This document shows positions 1 through 64,000 of a stretch of 64,000 bases of DNA, piece by piece. The stretch lies in the NCBI RefSeq assembly GCF_017488845.2, contig NZ_CP083370.1, positions 124,001 to 188,000 of the forward strand, written 5' to 3'. Source of the DNA: Ensifer canadensis. Lineage in GTDB: Bacteria; Pseudomonadota; Alphaproteobacteria; Rhizobiales; Rhizobiaceae. Position 1 is the first letter of the stretch, and each line of letters opens with the position of its first letter. The translations under genes were made by a program, and so were the position numbers. The notes under the pieces are model-generated. The model saw only the letters and a program-made list of their open reading frames with translations, was not told the origin of the DNA and did not search any database.

Positions 1-15
1 CGACAAGCGCTTTCA
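1..15 (-). CDS. start of a gene running off the left edge
   Basis: On the minus strand an ATG at 15-13 follows an AAGGAG ribosome binding site with a good spacing of seven bases. Only five codons (MKALV) lie inside the window, so the product cannot be named. It points the same way as the acyl-CoA ligase gene to its right and would be the next gene downstream of it, after a terminator-like hairpin. Confidence 0.5.
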
Positions 16-85
16 TCGCGGGGCTCCTTGTGTCGGACATTCGCCTGCGTAGCTATTCGCTTTGCATTGTCCAAATCAAGCCCGC

Positions 86-108
86 AAAACCGCCGGGATG
101 GCGGTTTT
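86..108 (-). terminator. hairpin downstream of fadD
   Basis: AAAACCGCC and GGCGGTTTT form a perfect nine-base-pair stem around a five-base loop. The A and T tracts at the stem base would give a U-rich tail on either strand. It sits 37 bases after the acyl-CoA ligase stop codon and fits a factor-independent terminator. Confidence 0.7.
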
Positions 109-144
109 CAGGATTTTTTAAATCGTTTTAAGTCGAGGCTGGCC

Positions 145-1845
145 CTAGCCCCGGAGGTCCTTGCGCAGGATCTTGCCGACATTGGTTTTCGGCAACTCGG
201 TGCGGAACTCGACGAAGCGCGGCCGCTTGTAGTTGGTGAGATTGGCCGCGCAATGCCGCTTGACGTCCTCTTCGGTCAGGTCAGGATCCTTGCGCACGAC
301 GAACAGCTTGACGGCTTCGCCCGAATGTTCGTCCGGAACGCCGATCGCCGCGCATTCGAGAATGCCGGGATGGGTCATCGCCACTTCCTCGATCTCGTTA
401 GGGAAGACGTTGAAGCCCGAAACCAGGATCATGTCCTTCTTGCGATCGACGATCTTGACGAGGCCGGCGGGGTTTATGAAGCCGATATCGCCGGAGCGGA
501 AGAAACCGTCGGGCGAAATCGCCTTGGCGGTTTCGTCCGGACGCTGCCAGTAACCGGCCATGACCTGCGGCCCGCGAATGCAGATTTCGCCGACGTCGCC
601 GATCGCCAGGGTGTTGCCCTGGTCGTCGCGGATCTCAACCTCGGTCGAAGGGATCGGAAAGCCGATCGTGCCGGTGAACTCGGTCGAGTCGAGAAGGTTG
701 GCGGTGGCGACCGGCGACGTCTCGGAAAGCCCGTAGCCTTCGGCGATCGGGCACCCCGTCATCTTCTGCCAGCGCTCTGCCACCGGTCTTTGGATGGCCA
801 TGCCGCCGCCGAAGGTGAGCATCAGCGACGAGAAGTCGAGCTTCTGGAATTCGGGGTTGTTCATCAGCGCATTGAACAGCGTGTTGAGACCCGGGAAGAT
901 GTTGGTCTTGTACTTGCCGAGCTCCTTGACGAAGCCGGGAATGTCGCGTGGGTTGGGGATCAGGATGTTGTTGCCGCCGGTGGCAAGGCCCATCAGCGAG
1001 TTCACCGTCAGCGCGAAGATATGGTAGAGCGGCAGAGCGCACATGAAGACGAGACTGTCCGGCCGCGGACGCGAGCGGAACGCCGTGTCGAACCAGATTT
1101 CCATCTGCGCCATGTTCGACAAAAGGTTGGAATGGGTGAGCGTCGCCCCTTTGGAAATACCCGTGGTGCCGCCGGTATATTGCAGGAAAGCGACATCGCT
1201 CGGCGCCACATTGGGTTTGGTCAGCTTCAGGCGGCCACCTTCGGCGAGCACGGACTTGAAGGAATGATGGCCGGGGATCGACCAGGCGGGCACGAGCTTC
1301 TTCACCCGGCGCACGATCAGATTGACGATCGTGCCCTTGAAGCCGAGCATGTCGCCCATCGTGGCGACCACCACATGCTTGATGCTGGTCTTGGCCGCAA
1401 CCTGCTGGACCGTATGAGCGAAGTTCTCAAGCACGAAGATCGCCTTGGCGCCGGAATCGACGAGCTGATGTTCCAGTTCGCGCGGCGTGTAGAGCGGGTT
1501 GACGTTCACGACCGTGAATCCTGCCCTCAGAATGCCGAAAACGATAACAGGGTTCTGCAGGATGTTCGGCATCATCACCGCGACGCGGTCGCCCTTCGAC
1601 AGCCCGCGCGCCTGCAGCCAGGCGCCGATCTTGGCGGATTCGGCATTGAGCTCGGAGAAGGTCAGCGATTTGCCCATGCAGGTAAAGGCGAAGCGGCGCG
1701 AGTAGCGCGCGACGGCATGGTCGAAGAAGTCGCCGATCGATTTGTAGGGCAGAGGGCCGATTTCGGCGGCAATGCCCGGCGGATAGGACTTCAGCCAGAT
1801 CTTCTCCGGGCTGATGCCTGTTGGTTGCGTGTTGAGTTCCGCCAT
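145..1845 (-). CDS. fadD: long-chain fatty-acid-CoA ligase
   Basis: This 566-residue protein belongs to the ANL (adenylate-forming) superfamily and should activate fatty acids to acyl-CoA through an acyl-adenylate. The AMP-binding P-loop YTGGTTGISKGA lies near residue 220. Further on come GYGLSETSP, the hinge motif RSGDIG followed by VDRKKDMI, and the C-terminal catalytic lysine region GKILRKDLRG. I chose the ATG at 1845 (MAELNTQ) because GGGAGAGAGG lies just before it; an ATG eight codons upstream lacks such a site. A TTGACGT/ACGTCAA palindrome lies about 135 bp upstream and is shared with two other acyl-CoA-related genes in the window. Substrate chain length cannot be read from the sequence. 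Confidence 0.92.
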   Translation of the reverse strand: MAELNTQPTGISPEKIWLKSYPPGIAAEIGPLPYKSIGDFFDHAVARYSRRFAFTCMGKSLTFSELNAESAKIGAWLQARGLSKGDRVAVMMPNILQNPVIVFGILRAGFTVVNVNPLYTPRELEHQLVDSGAKAIFVLENFAHTVQQVAAKTSIKHVVVATMGDMLGFKGTIVNLIVRRVKKLVPAWSIPGHHSFKSVLAEGGRLKLTKPNVAPSDVAFLQYTGGTTGISKGATLTHSNLLSNMAQMEIWFDTAFRSRPRPDSLVFMCALPLYHIFALTVNSLMGLATGGNNILIPNPRDIPGFVKELGKYKTNIFPGLNTLFNALMNNPEFQKLDFSSLMLTFGGGMAIQRPVAERWQKMTGCPIAEGYGLSETSPVATANLLDSTEFTGTIGFPIPSTEVEIRDDQGNTLAIGDVGEICIRGPQVMAGYWQRPDETAKAISPDGFFRSGDIGFINPAGLVKIVDRKKDMILVSGFNVFPNEIEEVAMTHPGILECAAIGVPDEHSGEAVKLFVVRKDPDLTEEDVKRHCAANLTNYKRPRFVEFRTELPKTNVGKILRKDLRG

Positions 1846-1978
1846 GACCTCTCTCCCTCTGGTCGCCACAGGCTAGCCTTGCTTGCGGCCAAAGAAGTAA
1901 CCCTCCCGGTCTTCTCTTGCCGATGAAGATGATGCTTTTACGACACCTCTTCAAGCCGAGATTCGGGATTATATAACT

Positions 1979-1994
1979 TTGACGTAAACGTCAA
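1979..1994. promoter_or_regulatory. palindromic operator upstream of fadD
   Basis: Seven-base arms TTGACGT and ACGTCAA flank an AA spacer. The same core, within longer arms, occurs at 17588-17613 and 52058-52083. It resembles the spaced palindromes bound by LiuR-type MerR regulators of acyl-CoA catabolism, but no such regulator gene lies in this window, so the binding protein is inferred. Confidence 0.65.
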
Positions 1995-2189
1995 CTCAGC
2001 GAACAGTTAGCCGGTCTGCTTCACCAGCGTGTGAAAAAGTATGATGAGTGCCGCAAAGCCTTTGCCAGCCGGGTTTAAAGCCTGTATTGCATTGCAGCAT
2101 ATCCCCGTCGGAAACCGTCCGATACCACGCCGCCAGCACCCCACAGATTTGTTCCGCTGTTCGAGGCCGAACGACACAGGTCATTGCTC

Positions 2190-3413
2190 ATGTGTGACGA
2201 AGCCTATTCTTCTGCCGTCGATTCGCGCCGAAGCCGCATCTCTGTTGCCGAGGTTGCGCTCGCCGTTGGCGGGTTCGGCATCGGTACGGGCGAATTCGCC
2301 ATCATGGGCCTGCTGCCGCAAGTGGCCGATGACGTCGGCGTTTCGGTGCCGCGCGCCGGCGCCGTCATCAGCGCCTATGCACTCGGCGTCGTCGTCGGCG
2401 CACCGTTGATCGCGGTGCTTGCGGCGCGGTTTTCCCGCTTTCGGGTGCTCTTGGTGCTGATGCTGCTGTTTGCGATCGGCAATTTCGCAAGCGCCATCGC
2501 ACCGGATTTCTACACGCTGGTTGCCGCGCGCTTCTTTGCCGGTCTTCCGCACGGTGCCTATTTCGGTGTGGCGGCGCTCGTGGCTGCAGGGCTGGCTGCA
2601 CCCAACCAGCGGGCGCGTGCCGTCGGGCGCGTGATGATGGGCCTGACGATCGCGACCCTGTTCGGAACGCCGCTCGTTGCCTGGTTCGGTCAGGCGCTCG
2701 GATGGCGGTCGGCCTTCGCCATTGTCGGCGGCATCAGCCTTCTGACCATTGCGCTCACCTGGTCCTACGTGCCGCGCGACAAGGGCAATCCGCAGGCGAC
2801 GCCGCTGCGCGAGCTTGGCGCCCTGGGCAAGCTGCAGGTGTGGCTGATGCTCGGCATCTGCGCCATCGGCTGCGGCGGCATGTTCGCCGTCTTCAGCTAC
2901 ATCGCTCCGGCATTGACGGACGTCGCAGGCGTTTCCGTGGCGAACGTGCCGATCATGCTGTCGGTGTTTGGCGCCGGGATGATCCTCGGCAACATCGTCG
3001 GCTCCAGGCTCGCCGATTGGGCGCTGCTGCCGGCGATCGGCATCGCGCTTGCCTTCAATATCTTCGCTTATGTGCTGTTCTATTTCACCATGGGCAATCC
3101 GTGGATCGCCATCGTCAACGTCTTGTTCATCGGCGGCGGCTTTGCCGTCGTACCGGGTGTGCAGACCCGACTTATGGACGTGTCGGGCGAGGCGCAGACA
3201 CTTGCCGCAGCACTCAGCCATTCCGCCTTCAACCTCGCCAATGCGCTCGGCGCCTGGCTTGGCGGCTGGTCCATTGCCGCTGGCTATGGTTGGACTTCGA
3301 CTGGTCTGGTCGGTGCCGTCATGGGGGTTGCCGGTTTCGGTATCTTCCTCGCATCGGTTTTCGTCGATCGCGCCGAGACGACCAAGCGGGCGGCGATACG
3401 TGCGGCAGAATGA
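2190..3413 (+). CDS. MFS transporter, AraJ-like drug/sugar exporter family
   Basis: This 407-residue inner-membrane protein has about twelve hydrophobic segments. The first helix region GFGIGTGEFAIMGLLPQ and the loop between helices 2 and 3 (AARFSRFRVLLV) match the DHA1 branch of the major facilitator superfamily, which exports drugs, sugars or arabinose-like compounds with protons. I prefer the ATG at 2190, nine bases after AGG; a TTG two codons upstream is possible. It is divergent from fadD and transcribed alone. The substrate is unknown. A second, broken member of the same family lies at 14779. Confidence 0.85.
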   Translation: MCDEAYSSAVDSRRSRISVAEVALAVGGFGIGTGEFAIMGLLPQVADDVGVSVPRAGAVISAYALGVVVGAPLIAVLAARFSRFRVLLVLMLLFAIGNFASAIAPDFYTLVAARFFAGLPHGAYFGVAALVAAGLAAPNQRARAVGRVMMGLTIATLFGTPLVAWFGQALGWRSAFAIVGGISLLTIALTWSYVPRDKGNPQATPLRELGALGKLQVWLMLGICAIGCGGMFAVFSYIAPALTDVAGVSVANVPIMLSVFGAGMILGNIVGSRLADWALLPAIGIALAFNIFAYVLFYFTMGNPWIAIVNVLFIGGGFAVVPGVQTRLMDVSGEAQTLAAALSHSAFNLANALGAWLGGWSIAAGYGWTSTGLVGAVMGVAGFGIFLASVFVDRAETTKRAAIRAAE

Positions 3414-3530
3414 CTTCTGCCATCAAATGAAGCCTGAGAGCTTGCGCGCCGCTAAATTTTTCTGTCATGTCCCGCCGCTAGCGTCGGCTGTGGCCCCGAA
3501 ACTACCGTAAACCGGGGGCATGGGGGCGGC

Positions 3531-3640
3531 ACTGCATAATTTTGCGCTTAAATCGGATCGATTTAAGCGCAAAATTATGCATCAGATCCTGGTACAGCGA
3601 CCTTTGCACGTCTTTGTGGGAGACGCGCGGCACTGTACAG
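3531..3640 (+). repeat. two-palindrome intergenic element, copy A1 (RIME-like)
   Basis: A perfect 23-bp inverted repeat with a three-base loop (3533-3581; arms begin TGCATAATTTTGCGC) is followed by a second palindrome (3593-3637) that starts TACAGCGACC and ends GGCACTGTA. Size and architecture match the rhizobial mosaic element RIME1. Other copies are at 15808, 17849, 28343, 50020 and 58205, with a half copy at 39278. Confidence 0.85.
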
Positions 3641-3687
3641 GCTGGCAAGGCCTCGGGTTTGTTGTAAGGTCGTCTGGAGACGGAGGA

Positions 3688-4854
3688 ATGTTGGTGCAGT
3701 TGGGCAATCGCGAACGAGAAAACCTTCCCGTAGAGCCGCGACTCTTCGGGCATGCGGCGGCGTCGCGCTCGGCTCTGGTTGGTCCGATCACCGCTGCGCG
3801 CTGGATGCTCGTCTTCGTGCTTCTGGCCGGCGTCTATTTCTTCCACGGCTTCCTCGTCCCGGTTCTGGCTGCTGTCGTCATCGGTTTTGCCAGCTGGCCG
3901 ATTTATCGCCGCCTGCTGGCGGCCGTCGGCGGCAACCGCACACTGGCGGCGACCATTGCCATTATCTGCGTCGTCGCCTTCATCGTCGTGCCGATCTCGG
4001 TCGCTGCCGTCTACGCGGTCGACGAAGTGCGCGACTGGCTGGTCTGGGCGGTTGAAACCAATGCCAACGGCGCCGGCGTGCCCGTCTGGCTGACCTCGAT
4101 CCCCGTCGCCGGTGCCTGGCTCGGCGAGCAGTGGGTCAAATATGTCGGCCATCCCGGAGCGCTCGGCGAACTGGTGCAGCTCGTCAGCGGCTCCAACATC
4201 GGCAATATCTATCGCGGCGTGCTGGTCATCGGCGCGTCGGCGTTTCACGCCTTCCTGACGCTGCTCTTCATGCTGATCACGCTGTTCTTCGTCTATCGCG
4301 ACGGACACTCCTTCTCCAAGCAGCTCGATCATCTCGGCGAACGCATCTTCCCGATGCGCTGGGAACGGCTGTCGCGCGTGGTGCCGCTGACGATCAGCTC
4401 GACGGTGACGGGCATGGGCATCATCGCCATCGGCGAGGGCATCGTGCTCGGCGTCGCCTATTGGCTGGCCGGCGTTCCCTCGCCGGTCACGCTCGGCATC
4501 ATCACCGGCCTGATGGCGCTGATCCCCGGCGGTGCGCCGCTCTGCTTCACGCTGGTTTCCGTCTATCTCGTCGCCAGCGGCTCGCCGGTCCAGGGCATTG
4601 CGCTGTTTGCCTGGGGCACGACCGAACTCTTCATCGTCGACAAGACGTTGCGTCCGCGCCTTGTCGGCGGCCCGATCAAGCTGCCGTTCCTGCCGACCTT
4701 CTTCGGCCTCGTCGGCGGCGTGAAGACCATGGGCTTTCTCGGTCTGTTCGTCGGTCCGGTGCTGATGGCACTGCTCGTCGCCATCTGGCGCGAGTGGATG
4801 CGCGAAGTGACCACCGAAGCGGCACCCACCGTAAGCCCGATCATCAAGGGCTAG
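3688..4854 (+). CDS. AI-2E/PerM family membrane protein
   Basis: This 388-residue protein has about eight transmembrane segments and a large central loop, typical of the AI-2E exporter / PerM permease family (PF01594). Family features include the N-terminal hydrophobic pair after LVGPITAARW, the segment GIVLGVAYWLAGVPSP, the motif PGGAPLCFTL, and the C-terminal GLFVGPVLMALL. Members are permeases of varied or unknown substrate, and the AI-2 role holds for few of them. ATG 3688 has GGAGA seven bases upstream; a GTG at 3694, seven bases after GGAGG, is nearly as likely. The open frame extends upstream into repeat A1, which is not coding. Confidence 0.82.
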   Translation: MLVQLGNRERENLPVEPRLFGHAAASRSALVGPITAARWMLVFVLLAGVYFFHGFLVPVLAAVVIGFASWPIYRRLLAAVGGNRTLAATIAIICVVAFIVVPISVAAVYAVDEVRDWLVWAVETNANGAGVPVWLTSIPVAGAWLGEQWVKYVGHPGALGELVQLVSGSNIGNIYRGVLVIGASAFHAFLTLLFMLITLFFVYRDGHSFSKQLDHLGERIFPMRWERLSRVVPLTISSTVTGMGIIAIGEGIVLGVAYWLAGVPSPVTLGIITGLMALIPGGAPLCFTLVSVYLVASGSPVQGIALFAWGTTELFIVDKTLRPRLVGGPIKLPFLPTFFGLVGGVKTMGFLGLFVGPVLMALLVAIWREWMREVTTEAAPTVSPIIKG

Positions 4855-4858
4855 GGTT

Positions 4859-4957
4859 TTTCCAGCAAAGATGCGAAGCGGTTTTTCGCCAGGAAATGCG
4901 TAAAAACAAAGAGCTAAAGCGTTTCTGTTACTCAGTTTAAGTTGGAAACGCTCTGAC
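4859..4957 (+). repeat. intergenic repeat, family C
   Basis: This segment contains GATGCGAAGCGGTTTTTCGCC, AAAAACAAAGAGCTAAAGCG, and a terminal hairpin with GCGTTTC/GAAACGC arms. It parallels family B (27343, 31912) in the order of its pieces but is distinct in sequence. The terminal hairpin recurs alone at 37844-37885. Confidence 0.65.
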
Positions 4958-5093
4958 GCCACCAATCCGCCAGCCGCCTTCGGACGGTGGCAGTATCCTT
5001 ATCTTTTCCTTATGCGCGCGCGAAACCATCGCAATCGATAATTGACCCGCTGAGGGTGCATCATCCGGCCATAAACAGTTCCGGAGAATGCAC

Positions 5094-5177
5094 ATGTCCG
5101 ATTTCCTTTTTCTTGCCGCCGGTCTCGGCGGCCTTGTCGTGTTTGCGCTCTACGCGCGCACGCTCAGCCGGCTCTAG
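5094..5177 (+). CDS. 27-residue membrane peptide upstream of kdpF
   Basis: ATG 5094 follows GGAGA with a six-base gap and opens a frame of 27 codons, MSDFLFLAAGLG...YARTLSRL, ending in TAG at 5177. The peptide is one hydrophobic helix with a basic C-terminal tail. Its stop overlaps the AGGAGG ribosome binding site of kdpF, so the two are probably translated as a pair. It is the first frame of the kdp operon. It is not KdpF itself, which follows. It may be a second small subunit or stabiliser of the Kdp complex, or a leader peptide; neither is proven. Confidence 0.6.
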   Translation: MSDFLFLAAGLGGLVVFALYARTLSRL

Positions 5178-5186
5178 GAGGCGTCG

Positions 5187-5273
5187 ATGTTCGAAGCCTT
5201 CATTGGCCTCGCCGTCGCCTTTGCGCTCGCGGCCTATCTCATCGTGACCCTCGTTCGACCGGAACGGTTCTGA
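5187..5273 (+). CDS. kdpF: K+-transporting ATPase small subunit KdpF
   Basis: This 28-residue hydrophobic peptide starts at ATG 5187 after AGGAGG and ends ...LVRPERF. A single helix plus a PERF-type C-terminus, directly upstream of kdpA, is typical of KdpF, which binds and stabilises the KdpABC complex in the membrane. It is too short for most gene finders. The start is well supported by the ribosome binding site. Confidence 0.82.
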
Positions 5274-5304
5274 TCGTTCAGCCGTATTTTGCGGAGAATT
5301 CCTC

Positions 5305-7014
5305 ATGTCTATTATCGGGTGGCTGCAGATCGGCCTCCTCTTTCTCGCCGTCTTCCTCGCGATCAAGCCATTGGGCCTTTACATGGCCCGGGTTTTCGCT
5401 GGCGAGCGCAACTTCCTCTCTCCGGTTCTCGGACCCGTCGAGCGTGGGCTCTATCTCGCGGCTGGCGTCGATGCTAGGAAGGAGCAGGGCTGGCTCGCCT
5501 ATACACTGTCGATGCTCGCCTTCAGCGCGGCCGGCTTCGCGCTTCTCTACGTCATCCTGCGCTTCCAGGGGTCGATGCCGCTGAACCCGCAGGGGTTTGC
5601 CAACGTCCCGCCAGACCTCGCCTTCAACACGGCGGTCAGCTTCCTCACCAACACCAACTGGCAGTCCTATGGCGGCGAGACCACCATGAGCCATTTCAGC
5701 CAGATGGCCGGCCTGACGGTGCAGAACTTCGTGTCGGCTGCAACGGGCATCGCCATCGCGCTTGCCGTCACCCGCGCCTTTGCCCGCTCCGGCGCCGCGA
5801 CACTCGGCAATTTCTGGGTCGATCTGACCCACTCGACCCTCTATGTGCTGCTGCCGCTGGCAGTTCTCGTTGCACTCGCTTTCGTCGCGATGGGTATGCC
5901 GCAGACGTTCCACGCTTCCGTCAGCGCCACCACGCTCGAGGGCGTGCAGCAGACGATCGCGCTTGGTCCGGTCGCAAGCCAGGAGGCGATCAAGCAGCTC
6001 GGCACCAATGGCGGCGGCTTCTTCAACGCCAATGCGGCGCACCCGTTCGAAAACCCGAGCGCGCTCAGCAACTACCTGTCGATCTTCGCGATGCTGTCGA
6101 TCACCTCGGCGCTGGTCTACACCTTCGGCCAGATAGTCGGTGACCGCCGCCAGGGCTGGGCCTTCATCGCTGCCATGGCAACGTTGCTGATCGCCGGTAT
6201 CGGCGTCATCTACTGGGCCGAAAGCTACGGCAACCCGATCCTGCACAGCCTCGGCCTCGAGGCGTCTCTCGGCAATATGGAAGGCAAGGAAGTCCGCTTC
6301 GGCCAAGCGATGTCGGCGGCTTATGCCGGCGTGACCACAGGCATTTCGACCGGTGCGGTCAACGGCATGCACGGCTCCTTCACCGGCATTGGCGGCCTTG
6401 TCCCCATGCTGCTGATCCAGCTTGGCGAAGTGCTGCCGGGCGGCGTCGGCTCCGGCCTTTACGGTATGGTCGTCTTCGCGATCCTCGCCGTCTTCGTCGC
6501 CGGCCTGATGGTCGGGCGCACGCCCGAACTGCTCGGTAAGAAGATCGAAGGCCGCGAGATGAAATACGCGATGCTGGCGATCCTCATCCTGCCCGCCTCG
6601 ATCCTCGGCTTCACCGCGATTTCTGCCGTCATGCCCTCGGCTGTCGCCAGCATCGGCACGTCAGGTCCGCATGGCCTGTCGGAAATCCTCTACGCCTATA
6701 CCTCTGCTACCGGCAACAACGGCTCCGCGTTTGGCGGCCTCTCGGCCAACACGCCCTGGTACAACACGACGCTCGGCTTCGCGATGCTGCTCGGCCGTTT
6801 CGCCTACGCGATACCGGTGCTGGCGATAGCCGGCTCAATCGCCGCCAAGACCCGCGTTCCGGCTTCCCAGGGAACCTTCCCGACGCACACGCCGCTCTTC
6901 GTCGGCCTGCTCATCGGCGTCATCCTCATCCTCGGCGGGCTGCAATATTTCCCGGCCCTCGCGCTTGGTCCCATCGTCGAGCAGTTCGCCATGCTCTCGG
7001 GCCAGACCTTCTGA
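5305..7014 (+). CDS. kdpA: potassium-transporting ATPase subunit A
   Basis: KdpA, 569 residues, is the K+ channel-like subunit of the KdpFABC pump, related to SKT transporters with four selectivity-filter loops. Visible filter segments are [30 protein letters not shown], the [15 protein letters not shown] region and the [12 protein letters not shown] region. Length is normal for the family. It is followed by kdpB after 11 bases, so subunits A, B and C are made from one transcript. Ribosome binding site GCGGAGAA precedes ATG 5305. Confidence 0.97.
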
Positions 7015-7025
7015 AGGAACAGACA

Positions 7026-9152
7026 ATGTCTTCGAAACCCGTCGCCCCAAGCCTTCTCGACCCGGCGATCCTGCTACCGGCCTTCAAGGCCGCATTCACC
7101 AAGCTCGACCCGCGCCAGCTTGTCCGCAACCCGGTGATCTTCGTCACCGAGGTGGTGGCAGCCATGGTCACGGTCTTCTTCATTCGCGATCTTGCGACTG
7201 GAACCGGCACGCCGCTGTTTTCGGGCCAGATTGCCGCCTGGCTGTGGTTCACGGTGCTGTTTGCCACCTTCGCCGAAGCGGTCGCCGAAGGACGCGGCAA
7301 GGCGCAGGCCGACAGCCTGCGCCGCACCAAGTCCGAACTGACGGCCCGCAAGCTTGTCTCGGCCGAAGGCAGGGAAACGCAGACCATTCCGGCGACATCG
7401 CTGAAGGTCGGCGATCTCGTGCTGGTCGAAGCCGGGGAACTGATCCCCGGCGACGGCGACGTCGTCGAGGGTGTCGCCTCGGTCAACGAAAGCGCCATCA
7501 CCGGCGAATCCGCACCCGTCATCCGTGAGTCCGGCGGCGACCGCTCCGCCGTCACCGGCGGCACGCAGGTGCTGTCCGACTGGATCAAGATGCGCATCGG
7601 CACGGCGCCCGGCGACACCTTCGTCGACCGCATGATCGCGCTCATCGAAGGCGCGCAGCGCCAGAAGACCCCGAACGAGATCGCGCTCTCTATCCTGCTC
7701 TCGGGCCTGACGCTGGTCTTCCTGGTCGCCGTCGTGACACTCTGGGGTCTTGCCGGCTACTCCGGCACGGTTCTGTCGGTCACGGTTCTTGCAGCCCTGC
7801 TCGTCACGCTGATCCCGACCACCATCGGCGGCCTGCTGTCGGCCATCGGCATCGCCGGTATGGACCGGCTGGTGCGGTTCAACGTCATCGCCACATCCGG
7901 CCGCGCCGTCGAGGCGGCTGGCGACGTCGATACGCTGCTGCTCGACAAGACAGGCACGATCACCTTCGGCAACCGCATGGCCGCCAACTTCATGCCGGTC
8001 CCCGGCGTGACGGATGCCGAGCTTGCCGATGCCGCGCTGCTGGCAAGCCTTGCCGATGAGACCCCCGAGGGCCGCTCGATTGCCGCCCTTGCGACCGGCG
8101 AATTCGGTCGTCAGACGCCAGCCGTATCGCTGCCAGCTTCCGACAAGCAGACGAGCCGCGAGGTTGTGGCTCTGGCTGTCGGTGGCGGCTCGGTTCAAAC
8201 AGGTGCCTTGGCAATTGATGCCGTCGTGCCCTTTGCCGCCGAAACGAGACTGTCGGGCGTCGATTTCGGCGGACGCCGGCTGCGCAAGGGCGCCGTGGAT
8301 TCGATCCTGAAGTTTGCAGGCGTTCGCGACGAGAACGTGCCGGCCGAATTCCGCCGTGCCGTCGACCAGGTCGCGCGCACCGGCGGCACGCCGCTTGCCG
8401 TTGCGGACGGCAATCGCCTGCTCGGCGTCATCCACCTCAAGGACGTGGTCAAGCCTGGCATCAAGGAGCGCTTCGCGGCACTGCGTGCCATGGGGATACG
8501 CACCGTGATGGTGACCGGCGATAACCCGGTAACGGCAGCGGCAATCGCCTCGGAAGCCGGCGTCGACGATTTCCTCGCCGAAGCGACACCGGAAGACAAG
8601 CTCGGCTATATCCGCAAGGAACAGCAGGGCGGCCGATTGATTGCCATGTGCGGCGACGGCACCAACGACGCGCCGGCGCTGGCCCAGGCCGATGTCGGCG
8701 TGGCGATGCAGACCGGCACGCAGGCGGCGCGCGAGGCGGCCAACATGGTCGATCTCGATTCCAGCCCGACAAAGCTCATCGAGATCGTCGAGATCGGCAA
8801 GCAACTGTTGATGACGCGCGGCTCGCTGACGACCTTCTCGGTCGCCAACGACGTGGCAAAATACTTCGCCATCATCCCGGCGCTGTTCATCACCACCTAT
8901 CCGGCGCTGGCCGCGCTCAACATCATGGGGCTGTCGTCACCGCAATCGGCAATCCTGTCAGCGGTCATCTTCAATGCCTTGATCATCGTCGCGCTCATCC
9001 CGCTGGCGCTGAAGGGCGTCAAGTATCGCCCGGTCGGCGCCGCAGCACTCCTGCGCCGCAACCTGCTGGTCTATGGCCTCGGCGGCCTCCTGCTGCCCTT
9101 TGCCGGCATCAAGCTCGTCGACGTCGTCGTCTCTGCTCTCAATCTGGTGTAA
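7026..9152 (+). CDS. kdpB: potassium-transporting P-type ATPase subunit B
   Basis: KdpB, 708 residues, is the P-type ATPase that energises K+ uptake. It carries the phosphorylation motif DKTGTIT with Asp near residue 307, the actuator motif ITGES, the nucleotide-binding and hinge motif [20 protein letters not shown], and the membrane segments expected for subfamily IA. Length is slightly above the 680-690 residues usual in enterics. It overlaps no neighbour; kdpC begins two bases after its stop. Confidence 0.97.
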
Positions 9153-9154
9153 TC

Positions 9155-9724
9155 ATGTTGAACCAACTTCGTCCCGCAATCGTCATGGCCTTGTTGCTGA
9201 CTGCGATCACCGGCCTTGCATATCCCTTCGCGATCACCGGCGTTGCCCAGGCATTGATGCCGGCGCAGGCCAATGGCAGCCTGATCCGCATCGATGGCGC
9301 GATCGTCGGCTCCGATCTGATCGGGCAGAACTTCACCGCCGACAAATATTTCTGGCCGCGCCCCTCCGCGACCGGGCCCGAAGCCTACAACGCCGGCGGC
9401 TCGACCGGATCCAACCTCGGCCCGACCTCGGTCAAACTGAAGGACCGGGTTGCCGCCGACGTCGAGAAGCTGCGCGCCAGCGGTATAACAGGCGAGATCG
9501 CCGCCGATGGCGGCACCGCGTCCGGCTCCGGCCTCGATCCGCATATTTCGCCGGCTTTCGCCCGCGAGCAGGTGTCCCGTGTTGCCAAGGCCCGCGGGTT
9601 TGCGGAAGCCGACGTGGCGAGCCTGGTCGAACAGGCGACGGAAGGTCGTCTGCTCGGGATCATAGGCGAGCCGCGCGTCAATGTGCTAGAACTCAACCTC
9701 GCTCTGGATGCCCGGAGAAGCTGA
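9155..9724 (+). CDS. kdpC: potassium-transporting ATPase subunit C
   Basis: KdpC, 189 residues, has one N-terminal transmembrane helix ([19 protein letters not shown]) and a periplasmic domain with the family signature [32 protein letters not shown] and [22 protein letters not shown]. It assembles KdpA and KdpB and raises K+ affinity. The start ATG 9155 lies two bases after the kdpB stop, which indicates translational coupling. Confidence 0.96.
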
Positions 9725-9769
9725 GTGTGAAGCCTGAGATGCGGCCAGAGACGCTGCCAGAGACCCTGA

Positions 9770-12466
9770 ATGCCTGAAACCGACCGCGAATCGAAAAGCC
9801 GTCCGGACCCGGACGCACTGCTCGCGCTGGCCGGGCAGGGGCGAAAGGGGAAGCTCACGGTTTTTCTCGGCGCAGCCCCCGGCGTCGGCAAGACCTACAC
9901 GATGCTGACGCGGGCGCGTCGGTTGAAGGCCGATGGCGTCGACATCGTCATCGGTCTGGTGGAAACCCACGGGCGCGGCGAGACCGCCGCGCTCGTCGAA
10001 GGGCTGGAGATACTGCCGCGCCGCGATGTCAACCATCGCGGCCGTGTGCTTTCCGAATTCGATCTCGACGCGGCGCTCGCCCGCCGTCCGCGGATCATCG
10101 TCGTCGACGAACTGGCGCACAGCAACCCCGAGGACAGCCGCCATCCGAAGCGCTACCAGGATGTCGAAGAGTTGATTGCCGCCGGCATCGACGTCTGGAC
10201 GGCACTCAACATCCAGCATCTGGAAAGCCTGTCCGATGTCGTTGCCCAGATCACCGGCGTTCCGGTGCGCGAGCGGGTGCCCGACACGGTTCTCAGCCGT
10301 GCCGATGACGTGCTGCTCGTCGACCTGCCGCCGGCCGAACTGATCGAGCGGCTGAACCAAGGCAAGGTCTATCTGCCTGACAGCGCCAAGCGCGCGATCG
10401 AGCGCTTCTTCCGCCTCGGCAATCTGACGGCGCTACGCGAGCTGGCGCTGCGGCGGACGGCCGACCGCGTCGACGACCAGATGGTCGACTATCTCAAGCA
10501 GAACGCCATCGAAGGCCCCTGGGCGAGCGGCGAACGTCTGCTGGTGTGCATCGGGTCCGACCCGCTGTCGGAAAAGGTCGTGCGCACCGCCAGCCGCCTG
10601 GCCTCGGGGCTGAATGCGCCATGGATCGTCGTCTTCATCGAGCGGGCCGACCGCGAAAGCGGCGATGGCGAAGCGGCGCGACGGCTTGACGAGACTTTTC
10701 GCCTGGCCGAACAGCTCGGCGCCGAAACCCGCCGCATCGTCGGCAACGATTTCGTCGAGGAGATCCTCAAGCTCGCCCGTCGCGAGCATGCGACGCAGAT
10801 AGTCATCGGCATCAGGCGCCAGCGGTTCCCGCTACGGCTGTTCCGGCAATCGCTTCCCGACGCGCTGGCCGAACGCATCACCGGCGTCGGCATTCATCTG
10901 GTTACCGACAAGGAGCAGCCGCGTCCGAAAAGTCGCCTGAGCGTCAAGCGGCAAATGCCGGAGGGCTTCGGGCGGGCGCTCGCGATCGCGGCCGTCACCG
11001 TGGCGGCGGCGACTGCACTTGGCGTCCTGATCGAGCGCTTCATCATCCTGCCGAATATATCGCTGCTGTTCCTGCTGGCGGTGCTGGCGTCGGCGACCTA
11101 TGCCGGCCACGTCGCGGCGATCGCGGCTGCCCTGTTTTCGGTTCTTGCCTACAACTTCTTCTTCATCGATCCGGTCGGCACCTTCACGGTCGCCGAACCG
11201 CACGAAGTCTTCGCGCTGTTCATTTTCCTGGTCGCGGCTGCCCTTGCCGGTAGTCTGGCCTCCCGGGTGCGCGAACAGGCGAAATCAGCGCGACGCCGTG
11301 CCGCGGCGACGCAGGCGCTCTACGATTTCTCCCGCAAGCTCTCGGGTACCGCCAATGTCGACGATGTGCTCTGGGCGGCGGTGACCCAGATGCAGACGAC
11401 GCTGAAGCGCAATGTCGCGCTGCTGTTGCCGGAGGAGGGCGATCTGCAGCTCAAGGCCGCGTGGCCTCCGGACACCGAGCTCGATGTCACCGATACCATG
11501 GCAGCGCGCTGGGCGATGGACAAGCAGGAGGCGGCCGGCAACGGCACCGGTACGCTGCCGAACAGCCCCTTCCATTTCCGACCGTTGACCAGCCCGCATG
11601 GCGTCGTCGGCGTCTGCGGTTTCGCCCAGGCCGGCAAGCCGCTGGAGATCAACGAAGAGCGGGCGCTCGCCGCCATCCTCGACCAGACGGCGATCGCCAT
11701 CGACCGGGCGCGCCTTTCGCGCGAGAGCCTCGATCACGCCGCCAAGCTGGAGGGCGAGCGGTTTCGCGCTGCCTTGCTGTCATCGATCTCGCACGATCTG
11801 CGCACGCCGCTTGCCACCATCACCGGCGCCGTCACCAGCCTGCGCCAGCTGGGCGACCGCATGCCGCCGGAAAGCCGCGACGACCTGCTGCAATCGATCG
11901 AGGAGGAGGGCGCACGGTTGACGCGTTTCGTCGCCAACCTCTTGGACATGACCCGCATCGAAGCGGGGACAGTCAATGCCAAGCGCGACTGGGTGGATGT
12001 CGCCGACGCCGTGCGGGCAGCCGTCGATCGGGCGCGTAAGTATTTTCCGGACCGTGAGATCGAAACCAGCATCGCGCCCGAACTACCGTTGATGCGCGGC
12101 GACAGCGTGCTTCTCGGCCAGGTGCTCTTCAACCTGCTCGACAACGCCAACAAATACGGCGGCGAGGAGCCGGTCAGCATCTATGCCAGGCGGGACGGCA
12201 ACGAGATTGTGCTGTCGGTCACCGATCTCGGCAAGGGGATTGCTCACGGTGATCTCGAACACGTATTCGAAAAATTCTTCCGGCGGGGCAAGGTGGATGG
12301 CCGCACGCCGGGCACCGGCCTCGGACTGTCGATCGCCAAAGGCTTCGTCGAGGCCATGGGCGGCCGCATCAAGGCTGAGAGCCCGGCTTTGAGGCGTCGC
12401 GGAACGCGCATTTCCATGCGTTTTCCCGCCGCCGAAGCAGAAATTTCTGAAAAGGACCGTGCATGA
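9770..12466 (+). CDS. kdpD: osmosensitive K+ channel histidine kinase KdpD
   Basis: KdpD, 898 residues, is the membrane sensor kinase that responds to K+ limitation or turgor stress. In order it has an N-terminal KdpD domain with Walker A GAAPGVGKTYTM (about residues 33-44) and the DELAHSN motif, a universal-stress-protein-like domain (about 250-370), four clustered transmembrane helices (about 395-495), a GAF-like region, a HisKA domain with SSISHDLRTPL (His about 675), and an ATPase domain with DNANKYGG and GTGLGLSIAKG. It overlaps kdpE by four bases (ATGA), as is usual for coupled sensor-regulator pairs. Confidence 0.96.
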   Translation: MPETDRESKSRPDPDALLALAGQGRKGKLTVFLGAAPGVGKTYTMLTRARRLKADGVDIVIGLVETHGRGETAALVEGLEILPRRDVNHRGRVLSEFDLDAALARRPRIIVVDELAHSNPEDSRHPKRYQDVEELIAAGIDVWTALNIQHLESLSDVVAQITGVPVRERVPDTVLSRADDVLLVDLPPAELIERLNQGKVYLPDSAKRAIERFFRLGNLTALRELALRRTADRVDDQMVDYLKQNAIEGPWASGERLLVCIGSDPLSEKVVRTASRLASGLNAPWIVVFIERADRESGDGEAARRLDETFRLAEQLGAETRRIVGNDFVEEILKLARREHATQIVIGIRRQRFPLRLFRQSLPDALAERITGVGIHLVTDKEQPRPKSRLSVKRQMPEGFGRALAIAAVTVAAATALGVLIERFIILPNISLLFLLAVLASATYAGHVAAIAAALFSVLAYNFFFIDPVGTFTVAEPHEVFALFIFLVAAALAGSLASRVREQAKSARRRAAATQALYDFSRKLSGTANVDDVLWAAVTQMQTTLKRNVALLLPEEGDLQLKAAWPPDTELDVTDTMAARWAMDKQEAAGNGTGTLPNSPFHFRPLTSPHGVVGVCGFAQAGKPLEINEERALAAILDQTAIAIDRARLSRESLDHAAKLEGERFRAALLSSISHDLRTPLATITGAVTSLRQLGDRMPPESRDDLLQSIEEEGARLTRFVANLLDMTRIEAGTVNAKRDWVDVADAVRAAVDRARKYFPDREIETSIAPELPLMRGDSVLLGQVLFNLLDNANKYGGEEPVSIYARRDGNEIVLSVTDLGKGIAHGDLEHVFEKFFRRGKVDGRTPGTGLGLSIAKGFVEAMGGRIKAESPALRRRGTRISMRFPAAEAEISEKDRA

Positions 12467-13155
12467 GCGTGGAGCGCATCCTCGTTGTCGACGACGAACC
12501 CCAGATCCAGCGTTTTCTGCGACCGGCGTTGAGTGCCGCTGGCTATGACGTGCTTGAGGCGCTGACGGGCACCGAGGCGCTGAAGGCGGCGGCGACCACC
12601 GCGCCCGATGTGGTGATTCTCGATCTCGGCCTGCCCGACATGGACGGCAAGGATGTGATCGCCAACATCCGCGCCTGGTCGCAGGTGCCGATCATCATCC
12701 TGTCGGCTCGCGACCGCGAGAGCGAAAAGATCGCTGCCCTCGATCTCGGCGCCGACGACTATATCGAAAAACCTTTCGGCATCGGCGAGCTGACGGCGCG
12801 CATCCGGGCAGCGCTTCGCCACCGCATCCAGATGGAGGGCGGCCACACCCAGCTCTCGGCCGATGGCGTGGCGATCGATACGATCAAGCGGCTGGTGACG
12901 CGCGACGGCGAGCCGGTGCGTCTGACGCCGAAGGAGTATGATCTGCTCGTCATGCTGGCGCACCATGCCGGACGCGTCGTCACCCACAAGACGCTGCTGA
13001 CCTCGGTCTGGGGCGCGGCGCATGGAGAGGACCTGCATTATCTGCGCGTCTTCATCGGCCAGTTGCGCGGCAAGATCGAGCGCGATCCGGCCGACCCGAA
13101 GATTATCCGCACCGAGCCTGGTGTCGGTTACCGCTTCGTCGGCGACGACGACTGA
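12463..13155 (+). CDS. kdpE: KDP operon response regulator KdpE
   Basis: KdpE, 230 residues, is an OmpR/PhoB-type response regulator. The receiver has VVDDEPQ acidic residues, the phosphoacceptor Asp54 in VVILDLGLPDMDG and the conserved Lys in YIEKPFG. The C-terminal winged helix includes LTPKEYDLLVMLAHHAG and LRVFIGQLRGKIERDP. It is expected to activate the kdp promoter upstream of 5094. It overlaps kdpD by four bases. Confidence 0.96.
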   Translation: MSVERILVVDDEPQIQRFLRPALSAAGYDVLEALTGTEALKAAATTAPDVVILDLGLPDMDGKDVIANIRAWSQVPIIILSARDRESEKIAALDLGADDYIEKPFGIGELTARIRAALRHRIQMEGGHTQLSADGVAIDTIKRLVTRDGEPVRLTPKEYDLLVMLAHHAGRVVTHKTLLTSVWGAAHGEDLHYLRVFIGQLRGKIERDPADPKIIRTEPGVGYRFVGDDD

Positions 13156-13180
13156 GGCCGACCGGTTTTTCCGGTCGGCC
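13156..13180. terminator. hairpin between convergent kdpE and lipoprotein gene
   Basis: GGCCGACCGG and CCGGTCGGCC form a perfect ten-base-pair stem around TTTTT, directly at the kdpE stop codon. There is no strong U-tract after the stem on the plus strand. The convergent arrangement supports a shared terminator or transcript-end stabiliser. Confidence 0.6.
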
Positions 13181-13194
13181 CTCGAAACGTCCAC

Positions 13195-14466
13195 TCAGTT
13201 GATCACCAGCGGCTTCGGTTGGTCTTCGGACAGCGTGTCGCCGACCACCTGCCGCTTTTTCGTCGGGCGTGGATTCTCGATGATGCTGACCGGCGCGGAC
13301 AGCGTTGTCGCAGCGACGTTGCCGACGCCTCTGGCTGTGCCGGCGACGACGGCCGCAATGCCCGTGCCGACCGAAATGTTGGAATCGGTCAGAGTCTGGC
13401 CCTTGATCAGCCGCTGGCCGATCAATTGCACGATCTCCGGGCTTTCGGCGAACTTGCCGTGATGCAGCCCGTCATCGGTCTCAACCTTGGTCAGGTCGAT
13501 GGCGGTGATGCCGGATTTCTCCAGGTCCGTGCGATAGGGTTCCTTCGATGGGTCGATGGCGCCGAGCCTAGAAACGTCACCGGAAATGAAACTCGAAAGC
13601 GCGAGCGCACGGTCGTCCTGCGAGACGAAGATCGTGAACTTCGGTTTCTTCTTGCCCATCTCCACCCATTGCTTGGCAAAGACGTCGAGGTCGATATCGG
13701 GAGAGGCTAGGATCACGTTCTGGATCTTCGAGGGGACGTTGCCGTCGCGAATACCCATCTGCCTGAGCGATTCCATCGTCAGCCACGTGCCCACGGAATG
13801 GGCCAGGATGGTGATGTCCTTGACATCAGGCGCGTCGGCGAGGATGCGCAGCGTATCCTCGAGTGCGGTGCGCGAGTAGTTCGTGCTTTCCTTGTCGTAA
13901 TTGTATTCGAACACATTGGCGCGCGACGGCCAGGTGAACAGGATCGGCGTTGTCTGGGCGCCGGAATCATGGATGATCTGCGCAAGCCGGAAGACGGAAT
14001 CCTCGTAGCGGTTGTTGAAGCCGTGAACGAAAACGAAGGTGTGGCCGCCGACACTGTGCTGCCTGAACCAGGCCTTGCCGTCGGCAAGTGTGTCGAGTTC
14101 CCGCACCCGCGTTACCGCAAAGTCGGTCGCCGGATTGGGCGGCAGCTTGCGCGGCCATTGCACGGTGCCGGGCTTGCGCACCGAATCCGGAGGGATCGAT
14201 ACCGAAACATCGGTCATGAAGGTGTTGACGTCTCTTTCGCCTGAAAACAGAGTCGCAGGATCGCCGGAAGGCTGCCGGGTCGTTGCGACCAGCATGTCCA
14301 CCTGTGAGGTTTTCGGTGTTTGTGCCGTCAGGGCGACCGGCGTCATCACGCCCTTGGGCTTGCCACCGCACCCGGCAAGCCCCAGCGAGAGGACAACGGG
14401 GAGGATGATCGTCATCATTGCCGGCATCCGCGCCGTCGAGATCTTAATACGCGCATTCTCAATCAT
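13195..14466 (-). CDS. alpha/beta hydrolase lipoprotein (DUF900 family)
   Basis: This 423-residue protein has an N-terminal lipoprotein signal ending in the lipobox LGLAGC, so it is probably anchored to a membrane. The body matches the DUF900 alpha/beta hydrolases (PF05990): VGGHTFVFVHGFNNRYEDSV near the oxyanion strand, the nucleophile elbow ILAHSVGTW (GxSxG variant with Ser), and a late DDGLHHGKFAESP segment likely to hold the catalytic His. Substrate is unknown. The start is uncertain: ATG 14466 keeps a basic n-region, while ATG 14427 or 14499 are alternatives and none has a strong ribosome binding site. Confidence 0.75.
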   Translation of the reverse strand: MIENARIKISTARMPAMMTIILPVVLSLGLAGCGGKPKGVMTPVALTAQTPKTSQVDMLVATTRQPSGDPATLFSGERDVNTFMTDVSVSIPPDSVRKPGTVQWPRKLPPNPATDFAVTRVRELDTLADGKAWFRQHSVGGHTFVFVHGFNNRYEDSVFRLAQIIHDSGAQTTPILFTWPSRANVFEYNYDKESTNYSRTALEDTLRILADAPDVKDITILAHSVGTWLTMESLRQMGIRDGNVPSKIQNVILASPDIDLDVFAKQWVEMGKKKPKFTIFVSQDDRALALSSFISGDVSRLGAIDPSKEPYRTDLEKSGITAIDLTKVETDDGLHHGKFAESPEIVQLIGQRLIKGQTLTDSNISVGTGIAAVVAGTARGVGNVAATTLSAPVSIIENPRPTKKRQVVGDTLSEDQPKPLVIN

Positions 14467-14705
14467 CGGCGCCCCACGCAGAAACAAAACGAGCCGCATC
14501 AGACTGTGCTTTCGCGACGGCGCGATGACAGCATTCCGGGCCGGCGGATGCAAGCGGGTACTTCCCGGGTTCTCGCGTTATGGTGGCGCTGTGCAGATAG
14601 CGGCTGCTTAGGCGGCGGCCCAGCCGGCGGACCTTGGCGCTTCTCGCAGGCGCCGATCCGTGCTAGGAGCGCGGTCAAAGGGATAACCGAAGCTCTGCCT
14701 CGAAA

Positions 14706-14774
14706 CCCGGTGTGCAACCAGTCGCCACACCGGGAAGACCTTTTCCGATCGTGGCGTCCACCGATCGGGAAAGG
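14706..14774 (+). promoter_or_regulatory. two tandem leader hairpins that mask the ribosome binding site
   Basis: Hairpin 1 (14706-14734) pairs CCCGGTGTG with CACACCGGG around an 11-base loop. Hairpin 2 (14739-14774) pairs CCTTTTCCGATC with GATCGGGAAAGG, and its upper part GTGG with CCAC. The right arm of hairpin 2 contains GGGAAAGG, the ribosome binding site for ATG 14779. This looks like a translational control leader. It matches no riboswitch class I can name, and the gene behind it is broken. Confidence 0.5.
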
Positions 14775-14778
14775 CAAC

Positions 14779-15857
14779 ATGAACATCCCCCTTCTTCTCC
14801 TCGCATTGGCGACCTTCGCCACCGGCACGGCGGAAAATCTCGTCATCGGCATCCTGCCCGATGTGGCGTCAGGGCTCGGCGTCTCGATCGGCCTCGCCGG
14901 GCAGCTGACGTCGGTCTTCTCCGTGACATTCGCGTTGGCGGCGCCGGCAGCCCTCATGCTGACGGCGCGCCTGGAGCGCAGGACCCTGCTTTTAGTGACG
15001 CTGGGGCTCTTCATCACAAGCAACGTCGTGGCCGCTGCCAGCCCGAATTACGGCGTCCTGGTTGCCGCCCGCATCGGCATGGCGGCCGCGAGCGCAGCGT
15101 CTTTATCGGCCTTGAGCTGTTTGCGGCCTGCGTGATGTTGGCATGTGGCTGGTTCGTACCGGGGGGCGGTCGGTCGAAGCCGGCGCACGGTGGCTCCTAT
15201 GCCGGCCATCTGCGCTCGCTACCCTGCGTCTGCGCGCAGCTCGTGTCGGTGCTGATGATCGGCGGTCACTTCATCCTGTTCGCCTATCTCGCACCCTATC
15301 TGGCCGAGATCGTCGGGATGCGGGGCGATGAGGTCGTCACAGCCTTTTTCGCCTTCGGCGTGGCCGGCGTCTGCGGTGGATATCTCGGCGGCCGGTTCAG
15401 CGATGCCGTTCCGCCGCGGCTGGCGATCCGGTTGACGCCGCTCGCCTACCTGCTTGCGCTGATCGCCGTACCCTTCATGTCCGAGATGCGCCTGCTGTTC
15501 CTAGTGGTGATGATGCTGTGGGGCTGCATCAGCTGGATGATTTCGCCCGTGGTGCAGAGCTTTCTGATCAGCCAGAGCCCCGAGACGGCGGAAGCCGGCA
15601 TCGGTCTCAACCTGTCGGCGATGCATGTCGGCGTCGGGCTGGGCACGGGCATCGGCGGTCTGCTTGTCGAAGCGGCCTCGCCATCTGTGCTTCCGGCCGC
15701 AGCCGCGATTCTGGCGGGCCTTGCCGTGGTCGCGGCATTCGCGCGACATGGCGTGTGCCAGCGCCGGAAGGGGCCGATCGCCAGCCGGCGGCGTGAGCGA
15801 GCGGTCGACAGCGCCGCGCGTCTTATTAGACGCGCAAAGGTCGCTGTAGCACTTTGA
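14779..15857 (+). pseudogene. MFS transporter, broken by internal deletion and frameshift
   Basis: The start MNIPLLLLALATFATGTAEN (ATG 14779) begins a normal DHA1-type MFS protein with helices 1 to 3, then the frame runs to a stop near 15135 after SLSALSCLRPA. A different frame from about 15094 reads SVFIGLELFAACVMLACGWF and continues through the second half of the transporter to 15857. The parts between helices 3 and 6 are missing, so an internal deletion of perhaps 80-100 codons left the halves out of frame. The last ~18 codons of the distal frame are encoded by repeat A2. The original function was probably sugar or drug efflux. Confidence 0.8.
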
Positions 15858-15911
15858 ATGGCTGCATGTCTTTTGTCCTTAAATCGAATAGGATTTAAGG
15901 AAACATGCAGT
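15808..15911 (-). repeat. two-palindrome intergenic element, copy A2 (RIME-like)
   Basis: This copy has the orientation opposite to A1. The first palindrome (ACAGCGCCGCGCGTCT...AGACGCGCAAAGGTCGCTGTA) is followed by the second, whose arms are CTGCATG...CCTTAAATC and GATTTAAGG...CATGCAG. It overlaps the 3' end of the broken MFS gene. Confidence 0.85.
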
Positions 15912-15932
15912 AGGCTGTCGTTTGACTGCAGA

Positions 15933-16283
15933 TCAGGATGTGGCGCCGGGTAGCGGCAGGTTGAGCGCCGGGCCGGGGCTGACGCCGTGCTGTCGGCGGA
16001 CCTGCCGCGATGCGCTGCCGTCGAACAGCGACATTGGCAACGTCCCTGTCAGGATCCAGCGATAGGGCGAGCCGGCATCCGGTTCGCGCGATTGATGCGG
16101 TATCGACGCCAACGGCAGCACGTATTCCGGACGGCGCAGGCCCGCGTCCTTGTTTCCGAGCCAGGTGAGCACGACAAACACCTCGCCGCCGATCTCCAGC
16201 GCCGACAAGGAACAGGTCCGGCCGGAGACATTGGCCTGGACGGCATCCTCGTGAACTTGAAAACGGCTGACTTTAAGCGACAT
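15933..16283 (-). CDS. hypothetical protein, 116 residues
   Basis: I do not recognise this protein. It has no signal peptide or membrane helix. The first 55 residues (MSLKVSRFQVHEDAVQANVS...) look like a small beta-rich domain, and the C-terminus is basic and Pro/Gly rich. GAGGAAG lies nine bases before ATG 16283, which supports translation. It lies between repeat A2 and tRNA-Thr, with no operon partner. Codon use is like that of its neighbours, so it is probably a real gene of restricted distribution. Confidence 0.6.
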   Translation of the reverse strand: MSLKVSRFQVHEDAVQANVSGRTCSLSALEIGGEVFVVLTWLGNKDAGLRRPEYVLPLASIPHQSREPDAGSPYRWILTGTLPMSLFDGSASRQVRRQHGVSPGPALNLPLPGATS

Positions 16284-16400
16284 CGATCGGCTTCCTCGAA
16301 ATGGACCTCTTGCCGGCCGCTCATGCGTGGCAAGACGAGCTGACCTTCGGCCAGCTTCAGACTTTCATCCCGCTACAGTGCTCATTTCTTTGAAGGAAAA

Positions 16401-16476
16401 TGGTGCCGCTTAGCAGACTCGAACTGCTGACCCCATCATTACGAATGATGTGCTCTACCAACTGAGCTAAAGCGGC
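16401..16476 (-). tRNA. tRNA-Thr (anticodon CGT)
   Basis: The minus strand reads GCCGCTT for the acceptor arm, a TAGCTCAGTTGGTAGAGC D-arm, an anticodon loop TTCGTAA in an ATCAT/ATGAT stem, a TTCGAGT T-loop region, and AAGCGGC closing the acceptor, with ACCA encoded at the 3' end. All arms pair. The CGT anticodon reads ACG threonine codons. Confidence 0.95.
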
Positions 16477-16554
16477 CCTGAGGCGGTTCCGCGAAAAGTC
16501 CGCGGAACGAAGTGTGAGGCGCTGATAAACGCAAAGCGCCAAGATTTCAAGCCA

Positions 16555-17565
16555 TCAGTTTCGAGAACTTGAAAATTCCTTGTTGGCGGCGATCGTGGGG
16601 GCGGGGCGGAGCCCGAGGCGGGCGCGCGCGGCGTCGTATTCGCGCTCCCACCGATCGACCAGATGCGCGACCGAAGTGACCTCGCGGACCGCGCCGATGC
16701 CCTGGCCGCAGCCCCAGATGTCCTTCCAGGCCTTGGCGCCCTCGGTGGCCTGGGCGAAGTCCATCTTCGACGGGTCGGCTTCCGGCAGGCTTTCCGGGTC
16801 CATGCCAGCCGCCAAGATCGATGGCTTCAGGTAGTTGCCGTGAATGCCGGTGAAGTAGTTGGAATAGACGATGTCGGCGGCATTGCTGTCGACGATCATC
16901 TGCTTGTAGGCGTCGCTGGCGCGCGCTTCTTGCGTGGCGATGAAGGGCGAGCCGATATAGGCCATGTCGGCGCCCATCGCCTGGGCTGCCAGGATGGCGC
17001 CGCCATTGGCGATCGCGCCGGAGAGAAGCAAGGGGCCGTCGAACCAGGAACGGATTTCCTGGACGAGGGCGAAAGGCGAGAGCGTGCCCGCATGGCCGCC
17101 CGCGCCCGCTGCAACGGCGATCAGGCCGTCGGCGCCCTTGCGGATCGCCGAATTGGCGTGGCGGTTGTTGATCACGTCGTGCAGCACGATGCCGCCGTAG
17201 GAATGAATGGCGGCGTTGACCTCGGGCACGGCACCGAGCGATGATATCACCACCGGCACCTTATACTTGATGCAGAGCATCAGGTCCTGTTCGAGGCGGG
17301 TGTTGGACTTGTGGACGATCTGGTTGACGGCAAAGGGGGCAGCCGGACGGCCGGGGTTCTTGGCGTCGTGGTCGGCCAGCGTTTCGGTGATTTCGGCAAG
17401 CCACTCGTCGAGCTGCGATTGCGGGCGGGCGTTCAATGCCGGGAAGGACCCGACCACTCCTGCCTTGCACTGCGCGATCGTCAGTTTGGGATGCGAGACG
17501 ATGAACAAGGGTGCGCCGACAACAGGCAGTCTCGTCGTTCCGGAAAGAATTGGCGGCAGCGACAT
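16555..17565 (-). CDS. nitronate monooxygenase / 2-nitropropane dioxygenase family
   Basis: This 336-residue FMN-dependent TIM-barrel protein (PF03060) should oxidise nitronates, or act as a related FMN oxidoreductase of the FabK group. Visible features are the N-terminal LPVVGAPLFIVS, the phosphate-binding stretch IAVAAGAGGHAGTLSPF with the conserved His of the active site, LLSGAIANGG, and AQAMGADMAYIGSPFIAT. ATG 17565 (MSLPPIL) is preceded by GGAG and fits the family start; an ATG four codons upstream is less likely. A 26-bp palindrome identical to one before the acyl-CoA dehydrogenase gene ends 22 bases upstream, suggesting a role linked to acyl-CoA or short-chain nitro-compound metabolism. 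Confidence 0.88.
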   Translation of the reverse strand: MSLPPILSGTTRLPVVGAPLFIVSHPKLTIAQCKAGVVGSFPALNARPQSQLDEWLAEITETLADHDAKNPGRPAAPFAVNQIVHKSNTRLEQDLMLCIKYKVPVVISSLGAVPEVNAAIHSYGGIVLHDVINNRHANSAIRKGADGLIAVAAGAGGHAGTLSPFALVQEIRSWFDGPLLLSGAIANGGAILAAQAMGADMAYIGSPFIATQEARASDAYKQMIVDSNAADIVYSNYFTGIHGNYLKPSILAAGMDPESLPEADPSKMDFAQATEGAKAWKDIWGCGQGIGAVREVTSVAHLVDRWEREYDAARARLGLRPAPTIAANKEFSSSRN

Positions 17566-17587
17566 CGAGTTCTCCATCCCATGAAAT

Positions 17588-17613
17588 TTTTGACGTTTGC
17601 GTAAACGTCAAAA
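17588..17613. promoter_or_regulatory. 26-bp palindromic operator upstream of nitronate monooxygenase gene
   Basis: The arms TTTTGACGTTTGC and GTAAACGTCAAAA are complementary except at one position. The full 26 bases recur unchanged at 52058-52083, and the core recurs at 1979-1994. The site ends 22 bases before the chosen start codon, a position suited to repression. Confidence 0.7.
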
Positions 17614-17848
17614 TAGATAGCAGCAAGTTGCGCGCTTGCAAAGATGCGGATTTTCGAAGCGAAGCGACGGTTCGGAAGCAGTTTTCCCCGCCGTTGCCGG
17701 GGCTGCCGGCGCGTCGGACTTGCGGATTTTGAAAGCAGCGGTTACGCAATTGTTAACAAAACCAACGGCGTGCATCCGGAATTAACCGATAAGAGCTTGC
17801 GGATGATGAAAAAGGCACCGATCGAATGCCGAGCGCCGGCGGGGGCTA

Positions 17849-17952
17849 CTGCATAATCCTTTAAATCGGATCCGATTCAGGGATAGGATTATGCAGCAGA
17901 TTTAAGGCGTTACAGCGTCCTTTACGCGTCATATTTGACGCGCGGCGCTGTA
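17849..17952 (+). repeat. two-palindrome intergenic element, copy A3 (RIME-like)
   Basis: The first palindrome reads CTGCATAATCCTTTAAATCGG and its imperfect complement ending GGATTATGCAG. The second reads TTACAGCGTCCTTTACGCGTC and ends GACGCGCGGCGCTGTAA. It has the same orientation as A1. It ends about 30 bases before the GTG start of the next gene. Confidence 0.85.
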
Positions 17953-17980
17953 AGGCCCGGTGTGCACAGAAGGATTTGAC

Positions 17981-19156
17981 GTGAGCGGACTCGAAACTGC
18001 AATCCGAAATGCGCTGGAGCGCTCCGACAGAACCAACGCCGAAACGCGGGCGCGCATCTATCAATCTGCGCGACAGGCGCTGGAAACCGGGCTGCAGAAG
18101 CAGGGAATCGAGGATCAGAACGTCGTCGCCCAGCAGCGCCATCGGCTGGAAGCGGTCATCCATGCGATCGAAACCGAGGAGCGCGCGGCGTTGAAGGCAC
18201 GCCCGGCGCCGACCCCTTCGGTCAGCCTCGACGACGCGGTCACGCCACGCGATACAGCAACGAGCAGGCCCGAGCTGCAGCCGTCCGCGCCCGCTAGCGG
18301 CCGCCGCGAGCCGGCTTTCGCCGGCCAGGCACCGCGCGATGCGCCGAATGACGGTGGGCTTGGCAGCCTTCGCGCCGACCGCGATGGCCCCGTTGTCTCG
18401 ACGGCAGCGGCCGGCGAGGTCGCGGCCAGGCAGTCGCATGAAGGCCGAGGCGCAGTTGCGCCGGAAGCGCGCGCGACGGACGGTCGCAAGCGTCGACGCA
18501 AGCGGGGGCGTCTGCTTTCGCTCGCCATGGTCGTTGCGACGCTTGCCGCCGCGGTCGTGGCTGCCGTCTGGTGGGTCGAGACCAACAATCTGCTGCAGTC
18601 GCCGGCCGCGCGCGATACCAATGTCGCCAACCCGCCGGCAACAGTGGCATCGCAGGATTTCGACGGTGCCGCCGGTCTGCAGACCCTCGGTGCCCAGGAA
18701 GGCTTCACCGGCGACTGGGTCGAGGTGTATGCGCCCGGCAAGACAGGCGCGATCACGCCCGGCCCGCAGGCGACCGCCGAACAGGTCAACGACGATGGCG
18801 GACCGCGCGCCCTGCTGACATCTGGGAATGCCGATGCCGACGGTGACGTGACCATCGAGATCCCGGCCGCGATCCTGGCCGAGCTTTCAGGCAAGACGTC
18901 GACACTGGCGTTGACCGTCCAGGCCGCACCTGGCAAGTCGACCGAGTTTGCGGTGGAGTGCAACTTCTCTTCGCTGGGCGAGTGCGGTCGCCACCGTTTC
19001 ACCCTGCATGACGAACGGGTCGACATGCTGTTCAAGGTCACCTTCGATCGCAGCCTTGCGCCGAGTGCTGCCGGGCAGATCGTCATCAACAGCGACATCA
19101 GCGGCGGCGGCAAGGGCATGAACCTTTACGCCATCCGCGTCCTGCCGGGTCAATAA
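17981..19156 (+). CDS. unknown single-pass membrane protein
   Basis: This protein of 391 residues begins at GTG 17981, six bases after AGAAGGA. The N-terminal cytoplasmic part (about 1-60) is helical, with SGLETAIRNALERSD and repeated Arg/Glu heptads. A disordered Ala/Pro/Arg-rich linker (about 60-170) follows, then a basic anchor RKRRRKRGR, one transmembrane helix (about 178-198) and a periplasmic C-terminal domain with two Cys residues in ECNFSSLGECGRHRF. I know of no characterised relative. The likely topology, cytoplasm in and beta-rich domain out, suggests a cell-envelope or sensing role, but none is shown. Confidence 0.72.
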   Translation: MSGLETAIRNALERSDRTNAETRARIYQSARQALETGLQKQGIEDQNVVAQQRHRLEAVIHAIETEERAALKARPAPTPSVSLDDAVTPRDTATSRPELQPSAPASGRREPAFAGQAPRDAPNDGGLGSLRADRDGPVVSTAAAGEVAARQSHEGRGAVAPEARATDGRKRRRKRGRLLSLAMVVATLAAAVVAAVWWVETNNLLQSPAARDTNVANPPATVASQDFDGAAGLQTLGAQEGFTGDWVEVYAPGKTGAITPGPQATAEQVNDDGGPRALLTSGNADADGDVTIEIPAAILAELSGKTSTLALTVQAAPGKSTEFAVECNFSSLGECGRHRFTLHDERVDMLFKVTFDRSLAPSAAGQIVINSDISGGGKGMNLYAIRVLPGQ

Positions 19157-19200
19157 TCCCAACGCAGGTGGGTATAGACCGACGGGCGGCCGGCTGACGC

Positions 19201-19308
19201 TAAAGCGCGTCCCGATCTCAAGTGTTCTCTTGTTGCGCTTTACAGCGCCGCGCGTCTTTTCTTGCGCATGTCGTTGTCGCAAAATCGCTGCGCACTTTTG
19301 CGCGACAG
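19201..19308 (-). repeat. mosaic intergenic repeat, family B copy B3 with an embedded family A piece
   Basis: Read on the minus strand this copy begins TGTCGCGCAAAAGTGCGCAGCG, continues with TTTTGCGACAACGACATGCGC and ends GGGACGCGCTTTA as in B1 and B2. In its middle, however, it carries AAAGACGCGCGGCGCTGTAAAGCG, which is half of the family A second palindrome. It lies between convergent genes. Confidence 0.75.
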
Positions 19309-19317
19309 GCCGCGGGC

Positions 19318-20214
19318 CTATTTCAGGAAGCCGGGGCCCGAGCCGATGATCTTGTCATCGACCTCGCCGATGGCGTCCTTGTCCTTGCCCTCATAATCGA
19401 GCTTGGAAAGCATGTGCCGAATGAGGTTGAGACGGGCGCGCCGCTTGTCGTTGCCACGCACCACGGTCCATGGCGCCTGGTCCGTATGGGTCTCTTTCAG
19501 CATCTGGTTGCGCTTATCGGTATAATCGTCCCATTTGTTGAGTGCGGCGATATCCATCGGCGACAGCTTCCAGATTTTCAGAGGATCATGGCAGCGGTCG
19601 TGAAAGCGCTTGAGCTGCATCTCGCGGCCGATGTTGATCCAGAATTTGAAGAACTGAATGTCTTCGTGCACGATCATCTTTTCAAAGCGCGGCACCTGCT
19701 TCAGGAATTGCTCGTGCTGCTCGGGCGTGCAGAAGCCCATGACCGGCTCGACGCCGGCGCGGTTGTACCAAGAGCGGTCGTAGAGAACGAGTTCGCCTGA
19801 TGTCGGCATCGTCGCGATGTAGCGCTGGAAGTACCATTGCCCACGCTCGGTTTCTGTCGGCTTCGTCAGCGCGACGACGCGCGCCCAGCGGGGGTTCAGG
19901 TTGCCGCTGGTCGCATGGATCGCGCCGCCCTTGCCGGCCGCGTCGCGGCCCTCGAACAGGGCGATGATGCGCTTGCCGGTTGCCTGCTGCCAGAGTTGCA
20001 GCTTGACCAGTTCGATCTGCAGCTTTTCCAGCGTCTTCAGGTATTCATCGTCGTCGAGCTTCTTCTTGTAGGGGTAGTCGTCGGAGGAGAACGCGGCCTC
20101 GTCGATCCACTTCGGCAATTCGGGATTGTCGATGTCGAAGAGCCGCTTCTTGCCGCCGATATCGAGTTCTACCGCCCGGCTTTCGGTCTTCGTTGCTGCC
20201 TGCGTTGACGCCAT
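19318..20214 (-). CDS. ppk2: polyphosphate kinase 2
   Basis: This PPK2-family protein of 298 residues transfers phosphate between polyphosphate and nucleotides, usually favouring GDP or ADP phosphorylation. Walker [10 protein letters not shown], the lid-region residues, Walker [17 protein letters not shown] and the C-terminal [23 protein letters not shown] are all intact. ATG 20214 (MASTQAA) has GAGGAA upstream. It is divergent from phoR, so polyphosphate metabolism adjoins the phosphate regulon. Class I PPK2 length fits. Confidence 0.94.
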
Positions 20215-20345
20215 TTGGTCTTCCTCCAGCCCGAGCGATTTCCTGTGAGGAGGCCACAATTGCATTGCGGATTCAAGCGCGTCGTGAAAATCATGTCATG
20301 AACGGTCGCTATCTCTCGACCATTTAGGGTCGGGAGGAAGACAAA

Positions 20346-21617
20346 GTGATTCATGAGGATATCGTGCTGGACGGTTCCAAGGCGTTCTGGCGGATGCTCG
20401 TGCCGCGACTGAAGGCAGAACGTTGGCTCCTCGGCCTGACGGCGCTGCTCGCCGCGCTTGCGACCGTCGCCGGCATTCATTTCCTCGTCGTGCTGCCGTT
20501 CTGGATCGTGCTTGCCGCAGCCCTGCTCAACCGCAGCGCGCCTTCGGTGCTACCGAAGGCCGCAAAAGCGGCAAAGGTGGCCGCGGTTGCGGGCGCGGCC
20601 AGCGACGCCCTGATCCCAGCCCTGAACGCGCTCGATATGCCGGTGCTGGTGGTGGCTGTCGATGAAACGGTCGTCTTCCAGAACATCGCTGCCGAAAAGG
20701 CTTTCGGCACCATCCCGCCCAACAGCTATCTTGCCGCCCGCGTTCGCTCGCCCGGCATTCTCGATATGGTCCGCGAGACGATCGCGACCGGCAAGATCAA
20801 CCAGATCGAGCACACCGAGCGGCTGCCGTCCGATGCCGTCTATGTGGTCCGGGTGGCGCCAGCCGAAATCGGTGGCGATGGCCCATGGCGCCGGATCTTT
20901 CTCTTGACCTACCGCGATATTTCGCAGGCCCGCCGCATCGATCGCATGCGCTCTGACTTCGTCGCCAACGCCAGCCACGAGTTGCGCACGCCGCTGGCGT
21001 CGCTGCGCGGCTTCATCGAAACCATGCAAGGCCCGGCGCGCAACGACGCGAAGGCGCAGGAGAAGTTCTTCGGCATCATGCACGAGCAGGCGACGCGCAT
21101 GAGCCGCCTCGTCGACGACCTCCTGTCGCTGTCGCGGCTGGAGCTGAAATCGCACATCGCGCCAGACGATACGATCGATCTGCGGCCGCTGCTCGGCCAT
21201 GTCCGCGACAGTCTTGCTCCGCTTGCGGGCGATCTTGACGTGACGATCACGCTGACAATGCCCGAGACGCCTGTGGTCGTTCAGGGGGATCGCGACGAAC
21301 TGATCGAGGTTTTCGAGAACCTGATCGAGAATGCCTGCAAATACGGCCAGGAAGGCAAGAGGGTCGATGTCGAGCTTTCCGGCGACGACGGCGGGCAGGC
21401 GGAGGTCGTGGTCAGAGACTACGGCCCCGGCATTCCGGCCGAGCATGTGCCGCGCATCACCGAGCGGTTCTATCGCGTCAATGTGGAGGCCAGCCGCTCG
21501 AAAAAGGGCACCGGTCTCGGCCTTGCGATCGTCAAGCACATCCTGACCCGCCACCGCGCGCGGCTCCTGATCCACTCGGAGTTGGGCAAGGGCACGGTGT
21601 TTACCGTGCGCTTTTGA
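20346..21617 (+). CDS. phoR: phosphate regulon sensor histidine kinase
   Basis: PhoR, 423 residues, senses phosphate status through the Pst-PhoU complex and controls PhoB. An N-terminal membrane anchor (about 25-60) is followed by a PAS-like domain (about 95-185), HisKA with NASHELRTPLASLRGF (His about 211), and an ATPase domain with ENACKYGQEG and KKGTGLGLAIVKH. The start is GTG 20346, preceded by GGGAGGAAG. No ATG lies near in this frame. It heads the cluster phoR-pstS-pstC-pstA-pstB-phoU-phoB. Confidence 0.93.
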   Translation: MIHEDIVLDGSKAFWRMLVPRLKAERWLLGLTALLAALATVAGIHFLVVLPFWIVLAAALLNRSAPSVLPKAAKAAKVAAVAGAASDALIPALNALDMPVLVVAVDETVVFQNIAAEKAFGTIPPNSYLAARVRSPGILDMVRETIATGKINQIEHTERLPSDAVYVVRVAPAEIGGDGPWRRIFLLTYRDISQARRIDRMRSDFVANASHELRTPLASLRGFIETMQGPARNDAKAQEKFFGIMHEQATRMSRLVDDLLSLSRLELKSHIAPDDTIDLRPLLGHVRDSLAPLAGDLDVTITLTMPETPVVVQGDRDELIEVFENLIENACKYGQEGKRVDVELSGDDGGQAEVVVRDYGPGIPAEHVPRITERFYRVNVEASRSKKGTGLGLAIVKHILTRHRARLLIHSELGKGTVFTVRF

Positions 21618-21678
21618 CATATTGGCGCGGGATAATGCCGCTGTGTTCATTTTTCATTATTATTTTCAATGACATGAG

Positions 21679-21711
21679 CTGTCATAAATGTTTCGCGAAA
21701 CTGACATAAAA
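21679..21711 (+). promoter_or_regulatory. PHO box upstream of pstS
   Basis: CTGTCATAAAT at 21679 and CTGACATAAAA at 21701 are two good 11-base PhoB half-sites exactly 22 bases apart, with a degenerate middle unit GTTTCGCGAAA. They lie 101 bases before the pstS start, and AT-rich DNA lies just upstream. The rhizobial PHO-box pattern of 11-base direct repeats is satisfied. Confidence 0.85.
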
Positions 21712-21811
21712 GGTGTGGCTATCGGCGGCTAGTTAGGGGCAGCCGATCAAACGGCGAAGAGCGCTGCAACGCTTGGCGCACTCAACACCAGCCCATTCCG
21801 GGAGAACTTTT

Positions 21812-22846
21812 ATGAAAGCTCTTAAACTCACCGTAGCGGCGCTTGTCGCATCCGCCGCATTCGCCGGCGTGGCTGCCGCGCGCGATCAGGTTCAGGTCGC
21901 CGGCTCCTCGACCGTTCTTCCCTACGCAAAGATCGTCGCCGAGACGTTCGGCGAAACGTTCCCGGACTTCAAGACCCCGGTTGTCGAATCCGGCGGCTCC
22001 TCGGCCGGCCTGAAGGAATTCTGCAAGGGCGTTGGCCCTGATACCATCGACATCGCCAACTCCTCCCGCAAGATCAAGGACAGCGAAGTCGAGGCCTGCA
22101 AGGCCGCCGGCGTCACCGAGATCCAGGAAATCCAGATCGGTTATGACGGCATCGTCTTCGCAACCGACGCCGGCAACGCCGACCTCGCCCTGAAGCCCGT
22201 TGATCTCTACAAGGGTCTGGCTGCCGAAATCGTCGTCGACGGCAAGCTCGTTGCCAACCCTTACAAGAAGTGGTCTGAAGTCAACTCCGCTCTGCCGGAC
22301 GCCGACATCGCCGCCTTCATCCCGGGCGAAAAGCACGGCACGCGCGAAGTCTTCGAAGAGAAGATCCTGGCCGCAGGTTGCAAGGAAGCTGGCGCCATTG
22401 ACGTCATCAAGGCCGCCGTTGCCGATGAGAAGCAGCAGCACAGCAAGTGCGTCGCAGTCCGCAAGGACGGCATGGCTGTCGACATCGACGGCGACTACAC
22501 CGAAACGCTGGCCCGTATCGCTGCCAACAAGAACGGCATCGGCGTATTCGGCCTGTCCTTCTACGAAAACAACGCCGACAAGCTGAAGGTCGCCACCGTC
22601 AACGGCATCGTTCCGTCGACCGAAACGATCGCTTCCGGCGAATACCCGGTTTCCCGCCCGCTGTACTTCTACGTCAAGAAGGCACATCTCGGCGTTATCG
22701 CGGGCCTCAAGGAATATGTTGAGTTCTTCCTCGACGATCAGATGATCGGCCCGGAAAGCCCGCTTGCAGAATACGGCCTCGTCGCTGCTCCGGACGCCGA
22801 GCGCGAAGAAGTTCGCAAGGCTTTCGCAGCCGGCAACATGCTCTGA
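21812..22846 (+). CDS. pstS: periplasmic phosphate-binding protein
   Basis: PstS, 344 residues, has a signal peptide (MKALKLTVAALVASAAFAG...AAA). Phosphate-binding motifs include QVAGSSTVLPYAKIVAE near the mature start, VESGGSSAGLKEFC, ANSSRKIKDSE, and GTREVFEEKI. It delivers phosphate to PstCAB. ATG 21812 follows GGGAGAAC. A PHO box lies upstream and a strong hairpin downstream, which together fit high, separately stabilised expression relative to the permease genes. Confidence 0.96.
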   Translation: MKALKLTVAALVASAAFAGVAAARDQVQVAGSSTVLPYAKIVAETFGETFPDFKTPVVESGGSSAGLKEFCKGVGPDTIDIANSSRKIKDSEVEACKAAGVTEIQEIQIGYDGIVFATDAGNADLALKPVDLYKGLAAEIVVDGKLVANPYKKWSEVNSALPDADIAAFIPGEKHGTREVFEEKILAAGCKEAGAIDVIKAAVADEKQQHSKCVAVRKDGMAVDIDGDYTETLARIAANKNGIGVFGLSFYENNADKLKVATVNGIVPSTETIASGEYPVSRPLYFYVKKAHLGVIAGLKEYVEFFLDDQMIGPESPLAEYGLVAAPDAEREEVRKAFAAGNML

Positions 22847-22855
22847 TACTGACAA

Positions 22856-22884
22856 GCCCCGGCGCGATGGTCTCGCGCCGGGGC
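22856..22884 (+). terminator. stabilising or attenuating hairpin between pstS and pstC
   Basis: GCCCCGGCGCGA and TCGCGCCGGGGC form a perfect 12-bp stem with a five-base loop ten bases after the pstS stop. No U-tract follows. Such hairpins after binding-protein genes usually stabilise the upstream message and lower downstream expression. Confidence 0.65.
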
Positions 22885-22941
22885 ATGCCTCCATCCGAAC
22901 TGCCGGCAGCGCATTGAGCGTCACGCCGCGGAGACGTGCCG

Positions 22942-24426
22942 ATGAGTACTTCATTTCTTCTTTTGCTCATTGTTGTAATTGGTTTTATTTCTTATTTTGG
23001 GGGTCGTGCGCGCTCCTTCGCACAGGCTGGCGGCAAGCTCTCCAATCTGCATTCCTTACCCGGCTATCACGGCAGCTATGTCGCCATCTGGGCGATCCTT
23101 CCAGCGGCGCTCGTACTCGGCGCCTGGCTCGTCGCCGCGCCCATGTATATCGACTCCAGCACCCGGGCGACCTTGCCCGAGACGGTGCAGACGCAGGGCG
23201 GCGCCACGGTCGAGCTGGCGCTTGGCCAGGTCAAGTCGGTCGCCGGCGGCCTGAAGCGGTTGACGGCCGAAGAAGTTTCGGCGCTTGAAAGCGGTTCGGC
23301 CAATCTTCGCTCGACGCTTGCGGCCAAGGGCGTGGCTCTTGCCGGCGAGGGCGAACCCTACATGATCACCGCCGCCCAGCATTTCAACGCGATGAGCGCC
23401 ACCAATCGCTGGCTGATGAGCGCCGTCGTCCTGCTGATCGCGATTGCCGGCGGCTTTTATGCCATCCGCAACATCGCCACCCGCTTCCGCGCCCGCAACC
23501 AGGTCGAGCGCGTCATGCTCGGCGCGCTGATCGTAGCGTCCTCGATCGCCATCCTGACGACGGTCGGCATCATCGCCTCTATGCTGTCGGAAGCCGGCCG
23601 CTTCTTCACGATGGTTTCACCCTTCGAGTTCTTCTTCGGCACGGTCTGGGACCCCCGGTTTGCTGCCGCCGGAAGCGGTGGCTCCTCCGGCCAGTTCGGC
23701 CTGATCCCGCTTCTCGCCGGTACGCTCTACATCGCCTTCGTCGCCATGCTGTTTGCGGTGCCGATCGGCCTGTTTGCCGCCATCTACATGGCGGAATATG
23801 CCAGCCCACGACTGCGTTCGACGGCAAAGCCCCTGCTCGAAGTGCTCGCCGGCATCCCGACCATCGTCTACGGTTTCTTCGCACTTGTGACCGTCGGCCC
23901 ATTCCTGCGCGATATCTCTGCCCAACTGAACGGTCTCGTCACCGGCAATTATCAGAACTTCATCCAGGCACAGAGCGTCGTGACCGCCGGCATCGTCATG
24001 GGCATCATGCTGATCCCGTTCGTGTCCTCGCTTTCCGATGACATCATTACCCAGGTACCGCGGGCCCTGCGCGACGGTTCGCTCGGCCTTGGTGCCACCC
24101 GCTCCGAGACAGTCAAGAAGGTCATCCTTCCCGCAGCACTTCCGGGCATTGTCGGCGCTCTGCTTTTGACCGCCTCGCGTGCCGTCGGCGAGACGATGAT
24201 CGTGGTGCTTGCCGCCGGTGTCGCGGCCCGCATGCAAATCAATCCTTTCGAGCCGATGACCACGGTGACGGTGAAGATCGTCAACCAGCTGACGGGTGAC
24301 CTTGAGTTCACCTCGCCGCAGACGCTGGTTGCCTTCGCACTCGGCATCACGCTCTTCGTTATCACGCTCGGCCTCAACATTTACGCGCTCTACATCGTGC
24401 GCAAATATCGGGAACAGTACGAATGA
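22942..24426 (+). CDS. pstC: phosphate ABC transporter permease PstC
   Basis: PstC, 494 residues, is one of the two membrane subunits. The N-terminal half is longer than in enterics, with two extra hydrophobic segments and an extracytoplasmic loop, as in other rhizobia. The C-terminal half holds the ABC permease core including the EAA-type loop (ALRDGSLGLGATRSETVKKVILPAALPGI). ATG 22942 is preferred over GTG 22936 by spacing from GGAGA. It overlaps pstA by four bases. Confidence 0.94.
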   Translation: MSTSFLLLLIVVIGFISYFGGRARSFAQAGGKLSNLHSLPGYHGSYVAIWAILPAALVLGAWLVAAPMYIDSSTRATLPETVQTQGGATVELALGQVKSVAGGLKRLTAEEVSALESGSANLRSTLAAKGVALAGEGEPYMITAAQHFNAMSATNRWLMSAVVLLIAIAGGFYAIRNIATRFRARNQVERVMLGALIVASSIAILTTVGIIASMLSEAGRFFTMVSPFEFFFGTVWDPRFAAAGSGGSSGQFGLIPLLAGTLYIAFVAMLFAVPIGLFAAIYMAEYASPRLRSTAKPLLEVLAGIPTIVYGFFALVTVGPFLRDISAQLNGLVTGNYQNFIQAQSVVTAGIVMGIMLIPFVSSLSDDIITQVPRALRDGSLGLGATRSETVKKVILPAALPGIVGALLLTASRAVGETMIVVLAAGVAARMQINPFEPMTTVTVKIVNQLTGDLEFTSPQTLVAFALGITLFVITLGLNIYALYIVRKYREQYE

Positions 24427-25745
24427 CCGACATCGCTTCCCCGGCCGTCCGGATCTCCGTCCGCCCCGCATCCGCCAAGCGTGATATCGGCATCAAGCGT
24501 CGCTACGCGGCCGAGCGTCGGTTCCGTGCCTATGGCATCAGCGCCATCAGTCTTGGCCTGTTCTTCCTCGCTCTGCTGCTGTGGACGGTGATCTCCAACG
24601 GCTACACCGCGTTCCAGCAGACGACGATCACGCTGCCGATCGAATTCACCGAAAAGGTCATCGATCCCAAGGGTGAGCGCGCGACCGACGGCAAGGTGCT
24701 GGTGGCGGCCAACTATCCGCTGCTGGTCCGCGATGCGCTGATCAAGCAGCTCGGCATCGATCCGAGCAATCGTCCGCTGGTCAAGCGGGCCACCGACATG
24801 GTGTCTGCAAGCTCCCGCACGCTGTTGCGCGACATCGTCGTCGCCGACCCGTCGGTTATCGGCAAGACCATACCGGTGACACTGCTCGCCGAAGCCAATG
24901 TCGACTCCGCCTTCAAGGGGCAGATCGACCTGAAGGTCGATGAGAGCAAGCGCAAGGTCAAGGACCAGCAGGTCACCTGGATGAACGAGCTTGCAAGCGC
25001 CGGCGTCCTGAAGAAGAGCTTCAACACCGGCATCTTCACCTTCGGTGCCTCGAGCCGTCCGGAAGCGGCAGGCGTCGGCGTTGCCGCCCTCGGTTCGCTG
25101 TTCATGATGCTGATCGTGCTCGTGCTGTCGCTGCCGATCGGCGTTGCCGCCTCGATCTATCTCGAAGAGTTTGCGCCGAAGAACCGGCTGACCGATCTCA
25201 TCGAGGTCAACATCAACAATCTCGCCGCCGTTCCGTCGATCGTCTACGGTCTCTTGGGGTTGGCCGTATTCATCAACTTCGCCGGCATGCCGCGCTCGGC
25301 CGCCCTCGTCGGCGGCCTGGTGCTGACGCTGATGACCCTGCCGACGATCATCATCGCCACCCGTGCAGCGTTGAAGGCGGTCCCGCCGTCGATCCGCTCG
25401 GCAGCGCTCGGTCTCGGTGCGTCGAAGATGCAGACCATCTTCCACCACGTCCTGCCGCTGGCGATGCCGGGCATCCTGACCGGCACGATCATCGGTCTCG
25501 CCCATGCACTTGGCGAAACCGCGCCGCTGCTGTTGATCGGCATGGTCGCCTTCGTCGTCGATTATCCCGGCTCGCCGATGGAGCCGTCGACCGCGCTGCC
25601 GGTGCAGATCTACATGTGGGCCAACGAGGCGGAACGCGCCTTCGTCGAGCGCACATCCGGCGCGATCATCATTCTTCTCATCTTCCTCGTCGTCATGAAC
25701 CTTGGCGCCATTCTGTTGCGACGTCGCTTTGAGCGCCGTTGGTAG
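24423..25745 (+). CDS. pstA: phosphate ABC transporter permease PstA
   Basis: PstA, 440 residues, has a long N-terminal extension of the DUF3333 type (about residues 20-200) found in alphaproteobacteria, then the permease core with the loop [28 protein letters not shown]. It overlaps pstC by ATGA, so translation is coupled. Together with PstC it forms the phosphate channel. Confidence 0.94.
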
Positions 25746-25758
25746 TGAGGTAATTACT

Positions 25759-26574
25759 ATGAACATCATGTCAGAAGCAGCAGTCGAAAAAGCCTTGGAT
25801 CAGAAAATGAACACCGTGCCCTACAAGATGATCGGCAAGGATGTGTCGGTCTACTACGGCGAGAAGCGTGCGCTTTTCGACGTCAATCTCAATATCCGCG
25901 AGAACACGGTGACAGCGCTGATCGGCCCTTCGGGCTGCGGCAAGTCGACCTTCCTGCGCACGCTGAACCGCATGAACGACACCATCGAGAACTGCCGCGT
26001 CACCGGCAAGATCACGCTCGATGAAGACGACATCTACGACCCGACGATCGACGTCGTGGAACTGCGAGCCCGCGTCGGCATGGTGTTCCAGAAGCCGAAC
26101 CCGTTCCCGAAGTCGATCTACGACAACGTCGCCTACGGCCCGCGCATCCACGGGCTTGCCCGCACCAAGTCTGAGTTCGACGAAGTCGTCGAGACCAGCC
26201 TGCAGAAGGCTGGTTTGTGGAACGAGGTGAAGGATCGCCTGCAGGAGCCGGGCACCGGTCTTTCGGGCGGCCAGCAGCAGCGTCTGTGCATCGCGCGCGC
26301 CGTTGCCGTCAGCCCTGAAGTGATCCTGATGGACGAGCCCTGTTCGGCGCTCGATCCGATCGCGACGGCCAAGGTCGAGGAACTGATCCACGAGCTGCGT
26401 ACCAACTTCACGATCGTCATCGTCACCCACTCGATGCAGCAGGCGGCGCGTGTTTCGCAGCGCACTGCCATGTTCCACCTCGGCAATCTTGTCGAGGAGA
26501 ACGACACCGACAAGATGTTCACCAATCCGGATGACCAGCGTACCCAGGACTACATCATGGGCCGGTTCGGTTGA
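25759..26574 (+). CDS. pstB: phosphate ABC transporter ATP-binding protein
   Basis: PstB, 271 residues, is the ATPase of the Pst transporter. It shows Walker [11 protein letters not shown]-loop [15 protein letters not shown], signature [14 protein letters not shown], Walker [14 protein letters not shown] and the H-loop IVTHSM. The start at ATG 25759 (MNIMSEAA) has GTGAGG upstream; the frame open before it overlaps pstA and is not used. Confidence 0.97.
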
Positions 26575-26630
26575 TGGCCGAAGCTCCTCTTCACCCCGTT
26601 TCCTGAACGCGCCCGCAAGGATCGAAGACT

Positions 26631-27341
26631 ATGTCCATGCACATAATGTCCGCCTACGACGAAGAACTGAAATATCTCACGCGCCGCATCTCCGAGATGG
26701 GCGGGCTTGCCGAGCAGATGGTGGGCGAATCCGTTCGTGCGCTTGTCAATTCTGACCTCGCCTTGGCGCAGAAGGTGATCTCCGACGACACCATCCTCGA
26801 TGAAGCCGAACGCCAGATCGGCGAAAAGGCAATCGTCACCATCGCCAAGCGCCAGCCCGTTGCTGCCGACCTGCGCGAGATCATGGGATCGATCCGCATC
26901 GCGTCCGATCTGGAGCGCGTCGGCGACCTCGGCAAGAACAACGCCAAGCGTGTCATCGCGGTTGCCGGCTCCGGCATCCCGCGCAAGCTGGCGCGCGGTC
27001 TCGAACACCTGGCAGAGCTTGCGCTGGTGCAGCTCAAGGAAGTCCTCGACGTCTACGCTTCCCGCTCGCCGGAGAAGGCCAACAGCATCCGCGAGCGCGA
27101 CGAGGAGATCGACGCGATCTACACCTCGCTGTTCCGCGAGCTGCTCACCTACATGATGGAAGATCCGCGCAACATCACGCCCTGCACGCATCTTCTCTTC
27201 TGTGCCAAGAACATCGAGCGTATCGGCGACCACGCCACCAATATCGCCGAGACGATCTACTACATGGCGACGGGCGCGCAGCCGGAAGGCGAGCGTCCGA
27301 AGGACGACAATACGTCGACGCTGGGTGCCGTGAAGGACTAA
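26631..27341 (+). CDS. phoU: phosphate signalling regulator PhoU
   Basis: PhoU, 236 residues, is a two-repeat three-helix-bundle protein that links the Pst transporter to PhoR and represses the regulon when phosphate is ample. Both repeats show the metal-binding E/DxxxD pattern (DLERVGDLGKNNAKR and NIERIGDHATNIAE). ATG 26631 follows AAGGA; an ATG two codons in is also possible. It ends two bases before repeat B1. Confidence 0.95.
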   Translation: MSMHIMSAYDEELKYLTRRISEMGGLAEQMVGESVRALVNSDLALAQKVISDDTILDEAERQIGEKAIVTIAKRQPVAADLREIMGSIRIASDLERVGDLGKNNAKRVIAVAGSGIPRKLARGLEHLAELALVQLKEVLDVYASRSPEKANSIRERDEEIDAIYTSLFRELLTYMMEDPRNITPCTHLLFCAKNIERIGDHATNIAETIYYMATGAQPEGERPKDDNTSTLGAVKD

Positions 27342-27342
27342 C

Positions 27343-27444
27343 GCATGTCGCGCAAAAGTGCGCAGCGGTTTTGCGATAACGACATGTGCAAAAACAAGAA
27401 CTTAAAGCACAACAAGCGCATCTTAGAGATCGCGACGCGCTTTA
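27343..27444 (+). repeat. intergenic repeat, family B copy B1
   Basis: This copy runs from GCATGTCGCGCAAAAGTGCG through CGGTTTTGCGATAACGACATG to ATCGCGACGCGCTTTA. It is close to B2 at 31912. It contains an inverted repeat (GCATGTCG...CGACATG) with inner pairing of CGCAAAA and TTTTGCG. It separates phoU from phoB. Confidence 0.8.
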
Positions 27445-27598
27445 AGACCCGGATACGTTCGAGTGCCTGCTTATGAACCTGCTCCGGTCGCAGCCCTGGT
27501 TGCGGCCCTGCTCTACTGCGTCTGAAGCTATACGTTTTCGCGCGTGCCTATGAAAACGCGCGGAGTGCTCCAGATTCTATATGTTCGAGCATCTCTTT

Positions 27599-27614
27599 GC
27601 GTTCGATCGAACGC
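27599..27614. promoter_or_regulatory. 16-bp perfect palindrome upstream of phoB
   Basis: GCGTTCGATCGAACGC is perfectly self-complementary and lies 30 bases before the phoB start, probably within its 5' leader. It may be a regulator site or a short RNA hairpin. I see no other copy in the window. Confidence 0.4.
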
Positions 27615-27644
27615 GAGACGCTCTGGGTAAGGAGACGTTGCCTG

Positions 27645-28328
27645 ATGTTGCCGAAAATCGCCGTTGTCGAAGACGAAGAGGCGCTGAGTGTCCTGCTGCG
27701 TTATAACCTCGAAGCCGAAGGGTTCGATGTTGATACGATCCTGCGCGGAGACGAGGCGGAGATCCGCCTACAGGAGCGCCTCCCGGATCTCCTGATCCTC
27801 GACTGGATGCTGCCGGGCGTTTCCGGCATCGAGCTTTGCCGCCGGCTGCGCCAACGTCCGGAAACCGAGCGCCTGCCGATCATCATGCTGACGGCGCGCG
27901 GCGAGGAGAGCGAGCGGGTTCGTGGCCTTGCCACCGGCGCCGACGATTATGTCGTCAAGCCGTTCTCGACCCCGGAGCTGATGGCCCGTGTCAAGGCGAT
28001 GCTGCGGCGCGCCAAGCCCGAGGTCCTCTCGACGCTGCTTCGCTGCGGCGACATCGAGCTCGATCGCGAGACCCATCGCGTGCATCGCCGCACCCGCGAG
28101 GTCCGCCTTGGTCCGACGGAATTCCGCCTGCTCGAATTCCTGATGTCGTCGCCGGGCCGGGTGTTCTCGCGCTCGCAACTCCTTGATGGCGTCTGGGGCC
28201 ACGATATCTATGTCGACGAGCGCACCGTCGACGTGCATGTCGGTCGCTTGCGCAAGGCACTGAATTTCTCGAGCATGCCTGATGTCATCCGCACCGTTCG
28301 CGGTGCCGGCTACTCGCTCGAAAGCTGA
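27645..28328 (+). CDS. phoB: phosphate regulon response regulator PhoB
   Basis: PhoB, 227 residues, has a receiver domain with VVEDEEA, phosphoacceptor Asp53 in LLILDWMLPG, Thr in MLTARG and Lys in YVVKPFS, and a winged-helix DNA-binding domain with LGPTEFRLLEFLMSSPGRVFSR and ERTVDVHVGRLRKAL. It binds PHO boxes such as that at 21679. ATG 27645 (MLPKIAVV) lies after GGAGACG. It is separated from phoU by repeat B1 and a palindrome, so it may have its own promoter. Confidence 0.95.
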   Translation: MLPKIAVVEDEEALSVLLRYNLEAEGFDVDTILRGDEAEIRLQERLPDLLILDWMLPGVSGIELCRRLRQRPETERLPIIMLTARGEESERVRGLATGADDYVVKPFSTPELMARVKAMLRRAKPEVLSTLLRCGDIELDRETHRVHRRTREVRLGPTEFRLLEFLMSSPGRVFSRSQLLDGVWGHDIYVDERTVDVHVGRLRKALNFSSMPDVIRTVRGAGYSLES

Positions 28329-28342
28329 GCCAGCCGGCCACT

Positions 28343-28441
28343 GCAGCGCCGCGCATCTTAATGGACGCGCAAAGGTCGCTGTTGCATCTTGAATTGCGGC
28401 ATGTTTCCTTGAAGCGAATACGAACCAGGGAAACATGCAGC
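28343..28441 (-). repeat. two-palindrome intergenic element, copy A4 (RIME-like)
   Basis: The first palindrome (GCAGCGCCGCGCATC...GACGCGCAAAGGTCGCTGTTGC) is well kept. The second is degenerate in the middle but keeps GGCATGTTTCC and GGGAAACATGC at its ends. It lies between phoB and the terminator of gcrA. Confidence 0.75.
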
Positions 28442-28450
28442 AGCCAATAA

Positions 28451-28474
28451 AAAAGGGGCCGTGCGGCCCCTTTT
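28451..28474. terminator. bidirectional terminator between phoB and gcrA
   Basis: AAAAGGGGCCG and CGGCCCCTTTT form an 11-bp stem with a two- to four-base loop. On the minus strand it ends in seven or more T residues, so it is a strong factor-independent terminator for gcrA. It also works in the phoB direction with a TTTT tail. Confidence 0.9.
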
Positions 28475-28496
28475 CTGCATGTGGTTTTCGGTCGTC

Positions 28497-29018
28497 TCAG
28501 CGAGCGCGACGGCGCTCGGAGGTCGGCTGATAGGCAAGCCGCGCATGGAATGTGCAATAGGGCGAAGCTTCCGGGGAATCGTTGCCGCAGAAGTGGAATT
28601 CTTCCTTGAGCGGGTCGCCGATCGGCCATTTGCAGGTGCGCTCGGTCAACTGCGTCAGCTCCAGGCGGCGCGACATTGGCACGACCACATCCGTCTGGAT
28701 GCGGAAATCCTGTTCGGCGACGAGATCGACTTCGACCTCTTCCTTGAGCACGGTCGCGCCGGCCGCACGGGTAACCGTCCGTGTCGTGACGCGCGAAGCG
28801 TAGTTCGGAGCGCGCGGCGCCGAAGTCGGGCGCTGCTTCGGCCGGGTCGCGGCGGTGGTTCCGCCAGCCTTGGCCCTGCCGGGCAGGCTCAGCCGGTGAA
28901 CCTTGCCGATGACCGCATTGCGGCTGACGCCGCCGAGCTGTGCCGCGATCTGGCTCGCGCTCAGGCCCTCGGACCAAAGCTTCTTCAGTTTTTCCACCCG
29001 CTCGTCAGTCCAGTTCAT
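28497..29018 (-). CDS. gcrA: GcrA cell-cycle regulator
   Basis: GcrA, 173 residues, is an alphaproteobacterial transcription factor that binds sigma-70 RNA polymerase and acts at promoters carrying CcrM-methylated GANTC sites. The N-terminal helix-turn-helix starts MNWTDERVEKLKKLW and includes QIAAQLGGVSRNAVIGKVHRL. A basic linker (about 45-85) leads to the conserved C-terminal part with ERTCKWPIGDP and FCG...YCTFHARLAYQP, which carries conserved Cys/His. Length and order fit the family. Its promoter region holds five GANTC sites and a CtrA-like box. Confidence 0.95.
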   Translation of the reverse strand: MNWTDERVEKLKKLWSEGLSASQIAAQLGGVSRNAVIGKVHRLSLPGRAKAGGTTAATRPKQRPTSAPRAPNYASRVTTRTVTRAAGATVLKEEVEVDLVAEQDFRIQTDVVVPMSRRLELTQLTERTCKWPIGDPLKEEFHFCGNDSPEASPYCTFHARLAYQPTSERRRAR

Positions 29019-29053
29019 TTCTGCACTCTCCGTTCTCAGCGTTGGCGATGACA

Positions 29054-29201
29054 GAATCTCTCACCACGCTCCGGACAGGCTCCGGAGCTGCAACGCGATA
29101 ACACTTTTGGTGACTAGGCCCGCCGCATGCGTCTAGTAATTGAACATTAACCTACTGACCGGCGGACTCCGTGGCAAGAGTCCCGCGAATCGCGCCGAAT
29201 C
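29054..29201. promoter_or_regulatory. cluster of GANTC (CcrM) sites upstream of gcrA
   Basis: GANTC occurs at 29054 (GAATC), 29165 (GACTC), 29178 (GAGTC), 29187 (GAATC) and 29197 (GAATC). Four of the five lie within 37 bp, where chance predicts about one per 256 bp. The region serves the gcrA and argD genes, which are divergent. Confidence 0.7.
29136..29150 (-). promoter_or_regulatory. CtrA-like box upstream of gcrA
   Basis: The minus strand reads TTAA-TGTTCAA-TTAC, a TTAA-N7-TTAA(C) CtrA motif with one mismatch. It lies about 120-130 bases before the gcrA start codon. CtrA control of gcrA is known in Caulobacter; here it is inferred. Confidence 0.45.
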
Positions 29202-29439
29202 GATTTCTTGGTTTTCCCCAACTTGCTCGGTGGGCGTTGCATTTTTGCAAGCCCCGTCGCGTGATTTTTTCGTCGCATGGATCAGACCTGTCCGACCGCA
29301 CTGCAAAGCTTGGTTTTGTTGACATTGCGCTGCGAAATAGGAATAGTGCCTGCGCCGCCGCAAGGCGGCATTTTTAATTTTTTGCCGCGCTCAACAGGGG
29401 CTCGGATCGATGCCGATAGCAATGAAGGAGAGGCTCGCC

Positions 29440-30639
29440 ATGACTGCAACCACGCCGCTTTACGACACCTACATGCGTGCGCCGTTGCGTTTCGAGCGAG
29501 GAGAGGGCGTCTGGTTGATCGCCGAAGACGGCTCGCGCTATCTCGACTTCGCCGCCGGCGTCGCCGTCAACTCGCTTGGCCATGCGCATCCGCATCTGGT
29601 CGAGGCGTTGAAGGCGCAGGCCGAGAAGGTCTGGCACCTGTCCAACCTTTATGAGGTCCCCGGCCAGGAGAGCCTTGCACGCCGGCTGACGGCCGTCACC
29701 TTCGCCGATCGTGTCTTCTTCACCAACTCGGGTGCCGAGGCGCTCGAATGCGCGATCAAGACTGCGCGTCGCTACCACTATGCCAAGGGCAATCCGGAGA
29801 AGTTCCACATCATCACCTTCGAGGGTGCCTTCCACGGACGCACGATCGCGACCATCGCGGCGGGTGGTCAGCAGAAGTACATCGAGGGCTTTGGCCCGAA
29901 GGCCCCGGGTTTCTATCAGGTTCCCTTCGGCGATATCACGGCGCTCAAGGATGCGATCACCGACGAGACGGCGGCGATCCTGATCGAGCCGATCCAGGGC
30001 GAGGGCGGCATCCGCCCGGTCACCAAGGAATTCATGCAGGAGCTGCGCGCGCTTTGCGACGAGTTCGGTCTGCTGCTGATCCTCGACGAGGTCCAGTCCG
30101 GCGTCGGCCGCACCGGCAAGCTTTTCGCCTATGAATGGGCTGGCATCCGTCCGGATATCATGGCTGTCGCCAAGGGCATCGGCGGCGGCTTCCCGCTCGG
30201 TGCCTGCCTTGCGACCGAAGAGGCGGCTGCCGGCATGGTCGCCGGTACGCACGGTTCGACCTATGGCGGCAACCCGCTTGCCATGGCTGTCGGCAACGCC
30301 GTGCTCGACGTCATCCTGGCCGACGGTTTCCTGGAGCATGTCCGCGACGTGGCCCTGGTCTTCCGCCAGGGCCTCGCGTCGTTGAAGGACCGTTTCCCCG
30401 ATGTGATCGAGGATATCCGCGGCGACGGCCTGATGCTCGGCATCAAGGCGAAAGGCCCTTCGGCCGATCTCCTGAAGGCGATCCGCGCGGAGAAGCTGCT
30501 GGCTGTTCCGGCCGGCGAAAACGTCCTGCGCCTGTTGCCGCCGCTGACGGTGACCGCCGCGGAAGCGCGCGAAGGCCTGGCGCGGATCGAGCGCGCGGCC
30601 GAAGCCGTGAGAAGCAGCAGCGGTACCGCCGCAGCCTAA
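29440..30639 (+). CDS. argD: acetylornithine aminotransferase
   Basis: ArgD, 399 residues, is a class III PLP aminotransferase that makes N-acetylornithine in arginine synthesis. The cofactor and substrate regions include [52 protein letters not shown] and the PLP lysine in [13 protein letters not shown] (about Lys245). ATG 29440 lies after AAGGAGAGG. argF follows 129 bases on, giving an argD-argF pair. Confidence 0.95.
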
Positions 30640-30768
30640 TTTGTGAACCCGGAGATCGGCAGCGATTTTCCCAAGGGTCCATGCGCGAGCCCAAGGTGTC
30701 GAGCGTTCTTTTGGCTCTTCGACACCGGTCGCGCTCCACGGGCCATTCTGAGACAGGAATTGACTACG

Positions 30769-31686
30769 ATGGCAGGCACAAGACATTTCATCGATCTTTC
30801 GGCCATGACGGCAGCCGATCTGCGCACGATCATCGATGACGCACGCGTGCGAAAGACGGCGACGAAGGCCGGAACCGCCGAAAAGCCGCTCGCCGGCAAG
30901 ATGTTGGCGATGATCTTCGAAAAGCCTTCGACCCGCACGCGCGTCTCCTTTGACGTCGGCATGCGCCAGCTCGGCGGCGAAACCCTGTTTCTCTCGGGCA
31001 CCGAAATGCAGCTCGGCCGCGCCGAGACCATCGGCGACACTGCCAAGGTGCTGTCACGCTACGTCGATGCGATCATGATCCGCACCACCGATCATCGCCG
31101 TCTTCTCGAGCTTGCCGAGCACGCCACGGTGCCCGTCATCAACGGCCTGACCGACGACACCCATCCCTGCCAGATCATGGCCGATATCATGACCTTCGAG
31201 GAGCATCGCGGCCCGGTGAAGGGCAAGACCATCGCCTGGACCGGCGACGGAAACAACGTGCTTCACTCGCTGATCGAGGGCTCGGCCCGTTTCGGCTACC
31301 GCATGAACATGGCGGTGCCGCTCGGTTCCGAGCCGCACGACAAGATCCTCAACTGGGCGCGCAACAATGGCGGCGAGATCCTGCTTTGCCATGAGGCCGA
31401 GCAGGCCGTTGCCGGCGCGCATTGCGTCGTTACCGACACCTGGATTTCCATGAACCAGGAGCATCGCGCTCGCGGCCACAACGTCTTCCAGCCCTTCCAG
31501 GTCAACGACGCGCTGATGAGGCACGCCTCGCCGGACGCACTGTTCATGCACTGCCTGCCGGCGCATCGCGGCGAGGAAGTGACCGACGAGGTCATCGACG
31601 GGCCGCAGTCGGTGGTATTCGACGAGGCGGAAAACAGGCTGCACGCACAGAAGTCGATCATCGCCTGGTGCATGGGGCTCGTCTGA
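30769..31686 (+). CDS. argF: ornithine carbamoyltransferase
   Basis: ArgF, 305 residues, converts ornithine and carbamoyl phosphate to citrulline. It has the carbamoyl-phosphate motif STRTR near residue 54, HPCQIMAD, and the ornithine-binding HCLP near residue 261 ([13 protein letters not shown]). ATG 30769 (MAGTRHF) fits the family start and has AGGAA upstream. An open frame reading into it from 30643 is not the start. Confidence 0.96.
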
Positions 31687-31710
31687 TCGGCGCGTCTGCC
31701 TATTGAAATT

Positions 31711-31745
31711 TCCCGCATGCGACACGATTTAGGCCGAATGCGGGA
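31711..31745 (+). terminator. possible hairpin after argF
   Basis: TCCCGCAT and ATGCGGGA pair across a 19-base loop, 24 bases after the argF stop. The loop is long and no U-tract follows, so termination is only possible. Confidence 0.35.
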
Positions 31746-31911
31746 CGTTCCGGGGTGGAAACAACGGACGTTACCTGACGACAGGCAGCGCATGATCGGC
31801 CGGCAAAACGGCACATGCCTGCTAGACAAATCCGTTTATGGCGGGATCGAATAGGATAACGGGCAGGCTGCACCGGAGGATGTTTATGTTCTCTGCGCGG
31901 CCCTCTCCCAA

Positions 31912-32013
31912 GCATGTCGCGGAAAAGTGCGCAGCGGTTTTGCGATAACGATATGCACAAGAACAAAAACTTGAAGCGCAGTCAGCGAATCCTGGCGATC
32001 GCGACGCGCTTTA
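31912..32013 (+). repeat. intergenic repeat, family B copy B2
   Basis: This copy runs from GCATGTCGCGGAAAAGTGCG through CGGTTTTGCGATAACGATATG to GATCGCGACGCGCTTTA. It ends just 20 bases before the hslO start, so it lies in the promoter or leader of that gene. The rest of the 31687-32032 gap shows only the argF hairpin. Confidence 0.8.
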
Positions 32014-32032
32014 GTGACGTAAGGAGCAGCAG

Positions 32033-33022
32033 ATGACTGAGATGGCACCAGGACTTGGCGAATTCGACTTTGCCGGTGACGATCATGTCGTGCCCTTCCA
32101 GGTGGAGGGCCTCGATGTGCGTGGCCGCGCCGTTCAGCTCGGCCCGATGCTCGATGCGATCCTCGAGCGCCACAACTATCCGCTTCCGGTCGCGCGGCTG
32201 GTTGCCGAGACCGTGGTGCTGACCGTGCTGCTCGGAACGTCGCTGAAGTTCGACGGCAAGCTTATCGTCCAGACGAAGAGCGACGGCCCGGTCGATCTTG
32301 TCGTCGCCGATTTTGCCACGCCCGATCGGGTGCGCGCCTATGCCCGTTTCAACGAGGAAGCGCTGGAGGAAGCTCTGAAGGACGGACGCACCCAGTCGCA
32401 TGAGCTGCTGGGCAAGGGCGTTCTCGCCTTCACCATCGATCAGGGTGCCCATACCCAGCGCTATCAGGGCATCGTTGCGCTCGATGGCGCCACGCTCGAG
32501 GAGATTGCCGGCGTCTACTTCCGCCAGTCGGAGCAGATCCCGACCAAGGTGCGCCTCGGCGTTGCCGAACTGCTCGACCGCGACGAGAACGGCAAGCCGC
32601 GCCATCGCTGGCGCGCCGGCGGCATGGTCGCGCAGTTCCTGCCGGATGCGCCGGAGCGCATGCGCCAACCGGATCTTTCGGGGGGTGACGGCGACGACAA
32701 CGAGGATCTCTTCGACGAGGACGATCTCTGGGCGGAAGCCAAGGTCATGGTCGAGACGATCGATGCCGACGAACTGACCGACCCGATGGTCGGCACGGAA
32801 CGTCTGCTCTATCGGCTGTTCCACGAGCGCGGCGTTCGCGTCTACGAGCCGCAGGCGGTCTATGATCGCTGCAGCTGTTCGCGCGAAAAGATCCGCTCGG
32901 TGCTCACCGGACTGCACGCCGACGATATCGAGAGCACCATCGAGGACGGCTTGATCAAGGTGACGTGCGAGTTCTGCTCGACCACCTATCGCTTCGAGGC
33001 AAGCGAGGTCCGCCAGCAGTAG
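32033..33022 (+). CDS. hslO: redox-regulated chaperone Hsp33
   Basis: Hsp33, 329 residues, is a holdase switched on by oxidation. The zinc/disulfide switch is intact: C280-S-C282 and C312-x-x-C315 (RCSCSREK and CEFCSTTY). The N-terminal domain and the linker with an acidic DDNEDLFDEDDL insert are typical of alphaproteobacterial members. ATG 32033 lies after AAGGAG. Confidence 0.95.
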   Translation: MTEMAPGLGEFDFAGDDHVVPFQVEGLDVRGRAVQLGPMLDAILERHNYPLPVARLVAETVVLTVLLGTSLKFDGKLIVQTKSDGPVDLVVADFATPDRVRAYARFNEEALEEALKDGRTQSHELLGKGVLAFTIDQGAHTQRYQGIVALDGATLEEIAGVYFRQSEQIPTKVRLGVAELLDRDENGKPRHRWRAGGMVAQFLPDAPERMRQPDLSGGDGDDNEDLFDEDDLWAEAKVMVETIDADELTDPMVGTERLLYRLFHERGVRVYEPQAVYDRCSCSREKIRSVLTGLHADDIESTIEDGLIKVTCEFCSTTYRFEASEVRQQ

Positions 33023-33028
33023 GATGCC

Positions 33029-33421
33029 TCAATTCAGGGTTCGAACGAGCCCTGGTGAATCAAGCGAGAAGGCGGGGATTGCCACGTTGAAGTGTTCTCC
33101 GCCTTCCGATTCCATGCTGTAGTGGCCGAACATGACGCCGGACGGCGTATCGAGCGGGCATCCGGAGGAATATTCGTAGGTATCGCCGGGGTTCAGCAAC
33201 GGTTGCTCTCCGATGACACCGGGCCCGCTGACTTCGTCCACCTGGCCGTTCTCGTCGGTAATATGCCAGTAGCGTGTCATCAGCCGAACCGACTCGGCCG
33301 AATGGTTGGCGATGACGATGCGGTAGCCCCAGACATAGCGGCTGTCATCCGGATCAGATTGCTCTTCCAGATAATAAGGCTCCACCGTAACTTCTATGTC
33401 GCGAGTGAGCGCGCGATACAT
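33029..33421 (-). CDS. apaG: ApaG family protein
   Basis: ApaG, 130 residues, is a small fibronectin-III-like domain protein associated with Co2+ resistance and diadenosine tetraphosphate metabolism in enterics; its molecular role is unclear. Signature stretches are [37 protein letters not shown] and MFGHYSM. It is convergent with hslO, with only six bases between. ATG 33421 is chosen over the GTG three codons upstream. Confidence 0.94.
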
Positions 33422-33532
33422 GAGCAACACCTTGTTTCAAGTCTTTCAGGGTATTCTACAGCAAGATGGTTTCGTCAAGAATAACGGCAGGATTGCATGC
33501 GTCGGCGGCAAGTCTGCGGAAAGGCGAGGCCG

Positions 33533-34147
33533 ATGCTTGATGGCGCGGTGAGAAAACATCTGGATCCGATACTGGATCGGCTCGGTGCAGCACTTGCCCG
33601 CGGGGGTGTCGGTGCCAATGCGGTCACGATCACCGGCCTCGCGCTCGGCCTCGTTGCCGCTGTCCTCATTGCCGGACAATACTACCTTGCCGCCGCCATT
33701 GTTATCGTCGTTAGCCGGCTTTGCGATGGACTTGATGGTGCGGTGGCACGCGCCACGCGCAAAACCGATTTCGGTGGTTTCCTCGACATCGTGCTCGACT
33801 TCGCCTTCTACGGTGCCATCCCGCTCGGCTTCATCGGCGCCGATCCGCAGGCCAACGGTCTTGTCGGCGGTCTGCTGCTCTTCTCGTTCTACGTCAACGG
33901 ATCGAGTTTTCTCGCCTATGCCATTATGGCCGAAAAGCGAGCGATGACGACGGATGTGCGGGGGGCAAAATCGCTCTACTTCACCACCGGGCTTGCCGAG
34001 GCGACGGAGACGATCGCCGCCTTCCTGGCCTTCTGCCTGTTCCCGACGTGGTTTCCGCTGCTGGCGGCGCTGTTTGCGGTCGTCTGCCTCTACACCGCGC
34101 TATCGCGCATTGTGCTCGCGCGAACGCGTTTTCGCGACGTCGAGTAG
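33533..34147 (+). CDS. CDP-alcohol phosphatidyltransferase family protein
   Basis: This 204-residue membrane enzyme has the family motif DG-x2-AR-x8-G-x3-D-x3-D in the stretch DGAVARATRKTDFGG and FLDIVLD. It should move a phosphatidyl or CDP-linked group to an alcohol acceptor in lipid synthesis. About six membrane helices are present. ATG 33533 follows AAGGCGAGG. The acceptor cannot be told from the motif; it is shorter than typical Pcs or PgsA proteins of rhizobia and may be a different branch. Confidence 0.82.
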   Translation: MLDGAVRKHLDPILDRLGAALARGGVGANAVTITGLALGLVAAVLIAGQYYLAAAIVIVVSRLCDGLDGAVARATRKTDFGGFLDIVLDFAFYGAIPLGFIGADPQANGLVGGLLLFSFYVNGSSFLAYAIMAEKRAMTTDVRGAKSLYFTTGLAEATETIAAFLAFCLFPTWFPLLAALFAVVCLYTALSRIVLARTRFRDVE

Positions 34148-34174
34148 CGGCCGCCGCCGATCTCGGGGCGGCCG
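34148..34174. terminator. hairpin between convergent genes
   Basis: CGGCCGCC and GGCGGCCG pair around an 11-base loop directly after the stop codon of the CDP-alcohol transferase gene. It lies between this gene and the convergent metZ and may end both transcripts. Confidence 0.45.
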
Positions 34175-34189
34175 TCTTGTTCGTGGGTA

Positions 34190-35374
34190 TCAGGCCTTGA
34201 CGGTCTTCAGCGCGCGGGCGAAGTCCTCGACGATGTCGTCGCTGTCCTCGATACCGGCGGAGAAACGAACGGTGCCGGCGGAAATGCCGAGCTCGTCGCG
34301 AGCTTCGTCCGTCAGGTTCTTGTGCGTCGTCGTCGCCGGATGGGTGATCAGGCTTTTGGAATCGCCAAGATTATTGGAGATGCGGGCGATCTGCAGTGCG
34401 TTCTGCAGTGCGAAGGCCGCATCCTTGCCGCCCTTGAGTTCGAAGGCGACAAGGGTCGAACCGCCGGTCATCTGCTTGGCGATGATGTCGGCCTGCGGAT
34501 GGTCCGCGCGGCCGGGGTAGATCACCTTGGCGATCTGCGGCTGCTCGGCGAGGAAGTCGGCGACGCGACGGGCGTTTTCGGTCTGCTGCTTGACGCGCAG
34601 CGGCAGCGTCTCGATGCCCTTCAGCAACGTCCAGGCGTTGAACGGCGACATCGCCGGGCCGGTGTGGCGGAAGTAGTCATGCAGATGCTCGTTGATCCAG
34701 TCCTTGTCGGACAGAACCACGCCACCGAGGCACCGGCCCTGGCCGTCGATATGCTTGGTGGCGGAATAGACGACGATATGCGCGCCGAGTTCCAGCGGCT
34801 TCTGGAACAGCGGCGTGGCGAAGACGTTGTCGACCACGACCTTGGCGCCGATCTGGTTGGCGAGCCGAGAAACGCCTGAAATGTCGATCACTTCCAGCGT
34901 CGGGTTGGTCGGGCTTTCCAGGAAGAAGACCTTGGTGTTCTTCTGGATCGCCTTTTCCCAGTTCGCGAGATCGCGTCCGTCGACCAGCGTGCATTCGATG
35001 CCGTATTTCGGGGCCAGCGTCTCGACCACCCAGCGGCAGGAGCCGAAGAGGGCGCGGGCGGCAACGATGTGGTCGCCGGCCTTCAGCTGGCATAAAATGG
35101 CGGCAGTGACGGCAGCCATGCCTGATGCCGTGGCGCGCGCGTCTTCGGCGCCTTCCAGCATGCACATGCGCTTTTCAAACATGTCGTTGGTAGGGCTGCC
35201 GTAACGGGCATAGATGAAGCCTTCGGTCTCGCCCTTGAAGCGTGCTTCCGCCGCCTCGGATGTCTCGTAGACGAAGCCCTGGGTGAGGAAGATCGCCTCG
35301 GACGTCTCGCCGTGCTGGGAGCGGGTCGTTCCGCCGTGGACGAGTTGGGTTGCCGGGCGCCAGTTTTTGCTCAT
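34190..35374 (-). CDS. metZ: O-succinylhomoserine sulfhydrylase
   Basis: MetZ, 394 residues, is a Cys/Met-metabolism PLP enzyme that makes homocysteine from O-succinylhomoserine and sulfide. It has the PLP lysine in YSATKHIDGQGR (about Lys207), YGSPTNDMFEKR, GMAAVTA and the C-terminal SLITHPATTTHKN. Its leader carries a SAM-II riboswitch and terminator, so methionine surplus should shut it off. It is divergent from dcd. Confidence 0.95.
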   Translation of the reverse strand: MSKNWRPATQLVHGGTTRSQHGETSEAIFLTQGFVYETSEAAEARFKGETEGFIYARYGSPTNDMFEKRMCMLEGAEDARATASGMAAVTAAILCQLKAGDHIVAARALFGSCRWVVETLAPKYGIECTLVDGRDLANWEKAIQKNTKVFFLESPTNPTLEVIDISGVSRLANQIGAKVVVDNVFATPLFQKPLELGAHIVVYSATKHIDGQGRCLGGVVLSDKDWINEHLHDYFRHTGPAMSPFNAWTLLKGIETLPLRVKQQTENARRVADFLAEQPQIAKVIYPGRADHPQADIIAKQMTGGSTLVAFELKGGKDAAFALQNALQIARISNNLGDSKSLITHPATTTHKNLTDEARDELGISAGTVRFSAGIEDSDDIVEDFARALKTVKA

Positions 35375-35395
35375 GTGACGATCACCTTCAAAAAC

Positions 35396-35425
35396 AAAAA
35401 AACCGGCCGCGTGAAGGGCCGGTTT
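35396..35425 (-). terminator. riboswitch-controlled terminator before metZ
   Basis: On the minus strand AACCGGCC and GGCCGGTT form an eight-base stem with an eight-base loop, followed by a run of seven T residues. The segment just upstream, GGCCGGGTTT, can pair with the left arm instead, giving an alternative antiterminator. Confidence 0.8.
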
Positions 35426-35432
35426 GAAACCC

Positions 35433-35490
35433 GGCCTTTTTAGCTACTTGTTTAACGTGGCTGCAAGCCGACCGGCCAAATCACCACGGG
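35433..35490 (-). ncRNA. SAM-II riboswitch (metA motif)
   Basis: The minus strand carries the SAM-II core in order: GTGGTGATTTGGCCGG, GGCTTGCAGCCACG, TTAAACAAGTAGC and TAAAAAGG. These give the P1 stem (CGTGG/CCACG) and the pseudoknot partners of the class. It lies about 60 bases before metZ and directly before an intrinsic terminator, the standard position for SAM-dependent control of methionine genes in alphaproteobacteria. Confidence 0.9.
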
Positions 35491-35571
35491 ATAAAGCTCC
35501 AATACTGCTTGGGTGCGCTTGCGTCAATTCCTGGAGTTTGGTTTTGTCTCGCAACTGAAAAGAGGATCGAA

Positions 35572-36669
35572 ATGGGCCGCGAGACTGGGATTTTGGCCGA
35601 CCGCGCGATCGCCGCGCTGTTTGCGACCGGACGCTTGAAAAGCGAAAAGGCGCTGGATACCGATCAGATCCAGCCGGCAAGCCTCGACCTGCGCCTCGGC
35701 GCCAAGGCATTTCGCGTGCGCGCGAGCTTCATGCCGGGGCCGGCGCATCTCGTTGCCGACAAGCTCGACCGGCTGAAACTGCATGTCGTCGATCTCTCCG
35801 ACGGCGCCGTGCTGGAAACCGGCTGCGTTTATATCGTGCCGCTGATGGAAAGCCTCGATCTGCCGGAGACCATGTCGGCTTCGGCAAATCCGAAGAGCTC
35901 GACCGGTCGCCTCGACATCTTCACCCGCGTCATCACCGATCGCGCCCAGGAGTTCGACAAGATCCCGGCTGGATATCGCGGACCGCTTTACCTCGAAATC
36001 AGCCCGCGCACCTTCCCGATCGTCGTGCGGCGCGGTTCGCGCCTGTCGCAGATCCGCTTCCGCACCGGCCAGTCGCTGCTCTCCGAGCAGGAACTGCTGG
36101 CGCTGCATGAAAGCGATATGCTGGTTGCGAGCGACAAGCCCAATGTCAGCGGCGGCGGGATCGCGCTCTCGATCGATCTCAAGGGTACGGGCCCGGACGG
36201 ACTGATCGGCTACCGCGGCAAGCATCACACCGCGGTCGTCGATGTCGACAAGAAGGCGCAGCATGCCGTGTTCGACTTCTGGGAGCCGCTCTATAGCCGT
36301 GGCCGCGACGAGCTGATCCTCGATCCCGACGAATTCTACATCCTCGTTTCGCGCGAAGCTGTGCATGTTCCGCCGCTCTACGCTGCCGAGATGACGCCGT
36401 TCGATCCATTGGTCGGTGAATTCCGCGTGCATTATGCCGGCTTCTTCGATCCGGGCTTCGGCCATGCCTCTGCCGGCGGCAGCGGCAGCCGAGCGGTGCT
36501 CGAAGTCCGCAGCCACGAGGTTCCCTTCATCCTCGAGCATGGCCAGATCGTCGGCCGGCTGGTCTATGAACATATGCTGGAACGCCCGGAGGGACTTTAC
36601 GGCCTCGGTCTTGGCTCCAACTATCAGGCTCAGGGTCTCAAGCTCTCCAAGCATTTCCACGCGGAGTAA
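35572..36669 (+). CDS. dcd: 2'-deoxycytidine 5'-triphosphate deaminase, two-domain form
   Basis: This protein of 365 residues matches the long alphaproteobacterial dCTP deaminases, about twice the length of the E. coli enzyme. It has two dUTPase-like jelly-roll halves. QIQPASLDLRLGAKAFRVRAS and ANPKSSTGRLDIFTRVITD in the first half and the C-terminal HEVPFILEHGQIVGRLVYE in the second are visible. It would supply dUMP precursors for thymidylate. ATG 35572 has AGAGGA upstream. It is divergent from metZ. Confidence 0.9.
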   Translation: MGRETGILADRAIAALFATGRLKSEKALDTDQIQPASLDLRLGAKAFRVRASFMPGPAHLVADKLDRLKLHVVDLSDGAVLETGCVYIVPLMESLDLPETMSASANPKSSTGRLDIFTRVITDRAQEFDKIPAGYRGPLYLEISPRTFPIVVRRGSRLSQIRFRTGQSLLSEQELLALHESDMLVASDKPNVSGGGIALSIDLKGTGPDGLIGYRGKHHTAVVDVDKKAQHAVFDFWEPLYSRGRDELILDPDEFYILVSREAVHVPPLYAAEMTPFDPLVGEFRVHYAGFFDPGFGHASAGGSGSRAVLEVRSHEVPFILEHGQIVGRLVYEHMLERPEGLYGLGLGSNYQAQGLKLSKHFHAE

Positions 36670-36749
36670 CAGAAAAAGTGCCGTTGCGCGGCAACGCGGC
36701 GCAACGGTCCTTGACAGATGCATGCGGTTGAGGAAGTTTCCGAAGCGCT

Positions 36750-36824
36750 GCGGGTGTAGTTCAGTGGTAGAACGCCAGCTTCCCAAGCTTGATGTCGTCG
36801 GTTCGATCCCGATCACCCGCTCCA
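36750..36824 (+). tRNA. tRNA-Gly (anticodon CCC)
   Basis: GCGGGTG pairs with CACCCGC in the acceptor, the D-arm reads GTTCAGTGGTAGAAC, the anticodon loop is TTCCCAA, and the T-arm carries GGTTCGATCCC; CCA is encoded. The anticodon stem CCAGC/GCTTG has one C-T mismatch at pair 28-42. The gene is otherwise a normal tRNA-Gly reading GGG. Confidence 0.93.
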
Positions 36825-37009
36825 CTTTTTTCTTCAATGTCAGCCCATCGCGCTTTGAGCCGGCACTCCTGCGTGCGACGGCCCGAACCGTCGGACGCCG
36901 AAGCCAGTAGCCAGCCCGGTTCCATCCGGCTAATCTTGTCATCACCCATGAATCATCTGCGGCCGCGCTGGCCGTGCGGTACCACCAAGAGACGCGCTGG
37001 CCATTGCCC

Positions 37010-37843
37010 ATGAAAATCCACCGACTGCTGGCTCTGTGCGTGTATCTGATGGCCGGTTCGCTTGCCGCCCAGCCCAGGGATCTGCCCAATCTGTTCGATG
37101 CGCGCGAGCGCATTGCCAAGCCGGATCTGACCGGCCTTGCGCGCCTACGGTTCCTGACCACGGTGGATTTCCCGCCGTTCAACTTCATCGACCAATCGGG
37201 CAAGCTTTCGGGCTTCCATGTCGACCTGGTGCGCGAGATCTGCCGCGAACTCGATATCGAAGCCAAATGCCAGATCCAGGCGGTCACCTATGCCGAGCTG
37301 CTCCCGGCGCTGGAAGAGGGACAGGGCGAGGCGGTCGCCGCCGGCATCTCCGTCAGTCCGGAACTGCGTCAGCGCTTCGGCTTCTCCAGGCCGTTCATAC
37401 GGCTTCCTGCGCGCTTCGCCGTCAACACCAAGGCAGCCGGCGCCGTCTCCGATCCGTCGGGCCTGAAGGGCAAGGCGGTGGGCGTCGTTTCCGGCACCAC
37501 GCATGAGGTGATGTTCAGGGCCTTTTTCCCCAAGCTTGAAGCCAGGATCTTTCCCGATCGCGATGCCATGCTCGCCGCTCTGCAGAAGGGCGAGGTCGCA
37601 GCCGTCTTTTCCGACGGCATGCAGCTTTCCTTCTGGGTGTCCGGCAGCGCTGCCGCCGGATGCTGCGCGCTTGTCGACGGCGCCTATTTCTCGCAACGCT
37701 TTCTTGGCGAGGGCCTGACGATCATGAACCGCAAGGCCGAGCCGGCGCTGACGCAGGCGATCGATCACGCCTTGCTGGCGCTTTCGCGCAGTGGGCGGCT
37801 CGACGAGATCTACCTGCGCTATTTCCCGAACGGAATTTACTAG
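37010..37843 (+). CDS. periplasmic solute-binding protein, family 3 (orphan)
   Basis: This 277-residue protein has a signal peptide (MKIHRLLALCVYLMAGSLAA) and a family-3 binding fold, with LRFLTTVDFPPFNFIDQSGKL, GFHVDLVREICRELDI and AAGISVSPELRQRFGFSRPF. Such proteins bind polar amino acids or opines for an ABC importer. No permease or ATPase gene is adjacent, so its partner is elsewhere or it acts as a sensor. ATG 37010 lacks a strong ribosome binding site. Two Cys (GCC) near residue 223 are unusual. Confidence 0.8.
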   Translation: MKIHRLLALCVYLMAGSLAAQPRDLPNLFDARERIAKPDLTGLARLRFLTTVDFPPFNFIDQSGKLSGFHVDLVREICRELDIEAKCQIQAVTYAELLPALEEGQGEAVAAGISVSPELRQRFGFSRPFIRLPARFAVNTKAAGAVSDPSGLKGKAVGVVSGTTHEVMFRAFFPKLEARIFPDRDAMLAALQKGEVAAVFSDGMQLSFWVSGSAAAGCCALVDGAYFSQRFLGEGLTIMNRKAEPALTQAIDHALLALSRSGRLDEIYLRYFPNGIY

Positions 37844-37885
37844 GAGCGTTTCAGCGGCTCCTCTGAGACAGAAACGCTCTGCAGT
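37844..37885 (+). repeat. intergenic repeat hairpin, family C end
   Basis: GAGCGTTTC and GAAACGCTC pair around a roughly 16-base loop after the stop codon of the solute-binding protein gene. The arms match the terminal hairpin of the family C element at 4859-4957. It may also serve as a terminator for both convergent genes. Confidence 0.6.
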
Positions 37886-37930
37886 TTATGTCGCCAAACC
37901 GCCGCACACTTTGCGCGGACATGCTCCAAA

Positions 37931-38743
37931 TCAACTGCGACGGAAGGGCAGGAGTAACGACCACAAAAGCTTGGTCGGCTCGCTGCGGCCATAGGCGGTC
38001 AACCCCGTTTCGATCGCATCGTCGCCCCGTCGCGGCCGATCCGTATAGGTCGAGAACAGCCGGTCCCAGATCGCCAGGTTGAAGCCGTAGTTCGAATCCG
38101 TTTCCGAGCGCTCGGTCGAGTGGTGGATGCGGTGCATGTCGGGCGTGACGATCAGCGGCCGCAGCGCCCGGTCGAGGCGGGGTGGCAGCCGCAGATTGGC
38201 ATGGTTGAACATGGCAGCGGCATTCAGCACGATCTCGAACATCAGCACGGCGACGGCAGGTGCGCCGAGCGCGACGACGACGGCAATCTTCCAGATCATC
38301 GAGACGACGATCTCCAGCGGATGAAAGCGCAGCGCCGTGGTCAGGTCGACGCCCGGGTCGGCGTGATGAACCCGGTGCATTCGCCATAGGGCGGGGACCT
38401 TGTGAAAGGCGACATGTTCCAGCCAGACGGCGAAGTCGAGCAAGACGAAGGCGATTGCGCCGGCCACGAGCGGAGGAACGCCCAATGCCGGCAGCAGGCC
38501 GTATCCCCGCGCTTCAGCCCAGAGTGCCGCGCCCGTGGCAGCGGCCGGGAAGATCAGCCGCAGCGAAAGCGAGGACAGAACCAGGATAGAGAGGTTGGTA
38601 AACCAGCGGCGCGCCTTCAGCGCCTTTTGCAGTTCCGGCCGCTCCAGCCTCGGGTGCAGAAGCTCGAGCGCCGCCATGGCGGCAAAGACCGAGAGAAAGG
38701 CCAAAAGGCGCCACATGGGTTCGGTCACGCCGAAAAGCTGCAT
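37931..38743 (-). CDS. sterol desaturase / fatty acid hydroxylase family protein
   Basis: This 270-residue membrane protein belongs to the FA-hydroxylase superfamily (PF04116), di-iron enzymes that hydroxylate lipids. The histidine clusters are present: EHVAFHKVPALWRMHRVHH, FNHAN and HRIHHSTE. Four to five hydrophobic helices surround them. Rhizobial relatives act on ornithine lipids or carotenoids, but the substrate here is not evident. The gene stands alone between oppositely oriented neighbours. Confidence 0.85.
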   Translation of the reverse strand: MQLFGVTEPMWRLLAFLSVFAAMAALELLHPRLERPELQKALKARRWFTNLSILVLSSLSLRLIFPAAATGAALWAEARGYGLLPALGVPPLVAGAIAFVLLDFAVWLEHVAFHKVPALWRMHRVHHADPGVDLTTALRFHPLEIVVSMIWKIAVVVALGAPAVAVLMFEIVLNAAAMFNHANLRLPPRLDRALRPLIVTPDMHRIHHSTERSETDSNYGFNLAIWDRLFSTYTDRPRRGDDAIETGLTAYGRSEPTKLLWSLLLPFRRS

Positions 38744-38841
38744 CCCTCAGGCCTCGCTGCCGTTTTTCGGTGAAGCGATATCACGCTTCGGCAGGAGAGC
38801 GCCAAGACACGTTGACGTGAACCGGCCGGATCGGCCCGCCG

Positions 38842-39252
38842 TTACCTGCGGAAGCGGGCGAGCGCGCCGCGTTCGATTGCAGCGCAGGTAAGCTTGTCGA
38901 GGCCGAGGCGATCACGCAGCAACTGCAAAAGGCGGATCTCCTCGTTGCGGATGCGCTGGTCGGCGGCCGCAATCTCGACGGCGAGCGCATAAGCCGTCTC
39001 GTAAAGCCTCTCCGGCAGCGCCTCGCGAACGATCTCAAGCACGATGTCGAGGCCTTCAGGGGCGGCAAGCTGGGCTGAGCATTCGTGGCCGACGAGCACA
39101 AGCTGGTCCTCGTCGAAGCCTTCGAAGGCGGGAAGAAACTGCACGAGCCTGCCGATGCGCGCGAACTCGTCGTCGCTCATCTCCCGGTCGACCGCCGACA
39201 TCATCACCATGACATAGACAAGGGCTTCGTGCTGGCTGAGGTTGGGTGGCAT
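38842..39252 (-). CDS. TerB-like (tellurite resistance B) family protein
   Basis: This 136-residue helical protein shows the TerB/DjlA-like repeat of paired acidic helices: VMVMMSAVDREMSDDEFARIG and, in the second half, YALAVEIAAADQRIRNEEIRLLQ, each with DxEMSDxE-type metal-binding residues. Its role in rhizobia is unknown; such proteins are linked to metal or stress responses. ATG 39252 (MPPNLSQ) is chosen because an extension to 39267 has no better signal. A family A half-element lies just upstream. Confidence 0.78.
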   Translation of the reverse strand: MPPNLSQHEALVYVMVMMSAVDREMSDDEFARIGRLVQFLPAFEGFDEDQLVLVGHECSAQLAAPEGLDIVLEIVREALPERLYETAYALAVEIAAADQRIRNEEIRLLQLLRDRLGLDKLTCAAIERGALARFRR

Positions 39253-39277
39253 GGAGGCTTTCCGCAAAGTGTCTGCT

Positions 39278-39318
39278 GCAGCGACGTCTGCGCGTCTAAT
39301 AAGACGCGCGGCGCTGTA
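39278..39318 (-). repeat. half copy of the two-palindrome element, copy A5
   Basis: Only the shorter palindrome is present (CAGCGACGTCTGCGCGTCT with AGACGCGCGGCGCTGTA). The long palindrome seen in complete copies is missing. It sits in the 93-bp gap between the SNase-like and TerB-like genes. Confidence 0.75.
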
Positions 39319-39345
39319 GGAAGAACTGGTGTGTTCCGCCGTTCC

Positions 39346-40176
39346 TTACAAGTCCGGTGCCGCTTCGTCCATCGTTGCAGCGGCGCTCGGATCGTCGAAC
39401 GGCATCGGCGTTTGGCGAAAATCGCGCGGGTCATCGCCGTAGAAGCCAAGCCTTGACTTGCGTGCCGCTTCGGCCTGCTCTTCAAGCACCGAGCCCGGCA
39501 ACGGTGTCGCCCAGCCATTGGCAACCAGCCAGGCGGCAGGATCCTGGCCGCCGACGGTGCACCGGGCGGTGACGGTCTCGCCCGTTCCGTCTCCGGGGAT
39601 GTCGCAGTTGACCGCACGGGCACGCAGGAAGTTGCGGAAGGCGGTCCGGGCGACCATGCCGCAGGGCCAGCTTTTGCCGGCGCTTTCGCAGGTCCGTTCC
39701 GCCGCTTCCGGCTCGATGCCGTCGAGTTGCAGTGTTATCTTGCCGAAGCGGATGAGCCCGGCGGCGAGCGCCATCGGCTGTTGGAGGACCGTCGGCGCCT
39801 TCGGCTTGTCCCTGTCGGTATCCGACAGCGGCGTTCGCGGTTCTATGCGTTCGAGTGGCTTCGTCGTGACTTCGTCGGGCAGACCAAACTGTTGCGGTTC
39901 GATGGCGCGGGCAGTGGTCTCGGTCGAGTGGGAGCTGCTTTCGCTCTGGCCACCATCAGGCACCGTGTCGTTCTGTTCAGGGGCCGTCATGTCGAACGGC
40001 ACGTCTTCGGCGCCGACCTCAGGCTGCGTTTCCCCCATGTCGGGCGTTTCGAGCACGAAGTCCGGCGTGGCGCCACTTTCCCGGTCGCGGATCGTCGTGG
40101 CGCCGGCATAGAGGATGCCGGTATAGAGCGCTATGGCGGCAATCCCGCCTGCCAGGGTGACCAGTTGCTGCCGCAT
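39346..40176 (-). CDS. membrane-anchored SNase-like protein, catalytic residues not conserved
   Basis: This 276-residue protein has one N-terminal helix (about 5-25), a long acidic and Ser/Thr-rich linker (about 30-130), and a C-terminal thermonuclease-like OB fold (about 135-260) with LQLDGIEPEAAERTC, QDPAAWLVANGWATP and EEQAEAARKSRLGFYGD. The usual DGDT stretch and the first active-site Arg are not seen, and the second Arg position is also changed, so nuclease activity is doubtful. Four Cys in the domain may form disulfides, which fits a periplasmic location. It follows the S24 gene by 13 bases, so the two are probably one operon. Confidence 0.75.
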   Translation of the reverse strand: MRQQLVTLAGGIAAIALYTGILYAGATTIRDRESGATPDFVLETPDMGETQPEVGAEDVPFDMTAPEQNDTVPDGGQSESSSHSTETTARAIEPQQFGLPDEVTTKPLERIEPRTPLSDTDRDKPKAPTVLQQPMALAAGLIRFGKITLQLDGIEPEAAERTCESAGKSWPCGMVARTAFRNFLRARAVNCDIPGDGTGETVTARCTVGGQDPAAWLVANGWATPLPGSVLEEQAEAARKSRLGFYGDDPRDFRQTPMPFDDPSAAATMDEAAPDL

Positions 40177-40189
40177 CAGGAAAGATGTC

Positions 40190-40834
40190 CTATTGGCTGG
40201 CCCAGATGATCCGGGCAATCCATTCGACTTCGCTCATCTCGAAACTCCGGTTGGGATGTTCCGGATTGAGCGATAGCAGTTCGATATTGCGTGGAGTATG
40301 CCGCACCAGGATTTTCGCCATAACCTCGCCTTCGCGGGTCTTGACCACGACACGGTCGCCGCGCCGGACCTGCGCGCCCGGGTCGACGATCAGAACGTCG
40401 CCGTCGCGATAGAGCGGCAGCATGCTTTCGCCCTGGATCTCGAGCGCATAGATGCCGGCGCGTCGCTCGGCCGCCGCCGGGAAATCGACGACGTCCCAGC
40501 CCTGGCCGGCCGGAAACCCGCCATCGTCGAAGAAGCCGCCAGCGCCAGCCTGGGCAAAACCGATCAGCGGTATGGCGGGTTTATACGGCTCGGTTCGGGC
40601 GGCGTCAGGGCGCATCAGCGCCATGAACTGGTCGATGGTCGCACCGGTCGCATCCAGCACCTTGGCGATCGATTCCGTCGACGGCCAGCGCTCGCGGCCA
40701 TCGGCGGACTGGCGCTTGGATTTGTTGAAGGACGTCGGGTCGAGCCCGGCGCGGCGCGCAAGCCCGGACGGCGAGAGCTGGTGGCGCTCGGCCAACGCAT
40801 CGATGGCGTGCCAGATGGTGTCGTGTGACAGCAT
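40190..40834 (-). CDS. S24-family (LexA/CI-like) helix-turn-helix regulator
   Basis: This 214-residue protein has an N-terminal helix-turn-helix (LSPSGLARRAGLDPTSFNKSK) and a C-terminal S24 peptidase domain. The Ser-Lys dyad is visible in EIQGESMLPLYRDGD and GDRVVVKTREGEVM. A cleavage-region AG pair (FAQAGAGG) lies between the domains. It looks like a repressor that can undergo self-cleavage in response to DNA damage or another signal. It is chromosomal and has no phage genes nearby. It overlaps no gene; the SNase-like gene lies just downstream. I see no clear LexA box upstream. Confidence 0.86.
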   Translation of the reverse strand: MLSHDTIWHAIDALAERHQLSPSGLARRAGLDPTSFNKSKRQSADGRERWPSTESIAKVLDATGATIDQFMALMRPDAARTEPYKPAIPLIGFAQAGAGGFFDDGGFPAGQGWDVVDFPAAAERRAGIYALEIQGESMLPLYRDGDVLIVDPGAQVRRGDRVVVKTREGEVMAKILVRHTPRNIELLSLNPEHPNRSFEMSEVEWIARIIWASQ

Positions 40835-41017
40835 GAATGTCTGTTCCGCGGCAGGGCGGCGACGGCCGCACGTCCTTATTCGACAGTAGATTAACCAAGC
40901 CGGCCAGGGTGGTAAAGAACAGGGAGGAAAATAATCCTTGGTCGTTCCGATTGAAATAGAGTGGCCCGCTTCTATAGTCCTTGTCGTTGCTTGAGTTTAG
41001 CCGGCGAGGGGGCTCAT

Positions 41018-42106
41018 TTGTTGGCGGTGCTGAAATCCGAACGTCTGCTGTTCGCCGCCTTGGTTGCCGCGATTGCCGGTTTTGTGCTGGAGCACCCCTT
41101 GCTCGAAATGGGGCAGGTAGCTTCGCTCGTTGGGGCGGCCGCATTGGTGGGTGCGATCGTGCTGGCGTCGATGCGGGTCGCCCATCACGCCGAAGTCCTC
41201 GCGGCCAAGGTCGGCGACCCCTATGGCACGATGATCCTGACGCTGTCCGCCGTGCTGGTGGAAGTGATCATTCTGGCGATCATGATGACCGGCGAGAGTT
41301 CGCCGACGCTGGTGCGCGACACGATCTATTCCGCCGTGATGCTCGATATCAACGGCATTCTCGGTCTTGCCGCGCTGCTTGGCGGGCTGAAACACGGAGA
41401 GCAACCCTACAACGACAATTCCGCGCGCACCTACAGCGTCATGATCCTGACGGCGATGGGCATTTCGATGGTCGTGCCCGAATTCGTGCCGGCCGCGAGG
41501 TGGCACTTCTATTCCGCCTTCACCATCGGCGCGATGATCATGCTCTACACGCTGTTCCTGCGCATGCAGGTGGGGGTGCACAGCTACTTCTTCAGCTACA
41601 GCTACCCCCGGGCGAGGAGCGACGGGATTGATGATGCCGGTGAACCCGACGAGCCGGTGCTGCCGTCGATCGTGATCCTGCTCATTGGCGTGGTGCTGAT
41701 CGGCGCGCTTGCCGAAATCATGTCGGGGCTGCTGACCTCAGGCCTCAAGGGGAGCGGCGCGCCGCCGGCCGTCGCCGCCATCGTCGTCGCCGCAATCTCG
41801 GCGTCGCCCGAGATCATGACGGCGATGCGTGCAGCACTTGCCAATCGCATGCAGGCGGTCGTCAACATCGCGCTCGGAGCATCGCTGTCGACCGTGATCC
41901 TGACCGTGCCGGTGATGGAGGCGATTGCGCTTTACACCGGCCAGCCTTTCATCATGGCGATGTCGCCGGTGCAGACGGTGATGGTGGCGATCACGCTGAT
42001 CGTTGCAGCGATCAATCTCAACGACGGTCAAACCAATGCCATCGAGGGCATGACGCATTTCGTGCTGTTTTCCACCTTCGTCATGCTTTCGGCTATCGGT
42101 TTGTAG
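41018..42106 (+). CDS. chaA: calcium:proton antiporter
   Basis: This 362-residue CaCA-superfamily protein should export Ca2+ (or Na+) in exchange for H+. It has about eleven hydrophobic segments and the two alpha-repeats with acidic residues, LSAVLVEVIILAIMM and AAISASPEIMTAMRAALANR followed by NIALGASLSTVIL. The best ribosome binding site, GAGGGG, points to TTG 41018 or 41021 as the start; a GTG at 40961 has none. Name by motif only. Confidence 0.88.
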   Translation: MLAVLKSERLLFAALVAAIAGFVLEHPLLEMGQVASLVGAAALVGAIVLASMRVAHHAEVLAAKVGDPYGTMILTLSAVLVEVIILAIMMTGESSPTLVRDTIYSAVMLDINGILGLAALLGGLKHGEQPYNDNSARTYSVMILTAMGISMVVPEFVPAARWHFYSAFTIGAMIMLYTLFLRMQVGVHSYFFSYSYPRARSDGIDDAGEPDEPVLPSIVILLIGVVLIGALAEIMSGLLTSGLKGSGAPPAVAAIVVAAISASPEIMTAMRAALANRMQAVVNIALGASLSTVILTVPVMEAIALYTGQPFIMAMSPVQTVMVAITLIVAAINLNDGQTNAIEGMTHFVLFSTFVMLSAIGL

Positions 42107-42109
42107 TCC

Positions 42110-42619
42110 TCAAGCGACCGCGTTTTCCCTGGTCTTGCGGGCGACGACATCCTCAAAGGCTGCCTGCAATGTCGCGCGCACGCGCGGCGGACCATCGAGG
42201 GCCAGTCCGAGATGCTCGTAGCGAAGCTCGTCCATGAAGCGGTTCCAGAGCTCAGACCCGCCGGTTTCCATCAGTTCGGCCCGGATGCTGAGCTCTTCGC
42301 TGACGGGCAGGTAGCGCCGCCCCCAGGCGCCGAGATGCGCCATGATCGGCACCAGCGCGATGGTCATTTCTGTGAGGCTGTAGATGGCCTTCTGCTTGTG
42401 CGTCGGGTCATCCGTCTTGGTCAGCATTCCCTGCTCGACAAGCATCTTCAGCCGATCAGCAAGAATGTTCGACGAGATGCCCTCCTGCGATCGCAGCAGT
42501 TCGCGGAAGTGCCTTTTGCCCCCGAAGATCATGTCGCGGACGATCAGCAGGCTCCATTTGTCGCCAAAGACCTCGAGCGAGAGATTGATCGGGCAGCCGG
42601 AGCGATGATCGTCTTTCAT
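42110..42619 (-). CDS. HxlR-type winged-helix regulator
   Basis: This 169-residue regulator shows the HxlR/DUF24 domain: CPINLSLEVFGDKWSLLIVRDM with the conserved Cys, GGKRHFRELLRSQEGISSNILADRLKMLVEQGML, and YSLTEM. Such proteins often respond to aldehydes or reactive species through that Cys. It is divergent from the AHSA1 gene, and the gap holds two copies of a 23-bp element that recurs before a DHFR-like gene at 58750. The C-terminal tail (about 130-169) is longer than usual. Confidence 0.9.
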   Translation of the reverse strand: MKDDHRSGCPINLSLEVFGDKWSLLIVRDMIFGGKRHFRELLRSQEGISSNILADRLKMLVEQGMLTKTDDPTHKQKAIYSLTEMTIALVPIMAHLGAWGRRYLPVSEELSIRAELMETGGSELWNRFMDELRYEHLGLALDGPPRVRATLQAAFEDVVARKTRENAVA

Positions 42620-42634
42620 TGGGGTCCTTTCAAA

Positions 42635-42694
42635 ACTGCTTGCATTATTGCATCAGTGGAATTATCTTGCAACTGCTTTCAAAATGAAATCAGT
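42635..42694. promoter_or_regulatory. paired 23-bp HxlR operator candidates
   Basis: Two 23-bp elements begin at 42635 and 42672, 37 bases apart. Both start ACTGCTT and end ATCAGT with a CA at positions 9-10. Matching pairs, 36 bases apart, occur at 58702-58760. The first element lies 15 bases upstream of hxlR, and the second about 60 bases upstream of the AHSA1 gene. Confidence 0.7.
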
Positions 42695-42755
42695 TATCTG
42701 GCTGCGCGCGGAAGCGCTGGTGCGTCTGCGCAAATGGATCGAAGAGGAGAAGATC

Positions 42756-43229
42756 ATGAGTGCCAATTCCGTGGAACATGCGAGCTTCACCATCGAACGG
42801 GTTTTCAAGGCGACGCCCGAACAGGTCTTTCGCGCCTTCGCCGATCCGGCGGCGCACGACCGTTGGTTCGTCAAGGCGGACGGGTGGCCGGTCGCCGAAT
42901 ATAGCCACGACTTCCGCGTCGGCGGGCGCGAGAGCGGCCGCTTCAGCAAGGACGGCAAGACCTTCTATCACAACGACACTGTTTACCTCGATATCGTCGA
43001 GAACCGGCGCATCATCTCGGCCTATACGATGGCTGAGAACGAGCGGCGGATTTCCGCTTCGGTGGCAACCGTCGATATCCAGCCGCACGGCGCCGGCACG
43101 CGTATCGTCTTCACCGAGCAGGCGGCCTTTCTTGATGGGCTCGACCAGGTCGCCTATCGGCGTGAGGGCTGGGAAGAGTTGATCGCCGCGCTTGGCACCG
43201 AACTCGGCGAGACGGCGGAAGCCGCCTGA
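42756..43229 (+). CDS. SRPBCC / AHSA1-domain protein
   Basis: This 157-residue protein is of the START-like AHSA1 group: ERVFKATPEQVFRAFADPAAHDRWFV at the N-terminus, DFRVGGRESGRF, and the C-terminal GTRIVFTEQAAF with GWEELIAALG. These are hydrophobic-pocket proteins whose ligands are mostly unknown. ATG 42756 has GAGGAGA upstream. It is divergent from hxlR with the shared operator pair, so it is a likely target of that regulator. Confidence 0.87.
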   Translation: MSANSVEHASFTIERVFKATPEQVFRAFADPAAHDRWFVKADGWPVAEYSHDFRVGGRESGRFSKDGKTFYHNDTVYLDIVENRRIISAYTMAENERRISASVATVDIQPHGAGTRIVFTEQAAFLDGLDQVAYRREGWEELIAALGTELGETAEAA

Positions 43230-43255
43230 TCTGCCATCGCTGCGGATCTGCGGCA

Positions 43256-43840
43256 TTAAAGCATCGTTGCCAGCGCGCTGCCGGCGATGCCGAAGGAGAA
43301 CACCGCGAGACAGACGGCGGCAATGCGGCGCGGCAGATTGGACATGTGCGCGCCGCGCGACAGCCGGATGAGCATGGCGCCGGCGCCGATCCAGAACGAG
43401 CCGGCGACAACGACGAGCAGCGAAAACCCTGTGATCCACGGTATCGTCGCCACCAGTCCGGTCTGCGGCAAAAGCACCAGGGCTACGATCAGGGCCTTGG
43501 GATTGAGAAGCGTCGTAACGAACACCCGTTGGGTGGTGATCTCGGGCGAAGCCCGGTTGTCGTCACCGGTGGTCCACAGTGCATAGGCGAGGAAAAGGAC
43601 CCAGAAGGCAGCCACGATCCGGAGCGCGAGCCCGATCTGCGGATGCGCCGCGAGAAATGGCGCAAGCAGCGCCACGGCTGGAATGATCACCGCGAGATAA
43701 CCGCCGAGTTCGCCTAGGAGCAGCTGCGCCGAGCGCCGAAAACCGACCGCGGCGCCGGAGAGCCAGAGCAAGGTGTTCGTCGGGCCCGGCGTCGCCAAGA
43801 GGACGAGGGCGGAAAGGGTGAAGGCGAGCGGTTGCATCAT
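43256..43840 (-). CDS. LysE-family exporter
   Basis: This 194-residue inner-membrane protein has six helices and the family features ALVLLATPGPTNTLLWLS, LLNPKALIVALVLLPQ and a charged stretch after helix 2. LysE/RhtB exporters remove amino acids or small amines. The substrate cannot be told. It is convergent with the AHSA1 gene, 26 bases away. Confidence 0.85.
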   Translation of the reverse strand: MMQPLAFTLSALVLLATPGPTNTLLWLSGAAVGFRRSAQLLLGELGGYLAVIIPAVALLAPFLAAHPQIGLALRIVAAFWVLFLAYALWTTGDDNRASPEITTQRVFVTTLLNPKALIVALVLLPQTGLVATIPWITGFSLLVVVAGSFWIGAGAMLIRLSRGAHMSNLPRRIAAVCLAVFSFGIAGSALATML

Positions 43841-43997
43841 CGAGGATCCGGTTTCGCGGCGATATTGCGGTCATGTACAGCATCGCGCATCAATCTGGAT
43901 ACGCTCCTGTTGCCGCCGCACTGAGACTTTCTGCATAACTCCCGGGACCGACCCCGACCTGGTTGCTTCATGCGTAGCGAAGAGGCCGGTCCGGGGC

Positions 43998-44011
43998 CTT
44001 GATCTCCATCA
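43998..44011 (+). promoter_or_regulatory. FNR/FixK box upstream of the EamA transporter gene
   Basis: TTGAT-CTCC-ATCAA matches the FNR/FixK consensus TTGAT-N4-ATCAA at every fixed position, with a further C/G pair outside. It lies 129 bases before the start of the EamA gene. Nothing else was found in 43841-44140. Confidence 0.55.
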
Positions 44012-44140
44012 AGCGAAAGTACGAACACACTCCAAGATTTCGCCACAGCGCAGGCTGCCGCCACCTCTTCCGCCTTGAGCGGCGGCGCGCTATCAGACGG
44101 GCGCTGCCGCCTTTTCTCCCGGCTGCCATCGGGGCTTTCC

Positions 44141-45025
44141 ATGAACAAGACAGTGCTTTCCGGCATCGTGATGACGACGTTTTCCTATTTGCTGTTCTCG
44201 CTGCAGGATGCGTCGGTCAAATGGCTGGTGGTCGGCTATTCGGTCTGGCAGATCCTGTTTACCCGCAGCATCACCATTCTCCTCCTGTGTCTGGTGATCG
44301 GCCGGGGCAGGCTCGTGCGCCGCGCGATCTCGTCGCCCGTCGTCAAGCCGCTGTTCGTGCGCAACCTGTTGCTGCTGGCCGCCTGGCTTTCCTATTTCAA
44401 TGCGGCCCGCGATCTCGCCCTTGCCGAAATGACCACGCTTTATTACGCCGCGCCGATCGTGGTGACGCTGCTGGCCGTCCCGATCCTCAAGGAAGACGTG
44501 CCACCAATCCGCTGGTTCGCGGTGCTGCTCGGCTTCATCGGCGTGCTGATCGCCTGCGATCCGCTTGGAACGGGCATGAGGCTCTCGCTGCCGGTTTTCC
44601 TGGCGCTGATGGCCGCCGTGTTCTGGGCGATCGGTACGGTGATGCTGCGCAAGACCGCGCTCCAGGAGACGACACTGACGCAGATGACGATCTCCAACGT
44701 CTTCTTCATCGCAATGACCGGGCTTGCCGTCGGCTTCTACTGGACGCCGCCGGCGCTGTTCGATCTCGCGCTGATGGCGGGCACGGGGGTGATCGCCGGC
44801 ATCGCGCAATATGCGCTGTTCGAGGGCATGCGCCGGGCGCCGATCTCGGTGATCGCACCGTTCGAATATACCTCACTCGTCTGGGCCTTCGGCCTCGGCT
44901 TCCTGATCTGGGGCGATATTCCGGCGAGCAACGTCTTTGCCGGCGCCGGCCTTATCTTCGTCGCCGGACTGACGATCATTGTCGGCGAGCGCTTGGCCCA
45001 TCGGCGGGTGGTTGCCGAGGTTTAG
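44141..45025 (+). CDS. EamA/DMT-family transporter
   Basis: This 294-residue protein has about ten hydrophobic helices in two EamA repeats (about 5-140 and 150-285), with ETTLTQMTISN between them and a final GERLAHRR basic tail. Drug/metabolite transporters of this type export amino acids, purines or drugs. ATG 44141 (MNKTVLSGIV) is the natural start. A perfect FNR/FixK box upstream suggests low-oxygen control. Confidence 0.86.
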   Translation: MNKTVLSGIVMTTFSYLLFSLQDASVKWLVVGYSVWQILFTRSITILLLCLVIGRGRLVRRAISSPVVKPLFVRNLLLLAAWLSYFNAARDLALAEMTTLYYAAPIVVTLLAVPILKEDVPPIRWFAVLLGFIGVLIACDPLGTGMRLSLPVFLALMAAVFWAIGTVMLRKTALQETTLTQMTISNVFFIAMTGLAVGFYWTPPALFDLALMAGTGVIAGIAQYALFEGMRRAPISVIAPFEYTSLVWAFGLGFLIWGDIPASNVFAGAGLIFVAGLTIIVGERLAHRRVVAEV

Positions 45026-45073
45026 CCCGCCTCAAGCAGCGGTAGCTCGATTGTCCAGCTGGCATGATGCCAT

Positions 45074-45187
45074 CGGCCCGGTCTGCTCCAGCATTGCTAC
45101 ACCGAATTCGGCCACCTCGCCAAAGTCCTGACGTCGCTTTACTGGGCCGATCCGGCCAATCGCGCCGATGCGCCGGTGCTTTGGTAG
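45074..45187 (+). pseudogene. possible C-terminal remnant of an unknown gene
   Basis: A short frame ending at TAG 45187 reads CYTEFGHLAKVLTSLYWADP and on to NRADAPVLW. The even, protein-like composition suggests the tail of a lost gene, but there is no start or upstream part. I cannot identify the family, and it may be chance. Confidence 0.25.
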
Positions 45188-45302
45188 CGCCCGACGGCAG
45201 CAGTGACTGCGCAGAAGATTGCCGGCGCGCGGCAACGTTCTCTCCTCCGCGCTCCTCGGGCTTGACGCAAGGACCGATCGGTTAGCGCCGCGAACGGGTC
45301 TG

Positions 45303-45331
45303 GATCCTCGGGTCAAGCCCGAGGATGACGG
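45303..45331 (+). repeat. inverted-repeat element, GGATCCTCGGG type, left copy
   Basis: GGATCCTCGGGTCAAG and CCCGAGGATGAC make a short palindrome. The same element occurs in opposite orientation at 45542-45572. Its translation yields the DPRVKPEDD peptide found in spurious frames of many alphaproteobacterial genomes. Confidence 0.7.
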
Positions 45332-45541
45332 GTGGAGGGCCGGCTGAAGACAAATGCTACCGAAGTGATGCTCAAAGTGCGTTCAGTGCCCCATGTCGCG
45401 GTGCCGGAACGCTTCATTTTCCCCGACGGGAAGACGTTTCTCTGCGCCAGCGTTCGCGACGCGGACAGGCACCAAGGGAAGCCTGCCAGAGTAGAAGACG
45501 CACCTATTCTCGGATCAAAAGGAAATCGGCTCGTCCTCCGA

Positions 45542-45572
45542 CAGTCATCCTCGGGCTTGACCCGAGGATCCA
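45542..45572 (-). repeat. inverted-repeat element, GGATCCTCGGG type, right copy
   Basis: GTCATCCTCGGGCTTG and ACCCGAGGATCCA match the left copy at 45303 in inverted orientation. The two bracket a 210-bp segment without a supported gene, just upstream of the GIY-YIG gene. Confidence 0.7.
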
Positions 45573-45715
45573 TGCGCCCGAGCAATAACGCAAGGGTGTA
45601 TTGCGAGGATCATTGGTCCTCTCTTATCCCGGTTGTTTTCCCGCATCACCAATGCATCTCGCCACTCCGATCTGGACTTGACCAGAACGAGCAGCGGCCA
45701 TCACTATTCGCGCGC

Positions 45716-46000
45716 ATGGCGGGCTATGTCTACATCGTGACCAATCAGAAGAAAGGGACGCTCTACATCGGCGTAACATCCGATCTTGCGCGCCGGATCT
45801 ATGAGCATCGCGAAGGCTTGATGCCCGGGTTCACTTCAAAATACGGGTGCGCCCGGTTGGTTTGGTACGAAGAGCACCTTCAGATCGGCTCTGCAATCCA
45901 GCGTGAGAAATCTCTGAAGCGCTGGTATCGCCAATGGAAACTCGACCTGATCGAGCGCATGAATCCGGACTGGCGCGATCTCTATGAGGAATTGTGGTGA
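45716..46000 (+). CDS. GIY-YIG domain nuclease-like protein
   Basis: This 94-residue protein is a stand-alone GIY-YIG domain of the UPF0213/YhbQ type. The paired motif reads YVYIVTNQKKGTLYIGVTSD, followed by the active-site Arg in LARRIYEHREG and the late Glu/Lys-rich REKSLKRWYRQWK. It starts at ATG 45716 (MAGYVYIV); the longer open frame to the left runs through repeats. The role is unknown but the fold is that of DNA-cleaving enzymes. Confidence 0.9.
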   Translation: MAGYVYIVTNQKKGTLYIGVTSDLARRIYEHREGLMPGFTSKYGCARLVWYEEHLQIGSAIQREKSLKRWYRQWKLDLIERMNPDWRDLYEELW

Positions 46001-46077
46001 CAAATTGGCGAGGGTCGCTTCTGCGGCACCTTATGTCGCGATGTAGCCAACTCATCTGAGATTTCCAACAAACGAAA

Positions 46078-46099
46078 ACAGGCTCCGTGAGGAGCCTGT
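46078..46099 (-). terminator. terminator of the beta-oxidation operon
   Basis: ACAGGCTCC and GGAGCCTGT form a nine-bp stem with a GTGA loop (TCAC on the minus strand), followed on the minus strand by TTTTCGTTTG. It lies 21 bases after the stop of the fadB-like gene. Confidence 0.85.
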
Positions 46100-46120
46100 C
46101 TGCATGTTCGGTGGGATCTT

Positions 46121-48337
46121 TTACGCCGCCTGCTTCTTCTCGCCGTAGGGGTCGAAGCGGCCGTAGAAGGTTTCGCCGCGTTCGGCCATTTCCTTCAGCA
46201 GTGCCGTCGGCTTGAAGTGGCTGCCATAGTCCTTGGCAAGCTTCTCGCACATCTTGACGAAGGCCTTGGCGCCCATGCCGTCGATGTAGGAGAGAGTGCC
46301 GCCGGTGTAGGGCGCAAAGCCGAAGCCGAGGATCGAGCCGACGTCGGCTTCGCGCGGATCGGTGACGATGCCTTCTTCCATGGTGCGGGCCGCTTCGAGC
46401 GCGATCGTTGCCAGGAAGCGCTGCTTCAGCACCTCGACGTCGATCTTGTCGGCATTCTCTTGCGGATAGAGCGTCTTAAGCTCCGGCCACAGGTACTTCT
46501 TCGCGGGCTTTGCCGGATATTCGTAGAAGCCCTTGCCGTTCTTGCGGCCGCGACGGTCGAGGTCGTCGACCATCTTGTTGATCAGCGCCATGTGCTTGGG
46601 ATCGACGGCCTTTTCGCCGAGATCGGCGACGGTGGCTTTCAGGATCTTCTGGCTGAGGTCGATTGCCACTTCGTCATTGAGCGACAGCGGGCCAACCGGC
46701 ATGCCGGCCATCTTGGCGGCATTTTCGATCATCGCCGGCGGCACGCCCTCGATCAGCATGTCATAGGCTTCGTGGATGTAGCGGAAGACGCAGCGGTTGA
46801 CGTAGAAGCCGCGCGTGTCGTTGACGACGATCGGCGTCTTCCTGATCGCGGCGACATAGTCGAGCGCGACGGCGAGCGCCTTGTCGCCGGTCTCCTTGCC
46901 GAGGATCACTTCCGTCAGCATCATCTTCTCGACCGGCGAGAAGAAGTGGATGCCGATGAACTGGCCGGCACGCTTCGAGTTCTTCGCAAGGCCGGTGATC
47001 GGCAGCGTCGAGGTGTTGGAGGCAAAGATCGTGTCTTCGCCGATAACCGCTTCCACCTTCTCGATCACGTCCTTCTTGACCTGGCGGTCTTCGAACACGG
47101 CTTCGACGACGAGCCCGACATCCTTCAGGTCGTTGTAGTCTGCGGAGGGCGTGATGCGCGCAAGCAGCGCTTCGCCTTCTTCCTTGGTCAGGCGGCCCTT
47201 GCCGACCGAATCCTTGACCAGGCCCTCCGAATGGGCCTTGCCCTTGGTCGCCGCTTCCATGTCGCGGTCGATCAGCGTGACGGCGATGCCGGCGGCGGCC
47301 GTCACATAGGCGATCGAGGCGCCCATGAAGCCGGCGCCGACGACGCCGACATGCTTGAACTCGGACTTCGGCACGCCGGCCGGGCGGCGGGCACCCTTGC
47401 CGAGTTCCTGCATCGAGACGAACAGCGAGCGGATCATCGAGAAGGCTTCGGTCGTCTGAAGGATCTCGGTGAAGTAGCGCTGTTCGATCTTCAGAGCCGT
47501 GTCGAAGGGGACCTGCAGGCCCTCATAGACGCATTTGAGGATCGCGATCGCGCCTGGGTAGTTGCCTTGCGTCTCGCGGCGCAGGATACCGGAGGCAGCC
47601 GGCCAGAGCTGGGCCGAGGCCGGGGTCCAGATGCCGCCGCCGGGTACCTTGTAGCCCTTTTCGTCCCAGGGCTGGACCGGCTTCAGGCCGTTCTTGATCA
47701 TCGCCTTGGCAGCCTCGACCAGCTTGTCGGCGTCGACGACTTCATGCACCAGGCCAAGCGCCTTGGCGCGCGCCGCGGTCAGCGACGAGCCGGTGGTCAT
47801 CATCTGCAGCGCGTCCTGCGCGTTGGTCAGGCGCGGCACGCGCTGGGTGCCGCCGGCGCCGGGGAAGATACCGACCTTGACTTCAGGCAGGGCGATCTTG
47901 ACCGACTTGGAGTTCGAGGCGACGCGGCCGTGGCAGGCGAGCGAAAGCTCGAAGGCGCCGCCCATGCAGGTGCCGTTGATCGCCGACACCCACGGCTTGC
48001 CGGAGGTTTCGAGCTTGCGGAACAAGCCGGTCATGCGGCCGACGAGGTCGAAAAGCTTCTGGGCGGCGTTATCAGGGTCCTTCTTCTTTTCTTCCTGCTG
48101 GAAGGTGAACATCGACTTGATCATCGAGAGGTCAGCGCCGCCGGAGAACGACGACTTGCCCGACGTGAAGACGACGCCCTTGACGGCGGCATCGGCCGTC
48201 GTCTCGTCGACGATGGCGTTCAGCTCTTCCATCACCTCCTGGGTGAAGACGTTCATCGACTTCTCAGGCATGTCCCAGGTGACCAGGGCAATGCCGTCGG
48301 CATCGGTCTCGATCTTGAAATTGGTATACTTCGTCAT
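46121..48337 (-). CDS. fadB: fatty acid oxidation multifunctional protein (enoyl-CoA hydratase / 3-hydroxyacyl-CoA dehydrogenase)
   Basis: This 738-residue protein carries an N-terminal enoyl-CoA hydratase domain (about 1-200; TSGKSSFSGGADLSMIKSM, TCMGGAFELSLACHG, EVKVGIFPGAGGTQR) and a C-terminal NAD-dependent 3-hydroxyacyl-CoA dehydrogenase (about 330-700; HVGVVGAGFMGASIA, HFFSPVEKMMLTEV, VNDTRGFYVNR, GFGFAPYTGG). It runs steps two and three of beta-oxidation. ATG 48337 (MTKYTNFKIE) follows GAGGGGGAG. It is last in the order thiolase, lipoprotein, fadB, with an 11-base gap before it. Confidence 0.93.
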   Translation of the reverse strand: MTKYTNFKIETDADGIALVTWDMPEKSMNVFTQEVMEELNAIVDETTADAAVKGVVFTSGKSSFSGGADLSMIKSMFTFQQEEKKKDPDNAAQKLFDLVGRMTGLFRKLETSGKPWVSAINGTCMGGAFELSLACHGRVASNSKSVKIALPEVKVGIFPGAGGTQRVPRLTNAQDALQMMTTGSSLTAARAKALGLVHEVVDADKLVEAAKAMIKNGLKPVQPWDEKGYKVPGGGIWTPASAQLWPAASGILRRETQGNYPGAIAILKCVYEGLQVPFDTALKIEQRYFTEILQTTEAFSMIRSLFVSMQELGKGARRPAGVPKSEFKHVGVVGAGFMGASIAYVTAAAGIAVTLIDRDMEAATKGKAHSEGLVKDSVGKGRLTKEEGEALLARITPSADYNDLKDVGLVVEAVFEDRQVKKDVIEKVEAVIGEDTIFASNTSTLPITGLAKNSKRAGQFIGIHFFSPVEKMMLTEVILGKETGDKALAVALDYVAAIRKTPIVVNDTRGFYVNRCVFRYIHEAYDMLIEGVPPAMIENAAKMAGMPVGPLSLNDEVAIDLSQKILKATVADLGEKAVDPKHMALINKMVDDLDRRGRKNGKGFYEYPAKPAKKYLWPELKTLYPQENADKIDVEVLKQRFLATIALEAARTMEEGIVTDPREADVGSILGFGFAPYTGGTLSYIDGMGAKAFVKMCEKLAKDYGSHFKPTALLKEMAERGETFYGRFDPYGEKKQAA

Positions 48338-48348
48338 GGTTCTCCCCC

Positions 48349-48759
48349 TCAGTAGAGAATGGGTTCGATGCGCAGCGAGATATTCGATCCGCCGCTGTAA
48401 CGTTGTTTGGTGGTGTTGGTGGCGATCAGCCTGCCGTCGCGCTCGACGCTGATGGTGAAGCCGGCATCGGCGGCCTTGTCGAGTTCGGGCTTCGGCACCT
48501 GCAGCACGAAGGGCACACGGTTTGCCTTGCCGTCGCTCGAAACGGACGTTTCGGCGATCAGCTTGGCGGCCACATCCATCACGCCCTGCTCCTCGAGCCG
48601 GATGGTGACGGTGCCTGCCGGAACCGGGCCGTTGGCGACATTGGAGATCGCACCGGTCAGCGTGAAGCTGTCGCCGCCTTCGTCTTCGGAGACGCAAGCT
48701 GAGACTGCAAGCAGCCCCAGCCCCATCAGCCCGAGAAGCGTGCGGCGCGTGGCTACCAT
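48349..48759 (-). CDS. YbaY/YscW-family lipoprotein
   Basis: This 136-residue protein has a lipoprotein signal ([20 protein letters not shown]) with Cys at the lipobox AVSAC. The domain that follows ([29 protein letters not shown], then [13 protein letters not shown] and a closing SLRIEPILY) fits the YbaY family (PF09619). Its function is not known. It begins two bases after the thiolase stop and ends 11 bases before fadB, so it is translated inside a beta-oxidation operon. Confidence 0.82.
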
Positions 48760-48761
48760 CG

Positions 48762-49970
<1,209 letters not shown>

Positions 49971-50019
49971 GTCTCATCTCCCTTTCGGCAGCACCTGATG
50001 GTGCCGCCCGTCAAACACT

Positions 50020-50120
50020 TACAGCGCGGCGCGTCAGACGCGCTAAGGACGCTGTAACACTTTAAACTTGCTGCATAATTTTACGCCTAGATCGGATCCG
50101 ATTTAAGGAATCATGCAGTA
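50020..50120 (-). repeat. two-palindrome intergenic element, copy A6 (RIME-like)
   Basis: TTACAGCGCGGCGCGTC and GACGCGCTAAGGACGCTGTAA make the first palindrome. The second has outer arms CTGCATAATTTTACGCCTAG and GATTTAAGGAATCATGCAG with a GATCGGATCC centre. It lies between the acyl-CoA dehydrogenase and thiolase genes. Confidence 0.85.
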
Positions 50121-50140
50121 GAAATCGGAACGCGGCGAAA

Positions 50141-51937
50141 TCAGAACGCCGCCGCGTCGAGCGCCATCAGCGTGTCGGCGCCAGTCTCGATGCGGGCCTT
50201 GCGCAGCGCCGTTTCCGGCAGAATTCTCTCCATGAAGAACGTCGCGGTAATCAGCTTGTTCTTCAGATAGTCCGCGCGTGCCGTTTCGCCAGAGGCCAGT
50301 TTTTCCTCGGCGGTCTTGGCGATCTTCGCCCACATGTAGCCGAGCACGACCAGACCGAAGAGGTGCATGTAGTCGGTCGAGCCGGCGCCGGCATTGTCGG
50401 GCTTGGCCATGGCGTTCTGCATGAACCACATGGTGGACGCCTGCAGGTCGTTGAGGCCTTTCTTCAGCGCCTTGGTGTAGGTGGAAAGCTTCTCGTTACC
50501 GCGGTTTTCCTCGCAGAAATCGCCGATTTCCTTGAACAGCGCCATGACGGCACGGCCGCCGTTGAGGCCGAGCTTGCGGCCGACGAGGTCGAGCGCCTGG
50601 ATGCCGTTGGCACCTTCGTAGATCATCGCGATGCGGGCATCGCGGACATACTGGCTCATGCCGTGTTCTTCGATGTAGCCGTGACCGCCGAACATCTGCT
50701 GCGCCATGACCGCGTGGTCGAAGCCCTTGTCGGTCAGGACGCCCTTGAGGATCGGCGTCATCAGGCCGAGGATGTCGTCGGCCGTCTGGCGGTCGGCGTC
50801 ATTGTCGGAGCGGTGGGCGATATCGGATTTGAGAGCAGTCCAAAGGGTAAAGGCGCGTCCGGCCTCGTTGAAGGCGCGGATCGTCATCAGCGTGCGGCGC
50901 ACATCCGGATGCACGATGATCGGGTCGGCCTTTTTGTCCGGCGCCTTCGGGCCGGAAAGCGAGCGGCCCTGGATGCGGTCGCGGGCATAGTTGGCGGCGT
51001 TCTGGTAGGCGATTTCGGCGACCGACAGGCCCTGCAGGCCGACACCGAGACGGGCTTCGTTCATCATCACGAACATGGCGTTGAGGCCTTTGTTCTCCGT
51101 GCCGATGAGGTAGCCTTCCGCCTCGTCATAGTTCATGACGCAGGTCGAGTTGCCGTGAATCCCCATCTTGTGCTCGATGGCGCCGCAGGAGACGCCATTG
51201 CGCTCGCCCGGCTCGCCGTCGGCGGTGAGCTTGAACTTCGGCACGATGAACAGGGAAATGCCCTTCACGCCATCCGGCGCGCCCTCGATGCGGGCAAGCA
51301 CCAAATGGATGATGTTCTGCGACATGTCGTGTTCGCCGGCGGAGATGAAGATCTTCTGGCCGGAAATCTTGTAGGCGCCGTTGCCATCGGGCACGGCCTT
51401 GCTGCGCAGGAGGCCGAGGTCGGTGCCGCAATGCGGCTCCGTCAGGTTCATCGTGCCGGTCCAGGTGCCGTCCACCATCTTCGGCAGATAGGCCCGCTTC
51501 TGCTCATCCGAGCCATGGACGAGGATCGCAGCGATCGCGCCCTGGGTCAGGCCGGGATACATCGTCAGCGCCATGTTGGCCGAGGACATATATTCGCCGA
51601 CGGCGGTGTGCAGCGTGTAGGGCAGGCCCTGGCCGCCGAATTCCTCTGGCACCGAAAGCCCGAGCCAGCCGCCTTCGCGGTAGAGATCAAAAGCCTGCTT
51701 GAAGCCCTTGGGCACGCTGACCGAGCCGTCGTCGTGCCGCTTGCAGCCTTCCTGGTCGCCGGAAAGATTGACCGGAAACAGCACTTCTTCCGCAAGCTTG
51801 GCGGCTTCGCCGACGATTGCTTCGATCATGTCGGGCGTCGCATCGGCAAAGCCGGGAAGGTTGTTGTATCGCTCGATGCCGAGCACGTCGTTCAGAATGA
51901 AGAGAGTATCGTCTACCGGTGCCTTGTAGGTGGGCAT
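50141..51937 (-). CDS. acyl-CoA dehydrogenase
   Basis: This 598-residue flavoprotein starts beta-oxidation by forming the trans-2-enoyl-CoA. It belongs to the long acyl-CoA dehydrogenases with an extra C-terminal domain, as in DmdC and similar proteins. FAD and substrate regions include LTEPHCGTDLGLLRSKA, KISGQKIFISAGEHDMSQN and QMFGGHGYIEEHG, and the catalytic Glu lies in AMIYEGANGIQALDLVGRKL. ATG 51937 (MPTYKAPV) follows GAGGAAA. A 26-bp operator identical to that before the nitronate monooxygenase gene lies about 120 bases upstream. Confidence 0.93.
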   Translation of the reverse strand: MPTYKAPVDDTLFILNDVLGIERYNNLPGFADATPDMIEAIVGEAAKLAEEVLFPVNLSGDQEGCKRHDDGSVSVPKGFKQAFDLYREGGWLGLSVPEEFGGQGLPYTLHTAVGEYMSSANMALTMYPGLTQGAIAAILVHGSDEQKRAYLPKMVDGTWTGTMNLTEPHCGTDLGLLRSKAVPDGNGAYKISGQKIFISAGEHDMSQNIIHLVLARIEGAPDGVKGISLFIVPKFKLTADGEPGERNGVSCGAIEHKMGIHGNSTCVMNYDEAEGYLIGTENKGLNAMFVMMNEARLGVGLQGLSVAEIAYQNAANYARDRIQGRSLSGPKAPDKKADPIIVHPDVRRTLMTIRAFNEAGRAFTLWTALKSDIAHRSDNDADRQTADDILGLMTPILKGVLTDKGFDHAVMAQQMFGGHGYIEEHGMSQYVRDARIAMIYEGANGIQALDLVGRKLGLNGGRAVMALFKEIGDFCEENRGNEKLSTYTKALKKGLNDLQASTMWFMQNAMAKPDNAGAGSTDYMHLFGLVVLGYMWAKIAKTAEEKLASGETARADYLKNKLITATFFMERILPETALRKARIETGADTLMALDAAAF

Positions 51938-52057
51938 TCTTTCCTCGCCTTTTTCGCTTTCGGATCGCCGCCTCCAAGCGGCCGACGTCCGGTTGCAACA
52001 TGCCGAATGCGCCGCCATCTGAGGGCGGTCTCGCATCGTTGGCAGGATGCTACAAAA

Positions 52058-52083
52058 TTTTGACGTTTGCGTAAACGTCAAAA
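52058..52083. promoter_or_regulatory. 26-bp palindromic operator upstream of acyl-CoA dehydrogenase gene
   Basis: The arms TTTTGACGTTTGC and GTAAACGTCAAAA are the same as at 17588-17613 in all 26 bases. The site lies 121 bases before the acyl-CoA dehydrogenase start, in the gap to divergent podJ. Confidence 0.7.
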
Positions 52084-52192
52084 ATACCGCCCGATCGAAG
52101 TTTCGCTTGCGGATAAAAGGCGCGGTGAAATCGCCGCCGCACAACACTCTCCATCAGCTAGCACTGTCAAATCGTTAAAAAATCCGCGCCGG

Positions 52193-52208
52193 TTAACGGC
52201 TTGTTTAC
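52193..52208 (+). promoter_or_regulatory. CtrA-like box upstream of podJ
   Basis: TTAA-CGGCTTG-TTTAC matches TTAA-N7-TTAAC with one mismatch. It lies 164 bases before the podJ start codon, in AT-rich DNA likely to hold the promoter. Confidence 0.4.
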
Positions 52209-52371
52209 CACGTTTAATGAAAGGTGCGTGTTGAGATGGTCAAAGCTGCAACCGGTCCGGTCCTCGCATTGTTGTAGCTTTGCCCACGTCGCAAGTGCCG
52301 CAGGGGTGAAGGAAGCCGTTTCCTTCCGTGGCGACTTTCGAGATGGCCGACGGACAGGGGCGAAGAGCACA

Positions 52372-55300
52372 ATGAATGGATCGCGATCAAATCCTCAGCG
52401 CGCTGGTAGCCAGAGCTATGGCGAGCGGCCCTCTCTGGACGCCCTGAACCGCACGATTGAAGGGCTTGAAGCCCGGATCGAAGGCCTGATGAACGGAGCG
52501 GGACGCGAGCCGCCGGCCCGTCCAGTCGAGCGCGAGCGTGTCGCCCCCCGCGATATCCCATCCCCGCGTGATGCCGTCTCCGAAATCATGCAGCGCCAGC
52601 GGGCGCTTAGCACGTCGCGCGAGCGGCCACCCTTGAGAGACCGTTTGCCGCAACGCGAGCCGGATCGCCTGGCCCAGCGCGAGCCCGAGCGTTACGTCGA
52701 CGATATACGGCCCCAGCCGGTACGTGCGCCCGTCGCCCGGCCGGCGGCGGCCGTCAACGATATCGCCGAGGCACTCGTCGGATTGCGCCAGGACCTCAAG
52801 CGCGACATCACCGAAGGCGTCACCCGCGAGATGAACTCCCTGCGCGCCGAAATTCGCGGCATCAAGGTGCAGGCCCAGGACCACAGCTTCGCCGAGGACG
52901 TGCGCGGCGACATGCAGCGCCTTGCCGACAGCATCCAGCAGCTCGGCCGCCAGGCGTCGCCTGCCCAGGCGGATGCGCTGCGCAGCGACTTTGACGATCT
53001 GCGGGCGATGATCGACGGCTTGGCGCGCGAAGACAGCGTTCGCCGCATGGAAAGCCGCTGGAACGGCGTCGAGGATCGGTTGATCGCCTTTGACCAGAAC
53101 CGCGACGACGAGCTGGTGGCGCTGGCCTACCGTCTCGACGAGATCAAGTCGCAGATCGGGGCGCTGGGCAACAGCTCTGCGGTCGACGTGCTTGAAGACA
53201 AGATGATTGCGGTCGCCCAGGCGATCGAGATGCTCGGCCGCCAGATACAGCCGGACGACCGGCGCCTCGTGTCGCAGTTCGCTGACCTCGACGCGCGGCT
53301 TGACGAAATCAGCCGGGCGATTGCCGCCAACAGCCGCAGTGCCAGCGGCCTCGAGGGCGGGTTCGCCAATCGCCTGGAGACCAGGCTCGGCGACCTCTCG
53401 CGGCAGATCGACGGATTGTCCCGCCCTGTTGATTCCGGTCTCGGTGCCCGCCTCGAAGCCTTGGCCGCACGGGTTGAGGATCTCGCCGGCGAGAAGGCTG
53501 CGGCCGGACTGGAAGAACGCCTCGACCAGCTTTCCATGCTGATGGAGCGCAGCCACCGAAATGTCCAACCGGACCTGACGAACTACCTCAACGACATCTC
53601 CCGCAAGATCGAAGCGCTCGATCAAGGCAGCGTCAACGATGCTCTGGCCGAGCGGCTCGACTATCTCGCCCGCCGCATCGACGACCTCGACACGCTCAGC
53701 GCACACCCCGTCGCCGATCCGCGTTTCGACCGTCTTGAAGATCGCCTCGCTGGCATAGCGCAGCGGCTGGAAGAAACCTATGCGGCGCCGTTCGACGACC
53801 GCGCCGCGCTGCACAACCTCGAAGCGCAGATCGCCAACCTGTCGACCCTGGTCAGCCAGCCCCGCAGTGAGGCGGGTGCCGCCATGCCGGTGGAATTCGA
53901 GAGCCGCATGAATGCGCTCGAAGACTATTTCGCCACCAGCGACGAGTACATCGTCGAGGCCGCGCGGCAGGCGGCCGAGGCGGTGATGGAGGCATATTCC
54001 AGGAAGGGCATGCCTCAGTCGGCCGGTGGCGGCGATCTCGCGGCGATCTCGGCGCTGGCGGAAGACCTGCGCACGCTCGAAGATCTGAGCCGCTCCAGCG
54101 ACGAGCGCACGGCGCGCACCTTTGAAGCCCTGCATGAAACCCTCGTTCACATCGCCGACAAGCTCGAGCGTATCGAGGGCCGCGAGCCCGCCATGGCCGC
54201 GGCGCATTACGAGGCGCCGGTGGCGCGCGAAATTGCTGCGATGCCCAAGGCAGCTCAACCGGAATTCAACGACCCGTTCAGCGGCGCCGATCTCGATGAC
54301 CGCTATCAGGATCTGCAGCGCAACGTCCGCGCGCTCCAGGCGGAAGACGACGGCGTCATTGCCGCCGCCACCGCATCTGCGCATGCGACTGCGTTCGCCG
54401 GTGACGAAGGTCAGGTTTCGACCATCGAGCCCGATGGCGCGCGCGAACAGCCGGCTACCGCCCGCACGGGCCTGCTTGCTGACCTGACCCGGCGCTTTTC
54501 CGGGAAGCGTGCCGAGCCCGCACAGGAGCTGGCACGACAACTGGTCGAGCCCGCCCCCTCCATCGACCCATCCGAAATGCTGGCACCCGAAGAGGCCAAT
54601 CAGCTGCTCGAGCCGGGCTCTGGTGTTCCCGACGTCAAGAAGATTCTCGAGCGTGTTCGCGCCGGCCAGATGAACCGCGGCGGCAAACAGGCGGCAGACG
54701 GCGACAAGGCGGACTTTATCGCCGCCGCCCGCCGGGCAGCGCAGTTGGCGGTCGAGGAAGCCGATACGCTCAACAAGACCAAGGACGGTGGCGTTGCCAG
54801 CGGCGTTGGTGGTGCCTTTGCCCGCCATCGCCGCCCGATCTTGATGGCTGTCGGCGCCGTGCTGCTTGCGATCATGTCCTATCCGCTCGTCGGCGCCATG
54901 CTGAAGGGCAGCGATGCGCCCGTTGCCGAACCGGTGGCGATCATCGAACAGCAGTTGGCGCCCGTCGCTGAACAGCCGGCGATCGCCAACGCAACCAAGG
55001 TCGCGGGCGACCAGGCACCGGCGGCAGCCGCCGTAGCGACCGAAACACCGGTCGAAGCGCTGCAGCCCATTCCCGAAGCGCCGCTCGATTCCGTCGAGCA
55101 GCCGTCAAGCGCCGTTGAGACGCCAGCCGCCGCGACGCCACCGGCCGACACATCCGCATCGACGAAGGCGGTAAACGAAACGCAGGCGCCGTTGCTCCAG
55201 CCCGTGCCGGAAGCCAAGGGGCCGGTCGCCGCTTCGACGTTCCAGGCCGCCCCAGTCGATGCCGCGCAGGCCGGAACCTTTGCGCCGGTCGCAAAGGCTG

Positions 55301-56160
55301 CCGAAGTCGTCCTGCCCGATGGTTTCGGCCCGGTTGCGCTGGTGACGGCCGCCAAGGGTGGCGATCCCCTGGCTTTCTACGAGATCGGTGCGCGCTACAC
55401 AGAAGGCCGCGGCGTCAATGAAGATCTGGCGGAAGCCGCCAAATGGTATCAGCGCGCCGCCGACGCCGGCGTCGTGCCGGCCGAATACCGGCTCGCCAGC
55501 ATGTATGAGAAAGGCTCGGGTCTGACGCGCGACGCTGCCAAGGCCAAGGTTCTCTACCTGAAGGCCGCCGAGCAGGGCAATGCCAGCGCCATGCACAATC
55601 TCGCGGTCATGCTGGCCAGCGGCCGCGATGGCTCGCCGGATTTCGCCGAGGCGACGAAATGGTTTGCCAAGGCAGCCGAGCTCGGCATCCGCGACAGCCA
55701 GTTCAATCTGGCTGTCCTCTATGCCCGCGGCAACGGCGTGCCGCAGGATCTTGAAGCATCCTACAAGTGGTTTTCCGCCGCCGCCCGCGAGGGCGACATG
55801 GATGCTGCGGCCAAGCGCGACGACGTGGCCAAGGCGATGAAGCCCGAGCAACTTTCGAGCGCCAAGGCCAAGGCCGACGCATGGAAGCCGCAGGCGGTCG
55901 ACGCCAAGGCGAACACGGTCGACGTGCCGGATGCCTGGGTAGGACCGGCCAACAAGACCGCCTCGATCGACATGAGCAAGGCCATTCGCAACATCCAGGC
56001 GATCCTCAACAATAACGGCTTCGACGCCGGCAAGCCGGACGGCCAGATGGGCAAGAAGACGGTTGCCGCGATCAAGGCCTTCCAGACATCCGTCGGCCAG
56101 GAGCCGACCGGTGAAATCACCGACCAGCTGGTGAAGGAATTGCTCAAGCGCAATTCCTGA
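52372..56160 (+). CDS. podJ: PodJ-type polar organising protein
   Basis: This 1262-residue protein has the PodJ layout. A cytoplasmic N-terminal region (about 1-600) is rich in heptads and coiled coils. A Pro/acidic linker with basic patch follows, then one transmembrane helix (about 821-845) and an Ala/Pro-rich periplasmic spacer. Four Sel1 repeats follow (about 997-1143; for example YTEGRGVNEDLAEAAKWYQ and YARGNGVPQDLEASYKWF), and a C-terminal peptidoglycan-binding domain ends the protein (about 1203-1262; NNNGFDAGKPDGQMGKKTV). PodJ marks the new or old pole and organises division in Caulobacter and Agrobacterium. ATG 52372 (MNGSRSN) follows GAAGAG. Confidence 0.87.
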   Translation: MNGSRSNPQRAGSQSYGERPSLDALNRTIEGLEARIEGLMNGAGREPPARPVERERVAPRDIPSPRDAVSEIMQRQRALSTSRERPPLRDRLPQREPDRLAQREPERYVDDIRPQPVRAPVARPAAAVNDIAEALVGLRQDLKRDITEGVTREMNSLRAEIRGIKVQAQDHSFAEDVRGDMQRLADSIQQLGRQASPAQADALRSDFDDLRAMIDGLAREDSVRRMESRWNGVEDRLIAFDQNRDDELVALAYRLDEIKSQIGALGNSSAVDVLEDKMIAVAQAIEMLGRQIQPDDRRLVSQFADLDARLDEISRAIAANSRSASGLEGGFANRLETRLGDLSRQIDGLSRPVDSGLGARLEALAARVEDLAGEKAAAGLEERLDQLSMLMERSHRNVQPDLTNYLNDISRKIEALDQGSVNDALAERLDYLARRIDDLDTLSAHPVADPRFDRLEDRLAGIAQRLEETYAAPFDDRAALHNLEAQIANLSTLVSQPRSEAGAAMPVEFESRMNALEDYFATSDEYIVEAARQAAEAVMEAYSRKGMPQSAGGGDLAAISALAEDLRTLEDLSRSSDERTARTFEALHETLVHIADKLERIEGREPAMAAAHYEAPVAREIAAMPKAAQPEFNDPFSGADLDDRYQDLQRNVRALQAEDDGVIAAATASAHATAFAGDEGQVSTIEPDGAREQPATARTGLLADLTRRFSGKRAEPAQELARQLVEPAPSIDPSEMLAPEEANQLLEPGSGVPDVKKILERVRAGQMNRGGKQAADGDKADFIAAARRAAQLAVEEADTLNKTKDGGVASGVGGAFARHRRPILMAVGAVLLAIMSYPLVGAMLKGSDAPVAEPVAIIEQQLAPVAEQPAIANATKVAGDQAPAAAAVATETPVEALQPIPEAPLDSVEQPSSAVETPAAATPPADTSASTKAVNETQAPLLQPVPEAKGPVAASTFQAAPVDAAQAGTFAPVAKAAEVVLPDGFGPVALVTAAKGGDPLAFYEIGARYTEGRGVNEDLAEAAKWYQRAADAGVVPAEYRLASMYEKGSGLTRDAAKAKVLYLKAAEQGNASAMHNLAVMLASGRDGSPDFAEATKWFAKAAELGIRDSQFNLAVLYARGNGVPQDLEASYKWFSAAAREGDMDAAAKRDDVAKAMKPEQLSSAKAKADAWKPQAVDAKANTVDVPDAWVGPANKTASIDMSKAIRNIQAILNNNGFDAGKPDGQMGKKTVAAIKAFQTSVGQEPTGEITDQLVKELLKRNS

Positions 56161-56407
56161 TCCGGCAGGGTCTGCCGCCGCAATAAAGCCGCAGAACCGG
56201 GTGACACGGTTCGCGGAGCCGAAGCTGTACGCCATGTGGCTGAAAAGGTTGACAGCTCCGGCCCAGGAGCGCATGACGGAAGCCTATGCCACCTCGCCCT
56301 CGGGAGGGGTGTCGGCTTTCAGAGATAATCCCCCCTCCGTGGTGAATTACTTGCCACTGTGACGTTTTTTGCCCGCACCGCGGGCCGTTGGCATATTGAG
56401 GTCCGGC

Positions 56408-57334
56408 GTGACGATTTATCTGCCCATCGCAGAGTTGTCGGTGAACATACTCATCATCCTCGGCATGGGTGCGGCCGTCGGCTTTCTATCGGGCATGTTC
56501 GGCGTCGGTGGCGGGTTCCTGATCACGCCTCTCCTGATCTTCTACAACATTCCCCCCGTGGTTGCCGTTGCGACCGGCGCCAACCAGGTCGTGGCCTCCT
56601 CGATCTCGGGTGCCATCACCCACTTCCGGCGCGGCACGATCGACATCAAGCTCGGCACGGTGCTTCTGTGCGGCGGCCTTGCCGGGGCAACGGTCGGCGT
56701 CTGGCTGTTCTCGCTCTTGCGCCGCGTCGGTCAGCTCGATCTGGTCATCTCGCTGCTCTATGTCGTGCTTTTGGGCTCGGTCGGCAGCCTGATGCTGTGG
56801 GAGAGCGTGCGCGCCATGCGCAAGGCGGCCAAGAACCACGCGACGCCGCTGCGCCGTCCCGGGCAGCACAACTGGGTTCACCGGCTGCCGCTGAAGATGC
56901 GATTCAAGAAATCGAAGATCTATCTGAGCGTCATTCCCGTCGCTGCCCTCGGCTTCTGCATCGGTGTCCTGACGTCGGTCATGGGTGTCGGCGGTGGCTT
57001 CATCATGGTCCCGGCGATGATCTACCTCCTGCGCATCCCGACCAATGTGGTTGTCGGCACCTCGCTGTTCCAGATCATCTTCGTCTCCGCCTACACGGTC
57101 ATCGTCCAGGCCTCGACCAACTATACCGTCGACATCGTGCTCGCCTTCGTGCTGATGATTGCCGGCGTCGTCGGTGCGCAATACGGCGTCCGGGTCGGCC
57201 AGAAGCTGCGCGGCGAGCAGCTGCGCGCGCTGTTGGCGCTGCTGGTGCTTGCCGTCGGCATTCGTCTGGCAATCGAACTCGTCATTCCGCCGAAGGACAT
57301 CTATTCGGTCGTGTCAGCGGGGTTCGGCTTCTGA
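56408..57334 (+). CDS. TauE/SafE-family (TSUP) membrane permease
   Basis: This 308-residue protein has about eight membrane helices and the paired TSUP motif G-M-F-G-V-G-G-G-F (MFGVGGGFLITP near residue 35) and G-V-G-G-G-F (VMGVGGGFIMVPA near residue 196). TSUP proteins move sulfite, sulfoacetate or other organosulfur anions, or act as sulfur-relay permeases. GTG 56408 follows GAGG and is the best start. Its stop overlaps the next gene (TGATG), a TIGR02186 protein. Confidence 0.88.
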   Translation: MTIYLPIAELSVNILIILGMGAAVGFLSGMFGVGGGFLITPLLIFYNIPPVVAVATGANQVVASSISGAITHFRRGTIDIKLGTVLLCGGLAGATVGVWLFSLLRRVGQLDLVISLLYVVLLGSVGSLMLWESVRAMRKAAKNHATPLRRPGQHNWVHRLPLKMRFKKSKIYLSVIPVAALGFCIGVLTSVMGVGGGFIMVPAMIYLLRIPTNVVVGTSLFQIIFVSAYTVIVQASTNYTVDIVLAFVLMIAGVVGAQYGVRVGQKLRGEQLRALLALLVLAVGIRLAIELVIPPKDIYSVVSAGFGF

Positions 57335-58137
57335 TGCGCCGCCTCATCAATATCGCCCTCGCAGCCCTGACGCTCTCCTTCGCCGCTCCGGCCAGTGCCC
57401 AGCTGCAGGACGAGAACGCCAACGACTTCACCGAGAAGCTGGAGATCGGCATCTCGACCGACGAGATCGCCATCACCTCGGATTTCCGCGGCGCGGATCT
57501 GACGATCTTCGGCGCGGTCGACGGTTTCAATCCCAATCTCCTGGCGCAGGGCAAATACAACATCATCGTTTCGCTCGAGGGGCCGAAGGATAATGCGACG
57601 GTGCGCAAGAAGGAACGCGTCTTCGGAATCTGGGTAAACACCAGCTCCATGACCTTCGAGCTGGTGCCGGAATCCTATTCGCTGTCGAGCACGCGTGACA
57701 TCGAGACGATCGCCCCACCGGGTGAAATGGGCAACATGGGCATCGGGGTCGACCACATGCGGCTTGTGCCCCTCGGCTTCGTCGGCGACGGCAGCAATCT
57801 CGGCGAGTTCCGCAATGCCTTCCGCCGCATCCGCGAGACGAGCGGCGTCTATGAGCGCGATCCCGGTGGTGTGCAGTTCATCAGCTCCAGCCTGTTCAAG
57901 GCGTCGGTGCGCCTGCCTGCCAACGTGCCGAACGGGGTGCATGTTGTGCGCGCCTATCTCTTCCGCGACGGCACCTTCGTCGCCGCCAAGGCGCTGCCGC
58001 TGCGCGTGGTCAAGACGGGTTTGGAGCAGGTGATCACCGAGACGGCGCATGGGCAGCCGCTGTTCTACGGCGTTTTTGCCGTGCTGCTCGCTGTCATCAC
58101 CGGCTGGGGCGCGAGCCTGCTCTTCCGCAAGGAATAG
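57334..58137 (+). CDS. TIGR02186 family transmembrane protein
   Basis: This 267-residue protein matches the alphaproteobacterial family TIGR02186 (PF09608). It has a signal peptide (MRRLINIALAALTLSFAAPASA), a periplasmic domain (about 24-235) and a C-terminal helix (FYGVFAVLLAVITGWGASLLF) with the short tail RKE. Conserved stretches are ISTDEIAITSDFRGADLTIFGAV and FGIWVNTSSMTFE. Its start codon overlaps the TSUP stop, so the two are translationally coupled and probably work together, perhaps as a periplasmic accessory of the transporter. Confidence 0.85.
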   Translation: MRRLINIALAALTLSFAAPASAQLQDENANDFTEKLEIGISTDEIAITSDFRGADLTIFGAVDGFNPNLLAQGKYNIIVSLEGPKDNATVRKKERVFGIWVNTSSMTFELVPESYSLSSTRDIETIAPPGEMGNMGIGVDHMRLVPLGFVGDGSNLGEFRNAFRRIRETSGVYERDPGGVQFISSSLFKASVRLPANVPNGVHVVRAYLFRDGTFVAAKALPLRVVKTGLEQVITETAHGQPLFYGVFAVLLAVITGWGASLLFRKE

Positions 58138-58204
58138 TCCTCGGCGGCAATCGGCCGACGTTCCCTTTTGGGCGCCGGACGGGTAAAGAAGGCCTACTGA
58201 ATAG

Positions 58205-58300
58205 TTCCTTAAATCGGAATCGATTTAAGGAGAAAACGATGCAGCAGTTTAAAGCGTTGCAGCGGCCTTAGCGCGTCATTCTTGTCGCGCGGCGCTGCAA
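58205..58300 (+). repeat. two-palindrome intergenic element, copy A7 (RIME-like)
   Basis: TTCCTTAAATCGG and CGATTTAAGGAG are the core of the first palindrome, but the outer left CTGCAT arm is missing. The second is intact (GTTGCAGCGGCCTTAGCGCGTC with GTCGCGCGGCGCTGCA). It ends about 20 bases before the RAM-domain gene start. Confidence 0.8.
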
Positions 58301-58321
58301 GGCAGAAACAGAGGAAACTCC

Positions 58322-58558
58322 ATGAAAGCGATTTTCGTCCAGTTGCAGTGCGCTCCCGGCAAGACCTACGAGGTTGCCGACGAGATCTACCGCAAGGAGA
58401 TCGTTTCGGAAATGTATTCGACGAGCGGCGACTACGACCTCCTGCTCAAGATCTACATCGAAGAAGGCCAGGACATCGGCAAGTTCATCAACGACAACAT
58501 TGCCACGGTTGCGGGCATCTCCCGCTCGCTGACGACGCTGACCTTCAACGCGTTCTGA
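58322..58558 (+). CDS. stand-alone Lrp/AsnC ligand-binding (RAM) domain protein
   Basis: This 78-residue protein has only the RAM fold: MKAIFVQLQCAPGKTYEVAD, then SGDYDLLLKIYIEEGQDIG and SLTTLTFNAF. It lacks the DNA-binding domain of Lrp regulators. Such single-domain forms bind amino acids or other small molecules as oligomers. ATG 58322 has GAGGAAAC upstream. No operon partner is apparent. Confidence 0.88.
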   Translation: MKAIFVQLQCAPGKTYEVADEIYRKEIVSEMYSTSGDYDLLLKIYIEEGQDIGKFINDNIATVAGISRSLTTLTFNAF

Positions 58559-58701
58559 GCTAGCGGGCGGCCCCGCTTTACCCGGCAGGCCTCACGCTCG
58601 ACGGTGAGGCACGCCTCTCGCGCTGTACGAAAACAATCCGCGATCATTGCACAGCCCGTCGGCGGAGCACCCACGGCTGTTCGATTTTTCCGAAGGTCAA
58701 A

Positions 58702-58760
58702 ACTGCTTGCAATTTGATATCAGTTTGATATCGTCAAACTGCTTCAATTATGCAACCAGT
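58702..58760 (+). promoter_or_regulatory. paired 23-bp HxlR operator candidates, second locus
   Basis: Elements at 58702 and 58738, 36 bases apart, both start ACTGCTT and end CAGT at 23 bases. They match the pair at 42635/42672. The second overlaps the ATG at 58750, a position suited to repression of initiation. Confidence 0.68.
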
Positions 58761-59340
58761 TTTGAAAGAGCGGAAAAATGGAAAACTCATCGTCTGGAAT
58801 CTGGTGACGCTCGACGGTTACTTCGAAGGCGCGAAGAAATGGGATCTCGATTTCCACAACAGTGCCTGGGGTCCTGAACTAGACGAACTCAGCCGTGAGT
58901 TTGGACAAAAGACCGAGGCGCTGGTCTTCGGTCGCGTGACCTACGAAGGCATGGCCGCCTATTGGTCGACGACCGAGGAGGAGGGCGAGGTCAAGACCTA
59001 TATGAACGCTCTGCCAAAGATCGTCGCATCGCGAACGATGGATAGGGCAGAATGGAACAACAGCCGTGTCGTCAGCGATATCGCCGGCGAACTGCGGCGG
59101 ATGAAGCAGGAAGCCGCGAAAGACCTCTATATTTTCGGCAGTGCCGAACTGGTCGATTCATTGCTGCCGGAAAATCTGATCGACGAGATCATGCTGTGCG
59201 TCGTTCCGCTCCGGCTTGGCAAAGGCACGCCGTTCTTCAAGAGTGCCGAAAACGCGATGTCGATGGCGCTTCTGGAAGCGCGACCGCTTTCTACCGGCAG
59301 CGTGATCCTGCGTTACGCGCCGCAACCTGTTGCGGCCTGA
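58750..59340 (+). CDS. dihydrofolate reductase-family (RibD C-terminal) protein
   Basis: This 196-residue protein has the RibD_C/DHFR-like fold: KLIVWNLVTLDGYFEGAKKWDL, ALVFGRVTYEGMAAYW, KDLYIFGSAELVDSLLP and the C-terminal DEIMLCVVPLRLGKGTPFF. It should bind NADPH and reduce an unknown substrate. The start ATG 58750 lies inside the second operator copy; a TTG at 58762 is possible. It is probably regulated by the HxlR protein at 42110. Confidence 0.85.
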   Translation: MQPVLKERKNGKLIVWNLVTLDGYFEGAKKWDLDFHNSAWGPELDELSREFGQKTEALVFGRVTYEGMAAYWSTTEEEGEVKTYMNALPKIVASRTMDRAEWNNSRVVSDIAGELRRMKQEAAKDLYIFGSAELVDSLLPENLIDEIMLCVVPLRLGKGTPFFKSAENAMSMALLEARPLSTGSVILRYAPQPVAA

Positions 59341-59376
59341 AACACCGAACGTCGCCGGCGTGAAGTCCGGTGCGCC

Positions 59377-60102
59377 TCAGGCGATCAGGTTTGTGAAGCG
59401 GACCGAGTAGATCCGATCGCGACCAAGCATGTGGGCGACCAGCTTGGCGCGATCGAAGAGGCCGGTCATTGCCCGGTGGCGCAGATCGAGGCCGCCGGTG
59501 GTGACGCCGAAGGCCGGCATCAGCAGCCGTTTCCCATCGGTAGCAAAGCAGGCGCGGCGCACCGATTTCTCGCGCCGGACGACCGTCGCTGCCGGGTGCA
59601 GGTGGCCGGCAACTTCCCCCGATGCCTCGCCCCTCGATGGTTCATGACGAAAGGTGAGGCCGGCGTGTCGGAATTCGTCCAGCGATATGCCGGGCAGACC
59701 CGAGGCGCCATCGGGGTCGTGATTGCCATTGATCCAGACCCATTCCCGTCCCATCGCCATCGCGGCGATCATGTGGCGGAAGGTATCGGGCATCGCCGCG
59801 GATCCGACCCGGTCATGGAAATTGTCGCCGAGGCTGATGACCAATCTGGGGTCATGGCGGGTTATCGCCGCTTCGAGCACGCGCAAGGTGGCAAGGGTGT
59901 CGTAGGGCGGCAGCATCATGCCGCGCCGGGCAAAGGCCGATCCCTTCTCGAGATGCAGATCGGAAACGACAAGCGTTCTCGTCTCCGGCAGATAGAGGCT
60001 GCCGAGCGGATCGCAGACCGCTTCGACGCCGTGGACGATGGCGCGCGCGGAAGCCGCCGTGCCGTCTGTCGGAGCCGATAGTGCGTGAGCGAGCCTGTGC
60101 AT
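59377..60102 (-). CDS. pdeM: ligase-associated DNA damage response endonuclease PdeM
   Basis: This 241-residue metallophosphoesterase shows the calcineurin-like metal motifs SDLHLEKGSAF, ISLGDNFHDR, INGNHDPDG and GHLHPA. It fits PdeM, one of four ligase-associated repair proteins. ATG 60102 is preceded by GAAGAG; a GTG four codons upstream is less likely. The helicase gene of the same set lies 47 bases upstream on the same strand. Confidence 0.9.
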   Translation of the reverse strand: MHRLAHALSAPTDGTAASARAIVHGVEAVCDPLGSLYLPETRTLVVSDLHLEKGSAFARRGMMLPPYDTLATLRVLEAAITRHDPRLVISLGDNFHDRVGSAAMPDTFRHMIAAMAMGREWVWINGNHDPDGASGLPGISLDEFRHAGLTFRHEPSRGEASGEVAGHLHPAATVVRREKSVRRACFATDGKRLLMPAFGVTTGGLDLRHRAMTGLFDRAKLVAHMLGRDRIYSVRFTNLIA

Positions 60103-60149
60103 GCGTCTCTTCACCGTCCTTGTCGTGTTCGCATGAACACGGGGCTATT

Positions 60150-62684
60150 CTATAGCGGCTCGCCGCCCATCGCTTCGTTGATCAGGTCGTCTGCGGCTTC
60201 GGAAAGCAGGAAATCCTGCGCCTCGCCCTGGATCGCCTCCTTGCCGATCTCCAGCATGACGGGAACGGCAAGCGGCGAGATCCGGTCGAGCCGGCGATGG
60301 GTGATGTGGCCCTTGATTCGCTTCAGCATATCCCCAAGACGGCCGATGTCCAAAAGCCCGGTTGCCGCATCGTTGCGCGTGGCCTCCAGCAGCAGGTGGT
60401 CCGGCTCGTGCGCGCGCAATACGTCGTAAATGAGGTCGGCCGATACGGTCACCTGGCGGCCGGTCTTTTCCTTGCCAGGGTGTCGCTGGTCGATCAGCCC
60501 GGCAATGACCGCGCAGTTGCGAAAGGTCCGCTTCAGCAGAAAGGATTCGTTCAGCCAGGCCTCAAGGTCGTCGCCAAGCATGTCCTCGTCGAAGAGATCG
60601 GCGAGCGCCTTGCGGCGCAGTTGGAATGTCGCGCCGAGATCGTCCAGCGCCCAGACCGCCAGCGAGTAGTCGGTGGCGACGAAACCGAGCGGTTTCAGGC
60701 CGGCACGGTCGAGCCGGCGGGTGAGCAGCATGCCAAGCGTCTGGTGTGCAAGCCGCCCCTCGAAGGCGTAGATCACCATGTAGTGCCGGCTGCCGCGTGG
60801 AAAGGTCTCGATCAAAAGTTCGTCCTCGCGCGGCAGCATCGATACGTCCTTCTGCAGCGACAGCCAGTCACGGACCTGTTCGGGCAGTGCCGCCCGCCGG
60901 GCCGGGTCGGCCAGCATCTTGCGCACCTGTTCGGCGAGGTAGGTCGACAGCGGAAACTTGCCGCCGGCATAGCTTGGTACCTTCGGGTCGAAGGAAAGCG
61001 CCTGGCTGACGAGGCATTCGCTTTCGCGGATGCCTTCGAAACGCAGCACCTTGCCGGAAAACAGGAAGGTGTCGCCCTGCGACAGCATTTCGAGGAAATA
61101 TTCCTCGACCTTGCCGAGCGACATGCCGCCGCGGCCGAGCGAACCGCGCTGGTTGCGCTTGACCATGCGCACGTTCAGCATCGGCGATTCGACGATGGTG
61201 CCGACATTGAGGCGGTATTGCTGCGCGACCAGCGGATTGGAAACACGAAAGAGCCCCTCCTTGGTCTTGCGGATGCGGGCATAGCGCTCGTAGGTCTTCA
61301 GCGCATAACCGCCGGTCGCGACGAAATCGACGACGCGCTCGAAGGTTTCCCAGGTGAGCGACGCATAGGGCGACGCGCTGGTGATTTCCTCGTAGAGCGA
61401 CAGGGGACCGAACGGTGCGGCACAAGCCATGCCGAGCACATGCTGGGCAAGCACGTCGAGCGCGCCCTTGCCGACCGGCGGCGTATCCTGCGCACCGATG
61501 TAATTGGCGTCGAGCGCCGCCTGGCACTCCATCACCTCGAAGCGGTTGGCCGGCACCAGGATCGCCTTCGAAGGCTCGTCCATGCGGTGGTTGGCGCGGC
61601 CGATGCGCTGAGCGAGCCGGCTTGCCCCCTTGGGCGCGCCGACATGCACGACGAGGTCGACATCGCCCCAGTCGATACCGAGGTCGAGCGTCGAGGTGGC
61701 GACGACGGCGCGCAGCCGGTTCTCCGACATAGCCGCCTCGACCTTGCGCCGCTGTGCGACATCGAGCGAGCCATGGTGAAGTGCGATCGGCAGGTTGTCG
61801 TCATTGATGGTCCAGAGTTCCTGGAACAGCAGCTCCGCCTGGCTGCGGGTGTTGACGAAGAGCAGGGTGGTGCCGTGCTCCTTGATCGCGGCGTAGACGT
61901 CGGCGATGGCGTAGCGTGCCGAATGTCCAGCCCAGGGGACGTGTTCGTCGGTGCGCAGGATGGAGATATCAGGCTTGGCCCCACCCTTAACGGTCACGAG
62001 GCCGGCATGGTCGCTTCGATCGGGTGACTGCGGCGCCAGCCAGCGCTGCAGGTCCATCGGGTCGGCGACCGTCGCCGACAGCCCGATCGTCTGCAGCCTG
62101 GGCGCCAGTCTGCGCAGCCGGGCAAGGCCGAGCGACAGCAGGTGCCCGCGCTTCGAGGTGACCAGCGAATGCAATTCGTCGAAGACGACGTAGCGCAAAT
62201 CCCGGAAAAAGCGCTCTGCCTCGCCGTTGGCAAGCAGCAGCGCCAATTGCTCCGGCGTCGTCAGCAGGATGTCGGGCGGGTTGAGCTTCTGGCGCTGGCG
62301 CTTTCCCTGCGGCGTGTCGCCGGTGCGGTTTTCAACGCGAAGCGGCAGGCCCATTTCGTCGACCGGCTTCATCAGATTGCGCTCGATGTCGACGGCAAGG
62401 GCTTTCAACGGCGAGAGGTAGAGCGTGTGAATGCCGGTAAAGGCGGAGCCCGGAGGGATTTTTCCGCGCCGGGTGAGATCGACGAGAGAGGGGAGAAAGC
62501 CGGCGAGCGTCTTGCCGGCCCCGGTCGGCGCGATCAGCAGCGTGCATTCGCCGGCCTCCGCCCGCGCCAGAAGTTCCAGCTGGTGGGCGCGCGGCTGCCA
62601 GCCCTTCTCGCCGAACCAGCGAAGGAAGGGGGCGGGCAAGGCCAACGCGTCGCCTTGCGGGCGCGGGGAATCGATCCTGTTCAC
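60150..62684 (-). CDS. ligase-associated DNA damage response DEXH-box helicase (Lhr family)
   Basis: This SF2 helicase of about 844 residues is of the Lhr type. It has Walker A LLIAPTGAGKTL (residue ~50), the DEXH motif VVFDELHSLV, motif III LSATV, motif V TSTLDLGIDWGD and motif VI LAQRIGRANHR, and a C-terminal winged-helix and Lhr region (about 470-840). It works in the alphaproteobacterial ligase-associated DNA repair set with an exonuclease, an ATP-dependent ligase and PdeM; the last is adjacent and the first two are not in the window. The start is unsure: GTG 62684 (VNRIDSP) gives a normal N-terminus but has no clear ribosome binding site. Confidence 0.9.
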   Translation of the reverse strand: MNRIDSPRPQGDALALPAPFLRWFGEKGWQPRAHQLELLARAEAGECTLLIAPTGAGKTLAGFLPSLVDLTRRGKIPPGSAFTGIHTLYLSPLKALAVDIERNLMKPVDEMGLPLRVENRTGDTPQGKRQRQKLNPPDILLTTPEQLALLLANGEAERFFRDLRYVVFDELHSLVTSKRGHLLSLGLARLRRLAPRLQTIGLSATVADPMDLQRWLAPQSPDRSDHAGLVTVKGGAKPDISILRTDEHVPWAGHSARYAIADVYAAIKEHGTTLLFVNTRSQAELLFQELWTINDDNLPIALHHGSLDVAQRRKVEAAMSENRLRAVVATSTLDLGIDWGDVDLVVHVGAPKGASRLAQRIGRANHRMDEPSKAILVPANRFEVMECQAALDANYIGAQDTPPVGKGALDVLAQHVLGMACAAPFGPLSLYEEITSASPYASLTWETFERVVDFVATGGYALKTYERYARIRKTKEGLFRVSNPLVAQQYRLNVGTIVESPMLNVRMVKRNQRGSLGRGGMSLGKVEEYFLEMLSQGDTFLFSGKVLRFEGIRESECLVSQALSFDPKVPSYAGGKFPLSTYLAEQVRKMLADPARRAALPEQVRDWLSLQKDVSMLPREDELLIETFPRGSRHYMVIYAFEGRLAHQTLGMLLTRRLDRAGLKPLGFVATDYSLAVWALDDLGATFQLRRKALADLFDEDMLGDDLEAWLNESFLLKRTFRNCAVIAGLIDQRHPGKEKTGRQVTVSADLIYDVLRAHEPDHLLLEATRNDAATGLLDIGRLGDMLKRIKGHITHRRLDRISPLAVPVMLEIGKEAIQGEAQDFLLSEAADDLINEAMGGEPL

Positions 62685-62763
62685 GGAGAACAAAGGTAGA
62701 TCAAATCCGGCAAAAGAGAAGCCCGCGGCCTCGGCGATCCCAGGGCGATTGACTCTTCGGTAA

Positions 62764-62788
62764 ATCGTGGATAAAGAATATCCACGAT
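62764..62788. promoter_or_regulatory. Rrf2 operator palindrome
   Basis: ATCGTGGATA and TATCCACGAT form perfect ten-base arms around a five-base spacer. The site lies 13 bases before the Rrf2 start and between it and the divergent helicase gene. Rrf2 proteins usually repress their own operon through such dyads. Confidence 0.75.
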
Positions 62789-62801
62789 ATGGAGGCGGCG
62801 A

Positions 62802-63305
62802 ATGAAACTCGGGGACGGTGTCGAGCAGGCGATCCACAGCATGACGATGCTGAGCTGTCTTCAGCCCGGCAGCACGCTGTCGGCGGCAGCGCTCGCCGAA
62901 TTTCACGGGGTTTCAACCAGCTATCTCCTGAAGCATCTCCAGGCCATGTCCGGGGCAGGGCTGCTCGAAGCGGTTCCCGGCCCGAAGGGTGGCTACCGGC
63001 TCGCCCGCCTGCCGGAAAAGATCAGCCTGCTCGATATCGTGCTTGCGGTCGAAGGGCCGGAGCCGGCGTTTCGTTGCAACGAAATCCGGTTGCGCGGCCC
63101 CCATCCCTATGCCTGCAAGCCGAAGGCGGCGTGCACGATCAACGTCGCGATGCTGAAAGCCGAGCAGGCCTACCGCGCCGAGCTTCGGCGCGTGACCATT
63201 GGTGACATCATCGCCGATCTCAACGCCATAGATGACGGCAGCATCTCGGCGCGGACCAACACATTCCTGGCGGTCAACGAACGCAAGTCGACCGCCGGCG
63301 CCTGA
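62802..63305 (+). CDS. Rrf2-family transcriptional regulator
   Basis: This 167-residue protein shows the Rrf2 winged helix: MKLGDGVEQAIHSMTMLSCL, LAEFHGVSTSYLLKHLQAMSGAGL, and GPKGGYRLAR with the wing. Cysteines in the C-terminal part (FRCNEIRLRG, YACKPKAACTIN) could ligate an iron-sulfur cluster or sense redox. ATG 62802 has GGAGG upstream. It is followed 32 bases on by an AhpD-like gene, so it probably senses oxidative or electrophilic stress. Confidence 0.92.
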   Translation: MKLGDGVEQAIHSMTMLSCLQPGSTLSAAALAEFHGVSTSYLLKHLQAMSGAGLLEAVPGPKGGYRLARLPEKISLLDIVLAVEGPEPAFRCNEIRLRGPHPYACKPKAACTINVAMLKAEQAYRAELRRVTIGDIIADLNAIDDGSISARTNTFLAVNERKSTAGA

Positions 63306-63337
63306 AACAACGATCCCAACCACCTGAAGGAGAAGAC

Positions 63338-63802
63338 ATGCATCCGCGTTTGAACTTCGTCAAAGCCGCTCCCGACGCTTACAAGGCTGCGGCAGCCTTC
63401 GACAGCTACATCATCAAGGAATCCGAACTGGAGCCGCGCCTGATCCACCTGATCAAGTTGCGTGCCTCGCAGATCAACGGCTGCGCCTATTGCATCGATA
63501 TGCATGTGAAGGAGGCGCGTCATACCGGCATGAGCGAGCAATGGATCCACCTGATCTGCGCCTGGCGCGAATCGCCGATCTATGATGCCCGCGAACGCGC
63601 GGTGCTCGCCTGGACCGAAGCGCTCACCAACCTTGCCCAGACCGGTGCGCCCGACGCGGACTTCGAGCCGCTGAGAGAGCATTTTGACGAAGCCGAGATC
63701 ACCAAGATCACCATGGCCATCGGCGTCATCAATGTCTGGAATCGCGTCGCCGTCGGCCTGCGTTCGCAGCATCCGGTCGATGCGCCGGCAAAGGCCGCCT
63801 GA
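63338..63802 (+). CDS. carboxymuconolactone decarboxylase / AhpD-like alkylhydroperoxidase
   Basis: This 154-residue protein has the AhpD core motif CxxC-x3-H in SQINGCAYCIDMHVKEARHTG, and the upstream Glu-rich helix ESELEPRLIHLIKLRA. The redox-active Cys pair would reduce peroxides or act in lactone chemistry. It is co-transcribed with the Rrf2 regulator. Confidence 0.92.
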   Translation: MHPRLNFVKAAPDAYKAAAAFDSYIIKESELEPRLIHLIKLRASQINGCAYCIDMHVKEARHTGMSEQWIHLICAWRESPIYDARERAVLAWTEALTNLAQTGAPDADFEPLREHFDEAEITKITMAIGVINVWNRVAVGLRSQHPVDAPAKAA

Positions 63803-63827
63803 TACCTTCGAGGCGGGCCGAAAGCAC

Positions 63828-63850
63828 AGCCCCGAAGTCTATTCGGGGCT
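63828..63850. terminator. hairpin after the AhpD-like gene
   Basis: AGCCCCGAA and TTCGGGGCT form a nine-bp stem with a five-base loop. No clear U-tract follows on either strand. It lies between convergent genes. Confidence 0.5.
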
Positions 63851-63866
63851 ATCGGCAAGTGATGTT

Positions 63867-64000
63867 CTACAGGGCGATGTAACGATCGGCGCGGTGGTTG
63901 ATGGCCACGAACAGGTTCAGGACCACAGCGCCGAGCACCGACCAGGCAACCACTGCGGGGGACGTCACGCCGAAGGCGGCGACCAGCACGACCATGTCGA
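63867..64000 (-). CDS. C-terminal part of a membrane protein, gene cut by the right edge
   Basis: On the minus strand a frame enters from the edge and reads DMVVLVAAFGVTSPAVVAW, then SVLGAVVLNLFVAINHRADR and YIAL before TAG at 63869-63867. Two hydrophobic helices close to the C-terminus show that it is a membrane protein. I cannot name it from this piece. Confidence 0.6.
   Translation of the reverse strand, partial: DMVVLVAAFGVTSPAVVAWSVLGAVVLNLFVAINHRADRYIAL

What the first reader, a model, noticed from the sequence alone, without database searches (positions are those of the whole stretch)
42635..58760. A 23-bp element occurring in pairs at two distant loci: candidate HxlR regulon linking an AHSA1 protein and a DHFR-like reductase
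Four elements of exactly 23 bp start ACTGCTT and end CAGT: 42635, 42672, 58702 and 58738. The pairs are spaced 37 and 36 bases apart, more than three helical turns, suggesting two bound dimers. One pair lies between hxlR and its divergent AHSA1 gene; the other lies before a DHFR-like reductase about 16 kb away. I know of no described regulon joining these. HxlR proteins often sense electrophiles through the conserved N-terminal Cys, so AHSA1 protein and reductase may form a small detoxification system.
Basis: partly seen in the sequence, partly recalled or inferred. Interest (0 to 1): 0.75.

Follow-up and report, generated by a model that had tools for sequence, protein, structure and literature searches.

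The report
Shared operator of an HxlR regulon
A short DNA signal, often in pairs, marks the promoters of a conserved bacterial gene set (reductases, a glutathione transferase and other small stress-type proteins) that is probably switched off by one HxlR-family regulator until a harmful chemical is sensed.

Summary
The four 23-bp elements are real and at the stated coordinates (0.01 expected). They look like operators of a conserved regulon. A weight matrix built from hxlR promoters of other genera ranks exactly these four as the top hits of the 64-kb window (23.8-34.2; next 6.2). In 16 of 16 genus genomes the hxlR promoter carries the pair 37 bp apart. The element also precedes a GST gene (16/16) and a second RibD_C reductase (15/16); a control RibD_C family has none (0/9). 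Orthologues of the window's reductase carry it too: 14 of 17 have two elements, and in 10 of 17 hxlR is the divergent neighbour. Across 397 genomes, sites away from hxlR occur in 26 of 59 with this HxlR and 13 of 338 without. The 12 such loci fetched from other hxlR genomes precede RibD_C, GST, YCII-like or SnoaL-like genes. Each element holds a -35 box and the two opposing promoters share the gap, which explains the 37-bp spacing and argues for repression. Cys9 is invariant (81/81). Binding, inducer and detoxification are untested. The regulon is larger than proposed, and pairing is not obligatory.

The parts
42110..42619 (-). hxlR: one-cysteine HxlR-family regulator, 169 aa
   Evidence: PF01638, 65.5 bits; Cys9 is its only Cys and is invariant in 81 of 81 aligned sequences; orthologue in 16 of 16 genus genomes
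42635..42657 (+). operator element 1; holds the predicted -35 box of the AHSA1 promoter
   Evidence: (score 23.8)
42672..42694 (+). operator element 2; holds the predicted -35 box of the hxlR promoter on the - strand
   Evidence: (score 34.2)
42640..42668 (+). predicted AHSA1 promoter: -35 TTGCAT 42640-42645, 17-bp spacer, -10 TATCTT 42663-42668
42661..42689 (-). predicted hxlR promoter: -35 TTTCAT 42684-42689, 17-bp spacer, -10 GATAAT 42661-42666
42756..43229 (+). AHSA1/SRPBCC-domain protein, 157 aa, divergent target
   Evidence: PF08327, 76.4 bits; a tblastn match near hxlR in 25 of the 30 loci L083-L112
58702..58724 (+). operator element 3; holds the predicted -35 box of the RibD1 promoter
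   Evidence: (score 32.6)
58738..58760 (+). operator element 4; near the predicted transcription start, overlaps the ORF's first ATG
   Evidence: (score 30.6)
58707..58734 (+). predicted RibD1 promoter: -35 TTGCAA 58707-58712, 16-bp spacer, -10 TATCGT 58729-58734
58750..59340 (+). RibD1: RibD_C-domain (DHFR-like) reductase ORF, 196 aa; true start uncertain
   Evidence: PF01872, 59.7 bits; solved relatives include a 'dihydrofolate reductase family protein' and 'yyaP'

Best explanation
The 23-bp elements (approximate core AACYRNTTGCA-N3-TGCAAYCRGTT, an inverted repeat) are operators of the HxlR-family protein encoded at 42110-42619. At its own locus two elements 37 bp apart each contain the -35 hexamer of one of two opposing promoters (hxlR to the left, AHSA1 to the right) whose -10 boxes overlap in the gap. 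A dimer on each element would block both promoters (autorepression plus target repression). The same operator represses, in trans, the RibD_C reductase at 58.7 kb (pair), a GST gene and a second RibD_C gene (one full element each) and probably a YCII-domain gene. A reactive compound that modifies Cys9 would release the protein and switch the set on. Shown by sequence: element, pairing, spacing, conservation, gene sets, co-occurrence with hxlR, invariant Cys9. Inferred: protein binding, promoters, repression, Cys9 sensing, detoxification of an electrophile.
For: A matrix trained on loci L113-L162, none titled Sinorhizobium or Ensifer, ranks the four elements first in 64 kb: 34.2, 32.6, 30.6, 23.8; next 6.2; reversed window maximum 7.1. 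A calibrated model from 59 such elements gives, in the own genome, 7 elements at 5 loci with E below 0.1 (RibD1 twice, YCII, hxlR-AHSA1 twice, RibD2, GST); the next distinct site has E 2.1 (150 of 1689 first-look candidates scored). Pair 37 bp apart in 16 of 16 genus hxlR promoters and in 65 of 80 named hxlR loci. GST 16/16, RibD2 15/16, RibD1 orthologues 14 of 17 with two elements, control RibD_C paralogues 0/9. In loci L113-L162 the same families lie within the fetched flank (up to 6 kb) of hxlR: GST in 36 of 50, AHSA1-like in 23 of 50, RibD_C in 8 of 50; the RibD_C gene is the immediate divergent neighbour in 4 of 4 actinobacterial loci. Sites away from hxlR: 26 of 59 genomes with the orthologue versus 13 of 338 without. 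Promoter geometry TTGCAT-17-TATCGT rightward and TTGCAT-17-GATAAT leftward in the 42 of 80 loci that passed a strict pattern. Cys9 81/81.
Against: No binding or expression data. The own genome holds many other HxlR-like candidates (19 in the first look), and more distant HxlR loci L032-L034 show related TTGC/GCAA repeats (read by eye), so a paralogue could share or own some sites. 13 of 59 genomes with the hxlR orthologue gave no site, and 13 of 338 without it gave one; only one of those 13 was fetched, and its site lies inside a coding frame (L291). The Fisher test is not corrected for shared ancestry. RibD2 lacks the element in one of 16 (L040) and has a weak one in L046 (13.8); several GST elements score lower (best match 16-21 in L074, L075, L077-L079). 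In 15 of 80 named loci the best matches were not 37 bp apart. B. subtilis HxlR is an activator (title of the 2005 paper seen in reference lists), so the sign of regulation is not given by family.
Confidence: 0.82

Rival explanations
1. The elements are bound by a different regulator (for example another HxlR paralogue), and the position next to this hxlR is only a target site.
For: Many HxlR-like candidates in the own genome (19 in the first look); related half-sites at more distant HxlR loci (by eye).
Against: The pair flanks this hxlR in 16 of 16 genus genomes and persists where the neighbouring genes change, in Mesorhizobium and, clearly in two and weakly in two, in four actinobacterial loci; remote sites track this orthologue.
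Confidence: 0.12
2. Same regulon, but the protein is an activator (or activates some targets), like B. subtilis HxlR on hxlAB.
For: B. subtilis HxlR is a positive regulator (title in reference lists) and formaldehyde increases its DNA binding (PMC7835342 passages). Element 1 lies at the -35 position, where some activators also bind.
Against: Element 1 covers the predicted -35 and element 2 the predicted start region of near-consensus promoters with 17-bp spacers; the Lys two residues after Cys11, part of the formaldehyde bridge in B. subtilis HxlR, is Ile11 here.
Confidence: 0.15
3. The pairs are chance or repeat-derived sequence without a regulatory role.
For: The loose pattern ACTGNTT-N12-CAGT alone is no commoner than its control genome-wide.
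Against: Four exact copies against 0.01 expected in the window, independent matrix, conserved position before the same genes across genera.
Confidence: 0.02

Closest known systems
YodB of Bacillus subtilis (MarR/DUF24 = HxlR family)
   Same: Same family; conserved N-terminal Cys; controls quinone detoxification; palindromic operator (PMC8063818, passages).
   Different: YodB operator is TACT-N7-AGTA; here a 23-bp element with different half-sites, often paired, with the opposing-promoter layout. YodB has a second reactive Cys (Cys101); this protein has only Cys9. The target families differ (YodB's azoR1).
HxlR of Bacillus subtilis
   Same: Same Pfam family and among the nearest solved structures (second after PA1607); N-terminal Cys.
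   Different: Formaldehyde-activated, with a Cys11-Lys13 bridge (PMC7835342, passages), and a positive regulator of hxlAB; the position of the Lys is Ile here.
SydR of Sinorhizobium meliloti
   Same: Rhizobial one-component redox repressor, adjacent target gene, two operators in the shared intergenic region, critical Cys (PMC11633110, passages).
   Different: Described as MarR-type and compared with OhrR; operator TATCGCGATA, which does not occur in these elements.

Membership tests
HxlR family (PF01638, MarR/DUF24) | HxlR-type helix-turn-helix domain | tested here: met
   65.5 bits against a cut-off of 20.8, residues 18-106; solved relatives PA1607, HxlR, YodB
HxlR family (PF01638, MarR/DUF24) | conserved N-terminal cysteine | tested here: met
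   Cys9 in 81 of 81 sequences
HxlR family (PF01638, MarR/DUF24) | binds an inverted-repeat operator as a dimer | not testable with these tools
   conserved inverted repeat present at its own promoter; binding not measured
B. subtilis HxlR-type formaldehyde sensor | Lys two residues after the sensing Cys | tested here: not met
   Cys9-Pro10-Ile11, Ile in 81 of 81 against Cys11-Lys13
YodB operator class | TACT-N7-AGTA operator | tested here: not met
   read by eye: none of the four elements contains it (sequences; definition)
RrpB (NCBIfam NF047364) | model score above the curated cut-off | tested here: not met
   52.3 bits against 175
RibD_C (PF01872) reductase, stand-alone | RibD C-terminal domain without a deaminase domain | tested here: met
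   only RibD_C found in the 196-aa ORF

The most novel reading that the evidence does not exclude
An old, horizontally shared xenobiotic-response regulon, found in Alphaproteobacteria and in some Actinobacteria, in which one single-cysteine HxlR repressor and one operator code control a movable kit of orphan small-enzyme families (RibD_C, AHSA1/SRPBCC, YCII, SnoaL-like, GST, sometimes an alpha/beta hydrolase). Its members act on one class of reactive aromatic or polyketide-like compound. The shared operator would give a common functional handle on these families.
Probability: 0.4. Interest if true: 0.75.

Novelty: new member of a known kind. Interest (0 to 1): 0.6.

Why it matters
RibD_C-only reductases, AHSA1-type SRPBCC proteins and YCII proteins are large families with little assigned physiology (recalled, no call). 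An operator that collects them under one sensor predicts which paralogues act together and offers a cheap route to the inducer: screen compounds on a reporter of this promoter. The operator and opposing-promoter layout also predicts regulon members in other genomes from sequence alone. None of the titles and abstract starts listed by ten searches (open-licence papers only; 40 of 84 listed, 20 of 2,561) describes this regulon.

Tried and rejected
A wrongly spaced 24-base pattern gave only noise: 139 matches per strand against 257 for the control. The relaxed 23-base pattern with 3 mismatches mixed real sites with chance ones: 15 per strand against 10 for the control; of its remaining own-genome places one (C1:3373794, in L014) scored low with the matrix (L014 maximum 3.2) and the others were not followed. 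The G012 site (L236, E 0.156) and the G107 site (L291) lie in coding sequence and were taken as chance. A promoter summary first caught only 8 of 80 hxlR loci because of a faulty pattern and was redone (42 of 80); the strict pattern itself requires TTG(C/T)(A/G) in element 1 and a second element at +37, so those two features are not independent evidence there, while the -10 hexamers are. SydR was considered and rejected as the same system (different motif).

The matrix took pairs by a fixed 37-bp offset in the 48 of 50 loci that matched; this includes some off-register second elements (L117, L135, L154, L159, L161) and a wrong one (L120). For the model, of 72 distinct elements 59 were used: left out were both of L117, L154, L159 and L161, the first of L153, and the second of L114, L120, L135 and L144. 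score only part of the first-look candidates (150 and 19 per genome), and one search uses stricter filters, so weak sites can be missed. Of the 59 remote sites, those in the own genome were read, 12 in other hxlR genomes and 1 in a genome without hxlR were fetched and read; the others were not.
Full report
Observation. The spacings are 37 and 36 bp. hxlR (42110-42619, -) has an HxlR domain, the divergent gene (42756-43229) an AHSA1 domain, and the 58.7-kb ORF a RibD_C domain. As a bare pattern the motif is weak genome-wide (10 strand matches of ACTGNTT-N12-CAGT against 15 for a reversed control). Its meaning comes from relatives.

Relatives of hxlR. All 16 genomes held for the genus, own included, have the hxlR orthologue at 88-100% identity. 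Named contigs with matching coordinates place the genus with Ensifer adhaerens and its kin. In all 16 the promoter carries two elements 37 bp apart. A scan of named genomes returned 80 loci (157 found, best 80 kept): Sinorhizobium, Ensifer, Mesorhizobium, Nitratireductor, Aquamicrobium, Devosia bins, two unnamed Rhizobiales and four Actinobacteria. In 65 of the 80 the best matches to the two elements lie exactly 37 bp apart; in 11 both searches chose the same site, and 4 gave 35, 38, 39 or 40. A typical pair outside Sinorhizobium/Ensifer is AACCGGTTGCATTATCATATCAGTT and AACTGATTGCAAAATGCAATCAGTT (L143).

Independent prediction. I built a symmetrised matrix from 48 of the 50 loci L113-L162 (96 elements; none titled Sinorhizobium or Ensifer) and scored the whole window. 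The four elements are ranks 1 to 4 (34.2, 32.6, 30.6, 23.8); rank 5 scores 6.2, and the reversed window reaches 7.1. So the 58.7-kb pair is recognised by a matrix that saw neither it nor its genus. A calibrated sequence-only model from 59 such elements then searched the genus. In the own genome the hits below E 0.1 are RibD1 element 4 (5.8e-4), RibD1 element 3 (0.0024), a site on contig C4 (0.0044), hxlR element 2 (0.011), RibD2 (0.0128), GST (0.0149) and hxlR element 1 (0.068); the next distinct site has E 2.1 (150 of 1689 first-look candidates scored).

Other targets in this genome. GST: element at G000:C1:1981381, starting 121 bp before a glutathione S-transferase gene (L007:4003-4686). RibD2: element at C1:2862801, starting 91 bp before a second RibD_C gene (L013:3893-4441). 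YCII: element at C4:756571, about 144 bp from a YCII-domain gene (L012:3525-3857, -). In the genus the element stands before GST in 16 of 16 and before RibD2 in 15 of 16; L040 has none, L046 only a weak one, and several GST elements score 16-21. A control family of RibD_C paralogues has none in 9 of 9. A consensus search in the 16 genomes gave 33 strand matches against 1 for the control; by coordinates all 33 lie at GST, RibD2, hxlR, RibD1 or, once, a second AHSA1 gene. Further genus sites precede that second AHSA1 gene (L181, L212), a YCII gene (L214) and a third kind of RibD_C gene (L218, L220, L225, L235). Pfam confirmed L181, L212, L214, L218 and L220; L225 and L235 were assigned by their near-identical proteins. 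Weaker matches were not followed.

The window's reductase elsewhere. RibD1 is absent from the 15 other genus genomes at E 1e-40 but present in 18 of 397 genomes of the order at 1e-50, own included. Of the 17 others, 14 have two elements upstream (36-38 bp apart except 34 in L205). In 10 of the 17 the divergent neighbour is hxlR itself (coordinates). In 4 (G325, G360, G409, G305) RibD1 has the pair but lies on another contig than hxlR, like the window's stand-alone gene. The 3 without a pair are G235 (no hxlR orthologue at 1e-40), G151 (one weak element, 12.6) and G416, where RibD1 follows what reads by eye as an AHSA1 frame (L206).

Operon here, regulon there. In loci L113-L162 the same families lie in the fetched flank of hxlR (up to 6 kb; several contigs are shorter): GST in 36 of 50, AHSA1-like in 23 of 50, RibD_C in 8 of 50 (tblastn at 1e-5). 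In the four actinobacterial loci the immediate divergent neighbour is RibD_C. Mesorhizobium albiziae (L144) has an alpha/beta hydrolase, GST, AHSA1 and RibD_C in a row. This is independent of the motif and says that the same families belong together.

Co-occurrence. Among 397 genomes of the order, 59 have this HxlR (E 1e-40) and 59 have a site (E 0.03); 46 have both, 13 have only the gene and 13 only a site. Counting only sites more than 600 bp from hxlR, 26 of 59 genomes with the orthologue and 13 of 338 without have one (Fisher 2.5e-15; without the own genome 25 of 58, 1.1e-14). Genomes share ancestry, so the p-values are only indicative. Of 59 remote sites, 12 in hxlR genomes other than the own were fetched: 6 lie before RibD_C genes, 2 before GST (one, L276, assigned by reading the protein), 2 before SnoaL-like genes and 2 before YCII frames (one, L279, read by eye and without a standard start). 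The one fetched from a genome without hxlR lies inside a coding frame (L291).

Mechanism. In the 42 of 80 loci that passed a strict pattern, element 1 contains TTGCAT (TTG and the 37-bp offset were required by the pattern), followed after 17 bp by TATCGT-like hexamers (TANNNT in 39 of 42). On the other strand element 2 contains TTGCAT-like hexamers followed after 17 bp by GATAAT (at least 4 of 6 matches to TATAAT in 33 of 42). Mean agreement with TATAAT peaks at spacer 17 on the hxlR side (4.33; next 2.74); on the other side it is 3.79 at 17 and nearly as high, 3.74, at 14. In the window the boxes are TTGCAT-17-TATCTT for AHSA1 and TTTCAT-17-GATAAT for hxlR. So the two predicted promoters face each other, share the gap, and each element covers the -35 box of one promoter and the start region of the other. 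This layout explains the fixed 37-bp distance and predicts repression of both genes. RibD1 keeps TTGCAA-16-TATCGT with element 4 over the predicted start. GST and RibD2 have one full element at the -35 position, with a less clear -10.

Sensor. Cys9 is the only cysteine of the window protein and is invariant in 81 of 81 sequences. In YodB the N-terminal Cys6 is alkylated by quinones, which makes YodB leave its DNA (PMC8063818, passages). In B. subtilis HxlR Cys11 forms a formaldehyde bridge to Lys13 and DNA binding increases (PMC7835342, passages); the residue at that place is Ile here, so that sensor mode is unlikely. Sensing by Cys9 is plausible but not shown.

Literature. Ten searches of the open-licence library listed no paper whose title or abstract start describes this regulon; long lists were seen in part (40 of 84; 20 of 2,561). 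Papers seen as passages: PMC7835342, PMC11633110, PMC8063818, PMC4776306; only a reference-list passage in PMC9137774 and PMC9224381. Subscription papers could not be checked.

Verdict. Regulon 0.82; repression given the regulon about 0.8; electrophile sensing by Cys9 about 0.6; a shared detoxification substrate class about 0.4.

Noticed in passing
window 58750-58800: The ATG at 58778, which has a purine-rich stretch upstream and lies where aligned orthologues start, is in another frame than the RibD1 ORF; the ORF's own first ATG (58750) lies inside element 4. A frameshift, an assembly error or an unusual start are all possible.
   Followed up: partly
L023, L026, L028-L030 (hxlR); 11 of 16 RibD2 loci L036-L051; 7 of 16 GST loci (L073-L079): An extra, mostly weaker match overlaps the main element at a 17-bp step, as if half-sites were tiled every 17 bp. 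This may allow overlapping or cooperative dimers.
   Followed up: no
L157, L159, L161, L162: Actinobacteria (Microlunatus, Bailinhaonella, Planotetraspora) carry HxlR proteins 69-73% identical to the window's, opposite a RibD_C gene; elements are clear in L159 and L161 and weak in L157 and L162. This suggests transfer of the module between phyla.
   Followed up: partly
G000:C1:3865655-3865674: A partial model match (12.1 bits, positions 8-27) recurs with the same score in 16 of 16 genus genomes; not examined.
   Followed up: no
L279:1300-1500: A YCII-like frame near a strong element lacks a standard start codon (by eye; no such ORF listed).
   Followed up: no
window 58322-58558: A stand-alone Lrp/AsnC ligand-binding domain protein (78 aa, PF01037 only) lies directly before the RibD1 operator.
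   Followed up: no
L199 upstream of RibD1: In G305 RibD1 follows a gene end that reads like the end of the gene ending at 58137 in the window, hinting that RibD1 may be ancestral at this place and lost in the other genus members (by eye).
   Followed up: no
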